The notes below the pieces were generated by a model. It made no database searches, was not told the origin of the DNA, and saw nothing but the letters and a program-made list of their open reading frames with translations. Below are positions 1 to 28,783 of a DNA stretch of 28,783 bases, in pieces. Source of the DNA: Gracilariopsis chorda (lineage: Eukaryota; Rhodophyta; Florideophyceae; Gracilariales; Gracilariaceae); contig NBIV01000451.1 in assembly GCA_003194525.1 (NCBI GenBank), positions 1 through 28,783 on the forward strand. Reading direction: 5' to 3'. Every line of letters begins with the position of its first letter. Within the stretch, counting starts at the first letter, position 1. The position numbers and the translations under genes were made by a program.

Positions 1-1081
1 AGGAATTTCCCCCGCAGCGCGGCAAGAGGCCCTTTGCTGGGAGCGACCGATTATTCGGGCGGAGTTCAGGTACCTTCCCCGGCAATACCGGTCCAACTTT
101 CTCCAAAACTTCATCCGCTACGAGCGGCGTTGGCGATCCCGATTCGGGTACTTTATCCCGTATCAGAAACGTGGAGATAGAGCGGATTGGCGCCGCCTCA
201 CCGACTAGGTCGGTTATGTAGCACTCCCCGAGTGGGTGGGCGCTTCCATGAAGCCTGCCGGGGGTGCTACAGTAGAACTTCCGCCGGTACTTACGTACCT
301 CGGTTCGCTGCTCATGCAGGATCCCCGGTCGGGGTTGTGGTCCGTAGTGGTTACGGGAGTGGGCGGCCCGCAATGCGGCTTATATCCTCAAACGAGGCGT
401 ACGACCAGTATCGTCTCTGGTTCCTTCAACCGCGCGTGCGGGCAGCGATCCGAAACCTGGATCTTCGCATCCCCTTGGGGCCAGGCCAACAATGAAGAGG
501 TCCTCCAATTACTTGGGTACATCAACAGCGTTAGCTGGAGTGAGGTCCCGCTGGAAGCAAAGCGGTCGTCTGGATGGCGGCAGCGGTAACACCGGTGGCC
601 CGGGACTGGGTAGAAACACCGCCCTTGCGGGTGATTTTATCTACTTCGACCCCTGGGAGTTCCGGGAAATTTCCTCCGAGGAGGCGCGCGAACTTCGCGA
701 TGCGCCCGGCATGTGCCGGAAGACCACCCGGTGGGGTACGTCGATTCTGACGATTACTACCGCGCATACGGCGGGGATGACCCAATGGTCGATAACGATC
801 CGGAAGAGCCCGGGGAGATGGACGTAGAGGACACCGGCGCTAGCGCGGAGGCTTCCCCAGAGGGGGTACCTCCGGCCGAGCCGGCTGCTGACCCTTCGGC
901 GGCGAGTGCCGGACCTTCTATCCCCAGCGGGGTAACGGCGAATGAAAACGAGATCATCGCGCGTTTTCTCCGGGGTGCCGGTCTTAGCGCTGCCGAGGTA
1001 TCGGGGGATGTCACCACCATGGCGGACGCGTTGGCCTACCGCCTTGCTGGGGGTTACGCCCCGGGCAACGGCGAAGAGTGA
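1..1081 (+). pseudogene. Antisense accessory gene of the chromovirus, copy A: 3' part, frameshifted
   Basis: This is colinear with about 22815-23888 of the intact copy B gene and runs opposite to gag-pol. Near position 1-700 it has many one-base insertions relative to copy B, for example an extra A near 167, an extra G near 190, an extra T near 214 and extra G bases near 235-240. The reading frame is therefore broken into short pieces. From about 713 to the TGA at 1079-1081 the last roughly 120 codons are open and nearly identical to copy B, with an acidic Asp/Glu/Pro/Ala-rich stretch ending in a predicted helical tail. I recognise no known family. The indels may be sequencing errors rather than real decay, because they cluster at the window edge. 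Confidence 0.75.
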
Positions 1082-1169
1082 GCTCCTTTTGTCCAGTTTT
1101 CCTGGTATTCTTTCCCTGGCTATGCCAGTTAGTGTAGTGTAGTATCGTGAGGAGCTAGCTGCTCCCCTG

Positions 1170-1175
1170 AATAAA
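1170..1175 (+). promoter_or_regulatory. AATAAA polyadenylation signal of the antisense gene, copy A
   Basis: A canonical AATAAA lies about 90 nt after the antisense gene stop codon, just downstream of a short GGAGC/GCTCC inverted repeat. Copy B has the same signal at the same place. It lies in the gap between two converging genes. Confidence 0.5.
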
Positions 1176-1274
1176 CTTTCCCGTTTAGAACGGTGATTTC
1201 CAATTAGCATTCCCCGTCTTAGACGGACTTTCCCTTGCTATCCTTTCTCATTGCCCTCCGCTCGCGCGGCAACG

Positions 1275-3913
1275 TTACCCAACTTGGGCATTAACCAGCG
1301 TGGCTGGGGCTGCAGTTCCCGTTTGACGGTGGTATCGCACGATCTGCGACCGTGGGAGGTGTTCAATTGGCTCCACGTATCCCACTGGGGTCGTACCCGT
1401 ACCAGCGGACGCGGTATTGTAGAATACCATCCTGGTCCCAGGTGTGTCCGACAAGTCGGTCTACTACGAACTCTCGTTCGTAGACCTGCCGGCCGTGCCG
1501 GGTGGTGGTTGTACTCCCTTGCGAGGGTTGTCCGCGGTGCGGTATAATGTCCCTTAGCAGGGTGTTCGGCGATAACTCCGACGTTGCCGTGCGCTGTCCT
1601 AGTGGCCGCTGCTCATGCGGGAAAATATCCCTCAAGAGGGTATGTGGTGTCACGGTTTTCCCCGGCAAGTCATTCCCCATTGGGGTGTCGTTGTTCCCGT
1701 CTTCACGGTAGGCCAGGCGAACCGCCAACCGGCGGGGGACTTGAACTCCGCATTCGCGGTTGAACTCACGAACCGCGAGTTTGCGGGAAGATGACCGCTC
1801 CTGCGGAATCGGCGTTTCCACGATCCCCTGGGGGGTCCCGTGCGACACGGTGGTTGGATGGCAAACCGCCTCCCTGCCAGGCGCACGAGCGCTCTGCACC
1901 GTACGTTCCGGCGGCGCCGTGGTGTCCCCGGCTACTGGGGGGTTGCCTAAGGCTAACTCCGGTACACCGGTATTTTGGTCAAAATTCCCCTTTGGGGGTG
2001 CCGGGCAGGTGCCGATGACACCCTTTTCAGGGGCCTGGCCGCTAAGTGCGGTGCACCGTCTCCATGAGGAGGAGCAGCGTCCGGTACGACCGGTTTCGAG
2101 CGTGCGATGGCGCGCGTTTTTTCCCGAGTTCCTCGGTTCTTCGCCGCAGCGTTGCGGTAGTTGGCGCAAATTATTCCCCGGAACGGGGGCTTCGATTCCG
2201 TCTGCGACGGGGAGCGTTTCCGAGCGCTGCGCGCCAGGGCCTGAAGCTTCGGATGCGGCTTGGCTACCTTTTCCCCGATAGGGGTGTGGGTATTTCCCAG
2301 CGGCGCTGGTGTATCTGGGCGCCTCTTCTCCGCGGGGCGCGGGTCTGAGCGACCTGATTGAACCGCTTCCGCGGGGACTTCCGCCAATGGCGGCTTTGAG
2401 GCATCTCCCTGCTCAGGGGATTGAGGGCGATTGTCGCCGTACTCCCGTATCGGGGATCCTTCCCTGACAGGGGTGTGCGGTAGCTGCGTTTCAGCTTCCC
2501 GTGTAACACGGTGTATTTGCCGCCTTTGCGGGACCTGCGCGTCTGGTTCCTGTTGCACAGCGCTGCCCGAGGACGGTGGATTAGTGTCGCGTGAGATACT
2601 CCGTGCTCCACGGTCAGTTGTCCGTATGGTACGTGTTTCCCGTTGCGACGGCGATCTCATTCCTCGAAAACGAGTGTTCTCCTCCCCTCCTGAGACGGAG
2701 CGGCGGGATAAGGGATAACATGCCCCGCCTGGCGGGTGTAGATTCGCGCCATAGGGGCGGGCACAGAGAGGCCCGAATTACCCGGCTGAGCCGGTGAGTC
2801 CGACAGGGTCGGTAGGTCTGAGAGTCCCCGGGAGGGGTGTGGTAGCACGGTAGGCCGTCTCCCCACCGATGTATCGGATGCAGAGCCATATTCCAGCGTA
2901 GGGTCCAGCGTAGCTGGTGCAGCCTCAGTCGAGGGTGGCGGAGCTAGCACGATGCGATCGCGAGATAACCGCTCATGCGCGTCACCCATTTCCACAACCA
3001 CTGTGTCCGTCGTGACGGAGATAACCTTGAAAGGACCATCCGCCACAGGCGAGAGCTTATGGTGCTTCTCCCTTTCAGGGTTGTAGTACTCCTTGCGGAC
3101 GAATACGAAGTCCCCGGAGTTGATCTGTTCCGGTTTGCCTCCTCGCAAGCGAGCATCGAAATTCCGTTTGTAGACGGCTTGGGCGTGGTCCATCGCCTTC
3201 CGCGCTGCGGGTACCAGCTTGGTCAGCCATGCTTTCCACTTCTGGCGGTAATCCTTCACAGAAGGGAACGCGTCCAACGTAGGTTGGGATTCCAACGCCA
3301 TTGGCGGGGGTGTCCGTGAAAGGACCAACTCGAAAGGGGATATTCCGGTAGTCCGGTGTACCTGCGTATTGTACGCAAAGGTCACGGCATCCGTGTAGAT
3401 ATCCAAGTCTTGGGGTGGTCAGCCGTGTAAGCACGGAGAGCTGCGAGCATTGTCCGGTTGAAACGCTCGACCTGCCCATTAGACTGGGATGATACGTGGT
3501 CGTGAAGAGATTCTTCACGTCCAGTATCCGACAGACGTCCTGGAAAAATCGCGATGCGAACTGTTTCCCGTTGTCGGAAAGTAGCTCCAAAGGAGGTCCG
3601 TAGGCAAACACCCAATGCCGCACAAAGGCGTGAGCGACCGTGTAGGCGGTAATCCTCTTTAGAGGGACTGTCCGAACTAATTTCGAGAACCTGTCCGTAA
3701 TAACGAGTAGGAACTTGTTGCCTCTCCTGGTAGAGAGCAATGGTCCGAGAATGTCAATTGCGACAAACTCGAGCGGCGCCCTGGCGGGGAATAGCTTCAT
3801 CCGTTTGGAGTGCTTCCGGAGTTTGACCCGGTTCTTCGCGCATTGCGTGCAAAACCGCACCGTAGCGTAGCAATCAACCGCCATGGCGGGCCAGTAGAAA
3901 TCCCTGCGAAGGG
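1275..3913 (-). pseudogene. pol: Integrase core, GPF motif, long linker and chromodomain of pol, copy A (frameshifted)
   Basis: This continues pol after a frameshift near 3940-3946. Fragments in different frames carry, in order, the integrase Zn-finger end (FCTQC near 3830), the catalytic core with Asp (AIDILGP) and Asp (LSDNGKQF), then after a second frameshift the Glu segment (GQVERFNRT, near 3450-3470). These are followed by the C-terminal GPF-like motif (ADGPFKVI, near 3030), a Pro/Ser/Arg-rich linker of about 480 residues in at least two frames, and a chromodomain (EFVVDRLVGHTWDQDG to YRVRWYGYDPS, about 1380-1480). One C is missing near 1380 relative to copy B, which truncates the chromodomain. 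The expected stop, by homology, is TAA at 1275-1277. All catalytic residues are present, so copy A would encode an integrase if the indels are artefacts. Confidence 0.82.
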
Positions 3914-6900
3914 TTAGATAAAGCTTCCTCCCACCGGAGTGTCCCCGAGTTTCGGGTAATGCGAAAGGTGCAATATCCGCTTCTGTAGCGTGTGCGGTAC
4001 CACAACTTGTGGGGTAGCCTCGACGGTCCTCACGAGGTAACCAATGTCGTTCACCCCGAAGGGGAGGTTCTCTCCGCCGTTGAGGCGTGCACGTATCCTT
4101 GTACAGAAGGGGTCCCCGAATTGTTCTCGGATCATTTCCTCGGTCTCAACCGGTACATAATTTCCCGGTATGGGTTTCTCAGAATCCTCTCGCGATGCGA
4201 GTAGGTAGTCGAAGTCAGCATCTTCGTCCCAGTTTTCTGGCTCAGCCTCGACGGCACATTCCGGATCATCCGGGTCCATTGCCATGAAACATGGGACTTC
4301 ATCATCCTCCGTTGGGAGTGCCTCCCCACTTGTGGGTAAACGCGACAGAGCGTCGGCTTGGGTGTTCTGCGCGCCCTTTTTATAAATGACTTGGAAGTCA
4401 TATTCCGCGAGGCGGAGTCTCCAGCGCATGAGGCGTCCCGACGGGTCGGAGATATTCATTAACCACCTCAGTGAGGAATGATCCGTGTACACGGTGAAAT
4501 GGACTCCCATAAGGTAGGGGCGCAGAGTGGTCATCGCCCATACGACGGCGAGGCACTCTTTCTCCGATACGGAGTAGTTCCGCTCATGAACATTGAGCGA
4601 ACGTGACCAATAACCAATTGGATGTCGTTCCCCCTCGGGGGTGGTTTGAAAAAGAGCACACCCGACTTGGTAGTCGCTCGAGTCCGTATCTACGGAGTAT
4701 GGCAACCCAAGTTTTGGGAGATGTAGGATTGGTGCTGATGTGACAGCCTCCTTCAAGGAGTTAAAGGCTTCCGATTGCTCGGGCGTAAATGTTCCCAGTT
4801 TTGGGGGGTTCCCCTTTCGCAACAACGCGTTCAGGGGCGCTGCAGTATCCGAAAAGTTCGGGATAAACCGTCGATAGACGTTGACCAGCCCCAGAAAGGA
4901 GCGCAGTTCCGTTTGAGTACGGGGTTCTTTCGCCTCAACGAGGGATTTGACTCGAGCTTTCTCGATCGCTAACCGTCCAGGACGGATAATGTGACCCAGA
5001 TACTTCACAGTATCTGTGAAAAACTCGCATTTCCTCAACTTGAGGGTAATTCCCGCATCGCGGAGTACGGTCAGCACGTCTCGGACGTGAGTGAGATGGT
5101 CGTCCAACGAGTTGGAGAAGATGATAATATCATCAAGGTAGACCAGACAACTCCGCCACTTAAAGCGGTTGAGTAGGATATCTACTGCACGCTGAAAGGT
5201 GGCGGGGGCGTTGGTTAACCCAAATGGCATCCGCTTGAAGCGGTACGTTCCTGCATGGGAGGTGAATGCGGTTTTGTCGCGATCCTCCTGTCTGACAGGT
5301 ACTTGCCAATATCCCCAATTGGCATCAAGGGCCGTGAACACGGTGGCGTCTCCAAGGGAGTCAATGCACTCGTCCATACGAGGGATGGGGTACGTGTCCC
5401 TAACAGTCACGGCATTGAGCCGGCGGTAGTCGACACAGAACCTCCAGGTTCCGTCAGCCTTTAAAGCCAGTACAACTGGGGATGCCCAGGGCGATTGAGC
5501 GGGCTCAATCACACCTGCGCGGAGCATCTTTTCCACCTGGGACTGCTCCTCTTCCCGAGCTTTCGGACCTGCCCTGTAAGGGGGTTGTGCAACCGGTCGC
5601 GCACCGGGGATTAAATCGATCCGGTGTTCCGTTGCATCAATCTCGCCAAGCGAGCCATCCCACATTGTGGTGAATTCCCGTAACATAGTACGGAGTTTGT
5701 CGCGGTGCGACTCTGGCACGTGGCTGAAGTCCAGCGCTTCAAGTGCTTTTTCCGGATCAATCCGGTCATTGCTCGATGGAGCATTGTCCTGTGGAACAGG
5801 TGTGGTTCGCAATTCCGAGTTACTCGGTATGTTCGACGCTGAAGTAGCGGTTTCCTCCCCCTCCTTAGACTTGACGTCTTCGGACGGCGGGGTGAACTCC
5901 TCAGAAGAGGTGGTAACTCCGAGTACATCGGCGGCTGTCATCTTCGTTGGCAGCATTCCCATAGGATGGGGGGTTACACTCCCAATTACTTGGTGTTTGA
6001 CCAGATACTGGGGGTGTTTGCCAAGGTTGGCAACCAATATCCGGAAAGGAACATCCGGGGAAATGGAGACAATTCCATTAGCCAGCGCCAGCTGGGATTT
6101 CTCGTACAACGAGGCGAGGGGTTGTATAACCCGAAGACCGTGTTGACGGGAATTTACCTGTACCCAGACTTGGGACTCAGCCGGTATAGAAACCGAGGCA
6201 GCGACGCGGAGCTTGGTGGACTCGCGGGACGCGGGCGGTGGTTCCTGCGCAGCAGGGAGCGGAACTTGTTTCCGAGAGGACCGCTTTAGCGGGCGGCGAA
6301 CAATCGGAACCGACGATCCGTCGTCAAGTTCTACACGCCTGAGGCGGGGCCTGATTGCGTCGACAAATCTGTCGCAGTAATCACATCCCAGTATGACTGG
6401 TGCTGCCAGTGAACGGCAAACGATGAAGTCCAACTTCACCACAGATGTACCAAGTCTCACGACGAGGTCCACTGTGCCCACCGTTTGTAACGGATTGTTG
6501 TTCGCATCCGAAATGTCGGGGACCGCGTCAGAGCGGATACGCGACCGCACAAGCGGGGGTAACAATGATTCCACGACAAAGTTGGGGCCTGCACCTGTAT
6601 CCAGGACGGTGAGAAACCTCACCATAAACTGGGGGTCAAGGCCAAGGTCGGCATAGACCTTATAATTGCGCTTGGCCAAGACCAAGACTCTACCGGGAAT
6701 CCGGGGATTTTTACTCCGTATCCACGGGCGACGCAACACACCGAGGTGCGCAGAGTCCGCGTCAGCGGTGTCTTTCCTCGAGAGGACTTTCACCGGGGAG
6801 CGAGGCGAGGACGCCTCGGGCGCCAACAGCCTCGTTTTTGAGGACGCCTCTCCCAAAGGGGAGACTCCCTCAGTTAGTTTTCCGCCTTCGGCGGTGGGTT

Positions 6901-6922
6901 GGTTTCCTCGACAACGAGTGCT
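3914..6922 (-). CDS. pol: Pol: aspartic protease, reverse transcriptase, RNase H and start of integrase, copy A
   Basis: This is a frame of about 1,000 codons that opens inside the end of gag (stop-free from 6922) and has no ATG near its beginning, so expression by -1 frameshifting from gag is the likely route. Counting residues from 6856: protease motif DTGAG at 86-90 with GCDY-type flap/strand residues near 157; a beta-rich spacer at about 215-300; RT at about 410-680 with LALKADGTWRFCVDYRRLN, catalytic FTALD at 507-511 and YLDD at 573-576; RNase H at about 718-840 with VDTDSSD, SEKE, TDHSSL and ADALSR; then the integrase N-terminal HLSH start. The stop TAA at 3914-3916 follows a one-base frameshift in the integrase Zn finger relative to copy B. 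RT and RNase H catalytic residues are all present. The product would be a polyprotein of a cytoplasmic virus-like particle. Confidence 0.93.
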   Translation of the reverse strand, partial: STRCRGNQPTAEGGKLTEGVSPLGEASSKTRLLAPEASSPRSPVKVLSRKDTADADSAHLGVLRRPWIRSKNPRIPGRVLVLAKRNYKVYADLGLDPQFMVRFLTVLDTGAGPNFVVESLLPPLVRSRIRSDAVPDISDANNNPLQTVGTVDLVVRLGTSVVKLDFIVCRSLAAPVILGCDYCDRFVDAIRPRLRRVELDDGSSVPIVRRPLKRSSRKQVPLPAAQEPPPASRESTKLRVAASVSIPAESQVWVQVNSRQHGLRVIQPLASLYEKSQLALANGIVSISPDVPFRILVANLGKHPQYLVKHQVIGSVTPHPMGMLPTKMTAADVLGVTTSSEEFTPPSEDVKSKEGEETATSASNIPSNSELRTTPVPQDNAPSSNDRIDPEKALEALDFSHVPESHRDKLRTMLREFTTMWDGSLGEIDATEHRIDLIPGARPVAQPPYRAGPKAREEEQSQVEKMLRAGVIEPAQSPWASPVVLALKADGTWRFCVDYRRLNAVTVRDTYPIPRMDECIDSLGDATVFTALDANWGYWQVPVRQEDRDKTAFTSHAGTYRFKRMPFGLTNAPATFQRAVDILLNRFKWRSCLVYLDDIIIFSNSLDDHLTHVRDVLTVLRDAGITLKLRKCEFFTDTVKYLGHIIRPGRLAIEKARVKSLVEAKEPRTQTELRSFLGLVNVYRRFIPNFSDTAAPLNALLRKGNPPKLGTFTPEQSEAFNSLKEAVTSAPILHLPKLGLPYSVDTDSSDYQVGCALFQTTPEGERHPIGYWSRSLNVHERNYSVSEKECLAVVWAMTTLRPYLMGVHFTVYTDHSSLRWLMNISDPSGRLMRWRLRLAEYDFQVIYKKGAQNTQADALSRLPTSGEALPTEDDEVPCFMAMDPDDPECAVEAEPENWDEDADFDYLLASREDSEKPIPGNYVPVETEEMIREQFGDPFCTRIRARLNGGENLPFGVNDIGYLVRTVEATPQVVVPHTLQKRILHLSHYPKLGDTPVGGSFI
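6857..6922 (-). promoter_or_regulatory. Gag/pol overlap with candidate -1 frameshift site and hairpin
   Basis: Gag ends at TAA 6874-6876. The pol frame is open from 6922, giving a 49-nt overlap in the -1 frame. Immediately before the gag stop the sense strand reads G GAA AAC, an imperfect slippery heptamer in which only the A-site codon re-pairs well. Twelve nt after it lies a perfect stem TCTCCC/GGGAGA with a CTTT loop. The first in-frame initiator-like codon in pol is only TTG. The layout fits ribosomal frameshifting, but the heptamer is not canonical and the spacing is longer than the usual 5-9 nt. Confidence 0.4.
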
Positions 6923-9048
6923 TCATCCCGTTGACGGGGGTTTCTATCCGCATAAGCGGGGGTTGCAACGGATGGTTGCGTGATCTCCCGAATCGGGGTG
7001 TATGAAGCTTGCCGCGCACGCGGGGTCTGTGGTAGGGCGTGAGAAAAGTCCGTTTTAGCACGGAGGTAGGAAGCCGTCGGGACGGAACGTTTCTCCTCTG
7101 GAGTGAGGGCCTCATAATTTGCCACCACCTTGGCCATATCCTTCAGTGAACAAATACACTGAGGAGAGGTATGGCCATGGGCATAGCACAGGTGGCAAAT
7201 GAGAGCCAGCACCGCGACACGCGGATTATTATTCCGAGTATCGGAGAAGCGAACCGCAGGGCGGGTGTCAGTCCATCCAGGCCGTTGATAACGGGATTGA
7301 CCGTTTGAAAACGGGAGTCGTTGGGGTTGAACCCGACTGTTACCACCGTATAGAACGGGATCTTCTGTTCCCGTATCATGGGTCATCTCCGTCGTTGACG
7401 GTAACTCACTGGTGGGTATCGACACACCATCCCCCTGCGCTAAATGCACGGTATCAAATCCCTGTCCAGGGTTCCCATCCGCGGTGAGCGGGAGAGAGGA
7501 AGCTTCGCTTTCCAGCAACAACGCCTTGGCGGATTTAGACCGATTGTTCGGAGTTCTTGCACGAAGTGCATCCCCTTCCGCTCGAGCGTGTTGGACCAGC
7601 TCGAGATAGGTGATCCTTCGCTTGTCCTCCCGATAACGGGTAACTAAACTCCGGATTGCCGGGTCAAGACCATCAATGAACATGGTACTGCGCTCCCCAG
7701 CGGGGTATACGTTACCACATCTGTGGAAAGCCTTGTTAAGGCGCCCCGAGTAATCGGTCTCGGTCTCTCCAGCACGCTGGCGTGTATCTCGCAAAGCGAG
7801 GATAGCCTGCTGAATAGCGGTGTTGGTGGCGTAGGAGCGCAGAAGATACTGCACAGCCTCCGGCCAGCAAGTAACTCCTCCCTCGGAGGCGCGAGAAGAT
7901 CCTCGGACAGAGGTGTATTGGTCCTCGGCCACTCCCCGTAAGAAATACGGTAAAGCCAAATAGGTTTGTCCCTCATTCATACCGAGGATATCGGCCTCCG
8001 CTACAAAGCGGGATAGGAAATCCAGTACTAGGACTGGGTCCTCTCCAGTAAAATACTGGTTGCGGAGCGAGAGCTGCATTCGCTTAATGCATTCTCGCAC
8101 CTTTCCCGTACCACGGGGCGTACGTCCAAGTGACGAATCTTCAAGCCGGTAGTACCGGTATGATAAAAGCTTCCGATAATCCGGGTTTGTCGGTTTCAAT
8201 TCCCGGAGACCGAGGTGTCTTCTCCCCTTCTGGCGGGTTCGGACCACACCTTCAGTGGCCGATGACCGCTTCGAGCGGGAGGAGTAGCCTCGCTTCTCGT
8301 CCTCCGAGTCGGAGTCCGAGGAGCTCGAGCTAACCGAATGGTTTCGGGGTGAGTCCGACGATGTCGAAGAATCGGAGTCCGAATATTTTCGGTGATGTTT
8401 CCGTCGGTGACGGCGTTTCTTCTTCCCAGCAAGCTGGTCGTTGTGCGATGCCTCGTTTACCGGATCACCCGGGGATGGTTTGTCCATGAGGACGAACTGC
8501 TCCAGCGTCTCCAGGCGGGCACCAATCCGATCAAATCGGGCTTCAACTCCTTCGATGAAGGCGGTGGGTTGTCCCAAACTCTCCAACACGGAGTTGACGT
8601 CAGACCGTAAAATACGGAGCTCCTCGGCGACCTCCTTTACGGGGGTTGCCGAGACCACCTCTTGGAGGGATTTTAGTTCCCCTACAAGGCTGTCATGGGC
8701 GGTCCACAGAGCGCGGACCTGGGATTCCAGGGAAGTTCCCTGGGGGGTGTTATCACCCGTTCCACGGGGGCTTGAAGCCGCGACAGCGGGAGCAGGCCGG
8801 GGTGCCTTGGGCACTGCGGCAACAGCCGGAGTCGATGCTGCATTCCCCTGCGGGGGTGATAACGAGGGCAAAAGGAGGTTCCGGGGTTCCCGGTCGGGGG
8901 TATCATTCCGCGATGAAGCGGCGCCAGCACGGCTGGAACTTGTCCGTATAGGGATACGGGGTACGAACCGAACTTCGGAAGAGTCCGCGTTGTCGCGAGA
9001 GCGACTACGCGTAACCACTGGCTCCGCGTCGGAGGGATTTCTCGACAT
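6874..9048 (-). CDS. gag: Gag capsid/nucleocapsid polyprotein, copy A
   Basis: A 724-residue protein begins at a true ATG (9046-9048), 80 nt after the primer-binding site. Residues 105-190 look like a coiled coil (repeated L/V/E/R heptads). Residues 209-221 form a very basic patch (KKKRRHRRKHHRK) followed by a Ser/Asp-rich acidic run at 222-250. Residues 320-500 match the retrotransposon gag capsid fold in pattern (FTGEDPVLVLDFLSRF, ALPYFLRGVAEDQY, GETETDYSGRLNKAF). A nucleocapsid zinc knuckle CX2CX4HX4C is at 618-631 (CHLCYAHGHTSPQC). It would package genomic RNA into particles. The reading frame is completely open. The size is larger than many chromovirus Gags because of the long charged N-terminal half. 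Confidence 0.9.
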   Translation of the reverse strand: MSRNPSDAEPVVTRSRSRDNADSSEVRFVPRIPIRTSSSRAGAASSRNDTPDREPRNLLLPSLSPPQGNAASTPAVAAVPKAPRPAPAVAASSPRGTGDNTPQGTSLESQVRALWTAHDSLVGELKSLQEVVSATPVKEVAEELRILRSDVNSVLESLGQPTAFIEGVEARFDRIGARLETLEQFVLMDKPSPGDPVNEASHNDQLAGKKKRRHRRKHHRKYSDSDSSTSSDSPRNHSVSSSSSDSDSEDEKRGYSSRSKRSSATEGVVRTRQKGRRHLGLRELKPTNPDYRKLLSYRYYRLEDSSLGRTPRGTGKVRECIKRMQLSLRNQYFTGEDPVLVLDFLSRFVAEADILGMNEGQTYLALPYFLRGVAEDQYTSVRGSSRASEGGVTCWPEAVQYLLRSYATNTAIQQAILALRDTRQRAGETETDYSGRLNKAFHRCGNVYPAGERSTMFIDGLDPAIRSLVTRYREDKRRITYLELVQHARAEGDALRARTPNNRSKSAKALLLESEASSLPLTADGNPGQGFDTVHLAQGDGVSIPTSELPSTTEMTHDTGTEDPVLYGGNSRVQPQRLPFSNGQSRYQRPGWTDTRPAVRFSDTRNNNPRVAVLALICHLCYAHGHTSPQCICSLKDMAKVVANYEALTPEEKRSVPTASYLRAKTDFSHALPQTPRARQASYTPIREITQPSVATPAYADRNPRQRDEALVVEETNPPPKAEN

Positions 9049-9128
9049 GAGAAAATAACGTTACGACGGGAAACGATCACGGAACTTCCGGTGAATGAAA
9101 ACAAACCTCGTAAGAGGGAAAACAAAAA
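9049..9128 (-). other. 5' untranslated leader between primer-binding site and gag ATG
   Basis: About 80 nt of sense-strand leader without an upstream ATG of note. Packaging signals usually lie here in LTR retrotransposons, but nothing specific can be named. Confidence 0.5.
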
Positions 9129-9150
9129 CCGATTCTAGGTCGGGAGACCA
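9129..9150 (-). other. Primer-binding site, candidate tRNA-Tyr type
   Basis: On the minus (sense) strand, the LTR end ...CACCACA is followed by AAG and then TGGTCTCCCGACC. Read on plus, this is the 3' end of a tRNA: CCA, discriminator A, acceptor strand TCGGGAG, a T-stem end, and the conserved CGATTC of the T loop at tRNA positions 56-61. The match to tRNA architecture covers 22 nt. The implied first base pair C1-G72 with A73 is the eukaryotic tRNA-Tyr signature, so tRNA-Tyr is the best guess for the primer. Confidence 0.75.
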
Positions 9151-9702
9151 CTTTGTGGTGCAATGCCCCAAAGGGGAAAAACACCGAAAGACGTCCGGGA
9201 TCTTCCTCTCACGAGGTGAACCCAGTTGGGTAGAGCCCTCCCAGAGGTGTCACGGCGAAGCCGGTTTGTAAGACCAGGGACACCTGTCGCGACTCGCGCA
9301 GGGAGGTGAAGGCGAAGAATCGGTATCCGCGTGAGCGGGGTGTGATCCTCAGTAGAGGTATGTTTCCACGTAAGTGGGGGTGTGTGAGCGGATGCGCACA
9401 CGAGGGCCGCGGATAGCGGGAGGTGCTACCCTAAAAAGGGGAAAGAGGAAGGACGAGTGGGTCGCGAGAGCGACGAGTAGATACGGCAATGCCGGTGGAC
9501 AGGACTCCCTATACAGGGCGAAACACCAATATGATTGGAACAATTAGTACTCCCAATGATGGGTCTCCTTCAGATGTGCAAGGGGGGTGAACTTTCGTAC
9601 ACTACGGTGCTTCCCTCCAAGGAGGAGTTGAGAACACGCGGAGGCGGTAAAGCTCAGAGCCAATTCCCCAGGTTGGGGTCCCTTGTTGGGGAAGGTTTAC
9701 TG

Positions 9703-9727
9703 GTGCGACGGCAGTGCGCCGTCGCAC
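9703..9727. other. Strong 10-bp LTR hairpin
   Basis: GTGCGACGGC, loop AGTGC, GCCGTCGCAC. The same structure is at 21787-21811 in copy B without change. On the sense strand it lies 30 nt or more downstream of the AT-rich island, which is where the RNA 5' end could begin. Confidence 0.8.
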
Positions 9728-9756
9728 TAAGTACTAGCTTCCCAGAAATGGGTGTG

Positions 9757-9790
9757 AAAATAATAAATAAAATTAACTAAAATACTCCAC
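9757..9790. promoter_or_regulatory. AT-rich island in the LTR, possible bidirectional core promoter or poly(A) region
   Basis: An otherwise GC-rich LTR has one block of A/T containing AATAAATAAAATTAACTAAA (plus strand) and TTTTATTTATTATTTTC (minus strand). It is conserved in copy B at about 21840-21870. On the minus strand it could supply a TATA-like element for gag-pol. On the plus strand of the left LTR it lies about 240 bp before the antisense gene. Confidence 0.35.
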
Positions 9791-9960
9791 ATTCCGTGGC
9801 AACATCCACTACTGTGGCCAACCGCCAATTGACCCAAAACCGTGTCCCACGTGTCCATACCCACCATTGTGGGGCGTAGTTCATATACACACTACACAAC
9901 CGATAATATCGGGAAACCGTTCAAGTACCCAGAATCCCTCCCTGAGGGCGTTGCACTTCA

Positions 9961-11178
9961 TAAATGTGGTGCAGTAAAAAGCTTTGCTGAATTTCCCCAT
10001 GTTCATCAATGTTCGAAAGTCGAATCACCCTGCGAGAATTGCTGGTAACGATAGATAAACATCTTCCCATACAGCAAGTGCGGATGAAGTACATTTCGAA
10101 TCACCATAACAGAAACACCCAACTTCAGTTTCAAATAGTGGTGCGGGACTCCAGTTGGAGTGTAATTATACGTCATTTCAGGTCCAATGATACTATTTGT
10201 GTGAACGTTTACACGGTTTGGCCCTCGGCTGGGAACGATCGTCGTTGCAGACTTCAAGTCAAACATCCTTCCTGGGAAATACTCCAATGCGTTCTGGTTA
10301 TGTTCCTCCACTAATTGGTTTGTTAGCGCAACAATCAATCGATTGAGCCTGACATCTTCTTTCGTCCGTGTTGTAAACCATTTCCAAAGCAGCTTGTATG
10401 GTTCGTGTATATCTGACGTAGGCATAAGTGGAAGCCTTGCAGATGCTGGAAACGTCCCACGATCAAGATTGAACAAACATTTTGCAAACCCTGGATCATC
10501 TTGTTGACGAACCTGTTCTGTAAGGCGAAGAGCTTTGACTCTTCTGTCCTAACGCTCGCAAAAGTACCATGGAAGCTCCCGTAGGAGACTCACTAAAATA
10601 ACACGAATTGTTCCATCCCTTTTGGATACTGGTGTCGTTCTTGGAACGACTGGAAGCAGTTGCATATAGTCGCCTGCCATAACTACGACCATGCCTCCAA
10701 AGTCTTTCGTAGAGTTTTTTATGTCCTTCAGTACGGTGTTCAAAATCTCAGAGAGCATTTTCGGGCACATTGAAGCTTCATCAATTACCAGCAAAATAGT
10801 CTTCCGTACTGCTTCTGCTCTTCGTGATCGTAGTCCGTACTTGGAAAGTGTCCGACGCTCTCTACTCTGCGAATCTTTGTTGTCATCAACTCCCAATCCA
10901 AGAAAACTATGCAAAGTTCTTCCGCCTTCATATAGGGCAGCAGCAATACCTGTTGTGGCTGTCATCTGCACCAATAAGCCTTTGTGCTCAACAATATCTC
11001 TCAGCAAAGATAGGAGATAGGTCTTCCCTGTCCTCGCTCGTCCTTGTAAGAAGAAAACGCTTCCGTGTGTGTTTCGTCTTTCAGACTCTCCCATTCTATC
11101 TCGGTATTGCGAGATGAAAGACATCCAGGCGGGATAAGTAGTAGCATGATGACATTTGACGACAAATTCATCGTCCAA
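9961..11178 (-). pseudogene. Helitron helicase remnant (Helitron 3), truncated by chromovirus copy A
   Basis: Reading down from 11178, the protein matches the PIF1-like helicase domain of the Helitron at 13057-18492: Walker A GRARTGKT, motif TATTGIAAALYEGGRTLHS, Walker B LLVIDEAS, AGDYMQLLPVVP, then TEQVRQQDDP, ALTNQLVEEHN, TPTGVPHHYLKLKLGV and VMVIRNVLH. An in-frame TAG near 10549-10551 and a frameshift near 10010 break it. After the frameshift, homology continues (IDEHGEIQQSFLLHHI) exactly to 9961, where the LTR begins, so copy A inserted into this gene. The final helicase motifs must lie to the left of copy A, outside the window. No Rep domain is seen upstream. Confidence 0.88.
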
Positions 11179-11270
11179 CTAGGCGATTTATGCTTTTTTG
11201 AGAGAGGTAGTAAGACGCAATGATGATAAGGAGATTCACCTCTAACCCCGACATCGAACGTTTCAAGCAA

Positions 11271-11891
11271 CTATAGCAACAAGCTTGTTCCAAATGGATG
11301 ATTTCCACTAGCTCCTTCTATTTTGTGCTCGGCTTCTTTCCAAGACCCAATCGAACCAAAAGAGGAATCATATCTGTCTACGCTGCTGTAACCTGGCAAC
11401 ACACCACGCTCATTCAAAGCGTCAGCGAACAACTCCACATTAATAGAGGATGTAGTTGACCATAATGAATACCAACCGGGACTAACTGTGGGAGCCTCTG
11501 GGTTCATTCTCGACGCATATTTTCTGCGATACGCATTGCAAAGCTCAGATGTAAACGATGTTTCTTTTGTACTGTTAAATGTTTGGTTCGAATGCGCAGA
11601 ACTAGTGAAATATCTCTAGTGGAGACGTGTAACCAGTTACGGTCTACTAAGAATCTTTTGTCTGAAAAGAAATAGTTCTTTTTGGTCTTTTGCGACTCTT
11701 ATAGAGTATGAGGTATCGCTAGCGCTGCTCTTGGACTTCAAAACATTATCGAAAAGAACCGCGTCTTCTTTGGAACACGAGAAAGGCTGCAAAAGACAAA
11801 GGAGAGAACCAGAGTTACTTTTCATGGAACCGTTTACTTTTCCATCATAACGAAGGCCTTGACCGTTCCAGCGCGTTTCTATTCCATACAA
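11271..11891 (-). pseudogene. Decayed PCIF1-like (NPPF-motif) adenine methyltransferase fragment
   Basis: Two pieces in one frame, 11891-11640 and about 11610-11271, are separated by TAA (11637-11639) and TAG (near 11616). The second piece contains YSLWSTTSSINVELFADALN, then YDSSFGSIGSW, then EGASGNHPFG. This spacing resembles the core of PCIF1-type N6-adenosine methyltransferases, in which an ELFASPLN-like segment and an FGS.G segment precede the catalytic NPPF. Here the motif reads NHPF, so one catalytic proline is lost. The first piece (SGSLLCLLQPFSCSKEDAVL) is not recognised. It lies on the same strand, 92 bp before the Helitron 3 remnant, and may be a host gene piece picked up by it. The family call rests on motif recall alone. 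Confidence 0.45.
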
Positions 11892-12021
11892 GTAGGCGTC
11901 GAGGGTAATGTTGAGCTTACAGGTGAAACTTATAATGATAACATGCGGTTATGGCAGGTGTATCTCAACACCCCCACTCTTAATGATTTACACATGTATG
12001 AGGGGGGTTTTGTTGACTGAC
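11892..12021. other. Non-coding spacer
   Basis: No gene or clear motif is seen. The sequence is AT-rich up to a G run near 12002. It separates the methyltransferase-like fragment from the inverted-repeat cluster. Confidence 0.4.
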
Positions 12022-12099
12022 GGGAGGCGTTGCGCCACAAATTCGCTTTGCACGCCCCCGTTTGCCTATGCAAAACGCCCATTTGGCGCAACGCCTCCC
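12022..12099. repeat. 78-bp inverted repeat (16-bp perfect outer stem)
   Basis: GGGAGGCGTTGCGCCA at 12022-12037 is perfectly reverse-complementary to 12084-12099. The arms continue imperfectly (9 of the next 15 pair, including CGNTTTGCA) to leave a loop of about 16 nt. It could be a small foldback (MITE-like) element or the hairpin of a transcribed RNA. No target duplication is obvious. Confidence 0.8.
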
Positions 12100-12114
12100 T
12101 ACCATTTAAAAAAT

Positions 12115-12166
12115 TCAGCAGCAGCAGCAGCAGCAAAGCGTTCAGTTAATTAGCTGCTGCTGCTGC
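12115..12166. repeat. CAG/CTG trinucleotide foldback
   Basis: A run of about six CAG units is followed 17-20 bp later by about five CTG units (GCTGCTGCTGCTGC), so the two runs form an inverted repeat. It does not lie in a convincing reading frame. Confidence 0.7.
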
Positions 12167-12251
12167 ATGTTGACTGTGCAATGGCTGCTGAATGGCTTGC
12201 AATACAATCAAATTGTAGTGCCAGCCACTCAGCAGCAAAAACCCAGCGGTT

Positions 12252-12331
12252 CATTCCGACATGTGGCAAATTGCACTGCGCCAGTGCAGTGCATTCCAAC
12301 ACGTGGCAAATTGCACTGCGCCAGTGCAGTG
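12252..12331. repeat. Tandem pair of 40-bp units with internal dyad
   Basis: Units 12252-12291 and 12292-12331 differ at only two positions in their first ten bases. Each contains TTGCACTGCGCCAGTGCA, itself a near palindrome. An inverted copy of the 18-bp core (ACTGCACTGGCGCAGTGC) lies at 12376-12393. The second unit and the inverted copy could therefore fold into a long stem of about 25 bp with a loop of about 40 nt. Confidence 0.8.
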
Positions 12332-12375
12332 TATACTGAAGTTTCATTGCAGACATGCCTGCAACAGACGTATAT

Positions 12376-12393
12376 ACTGCACTGGCGCAGTGC
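12376..12393. repeat. Inverted copy of the 40-bp unit core
   Basis: This is an exact reverse complement of the 18-bp core of the tandem units at 12252-12331. The flanking bases (TATATAC against GTATAC) extend the pairing. Confidence 0.7.
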
Positions 12394-12559
12394 CAAATGC
12401 ATCTCGCTTGCTGACCCTAACCACTTTTTTGCATCCCATTCAGGCTTGGCCAATAGCGCAGTGTCGTAACCTTTTGCTACTTTGGGCACTGTTTGCTGGC
12501 CTGGGACCTAGGCAAGGCCGAGCTCGTGTGCAGGTCGCCACAACAGTAACCCACTAAGT

Positions 12560-12860
12560 ACCACGGATCTGGGAAAAGTCAGGTGCTCCTCTGTGGTATA
12601 CTGGTCGTTTGACGGCGATCAGGAAGTCTGAGGGTTTACCGGACCTAATACCAGCTTGCTGTGCAGGGTCCGGGGCGGCCGCCGTGTCGTACCTCTTGGG
12701 GCCGGAAAGCACACTTCGGTGTGTGAGTAAAGGCAGACCAATCCTTACAACCGGACGCGGGTTAAACATCAAACGGCTTGAAAACCGGCTGGGCACACTC
12801 CGCCCGTCATAATCCAACAGGAGTGTGTCGAGAGTCTCTGTGCTGCGCACGACTGCATCG
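12560..12860. other. GC-rich, strongly foldable non-coding region upstream of the Helitron gene
   Basis: No convincing gene. It contains CCGGACC...GGTCCGG (about 12640-12674), CACAC-TTCG-GTGTG with a UUCG-type tetraloop (about 12709-12722), and CACACTCC...GGAGTGTG (about 12795-12830). It may be the 5' leader of Helitron 1 or a structured RNA. I could not match it to rRNA, tRNA, SRP, RNase P or snRNA by eye. The sequence from 12861 to 13056 becomes AT-rich with no motif noted. Confidence 0.35.
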
Positions 12861-13056
12861 GGTAAATATAAGCCTTGCAGCAATTTGTTTTTAATTGATG
12901 CATGCGGCTAGGCCCGGTGGGTGCAACGCAACAAACTGCAACCAGTTTTTTCACTTTCAACTTTTTGTTTTATTGGGAATTATTCTGGAACTCTGGCAAA
13001 TTTTTTAACGGTTTAAAAACATAGAATTGCTTTTTTCTTTTCTTTGGTAAATTGAA

Positions 13057-13881
13057 ATGACGAGAGGAGGGCGACGTCTGAACTCTGGTGGCGTCCGATC
13101 TAACTCGGGAGGTGCCAGAGACAATTCTGGAGGTGCCAGGTTGAACGCAGGCGGTTCAAGGCAAAACGCTGGTGGTCGTCGCGTCGGCAGTGGTGGAGCA
13201 CGGGCAGGAGCTGGAAGACCCCGAAGAGCACCAGCTTTTCCAGCTCCAGATGAGTTGGGAGTAAATGAGAGCGGAGCACACGTTCAAGGACCTATTGTTC
13301 TAGCGGTTGAAGAAGACGAAATTACTCCTGCACCTATTTCAGTTGCAGCAGCAGTTAGCACAAGCGCCGCTGGAGCCAGTGGGTCCGCTGCCACAGATCT
13401 ACTGACATCGTGCCCACTTCCTGGATTTCTGGAGTTTGTGAGAGGCCTTCCAAGTCACATTCCACCGCCTCTGATGCCTCCCCCTCTCCCACCGATGCCT
13501 GCAGAACAGATGCCTATTGCGATGGAAGTGGAAGAGGATGAGATCATCCCTGCTCCTCCACAGCCACCGCTGGCACCACCGCCGCCACAGCAGCCTGCTC
13601 TTCCACAAGATGAACAAGAGGAAGAACAGATGCCAGTCACGATGGAAGTCGAAGAGGATGAGATCACCCCGGCTCACTCACACCCGCTGCCGCAGCCTGC
13701 GTTGCCACAAGCTGAACAGGAAGAACAGCAGATGTTCATTCCGATGGAGGTGGAAGCGTATGAGATCAAACCGGCTCCCTCACACCAGCCGCAGCATCAG
13801 CCACAGCAACAGCTTGATACGACGGTCATGCACTGTGCTGGGCGTCCTGATCGAGGACTCTATCGCGTGTACTATGCGTGA
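13057..13881 (+). CDS. N-terminal region of the Helitron 1 protein, ends at an in-frame TGA
   Basis: It starts at ATG 13057 (AAATGAC context, A at -3). The first 65 residues are low-complexity Gly/Arg/Asn repeats (RLNSGG, RSNSGG, RDNSGG, RLNAGG, RQNAGG), then an AT-hook-like AGRPRRAP. Four repeats of a short acidic motif follow: VLAVEEDEITPAP, AMEVEEDEIIPAP, TMEVEEDEITPAH and PMEVEAYEIKPAP, separated by Pro/Gln-rich linkers. TGA at 13879-13881 interrupts the frame, and the next codons continue the Helitron protein in the same frame. In the related Helitron 2 the matching place reads VWDAR with TGG, so this is most simply a Trp to stop change. Together with 13888-18492 the gene would have about 1,810 codons. 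Confidence 0.75.
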   Translation: MTRGGRRLNSGGVRSNSGGARDNSGGARLNAGGSRQNAGGRRVGSGGARAGAGRPRRAPAFPAPDELGVNESGAHVQGPIVLAVEEDEITPAPISVAAAVSTSAAGASGSAATDLLTSCPLPGFLEFVRGLPSHIPPPLMPPPLPPMPAEQMPIAMEVEEDEIIPAPPQPPLAPPPPQQPALPQDEQEEEQMPVTMEVEEDEITPAHSHPLPQPALPQAEQEEQQMFIPMEVEAYEIKPAPSHQPQHQPQQQLDTTVMHCAGRPDRGLYRVYYA

Positions 13882-13887
13882 GATTCC

Positions 13888-16800
13888 GTGGCAGTTCAGG
13901 CGAGGAATGATCCGGCCATCCGTGCAAGCGTGCCGGAGTTTGAGACGCTTCCCACTGCAGGTCAAAGGCGATGCGGAAGATGCAGCGAGCACGCACACAC
14001 GCTCTCCTCCTGCCCGTACTGGGACTGGACATTGAGAATTCATAGCTGCAAGTACTGCGGAGGCGTTTTGCTTGGCAAAGAGACCAATGGAGTGTGCTGT
14101 GGACTGAAAAGAAGGTCAGGGTGGGGCGTCACGTTCCGCAGAAGGCATAGCAGCGAGTTGGTTCGCAGTCTTTACAGTCTGAGAGCCTTTCACAGCCATT
14201 TTCTCAACTTGAATACGCTCTTCGCTACGACGCAAGCGTTCATGGACATGTCGTATGTGACGGGAGGCGGTCCCTCCTTTCTGAGACTTGAGGGAAACGC
14301 AGCTCTCGCTCTGCCCACGCAGAACCAGAACAACACGCGCTACAGCTTTCTGTGGGGTACTGGTCCGCCTTCCTGGGATCCCTCTCACTATGCGCATGCC
14401 AATTTGCGTGCGTTCATTCAAGATATCAACGTACGAGACATCGTGCCCAAGTTGTACGATGTGATCCAGCCGAAGCCAGACGTGGTGCGTGAGTGGTACC
14501 GATCCATGCTTAGCACGCAACAACAACAACAAAATGCAGATACCGCCGTCGATATCAGCATGCAGGCAGCAGAAGAGGGAGTAGTCGTACGTGGTTACGA
14601 AGGAACCCGAAGTGCCACAGTCAGTGCTCTTCACGTAGGTGCTGGGCCTCTCCCTGAAGATGCTCCTGGTGGGGGGCCAACCATGATGAGAACGCTCGTC
14701 GTGGATCCGACTGGCCTGTACCGAGTGGAGTCTCAAGTACCGCGCTTGGTAGAAGGAACCGTAACAGAAAAGCACGCCGTAGTGACGGCTGCTGCTGCTG
14801 CTAATGCTGGAGATGGGGCGACTGCGAATGCCGCAAACAATGCGCAAGTGCGGTACAGCCTTCTAAAACCGGCATCCAAAATGGCAGAGAAAGGCACTTT
14901 TCCTCTTCTCTACCCGTCCGGGGATCAGCACGAACCCTTTGACATCGGCGTGTTTCTGGAGGCAAAGAACTCAACACAGCAAATCTCAGGTCTCAGCGTC
15001 AACGAGTGGAAGCTCCGAAAGCTCACCTGGGCTGAGAAGGCGAAGAGACGACTGTACTCAGACAACATCCTTCTGAACAGTGAACCGTTGATGCAGATGT
15101 GGATGCTTCGCACCCACACAAACATTGAGGACATGCGACTGCGTTTCCTGGAAAGAGAACAACGGGCATGCATTGTACAAGAGCAAGAAATGCAGCAAGC
15201 ACAACAGCAAACCGGTCACGTGCCACAATCCCAGTTCGTGCTAATGGGACGCATCTTTCTGCCCGATGACTCGGTCAAATCAGCAGCATACTGGAAGAAC
15301 AAGCGCATGGATGTACAGGCGATTGTGGCGCGGAGAGGACCGCCTTCTCTGTTCATTACAATCACCATGAACATCTGGCGAATGGACATCCAGCGTCTTG
15401 GGATGGACACCACCAATCGTGGCGGATTTACGGCACAAAGTAACCGCCCTCGACCGTTTGACCGACCGGATCTGATTGCGAGGGTGTACAACCAGTACGC
15501 AAACGACTTTATGAAGGATTTGGAGAAGAACTCGGAGCAGATCTTTGGATTGAAGTGCCTGGGGCTTGCATCAAAGCTCGAGTTTCAAGAGCGCAATGTG
15601 CCTCATCACCACATGCTCGTGTGGCTCGAAGGAGGCGTGATTGAAGACGTTGATGTGATCGACGAGCTCATTCGTGCAGAACTTCCCCTTCCAGGCGAAG
15701 ACGACGCGTTGCGTGCTCTCATTCGTACCATGCACAGGCACCGCCACTCCACCTATTGCCGGAATCGCGCTGGGCGGTGCAAGTTTGGATACGACAGCAA
15801 TATGATTGTGCCGGAGACGTATATTGAAGAAGGCACGAATCGCGTTATTTACCGCAGAAGAAGGCAACATGACCTCAAGATTGTGCCGTACAACCCAACT
15901 CTGACCAAGAAGTACCGCTCTCATATCAACGTAGAACGCACGCAAGGAGGGGGCGCAGTGGCTTATCTGATGAAGTACGCGTTTAAGCAGCCCAAAGCTC
16001 AGGAGGTGGTGCTCAATGTGAGTGATGCTAATGAGACAGGCACACACAACGAGCAGCAACAAGAGCCACAGGTGCAGAACGACATTCGTGCATACATGCG
16101 AGCGCGTGTGGTGGGGGCCGTCAATGCAGCTTGGAGACTTTTCGAGTTTCGACATGTTCACATCGTACCAAAAGTAGAGCGACTGGCCATTCACTTGGAA
16201 GGAGAGCGCACATTTCTGCTGAGAGGTCCAAACCAGCTCTCTTCTGCATCACAGCCGTCTACACTGGAGAGATGCTTTGCAAGGCCCGAAGCATACGCGA
16301 ACCTCTACTACCTTTCGTACTTTGAAAAAGTGCGATTGTATCGCACGCTTACTGCCCGCGTGCTTAACCAATACGACGGAGACAGCACTCAGGTGCCCAC
16401 AGACGACTTCGATCCGCCCATGTACGTGGTAGAGCGCACGGACGACGAGCAGTGCGTCGCAAGGATCAGAGGTGTTTCACCGTCGGCCATTGGGCTCTTT
16501 GCTCTGTGCTTGCTGCTCATGAATCACGGCTCGAGATCTTATGAAGACGCAAGGACTTTCAACGGACAGCAGTATGGAACGTATCGTGAAAATGCGATTG
16601 TAAGCGGACTGCTCGGGGACGGATCCGAGTTTGATATTGCATTCCAAGAAGCAGTGCAGATATACAGCACGCCGTCAGAGCTACAACGTCTGGTTGTCAC
16701 ACTATACCAACAAGGCGCAGACCCAGAAGAAATGGCCGTCGAAAACTGGGAGGCACTATGTAGCGACATACATACAGGAGATGAGCAGCAACGAAAGCAA

Positions 16801-18492
16801 GAAATGTATCGACGTGTGGTGGAAATCTCAGACCGGCACGGAGGACGACTGCTTCGCGATCACAGCTTCTTCTCCCAGCACCTACAGCAGGATCATACAG
16901 AATTGACTGAGGCAAATCGAGCTACAACAACTCGAGACGCACGAGTGGTGCGAAACTCGTCAACTTTGCAGTCAAGGTACGCCACCTTAAAACCTCGCCA
17001 AAGACAAGTCATTGACACCGTCATTGCCGCATTGCAACAAAGACAGGCGCTGCAGGAGCGAACAAGCACTCCTGGAAACGTGTTATTTGTGCAAGGATCC
17101 GCAGGAACCGGGAAGACATACGTGCTCAACCTCCTTCGTGATATCGTTGAGTCGGAAGGAATGCTCGCTGAAATGACTGCTACAACAGGCATTGCAGCTT
17201 CGTTGTACGAAGGTGGCCGCACTTTACATAGCCTGCTCGGACTGGGTGTAGCTGATAGGGACAGCACAAGCAGCACTACAGCCACTTTGTCAAAGTACGG
17301 TCCCCGATCTCAACGTGCAGAACTGCTACGTGAAATACAACTGCTCGTCTTGGATGAAGCGTCCATGCTCTCACGAAAGCTCTTCGAACTCATGGATGCG
17401 TTGCTCAAACATCTTCGCTGCAGTGGAATGGAAAACTCGCCTCCGTTTGGGGACTTGACCATCGATCTATCCGGCGACTACTCCCAGCTGCTTCCAGTGG
17501 TGCCGCAGGTGTACATGGAGGCCGAGCCAAGTGGTAATGTGAGACGAGTGTACACAAAAATTCTCAACGAATTGCCGTGGAAGAGTGATCTGTGGACATT
17601 GTGCTCGGTTCAAGTGCTGTACTTCACAGAACAAGTACGCCAAGCCAATGATCCGGCATTTGCGTCGCTGTTACTTTCCATTGCACGAAACACAATATCC
17701 AACAACGCTCCACTACCACTCAGATCTACCGGTGGCATGCAAACCGCCTACCAATTCCTGTGGAAGTGGCTCCCAACACGACGCAAGGAGGATGTGGATT
17801 TCAGCAAAATGCTCATTGCGTCCACAAATCAGTTGGTCGATGAACACAATGCGGCAGCGCTGGATCTGTTTCATGGTGAACGCTTCACTCTTCCGTCAGC
17901 TACGACGGTACAACCTGACGGTGTACCAAACTCAGAGCCCGACGTCACCAATACCTTTGTTCCCGAGTTTGCGTATCAGTATGCACCTACTGGTGTACCT
18001 CCTCATAACTTGGATTTGAAGATTGGTGTGCCAGTTATGGTCATTCGGAACGTGCTGCATCTGGCTGTGGTCAACGGAAATCTGTTTGTAGTCGTGCGTT
18101 TCGATCACTTTACGATGCAGGTGGCTCGATTCGACGAGAACGGACCGGTACTGGAACGACAGCTCCTGCATCGTATCGACTTCGAGTTTTCTTTCGCAGA
18201 CATTCGCATGATTCGAAGGCAGTTCCCCATTCATGTCGAGTTTGCAGCTACCGTTCAAAAAGGACAGGGAAAGACGTTGGATGGCTTGGTTGTGGATGTG
18301 CGATCCAACTTCTTCTGCGCCGGTCAGCTGTATGTCGCATTGTCGCGCGTTCGAAGGAACGACCATGTGATGCTCCTGCATGACACGCAGCTTACATCCG
18401 CGAATGCGCACACAATTCATCCCATGCCTGTGGCCATCGCCAACCCAGTGCTGCCTGAAGCCATTCAGTTCTGCATCCCTCCACAGCCATAA
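13888..18492 (+). CDS. Helitron Rep/helicase transposase (Helitron 1), main open frame
   Basis: 1,534 codons without a stop, in frame with 13057-13881. Only a GTG is available at the start, so the natural start is the ATG at 13057. Order of domains: CCHC-type knuckle CGRCSEHAHTLSSC, then the Helitron-type zinc finger CKYCGGVLLG...CC (about residues 28-75). The HUH Rep nuclease follows, with the FITITMN motif (about 490), PHHHMLVWL (His573-575) and YLMKYAFK with Tyr693 and Tyr697 as candidate catalytic tyrosines. The C-terminal part is a PIF1-like superfamily 1B helicase with GSAGTGKT at 1070-1077, LLVLDEAS near 1153-1160, LSGDYSQLLPVVP, TEQVRQANDP, TNQLVDEHN and the final QKGQGKTLDG...LYVALSRV. 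It would nick and unwind DNA for rolling-circle transposition. All motifs look intact. Confidence 0.93.
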   Translation: MAVQARNDPAIRASVPEFETLPTAGQRRCGRCSEHAHTLSSCPYWDWTLRIHSCKYCGGVLLGKETNGVCCGLKRRSGWGVTFRRRHSSELVRSLYSLRAFHSHFLNLNTLFATTQAFMDMSYVTGGGPSFLRLEGNAALALPTQNQNNTRYSFLWGTGPPSWDPSHYAHANLRAFIQDINVRDIVPKLYDVIQPKPDVVREWYRSMLSTQQQQQNADTAVDISMQAAEEGVVVRGYEGTRSATVSALHVGAGPLPEDAPGGGPTMMRTLVVDPTGLYRVESQVPRLVEGTVTEKHAVVTAAAAANAGDGATANAANNAQVRYSLLKPASKMAEKGTFPLLYPSGDQHEPFDIGVFLEAKNSTQQISGLSVNEWKLRKLTWAEKAKRRLYSDNILLNSEPLMQMWMLRTHTNIEDMRLRFLEREQRACIVQEQEMQQAQQQTGHVPQSQFVLMGRIFLPDDSVKSAAYWKNKRMDVQAIVARRGPPSLFITITMNIWRMDIQRLGMDTTNRGGFTAQSNRPRPFDRPDLIARVYNQYANDFMKDLEKNSEQIFGLKCLGLASKLEFQERNVPHHHMLVWLEGGVIEDVDVIDELIRAELPLPGEDDALRALIRTMHRHRHSTYCRNRAGRCKFGYDSNMIVPETYIEEGTNRVIYRRRRQHDLKIVPYNPTLTKKYRSHINVERTQGGGAVAYLMKYAFKQPKAQEVVLNVSDANETGTHNEQQQEPQVQNDIRAYMRARVVGAVNAAWRLFEFRHVHIVPKVERLAIHLEGERTFLLRGPNQLSSASQPSTLERCFARPEAYANLYYLSYFEKVRLYRTLTARVLNQYDGDSTQVPTDDFDPPMYVVERTDDEQCVARIRGVSPSAIGLFALCLLLMNHGSRSYEDARTFNGQQYGTYRENAIVSGLLGDGSEFDIAFQEAVQIYSTPSELQRLVVTLYQQGADPEEMAVENWEALCSDIHTGDEQQRKQEMYRRVVEISDRHGGRLLRDHSFFSQHLQQDHTELTEANRATTTRDARVVRNSSTLQSRYATLKPRQRQVIDTVIAALQQRQALQERTSTPGNVLFVQGSAGTGKTYVLNLLRDIVESEGMLAEMTATTGIAASLYEGGRTLHSLLGLGVADRDSTSSTTATLSKYGPRSQRAELLREIQLLVLDEASMLSRKLFELMDALLKHLRCSGMENSPPFGDLTIDLSGDYSQLLPVVPQVYMEAEPSGNVRRVYTKILNELPWKSDLWTLCSVQVLYFTEQVRQANDPAFASLLLSIARNTISNNAPLPLRSTGGMQTAYQFLWKWLPTRRKEDVDFSKMLIASTNQLVDEHNAAALDLFHGERFTLPSATTVQPDGVPNSEPDVTNTFVPEFAYQYAPTGVPPHNLDLKIGVPVMVIRNVLHLAVVNGNLFVVVRFDHFTMQVARFDENGPVLERQLLHRIDFEFSFADIRMIRRQFPIHVEFAATVQKGQGKTLDGLVVDVRSNFFCAGQLYVALSRVRRNDHVMLLHDTQLTSANAHTIHPMPVAIANPVLPEAIQFCIPPQP

Positions 18493-18596
18493 TCATATTT
18501 CTTGCGTTCTTCATTTATTTAATTAAACTACTTGCTTTTCTGCTTTCGCTTTCTCGACCCTTTTTTTTCCTCACCGCTGTTTATCACTCCTCCACC

Positions 18597-18644
18597 GCGG
18601 CGCGCAGCGCCGCCCGCGGCCGAAGGCCGCTTCCTCTTGTCTAA
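18597..18644 (+). other. Candidate Helitron 1 3' terminus: twin GC hairpins and CTAA
   Basis: GCGGCGC-GCA-GCGCCGC (18597-18613) and GCGGCC-GAA-GGCCGC (18616-18630) are followed 10 nt later by CTAA (18641-18644). Classical Helitrons end in a short hairpin about 10-12 nt before CTRR. The next base is C rather than the usual T, and CTAA recurs twice just after, so the exact end is uncertain. It lies 150 bp after the transposase stop. Confidence 0.5.
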
Positions 18645-18752
18645 CCTAACTAAGGATTGCTCTGACAACGAGCAAGTTGACCCCTTAGAATACATCAATA
18701 AACGCACATGTATTTCCCTCCAAACAACCAGCCAATGGTAATCAAAGGATTT

Positions 18753-19132
18753 GCCCTACTGGCGCGAGTCGCTCGAGCACGTGTATGATCTGTCACTCTC
18801 CACAGCCTCAACTTCTATCAGCCCCGTTGAACCCGTCTCACACGTGGATATCTCTGACTGCCAGCGAACAGGCAAATCCTTGCTGCGTCCAATCACGCGG
18901 TAGTCTTCCAATTCCGTGTACACGGTGTCGATTTTCGGGCCGATGGAGCACAAAATCTCTTCCAAAAAAACGAATTGACATTGCCACGGTGCATATCAGT
19001 GTGTTTCAATGCAGCCTGTATGATGCACATTTTTTCCAAAAATGTTCCCAAGCGCGGTAGAATAGCATCCCTGCGGTCGCACAAACGGCATAGTTGTAGC
19101 GAGCGAACCTCTGTTTGGGACATATCGGCCAT
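18753..19132 (-). CDS. Small hypothetical protein, probably one frameshift
   Basis: ATG at 19130-19132 has a strong Kozak context (ACCATGGCC). The first frame gives MADMSQTEVRSLQLCRLCDR and a helical stretch (LPRLGTFLEKMCIIQAALKH). At a run of seven T (sense) near 18962-18969 the sensible frame shifts. One more T would continue into EEILCSIGPKIDTVYTELED and on to the stop TAG near 18753-18755, giving about 126 residues. I recognise no family. It could be a host gene, a captured fragment or chance. Composition and Kozak context favour a former gene. It lies between Helitron 1 and the tandem repeats and runs opposite to the Helitron. Confidence 0.35.
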
Positions 19133-19318
19133 GGTGTTAGAAAATAGTTGAAAAGAAGAAGTAGAGTAAAATAAGTTGTAGGTGGCTGCTTCGAAAAAAG
19201 TTTTCTGCGACTTTAGGGTACGCTCTAGCTTAAGTACACAATCTTCAGCACATTACACAATAGGAAAAATAGAAACGTAACCTATTCAAACAACAAAACA
19301 AATTACGTATAGTACAAC
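19133..19318. other. AT-rich intergenic sequence
   Basis: No gene or element is seen. The sequence rises in A+T towards the tandem repeats that start at about 19319. Confidence 0.4.
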
Positions 19319-19640
19319 CTACGTATACCCTTCTAACAAAAATAGTTATAGTTTACGTTGCGCATACGTAGGTTGCGCAGTACTGCAAACGTATACCCTT
19401 CTAACAAAAATAATTATAGTTTACGTAGCGCATACGTAGGCTGCGCAGTAAAGCAAACGTATACTCCTCTACCAAAAATAGTTGTAGTTTTTCTAGTGCA
19501 TACGTAAGCTGTGCAGTATTGCAAACGTATACCTTTCTAACAAAAATAGTTTTAATCTATGTAGTGCATAAGTAGGCCGTACAGTTCTAGAAACGTAGAA
19601 TGCTGTAACAGGAATAGGAACAATCTATACGTTACATACG
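19319..19640. repeat. 68-bp tandem repeat, about 4.7 copies
   Basis: Unit starts at 19319, 19387, 19455, 19523 and 19591 are exactly 68 bp apart. Each begins with AAACGTATAC or a variant, then CCTTCTAACAAAAATAGTT, and includes a TACGTA palindrome (CATACGTAGG) and a TGCGCAG segment. Divergence increases to the right, the last copy being the most decayed. No coding potential is seen. Confidence 0.9.
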
Positions 19641-19875
19641 TAGGTAAATCGTACTGGATATGTATTGAAGTCGGAAACCAAGACCGAATATGAATGCATT
19701 GCATATATACTTAGTAAAGTACTACTAATGTAAACTATCCAGGTACTGATGGTGTCCGGAACATCTTGAGACAATGAAGACAACATGTATACGTATATAT
19801 CAGGCGCGAAACTATTGTGCAACTACAGTTCTCTACTTAAGGGGCAGAGACGGTACATGTTCCATCGAAAGGTGA
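19641..19875. other. AT-rich spacer before Helitron 2
   Basis: No feature is supported. It continues the AT-rich composition of the tandem repeats until the Helitron 2 frame opens after a stop at 19873-19875. Confidence 0.35.
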
Positions 19876-21238
19876 TTACCAAATCTCTCAACCTCTCTCC
19901 GGTTCTCTCAGTCCGACAAGAGTTCTTCTTCGCGTCGACCCCCATCACGACGTGGTGGTCACCGGTCAGGAGCAGGCAGTCGTCCAAGAGAGAATATGCA
20001 GCCCGTGCATCAACGACACATAACCGATGAGCTTGCGCAGGTGGAATTAGGAACTAGGACGGAGCTTCCTCAAAATGTTATGGAATCTCACAACCCTGAA
20101 GAGATATACTTGAACTCCTCTCATTCTTCCAGTAATCAACAGGAACGAGATAGGACGGTTATGCGGTTCGCTGGGAGACCTCGCCAAGGCATTCACTATG
20201 GATCAAAATATGTCTGGGATGCAAGGGCAGAAAACATTCGTCAAGGCCTCGCACGTCCAACCACTTCATATCCGGAGTACCAACCAATCACTGGCAGACT
20301 TCCAGCGTGTTGTGGGACGTGCGGTGCAAACGGCCATCGAGCACCTCGCTGTCCTATCAAAGATTCGGGGTGGGTGCTTCGTATTCGTATGTGCAAATAT
20401 TGTGGCGCAGTTCTGCTTGGTGCAGAGACCGAAGGAACATGCTGTGGATATAAAAGCTCCAGATCGCTTGTAGTTTCTTTCAGACGAGTGCATATCAATT
20501 CGCAACTTGAAGACATATATCGCTTGCGTTCTTTTCAAACGCTATCAACACACTTAAATGTGTTATTTGCAACCGTTGTCACATTCATGGATATGAAGTA
20601 CGTTCGGGATGGAAGTCCGTCATTTCTTCGACTTCAAGGCAATGTGTCTCTTTCTGTTCCAGGCCAGGACGTGCGCTACACATATTTGTGGTCGGAAGGT
20701 CCTCCCAGTCTTAATTCACGGGATTCTTATTCTTCTTTCACAAGAAGAATGGTGTCTAACCCGAATATTCGATACTTGGTTCCAAAGTTGTACGATCTCA
20801 TGCAACCAAGACCAGATATTGTCTGACAGAGATATAGAAATTTGTTCAGACCAGACGAAAGTGTTCGCAGGAGATCAAACGCGGACGAGTCTACTCTGGA
20901 CATCTCTGCAGACGCTATTCAGGAAGGAATAGTTGTCCGGAATTATCAAGGTGCCCATGAAGCCCGAATCGAGGTGAGCTGTTGTGCAGGACCGTTACCA
21001 GAAGACAGCCGAGGCCGAGCTCTTGCAATGAGAGCTATCGTCTTAGAGCCGAGTGGACTGTTCAGGTCAGAAGCCCCAGTCGCCCAGCTGGTAGGCGGAA
21101 GAGAATCCCATCACATGTCAACCGGAAATCTTCGACGTCGAGTTGTCAAGTAGAAGCGTTTGAAGCCTGATTCAATGGAAGCTGAGAAGGGAGCTTTTCC
21201 ACTGCTCTACCCTTACGGTGAGGTTCATGCCCCGTATG
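19876..21238 (+). pseudogene. Helitron N-terminal fragment (Helitron 2), truncated by chromovirus copy B
   Basis: The frame opens after a TGA at 19873-19875 with an Arg/Ser/Gly-rich start (SRRPPSRRGGHRSGAGSRPR). The first ATG is 19996. It aligns with the Helitron 1 N-terminal region: RFAGRPRQG, YVWDAR, CX2CX4HX4C knuckle CGTCGANGHRAPRC, zinc finger CKYCGAVLLG...CC, FMDMKYVRDGSPSFLRLQGN, YLVPKLYDLMQPRPDIV and DISADAIQEGIVVRNYQG. In-frame TGA (20824-20826, where Helitron 1 has Arg) and TAG (21151-21153) interrupt it. Homology resumes (EKGAFPLLYPYGEVHAPY) and stops at 21238, where the LTR of copy B begins. The HUH and helicase domains would lie right of copy B, outside the window, or are lost. 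Confidence 0.88.
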
Positions 21239-22044
21239 TGTGGTGCAATGCCCCAAAGGAAAAAACACCGAAAGACGTTCGGGATCTTCCTCTCACGAGG
21301 TGAACCCAGTTGGGTAGAGCCCTCCCAGAGGTGTCACGGCGAAGCCGGTTTGTAAGACCAGGGACACCTGTCGCGACTCGCGCAGGGAGGTGAAGGCGAA
21401 GAATCGGTATCCGCGTGAGCGGGGTGTGATCCTCAGTAGAGGTATGTTTCCACGTAAGTGGGGAAGTGTGAGCGGATGCGCACACGAGGGCCGCGGATAG
21501 CGGGAGGTGCTACCCTAAAAAGGGGAAGAAGGAAGGACGAAGTGGGTCGCGAGAGCGACGAGCAGATACGGCAATGCCGGTGGACAGGACTCCGTATACA
21601 GGGCGAAACACCAATGCAATTGGAACAATTATACTCCCAGTGATGGGTCCCTTTAGATGTGCAAGGGGGTTAGATGTCCCGTGGTTCACGGCGTTTCCCT
21701 CCAAGGAGGAGTAGAGTACGCGCGCAAGCGGCAACAACTAGAGCCAATTACCCAGGTTAGGGTCCCTTGTTGGGGAAGGTTTACTGGTGCGACGGCAGTG
21801 CGCCGTCGCACTAAGTACTAGCTTCCCAGAAATGGGTGTGAAAATAATAAATAATATTAACTAAAATACTCCACATTTCGTGGCAACATCCACTACTGTG
21901 GCCAGCCGCCAATTGACCCAAAACCGTGTCCCACGTGTCCATATCCACCATAGTGGGGCGTAGTTCATATACACACTACACAACCGATAATATCGGGAAA
22001 GCGTTCAAGTACCAAGAATCCCTCCCTGAGGGCGTTGCACTTCA
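21239..22044 (-). repeat. LTR (3' LTR of copy B), 806 bp
   Basis: Aligns end to end with 9154-9960. On plus it runs TGTGGTGCAATG...GTTGCACTTCA. A polypurine tract lies directly at its internal edge, which identifies it as the 3' LTR of a minus-strand element. The 10-bp hairpin (21787-21811) and the AT-rich island are conserved. Several of the small hairpins differ from copy A only in their loops, for example CCAAT-GCA-ATTGG here against CCAAT-ATG-ATTGG. Confidence 0.93.
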
Positions 22045-22058
22045 TATCCCCCCCTTAA
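22045..22058 (-). other. Polypurine tract
   Basis: Plus strand TATCCCCCCCTTAA, so the sense strand has TTAAGGGGGGGATA immediately before the 3' LTR. This is the expected primer for plus-strand DNA synthesis in reverse transcription. It lies 42 bp from the ATG of the antisense gene. Confidence 0.85.
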
Positions 22059-22100
22059 GACGGGAAAACGACCGCGGACGCGGAGGATTCCCAGACGAAA

Positions 22101-23888
22101 ATGGGTGATAAAAGCGCGTCCTCTGTCTCCGGTTCTCCGGTAAATCCCTCTGCACCAGAGTCATCAAGCACACAAACGACAACAACAGCCACCCTCCAAA
22201 AGGGAAAAATGAACGAAGACAACAACATCAACAACCACAGCCAACCTCCGAGACTTCTCGGGCGATACACCACCGGTTTCCGGTCAGTTCCCCTGCCTCA
22301 GGGCGATCGAAATCCGGTACAACCGGGGAATATGGCTGCTGCAGCCGACCATCCCTTCGAATTACCACCTTCGGTGGTGTCCTCCGGAACCACTCCGGTG
22401 TCCAACTGGCCAACCTACAACACCCTGGTGGGGCTCAACCCGATGAATCGGAATCATGCGTCGCGCCTGCGCTTTGCCCCGTGGTTTCACCCGGTCGCTG
22501 TCCTCAATGAGGGATTGGTCACCGCTTATGCGGATGGATCAGACACCCTTCCGGGGGATCTGCCCAGAGCAGTCACCACGTCGTGGGATTGGCGTCACCG
22601 GATTGCGATTCCGCGTCACCACCTCCGAAGAAATTCGGGCGAGACCGTCGCTGCGGCGCAGACCGCGTTGACGCGGATGGCGTACCAACGGCAGAGCCGG
22701 GCTCCATTCGATGTACCGGTCCCACCGGAGTTTGGCTTTGACGTTAGCTACTTCCGCACTCGCGGGGAGATTGGGTACGGCGAGAACCTTTTCCGCCTCA
22801 AGACCCTCGCTTGGAGGAATTTCCCCGCAGCGCGGCAAGAAGCCCTTTGCTGGGAGCGACCGATTATTCGGGCGGAGTTCAGGTACCTTCCCCTGCAATA
22901 CCGGTCCAACTTTCTCCAAAACTTCATCCGCTACGAGTGGCGTTGGCGGTCCCGATTCGGGTATTTTATCCCGTATCAGAACGTGGAGATAGAGCGGATT
23001 GCGCCGCCTCACCGACTAGGTCGGTATGTAGCACTCCCCGAGTGGTGGCGCTTCCATGAAGCCTGTCGGGGGTGCTACATAGAACTCCCGCCGGTACTTA
23101 CGTACCTCGGTTCGCTGCTCATGCAGGATCCCCGGTCGGGGTTGTGGTCCGTAGTGGTTACGGAGTGGGCGGCCCGCAGTGCGGCTTATATCCTCAACGA
23201 GGCGTACGACCAGTATCGTCTCTGGTTCCTTCAACCGCGTGTGCGGGCAGCGATCCGAAACCTGGATCTTCGCATCCCCCTTGGGGGCCAGGCCAACAAT
23301 GAAGAGGTCCTCCACTTACTTGGGTACATCGACAGCGTTAGCTGGAGTGAGGTCCCGCTGGAGCAAAGTGGTCGTCTGGATGGCGGCAGCGGTAACACCG
23401 GTGGTCCGAGACTCGGTAGAAACACCGCCCTTGCGGGGGATTTTATCTACTTCGACCCCTGGGAGTTCCGGGAAATTTCCTCCGAGGAGACGCGCGAGCT
23501 TCACGATACGCCCCGGCATGTGCCGGAAGACCACCCAGTGGGGTACGTCGATTCTGACGACTACTACCGCGCATACGGCGGGGATGACCCAATGGTCGAT
23601 AACGAACCGGAAGAACCCGGGGAGATGGACGTAGAGGAAACCGGCGCTACCGCGGAAGATTTCCCAGAGGGGGTATCTCCGGCCGAGCCGGCTGCTGACC
23701 CTTCGGCGGCAAGTGCCGGACCTTCTATCCCCAGCGGGGTGACGGCGAATGAAAACGAAATCATCGCACGTTTCCTCCGGGGTGCCGGTCTTAGCACTGC
23801 CGAGGTATCGGGGGATGTCACCACCATGGCGGACGCGTTGGCCTACCGCCTTGCTGGGGGTTACGCCCCGGACGATGGGGGTGAGTGA
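22101..23888 (+). CDS. Antisense accessory protein of the chromovirus, 595 residues, unknown family
   Basis: ATG at 22101 has a good context (AAAATGG) and the frame is fully open to TGA 23886-23888. It is transcribed opposite to gag-pol, starts 57 bp inside the 3' LTR, and ends about 190 bp before the pol stop on the other strand. Residues 1-50 are Ser/Thr/Asn-rich and probably disordered. Residues 90-430 are rich in Trp, Arg, Tyr and Phe and look globular (WDWRHRIAIPRHH, FIRYEWRWRSRFGYF, WWRFHEACRGCYIELPP, NEAYDQYRLWFLQPR). Residues 470-560 are acidic and Pro/Ala-rich, and the tail (NEIIARFLRGAG onward) is helical. No signal peptide, membrane segment, zinc finger or enzyme motif is seen, so it is not an envelope. 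Copy A's C-terminal half is nearly identical in protein. Transcription from an antisense LTR promoter is inferred. Confidence 0.8.
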   Translation: MGDKSASSVSGSPVNPSAPESSSTQTTTTATLQKGKMNEDNNINNHSQPPRLLGRYTTGFRSVPLPQGDRNPVQPGNMAAAADHPFELPPSVVSSGTTPVSNWPTYNTLVGLNPMNRNHASRLRFAPWFHPVAVLNEGLVTAYADGSDTLPGDLPRAVTTSWDWRHRIAIPRHHLRRNSGETVAAAQTALTRMAYQRQSRAPFDVPVPPEFGFDVSYFRTRGEIGYGENLFRLKTLAWRNFPAARQEALCWERPIIRAEFRYLPLQYRSNFLQNFIRYEWRWRSRFGYFIPYQNVEIERIAPPHRLGRYVALPEWWRFHEACRGCYIELPPVLTYLGSLLMQDPRSGLWSVVVTEWAARSAAYILNEAYDQYRLWFLQPRVRAAIRNLDLRIPLGGQANNEEVLHLLGYIDSVSWSEVPLEQSGRLDGGSGNTGGPRLGRNTALAGDFIYFDPWEFREISSEETRELHDTPRHVPEDHPVGYVDSDDYYRAYGGDDPMVDNEPEEPGEMDVEETGATAEDFPEGVSPAEPAADPSAASAGPSIPSGVTANENEIIARFLRGAGLSTAEVSGDVTTMADALAYRLAGGYAPDDGGE

Positions 23889-23955
23889 ACCCTGTAGTCC
23901 AGTTTCCTGGTTCTTCTTTCCCTGGCTATGCCAGTTAGTGTAGTGTAGTATTGTG

Positions 23956-23981
23956 GGGAGCTAGCTGCTCCCTTGAATAAA
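23956..23981 (+). terminator. Hairpin plus AATAAA after the antisense gene
   Basis: GGGAGC-TAGCT-GCTCCC (23956-23972) is followed by AATAAA at 23976-23981, about 90 nt after the stop codon. Copy A keeps the AATAAA and most of the stem. It supports the antisense frame being a real transcription unit with its own 3' end. Confidence 0.5.
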
Positions 23982-24079
23982 CTTTCCCGTTTAGAACGGT
24001 GCTTCTCGGTTGAGTTCCCCGTCTTCGACGGACTTTGCCTTGTTATCCTTTCCTTTCGCTCTCCGCTCGCGCGGCAACG

Positions 24080-26071
24080 TTACCCAACTTGGGCATTAAC
24101 CAGCGTGGCTGGGGCTGCAGTTCCCGTTTGACGGTGGTATCGCAGGATCTGCGACCGTGGGAGGTGTTCATTTGGCTCCCACGTATCCCCACTGGGGTCA
24201 TACCCGTACCAGCGGACGCGGTATTGTAGAATACCATCCTGGTCCCAGGTGTGTCCGACAAGTCGGTCTACTACGAACTCTCGTTCGTAGACCTGCCGGC
24301 CGTGCCGGGTGGTGGTTGTAATCCCTGGCGAGGGTTGCCCGCGGTGCCGTATAATGTCCCTTAGCAGGGTGTTCGGCGAAAACTCCGACGTTGCCGTGCG
24401 CTGTCCTAGTGGCCGCTGCTCATGCGGGAAAATATCCCTCAAGAGGGTGTGTGGTGTCACGGTTTTCACTGGCAAGTCGTTCCCCAGAGGGGTGTCGTTG
24501 GTCCCGTCTTCACGGTAGGCCTGGCGAACCGCCAGTCGGCGGGGGACTTGGGTTCCGCCTTCGCGGTTGAGCTCACGAACCGCGAGTTTGCGGGAAGATG
24601 ACCGCTCCTGCGGGATCGGCATTTCCACAATCCCCTGGGGGGTCCCGTGCGACACGGTGATTGGGTGGCAAACCGCCTCCCTGCCAGGCGCACGAGCGCT
24701 CTGCACCATACGTTCCGGCGATGCCGTGGTGTCCCCGGCTACTGACGGGTTGCCTGGGGCTAACTCCGGTACACCGGTATTTTGGTCAAAATTCCCCTTT
24801 GGGGGGTGCCGCGCAGGTGCCGATGACACCCTTTTCGGGGGAATTGCCGCTAAGCGCGGTGCACCATCTCCATGAGGAGGAGCAGCGTCCGGTACGACCG
24901 GTTTCGAGCGTGCGATGGCGCGCGTTTTTCCCGAGTTCCTCGGTTCTTCGCCGCAGCGTTGCGGGGGTTGGCGCAAATTATTCCCCGTAGCGGGGGCTTC
25001 GATTCCGTCTACGACGGGAGGCGTTTCCGGTGCTTGCGAGCCAGGGCTTAAAGCTTCGACTGCGGCTTGGCTGCCTTTTTCCCCAAGAAAGGTGTGGGTA
25101 TTTCCCTGTGAGGCCGGCGTATCTGGGCGCCCCTTCTCCCCAAGGCGCGGGTCTGATCGACCTGATTGAACCGCTTCCGCGGGGACTTCCGCCAACGGCG
25201 GCTTCGAGGCATCGCCCTGCTCAGGGGATTGGAGGCAATCGTCACCATACTCCCTTGTCGGGGATCCTTGCCTGACAGGGGTGTGCGGTAGTTGCGCTTC
25301 AACTTCCCGTGTAGCACGGTATGTTTTCCGCGTTTGTGGCGATGCCTCCGGGGATGGATTGGGCGATTGCCTTTCCGCTGCTGCGGTATTGGAGTGAGGC
25401 TTCTCGTTTTCCCATGACAAACGGTGTATTTGCCGCTTTTGCGGGGCCTGCGCGTCTGGTTCCTGTTGCACAGCACTGCCCGGGAACGGGGGATTAGTGT
25501 CGCGTGACATACTCCGTGCTCCACGGTCAGTGTTCCGTATGTTACGGTGTGTTTCCCGTTGCGCCGGCGATATCGTTCCTCGAAAACGAGTGTCCTCCTC
25601 CCCCTCCTTAGACGGAGCGGCGGGATAAGAGATAACATTCCCTGCCTGGCGGGTATAGATGCGCGCCAGTGGGGCGGACGTGGTAGGGGCGGGCGCTGAG
25701 GGGCCCGAATTACCCGGCTGAGCCGGTGAGTCCGACAGAGTCGGTAGGTCTGAGAGTCCCCGGCTGGGGTTTGGTAGTACCGTAGGTCTAGTACTCCCGG
25801 ATGGTTCCGGTGTTCCAGAGTCCGTAGAAACGGGGTTGCCTGGATCCAGGACTACCTCTGACGAGGGAGGAGGGGCAAGGACAACACGATCACGGGAAAT
25901 CCGTTCGTGCGTGTCCCCCATCTCTACCACGAAAATGTCGGTGTTAACAGAGATGACCTTGAAGGGTCCATCCGCCACAGGCGAGAGTTTGTGACGCTTC
26001 TCCCGTTCCGGGTTGTAGTATTCCTTCCTGATGAAGACGTAGTTATTTGCCCGAATCGGGGACGGTTTCCC
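24080..26071 (-). CDS. pol: Pol C-terminus, copy B: GPF motif, long disordered linker, chromodomain
   Basis: This is in frame with the integrase at 26072-27334, separated only by TGA 26072-26074. It begins with VFIRKEYYNPEREKRHKLSP and the GPF motif (ADGPFKVI, about 25955-25978) typical of chromovirus integrase C-termini. About 480 residues rich in Pro, Ser, Arg and Gln follow, with a short internal repeat (HTLLRDIFPHEQRP and NTLLRDIIRHRGQP). It ends in a classical chromodomain at about 24131-24280: EFVVDRLVGHTWDQDG, then YRVRWYGYDPSGDTWEPNEHL, including the usual aromatic residues. Chromodomains guide integration to histone-marked heterochromatin. The linker is unusually long, since most chromoviruses have a much shorter one. 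Stop TAA is at 24080-24082. Confidence 0.85.
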   Translation of the reverse strand, partial: GKPSPIRANNYVFIRKEYYNPEREKRHKLSPVADGPFKVISVNTDIFVVEMGDTHERISRDRVVLAPPPSSEVVLDPGNPVSTDSGTPEPSGSTRPTVLPNPSRGLSDLPTLSDSPAQPGNSGPSAPAPTTSAPLARIYTRQAGNVISYPAAPSKEGEEDTRFRGTISPAQRETHRNIRNTDRGARSMSRDTNPPFPGSAVQQEPDAQAPQKRQIHRLSWENEKPHSNTAAAERQSPNPSPEASPQTRKTYRATREVEAQLPHTPVRQGSPTREYGDDCLQSPEQGDASKPPLAEVPAEAVQSGRSDPRLGEKGRPDTPASQGNTHTFLGEKGSQAAVEALSPGSQAPETPPVVDGIEAPATGNNLRQPPQRCGEEPRNSGKTRAIARSKPVVPDAAPPHGDGAPRLAAIPPKRVSSAPARHPPKGNFDQNTGVPELAPGNPSVAGDTTASPERMVQSARAPGREAVCHPITVSHGTPQGIVEMPIPQERSSSRKLAVRELNREGGTQVPRRLAVRQAYREDGTNDTPLGNDLPVKTVTPHTLLRDIFPHEQRPLGQRTATSEFSPNTLLRDIIRHRGQPSPGITTTTRHGRQVYEREFVVDRLVGHTWDQDGILQYRVRWYGYDPSGDTWEPNEHLPRSQILRYHRQTGTAAPATLVNAQVG

Positions 26072-27334
26072 TCACAAGCGAGCGTCGAAATCCCGCTTGT
26101 AAGCGGCTTGGGCCCGTGCAATAGACTTCCGCGCAGCGGGGAACAGCTTGGAAAGCCATTGCTTCCATTGCTGCCAGTAGATACCCACAGATGGGAAATT
26201 GTCCAAGGTAGCTTGGGGTTCCAGCGCCACAGGCGGGGGTGTTCTAGATAGAACCAACTCGAATGGCGAAACTCCGGTAGTCCGGTGTACCTGCGTATTG
26301 TACGCGTAGGTTACCGCATCAGCGTAGAGATCCCAATTCGTTGGGTGGTCAGCGACGTAGGAACGTAACGCCGCGAGTAACGTCCGGTTAAACCGTTCAA
26401 CTTGCCCATTACACTGGGGGTGGTAGGTAGTCGTGAACAAGTTCTTGACATCCAGGATGCGACAAACATCCTGGAAGAACTTGCTCACGAACTGCTTCCC
26501 GTTGTCAGAGAGCACCTCCACAGGGGAACCGTAGACAAAAATCCAGTGCGTCACCAGAGCCTGAGCCACCGTGAGAGCGGTTATCCTCCGAAGAAGGACA
26601 GTCCGTACCAGCTTAGAAAAGCGGTCGGTGATGACAAGTAGAAACTTGTTTCCACGTTTTGTGGTGAGTAGTGGTCCGAGAAGATCAATTGCGATAAACT
26701 CGAGTGGCGCCCTTGCGGGGAATAGTTTCATCTTCTTCGCATTTTTGCGGAGTTTGACGCGATTCTTCGCGCATTGGCTACAAAACCGCACAGTTGCGTA
26801 GCAATCCACCGCCATTGCGGGCCAATAGAAATCCCTTCGCAGGGTTAGGTAGAGTTTCCTCCCACCTGGGTGACCTCCTATGGGGGCGTAGTGTGATAGA
26901 TGTAACACCCGCGATTGCAGGGAATGTGGTACCACAATCTGTGGGCGGGCATCGACCTTTCTTACGAGGTAGCCTTTGTCGTTTACCCCGAAAGGGAGAT
27001 CTTCACCACCGTTGATACGGGCACGAATTCTCGTACAGAATGGGTCGCCGAATTGTTCTCGGATCATTTCTTCCGGTGATACCGGTACAAAGTTTCCCGG
27101 TAACGGGTTCTCAGATTTATCTCGCGATGCGAGTAGTTCGTCAAAATCAGCATCCTCGTCCCAGTTTTCTGGCCTAGCCTCGATGGCATATTCCGGATCA
27201 TGCGGGTCTATAGCCATGAAACATGGGACTTCATCATCCTCCGTTGGGAGTGCTTCCCCACTTGTGGGTAACCGCGACAAAGCGTCGGCCTGGGTGTTCT
27301 GCGCGCCCTTTTTTATAAATGACTTGAAAGTCAT
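26072..27334 (-). CDS. pol: Integrase, copy B (with RNase H tail), ends at an in-frame TGA
   Basis: 420 residues in one frame. They begin in the RNase H tail (KKGAQNTQADALSRL) just after a T-run frameshift near 27312. The H2C2 zinc finger is complete: His148, His155, Cys185, Cys188. The catalytic core has Asp217 (AIDLLGP), Asp277 (LSDNGKQF) and Glu313 (GQVERFNRT) with the D,D-35-E spacing. The segment then runs to AAYKRDFDARL and TGA 26072-26074. Copy A has CGA (Arg) at the matching place (3143-3145), so this is a C to T nonsense change at a CpG. All catalytic residues are intact. Confidence 0.88.
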   Translation of the reverse strand: MTFKSFIKKGAQNTQADALSRLPTSGEALPTEDDEVPCFMAIDPHDPEYAIEARPENWDEDADFDELLASRDKSENPLPGNFVPVSPEEMIREQFGDPFCTRIRARINGGEDLPFGVNDKGYLVRKVDARPQIVVPHSLQSRVLHLSHYAPIGGHPGGRKLYLTLRRDFYWPAMAVDCYATVRFCSQCAKNRVKLRKNAKKMKLFPARAPLEFIAIDLLGPLLTTKRGNKFLLVITDRFSKLVRTVLLRRITALTVAQALVTHWIFVYGSPVEVLSDNGKQFVSKFFQDVCRILDVKNLFTTTYHPQCNGQVERFNRTLLAALRSYVADHPTNWDLYADAVTYAYNTQVHRTTGVSPFELVLSRTPPPVALEPQATLDNFPSVGIYWQQWKQWLSKLFPAARKSIARAQAAYKRDFDARL

Positions 27335-28783
27335 ATTCCGCGAGGCGGAGTCTCCAGCGCATGAGGCGTCCCGACGGGTCGGAGATATTCATCAACCACC
27401 TCAATGAGGAATGATCCGTGTACACGGTGAAATGAATTCCCATAAGGTAGGGGCGCAGAGTGGTCATCGCCCATACGACAGCGAGGCACTCTTTCTCCGA
27501 TACGGAGTAGTTCCGCTCATGAACATTGAGCAAGCGCGACCAATAACCAATTGGATGTCGTTCCCCCTCGGGGGTGGTTTGAAAAAGAGCATACCCGACT
27601 TGGTAGTCGCTCGAGTCCGTATCTACGGAGTATGGCAACCCAAGTTTTGGGAGATGTAGGATTGGTGCTGATGTGACAGCCTCCTTTAAGGAGTTGAAGG
27701 CTTCCGATTGCTCGGGCGTAAATGTTCCCAGTTTTGGGGGGTTCCCCTTTTCGCAACAACGCGTTTAGGGGCGCTGCAGTATCCGAAAAGTTCGGGATAA
27801 ACCGTCGATAGACGTTGACCAGCCCAAAAAAAAGAGCGCAGTTCCGTTTGAGTACGGGGTTCTTCCGCCTCAACGAGGGATTTGACTCGAGCTTTCTCGA
27901 TCGCTAACCGTCCAGGACGGATAAAGTGACCCAGATAGTTCACAGTATCTGTGAAAAACTCGCATTTCCTCAACTTGAGTGTAGTTCCCGCATCGCGGAG
28001 TACGGTCAGCCCGTCTTGGACGTGAGTGAGATGGTCGTCCAACGAGTTGGAGAAGATGATAATATCATCAAGGTAGACCAGACAGCTCCGCCACTTAAAG
28101 CGGTTGAGTAGAATATCTACTGCACGCTGAAAGGTGGCGGGGGCGTTGGTTAACCCAAACGGCATCCGCTTGAAGCGGTACGTCCCAGCATGGCAGGTGA
28201 ATGCGGTTTTATCGCGATCCTCCTGTCTGACAGGTACTTGCCAATATCCCCAATGAGCATCAAGGGCCGTGAACACGGTGGCATCTCCAAGGGAGTCAAT
28301 GCACTCGTCCATACGAGGGATGGGGTAACGTGTCCCCTGACAGTCACGGCATTGAGCCGGCGGTAGTCGACACAGAACCTCCAGGTTCCGTCGGCCTTTA
28401 AAGCCAGTACAACTGGGGATGCCCAGGGTGATTGAGCGGGCTCAATCACACCTGCGCGGAGCATCTTGTCCACTTGGGACTGCTCCTCTTCCCGAGCTTT
28501 CGGAACTGCCCTGTAAGGGGGTTGTGCAACCGGTCGCGCACCGGGGATTAAATCGATCCGGTGTTTCCGTTGCATTAATCTCGCCAAGCGAAGCCATCCC
28601 ACATTGTGGTGAATTCCATAACATAGTACGGAGTTTGTCGCGGTGCGACTCTGGCACGTGGCTGAAGTCCAGCGCTTCAAGTGCTTTTTTCCGGATCAAT
28701 CCGGTCGTTGCTCGATGGAGCATTGTCCTGTGGAACAGGTGTGGTTCGCAATTCCGAGTTACTCGGTATGTTCGACGCTGAAG
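27234..28783 (-). pseudogene. pol: RT and RNase H of pol, copy B (frameshifted, runs off the window)
   Basis: Very close to copy A 4300-5848, but split over at least five frames. Recognisable pieces are RNase H (VDTDSSDYQVGYALFQ, SEKECLAV, TDHSSLRWLM) at 27234-27638, the RT connection (NVYRRFIPNFSDTAAPLNAL) near 27740-27850, the RT palm (MDECIDSLGDATVFTALDA, YLDDIIIFS) at 27860-28312, and the RT start (ADGTWRFCVDYRRLN) near 28360-28440. Breaks coincide mostly with homopolymers, for example an extra T near 27752, a run of eight A near 27826-27833, and extra bases near 28327, 28565 and 28690. The breaks may be sequencing errors because they begin abruptly and continue to the window edge. Confidence 0.85.

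Follow-up and report, generated by a model that had tools for sequence, protein, structure and literature searches.

The analysed stretch of Gracilariopsis chorda DNA (the window, 28,783 nucleotides) carries two copies of a chromovirus, A and B, on either side of a zone of Helitron genes (Table 1). LTRs of 807 bp flank the element, one per copy lying inside the window, and near-identical LTRs are numerous across the genome. Reverse transcriptase, RNase H and integrase follow one another in this order, as read from minus-strand frames with the domains split over copies A and B, and a chromodomain is found downstream of the integrase. The Gag of copy A has relatives in Agarophyton chilense and further relatives with PF03732; its frame gave no match of its own in Pfam at E 0.001. 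No match was obtained when a phage collection was queried with part of the pol DNA, and no relative when viral contigs were queried with one pol protein and an alignment. A known RNA family as the identity of the hairpins described below was ruled out by 0 Rfam matches at the gathering score in the whole window.

Table 1. Features of the window and example hairpins
Feature	Position	Strand	Remark
Antisense-ORF zone, copy A	1-1080	+	broken frame
3' pol (integrase/chromodomain) zone, copy A	1100-3913	-	interrupted frames
pol frame, copy A, 1002 aa	3914-6922	-	RT + RNase H; RVT_1 and RT_RNaseH matches
gag frame, copy A, 728 aa	6874-9060	-	CCHC knuckle by eye
LTR, copy A	9154-9960	-	TGAAGTGC...ACCACA ends read on minus strand; 94% match to 21239-22046
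Helitron genes and flanks	9961-21238	.	internal negative control, chance-level hairpins
LTR, copy B	21239-22045 (to about 22046)	-	match to copy A LTR
Antisense ORF, copy B, 609 aa	22059-23888	+	Gracilariopsis chorda relative, 48%
3' pol frame with chromodomain, copy B	24080-26071	-	PF00385, E 2.8e-10, scored in frame 24083-26071
Integrase frame, copy B	26072-27388	-	zinc-binding H2C2 (Integrase_H2C2) and rve core
RNase H/RT pieces, copy B	27234-28783	-	shifted frames, past window edge
Hairpin CCCCAAAGGGG	9166-9176		CCCC-AAA-GGGG, stem 4, loop 3
Hairpin CCAATATGATTGG	9526-9538		CCAAT-ATG-ATTGG, stem 5, loop 3
Hairpin CCCCAGGTTGGGG	9666		
Hairpin CCGATAATATCGG	9900-9912; also 21984		CCGATA-A-TATCGG
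Hairpin CCAGCGTGGCTGG	1295 and 24100		
Hairpin CCTGTCTGACAGG	5287 and 28222		

An initial annotation of this DNA had claimed that the element is saturated with tiny hairpins beginning with CC and ending with GG, in LTR, coding and spacer DNA alike, and the six of its seven examples that were looked up are all present. Scored with CC…GG ends, a stem of at least 4 bp and a loop of 1-6 nt, such hairpins number 227 in copy A and 157 in copy B; 200 dinucleotide shuffles yield 26.7 on average, and at most 43, for A and 20.2 for B. The Helitron zone holds 8 where 9.0 are expected, or 0.7 per kb, in agreement with the claim that it does not share the density. The observed count was attained by none of 200 shuffles in A or in B and by 134 of 200 in the Helitron zone. 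Each of the eight scored element zones (LTRs, gag, pol, 3' pol and antisense-ORF) contains 19.6-24.8 hairpins per kb, with 24.5 in the 3' pol zone of copy A, which bears out the claimed saturation. In the LTR of copy A, for which about 20 had been counted by hand against one or two by chance, 20 CC..GG hairpins were scored against 2.0 in dinucleotide shuffles (the interval used was 9160-9966, the actual LTR being 9154-9960); the LTR of copy B has 19 against 1.9. Hairpins of the opposite type, GG..CC, are weakly raised in the internal parts (42 against 23.2 in A, 26 against 18.0 in B) and number 0 in each LTR.

The excess also persists when the encoded proteins are held constant. Codon-preserving shuffles gave 6.5 hairpins for the gag of copy A (54 observed), 10.2 for its pol (59), 7.8 for the antisense ORF of copy B (36) and 10.0 for its 3' pol frame (53). 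The signal thus survived the shuffles and the Helitron comparison by which, according to the initial annotation, it could be refuted. Composition or codon usage, which would leave no special feature to explain, might be suspected, as the G+C content of the elements exceeds that of most of the Helitron zone, but it is refuted by both kinds of shuffle (36-59 seen against 6.5-10.2 with codons preserved) and by the host locus L032, which at 57% GC has 10 hairpins against 13.1 expected; its probability is practically nil.

The hairpins are of one size, 11-14 nt with a stem of 4-5 bp and a loop of 3-4 nt. CC..GG spans of 11, 12, 13 and 14 nt occur 81, 145, 113 and 42 times, compared to 10.2, 9.8, 9.6 and 8.1 expected, and the counts for spans of 17-30 nt hardly depart from chance. 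Compared to the range first described, stems of 4-6 bp and loops of 1-5 nt, the hairpins proper fall into four narrower classes (stem 4/loop 4, stem 4/loop 3, stem 5/loop 3 and stem 5/loop 4), and by arithmetic loops of 1-2 nt are about as frequent as chance complementarity within a 3-4 nt loop. Stem length is capped, an extra flanking Watson-Crick pair being present in 18 of 189 hairpins in A and 11 of 131 in B, where roughly a quarter is the estimated expectation. Beyond the hairpin ends the arms have no common sequence, and at 9526 copy B keeps the same stem with the entire loop swapped (CCAAT-GCA-ATTGG). Inner G-U pairs are rare (in pol sense TG 18 against 10.2, GT 9 against 9.3); the commonest inner mismatch is C-A (35 against 10.3), which reads U-G on the opposite strand. 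The array consists of multiple stem-loops with a common recognition feature, the CC/GG base and the 11-14 nt span, as is the case for dispersed packaging signals.

Neighbouring hairpins keep a minimum linker. Gaps of 0-3 nt occur 2 times against 16.7 expected in A and once against 10.3 in B, the null having been calibrated with 60 shuffles. A planting control recovered on average 154.2 of the 191 hairpins planted. A single shuffled control also lacked short gaps, and the exclusion held in the 60-shuffle test. In the related locus L033, gaps of 0-5 nt number 1 against 15.9, and in L066 no clear linker rule is seen (5 against 6.4). Even spacing was rejected, the gaps being random-like overall (CV 0.99 in A) save for the short-gap exclusion.

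The uniform size could also be expected if tiny mobile units had inserted themselves at many places in the element. This very improbable explanation was rejected: within long open frames the hairpins occupy all three codon phases, their arms share only the ends, and the A/B indels measure 1 nt in 52 of 76 cases. The three longest indels (13, 15 and 25 nt) are not CC..GG units by eye, in an alignment viewed in part, and the relatives so far have the same sites with bases changed but not missing.

When the count was repeated on other family members, as the initial annotation had proposed, the excess was found in four related chromovirus families of the genome, with differing end rules. The rule is chiefly C first in A, L033, L147 and L152 and chiefly C second in L066, L148 and L151; L140, a related element, has the hairpins without the end rule. 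L066, L148 and L151, at 98-99% alike, belong to a single family, and L152 and L033 (96%) to a second, so that the independent hairpin-rich families number four, including that of the window. Three further Ty3/gypsy families and a Copia locus lack the excess, and so do three of four blind host stretches. Among the 80 contaminant gypsy loci scored (L067-L146), L140 reached z 7.7 and L096 z 5.4, and the others 4.0 or less. L096 and L127, labelled 'no excess' in the tree, have a weak excess (153 against 99.3 and 74 against 46.5), in L096 without a sharp size peak or end rule. A single origin of the hairpin trait is supported at 92/94 in a tree of a hand-picked sample (26 loci, 11 proteins and the window), and among the loci sampled the trait is confined to one clade.

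Most hairpin positions do not coincide between families. Those that do exceed the offset controls, with 14 of 39 against 1.4 for L038/L152, 9 of 40 against 1.2 for L038/L147 and 12 of 69 against 2.8 for L038/L066. In the comparisons with L152, L147 and L066, respectively, the coincident hairpins include 5, 2 and 3 pairs that stayed Watson-Crick although both partners changed, 6, 1 and 13 cells in which a one-sided change left a non-Watson-Crick pair, and 0, 2 and 0 cells in which changes on both sides did so.

Stems evolve more slowly than their surroundings at synonymous sites, four-fold sites changing about half as fast in stems as outside them when sub-families are compared. Between L038 and L049, 9 of 122 four-fold sites differ in stems (7.4%) and 84 of 517 outside (16.2%, p=0.010); the corresponding values are 7/27 and 136/237 for L152 versus L038 (p=0.002) and 12/29 and 143/190 for L147 versus L038 (p=0.0007). 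Two of the six comparisons made are weak, L038 versus L152 (31/60 and 110/200, p=0.66) and L038 versus L147 (27/46 and 130/175, p=0.045). Copy B differs from A at 3 of 740 stem sites, 22 of 238 loop sites and 179 of 3767 sites outside, counted with hairpins in poorly aligned stretches excluded and indel cases tallied separately (3 and 5). Hairpin breakage is less frequent among sub-family differences (22/343) than among private mutations (17/131, p=0.025, unmatched for protein constraint). Shared variants in 30 pol pieces revealed no clear stem depletion (stem 53/672, outside 275/3179, loop 23/205), in our opinion because sub-family-specific hairpins were pooled as stems, hence the pairwise sub-family comparison; the LTR part of this set (29 of 30 loci) was badly aligned and was excluded.

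Of the two causes offered in the initial annotation, selection gains support from these counts and template switching does not. Quasipalindrome template switching turns imperfect inverted repeats into perfect ones. In bacteria, the associated mutations act at imperfect inverted repeats (PMC7202029). A reverse transcriptase or repair process could in this way perfect palindromes by arm-to-arm copying that ends at CC/GG; Watson-Crick pairing without G-U tolerance is the outcome expected of templated copying, and a directional end rule is possible, as the 3' hairpin end is GG on any strand. However, 131 usable private mutations in 30 copies created 1 hairpin (1.0 expected) and broke 17 (19.5 expected), with no bias towards new perfect hairpins. 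One-arm rewriting of broken hairpins was not evident either, 4 of 7 multi-change cases being one-sided compared to 52% in 805 control windows. Arm-to-arm copying also predicts many pairs changed on both sides, but the 740 + 846 A/B stem sites hold 0 of them and a less cleanly aligned A/B stretch one, and between sub-families they occur in 2 hairpins; nor does such copying predict slower stems at four-fold sites. The template-switching tests have limited power, the samples being small and the informative changes few. We regard this mutational origin as improbable; the hairpins are apparently kept by selection and not by template switching of the reverse transcriptase.

Selection probably acts on the hairpins in genomic RNA. 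Compared to synonymous shuffles, copy A folds more stably in gag (-39.1 vs -33.2 kcal/mol per 120 nt) and in pol (-37.7 vs -32.8). Against 15 such shuffles the folding z is -8.0 for A gag and -6.4 for A pol; on the sense strand L066 pol gains no more (z -2.5) than the Helitron ORF does (z -2.8). In local folding of the sense strand, 38% of the A hairpins dominate their stretch (antisense, 36%), with a mean outer-pair probability of 0.43; with so few dominant, RNA folding at equilibrium does not by itself account well for the array. The scarcity of inner G-U pairs and the lead of C-A among inner mismatches also count against the RNA reading. Alternatively, the hairpins could act as single-stranded DNA in the minus-strand cDNA inside the particle, in compaction, protection or strand transfer. 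The palindromes are shared by both strands, DNA is compatible with short loops and the absence of G-U pairs, the antisense folding gain in A is equally large (calculated with RNA parameters), and a pol-sense C-A corresponds to T-G on the minus strand. The base after the 3' GG is an A more often in pol sense than in the mirror orientation in copy A gag-pol (74 vs 21), the non-coding LTR (11 vs 3), the antisense-ORF zone of A (10 vs 1) and L033 (29 vs 9); in the antisense-ORF zone of B the bias falls short of significance (14 vs 8, p=0.29), and L147 does not show it (6 vs 8). As a pol-sense flank bias in the LTR and antisense-ORF zone is a minus-strand bias too, it cannot separate RNA from single-stranded DNA. 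We infer that the RNA is the form that matters and consider a DNA role quite improbable.

The closest known phenomenon is the genome-scale ordered RNA structure (GORS) of RNA viruses. In persistent RNA viruses and coronaviruses, hundreds of short-range stem-loops run through the coding sequence beyond codon constraints, with positions poorly conserved among relatives, paired sites less variable and a folding gain of about 15% (PMC7642675). The element likewise has many short stem-loops in coding sequence, positions that turn over and slower paired sites, and the energy of A gag and pol lies 13-18% below shuffled controls, depending on the denominator (with lengths folded and shuffles differing from those of PMC7642675); in L066 pol the folding gain reaches z -2.5 only. 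It differs in its quantised stems, CC..GG end rule, near-absence of G-U pairs and mostly kept minimum linker, and in that its host is an LTR retrotransposon; such uniform units are not described in the GORS passages of PMC7642675. Relative to GORS, the quantised hairpin array is a new version. As proposed for GORS, the array might shield single-stranded RNA from the host's surveillance or small-RNA silencing, its stems being kept too short for double-strand sensors. The stem cap, the turnover of positions at constant density, the coverage of the whole element, the folding gain in A and the viral precedent all fit such a shield, but neither the CC..GG rule nor the narrow 11-14 nt span nor the near-absence of G-U pairs would follow from it; we hold it to be unlikely, though less so than the mutational or DNA readings.

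The explanation that we favour, and to which we give somewhat better than even credence as a whole, is that the plus-strand RNA of this chromovirus clade is a selected string of micro-hairpins serving as a dense, dispersed packaging or compaction code read by Gag. Purifying selection would hold the genomic RNA as isolated units, each a Watson-Crick stem of 4-5 bp with a CC/GG-closed base in the family of the window and a free-sequence loop of 3-4 nt, separated by linkers mostly of at least about 4 nt and spanning LTR, coding and non-coding parts alike. The element's own Gag or nucleocapsid would then read the stem base, and the family-specific end rules are what a co-evolving reader predicts. 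Within this explanation selection for pairing is quite likely, and reading by Gag is a tentative proposition of perhaps one chance in three; the foremost, though unproven, candidate cause of the array is recognition by Gag or packaging. Bolder and doubtful is the version in which the whole retroelement genome, with its coding sequence, is written as a quantised 11-14 nt hairpin code that has a family-specific stem-base rule and is read by the element's own Gag, with reader and rule co-diverging between families of one algal chromovirus clade.

Dispersed packaging signals are known from MS2, picornaviruses and hepatitis B virus, in which genome-spread stem-loops have one common feature and both spacing and recognition motif count (PMC6281560). 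In MS2 the motif lies in loop and bulge (PMC6281560), whereas here the stem base is shared and the loops are free; Gag binding, moreover, is putative. Structured segments were detected by SHAPE in the RNA of Ty1 and of the yeast Ty3/gypsy model Ty3; like HIV-1 RNA, these are A-rich mosaics, with stable structured regions of up to 30% (Ty1, Ty3) or about 40% (HIV-1), and the common-features section of that source does not mention uniform micro-hairpin saturation (PMC11381356). Titles and abstract openings on hairpin or palindromic retrotransposons of red algae describe no such array, and those on retrotransposon packaging hairpins and on GORS in retrotransposons contain nothing comparable. To our knowledge, about 20 hairpins per kb is denser than any known set of dispersed packaging signals.

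RNA viruses are known to contain pervasive RNA structure for which no function is agreed, partly since the stems are irregular and hard to count. The hairpins of this element are uniform and each unit can be listed from the sequence; moreover, one genome holds families with and without them, and related families differ in the position of the C. This combination makes the question of what reads a genome-wide RNA structure directly testable, and it suggests that an LTR retrotransposon can bear a second, structural code over its coding sequence.

The initial annotation had described the chromovirus as saturated with tiny perfect hairpins whose stems open with CC and end with GG (CC..GG). This was confirmed with stems of at least 4 bp and loops of 1-6 nt scored against 200 dinucleotide shuffles: copy A carries 227 such hairpins (shuffle mean 26.7, maximum 43) and copy B 157 (mean 20.2, maximum 30). 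The Helitron zone is free of the excess, as had been claimed, with 8 hairpins compared to 9.0 expected, a number that 134 of the 200 shuffles equal or exceed. The reverse class (GG..CC) amounts to 42 versus 23.2 in the internal part of A and to 0 versus 2.0 in its LTR. The excess survives both dinucleotide and codon-preserving controls. Synonymous-codon shuffles yielded 6.5 for the 54 hairpins of gag, 10.2 for the 59 of pol, 10.0 for the 53 of the B chromodomain frame, 7.8 for the 36 of the antisense frame and 4.5 for the 5 of the Helitron frame; when codon-junction dinucleotides were also preserved, the respective values were 8.7, 11.0, 11.2, 9.1 and 3.2. Hairpin starts fall in all three codon phases, and density is 19.6-24.8 per kb in all eight element zones scored.

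The genome holding the window spans 91.3 Mb in 1081 contigs. Copies A and B are oriented alike and separated by Helitron genes, and the minus strand of the element carries, in this order, LTR, gag, RT-RNase H, integrase and chromodomain. The antisense frame is uninterrupted in copy B and broken by frameshifting in copy A (1-1080); it has no Pfam match, and its relatives are Gracilariopsis chorda BWQ96_03215 (48%) and two others. The pol protein has its top match in Agarophyton chilense (70%), and proteins of the same species are among the Gag relatives (57-67%). These protein similarities make a red alga the probable host. Between the copies lie a long Helitron frame (Helitron_like_N and PIF1) with a GGxRxNxGG-repeat frame ahead of it, a second frame, Helitron-like as judged by eye, that ends just short of the copy B LTR, and a PIF1 fragment that terminates close to the copy A LTR.

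Features of the two element copies and of the region between them
Feature	Position (strand)	Remark
Copy A, LTR retrotransposon	1-9960	cut off by window edge at one end
Copy B, LTR retrotransposon	21239-28783	cut off by window edge at one end
Antisense frame, 609 aa	22059-23888 (+)	in copy B; opposite strand to gag-pol, before the other (3') LTR
Helitron-region entry	13051-18492 (+)	
Helitron-region entry	19876-21153 (+)	
Helitron-region entry	10006-11178 (-)	
68-bp unit, four in tandem	19311-19582	copies 2-4 75-90% identical to the first

The hairpins are of strikingly uniform size. When all CC..GG hairpins of 4 or more pairs were sorted by total span, the counts formed a narrow peak at 11, 12, 13 and 14 nt (81, 145, 113 and 42 versus 10.2, 9.8, 9.6 and 8.1 expected), flanked by 27 and 24 at 9 and 10 nt (9.2 and 9.3) and 24 and 16 at 15 and 16 nt (8.9 and 8.6); spans of 17-30 nt occur 3 to 11 times versus 9 to 11 expected. 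GG..CC spans have no comparable peak, except at 9 nt (27 versus 10.9). The dominant stem-plus-loop classes are 4+4 (100 versus 7.3), 4+3 (59 versus 7.5) and 5+3 (73 versus 2.2), and 3-bp stems with loops of 3-4 nt are two- to threefold above expectation. The 6+3 class stays at chance level (1 versus 0.8). Hairpin size is capped, with an extra outer pair in 18 of the 189 hairpins of A and 11 of the 131 of B. On the pol-sense strand, which codes for gag-pol, stems with one inner mismatch occur at about chance, except for C-A (35 versus 10.3) and, weakly, T-G (18 versus 10.2), and mismatches of the outermost pair are roughly doubled (C-A 44 versus 18.8, A-A 28 versus 12.8, A-G 34 versus 16.3). 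Loops have no fixed sequence. Neighbouring hairpins avoid gaps below 4 nt (2 versus 16.7 in A, 1 versus 10.3 in B) and, in the decayed relative L033, below 6 nt (1 versus 15.9); gaps of 6-14 nt are in excess (53 versus 31.3 in A, 40 versus 21.2 in L033). Short-gap avoidance is not clearly present in locus L066.

Thirty LTR loci from this genome were scored in 500-bp bins. In 28 of them the excess falls to about chance beside the LTR on one side or both; L005 is located at the end of a contig, and L017 has hairpin-rich sequence to either side. Three of four 10-kb host stretches chosen blind are at chance (L031, 11 versus 8.3; L032, 10 versus 13.1; L034, 13 versus 9.8), and the fourth, L033 (84 versus 18.4), harbours a decayed element related to this one. 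The one Copia locus scored is at chance (2 versus 3.5), as are three Ty3/gypsy loci whose pol identity is 35-38% (L149, 1.0-fold; L150, 0.8-fold; L153, 0.9-fold). All six sampled loci with 66-74% pol identity reach 2.5- to 3.0-fold, and the window's own family 3.2- to 3.5-fold. The hairpin-rich loci of this genome group into four families. The end rule is chiefly C first in A, L033, L147 and L152, and chiefly C second with a free first base in L066, L148 and L151. Among 80 gypsy loci on prokaryote-labelled contigs of GTDB genomes, one, L140, reaches 2.2-fold; it lies on a Robiginitomaculum MAG contig, its gag-pol is of this type, and it has no end rule. The gypsy-like loci L096, L127 and L111 on contaminant contigs display a weak excess of short hairpins (1.5- to 1.6-fold), in L096 with neither a sharp size peak nor an end rule; the remainder, among them the closest outgroup of the tree, L067, are nearer chance. 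In the RT-protein tree, one change suffices for the hairpin-rich loci (support 92/94).

Selection and mutation were weighed against each other by comparing copies. With B hairpins as reference, A differs at 3 of 740 stem, 22 of 238 loop and 179 of 3767 outside sites; with A hairpins as reference, at 17 of 846, 19 of 270 and 168 of 3649, an asymmetry in stem conservation that may be explained by decay of copy B, which looks decayed. L038 and L049, members of the two sub-families with long open frames, differ by 4.9-5.5% in stems, 8.7-12.2% in loops and 9.0-9.3% outside, and paired changes preserve two hairpins. At four-fold degenerate codon sites, where protein constraint is removed, this pair differs at 9 of 122 stem versus 84 of 517 outside sites (p=0.010) and, in the other direction, at 9 of 123 versus 81 of 514 (p=0.014). 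The corresponding counts are 31 of 60 versus 110 of 200 (p=0.66; reverse 7 of 27 versus 136 of 237, p=0.002) for L152 and 27 of 46 versus 130 of 175 (p=0.045; reverse 12 of 29 versus 143 of 190, p=0.0007) for L147. New mutations look blind to hairpins: among 131 usable private single-copy mutations, one generates a hairpin versus 1.0 expected, and 17 disrupt an existing one versus 19.5 expected. Established differences tend to avoid such disruption (22 of 343 versus 17 of 131 private mutations, p=0.025).

Several further differences between copies were recorded. Loops as a class diverge faster than the DNA around them; at 9526-9538 and 21611-21623 the stem is identical in both copies and the entire 3-nt loop is swapped (ATG to GCA). 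Of 76 indels between A and B (1-5844 and 9154-9962 aligned with 22815-28783 and 21239-22046), 52 are single-base, several of them within coding frames, and these may reflect sequencing error or decay, which are indistinguishable here. In a comparison of L035-L064 with L001-L030, pol falls into two sub-families about 9% apart and the gag zone of 15 LTR loci shares 98.2% identity or more with copy A, which suggests that elements recombined with one another.

By analogy, the array would behave most like the genome-scale ordered RNA structure (GORS) of RNA viruses and like dispersed packaging signals (PMC6281560); it differs from both by its quantised hairpin size and its end rule. Hairpin positions coincide between families 14, 9 and 12 times (1.4, 1.2 and 2.8 expected) and most turn over, a partial retention resembling coronavirus GORS, whose positions mostly turn over according to PMC7642675. 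The RNA of Ty3, the best-studied relative, is described in PMC11381356 as a mosaic with structured regions of up to 30%. A literature search, with subscription journals mostly outside its coverage, retrieved no report of such a hairpin array.

In pol-sense orientation, A follows the 3' GG more often than T occupies the mirror position on the other side (74 versus 21 in A gag-pol, 10 versus 1 in the A antisense-ORF zone, 29 versus 9 in L033 and 11 versus 3 in the LTR, p=0.057), which points to one functional strand, either genomic RNA or the complementary cDNA. L152 has the same bias in pol-sense (7 versus 1; 1 versus 7 in contig orientation, as the match is on the minus strand), and it is weaker or absent in the B antisense-ORF zone (14 versus 8) and L147 (6 versus 8). 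Isolated hairpins with 3-nt flanks are predicted to be stable (median -5.4 kcal/mol), but only 38% of hairpins dominate the predicted folding within 150-nt windows. Under nearest-neighbour rules, CC..GG and GG..CC stems are equal in stacking energy, so that something reading the stem base is the best explanation of the end rule. Gag, which has to recognise its own RNA, would be the natural candidate for this reader, also because the end rule differs between families.
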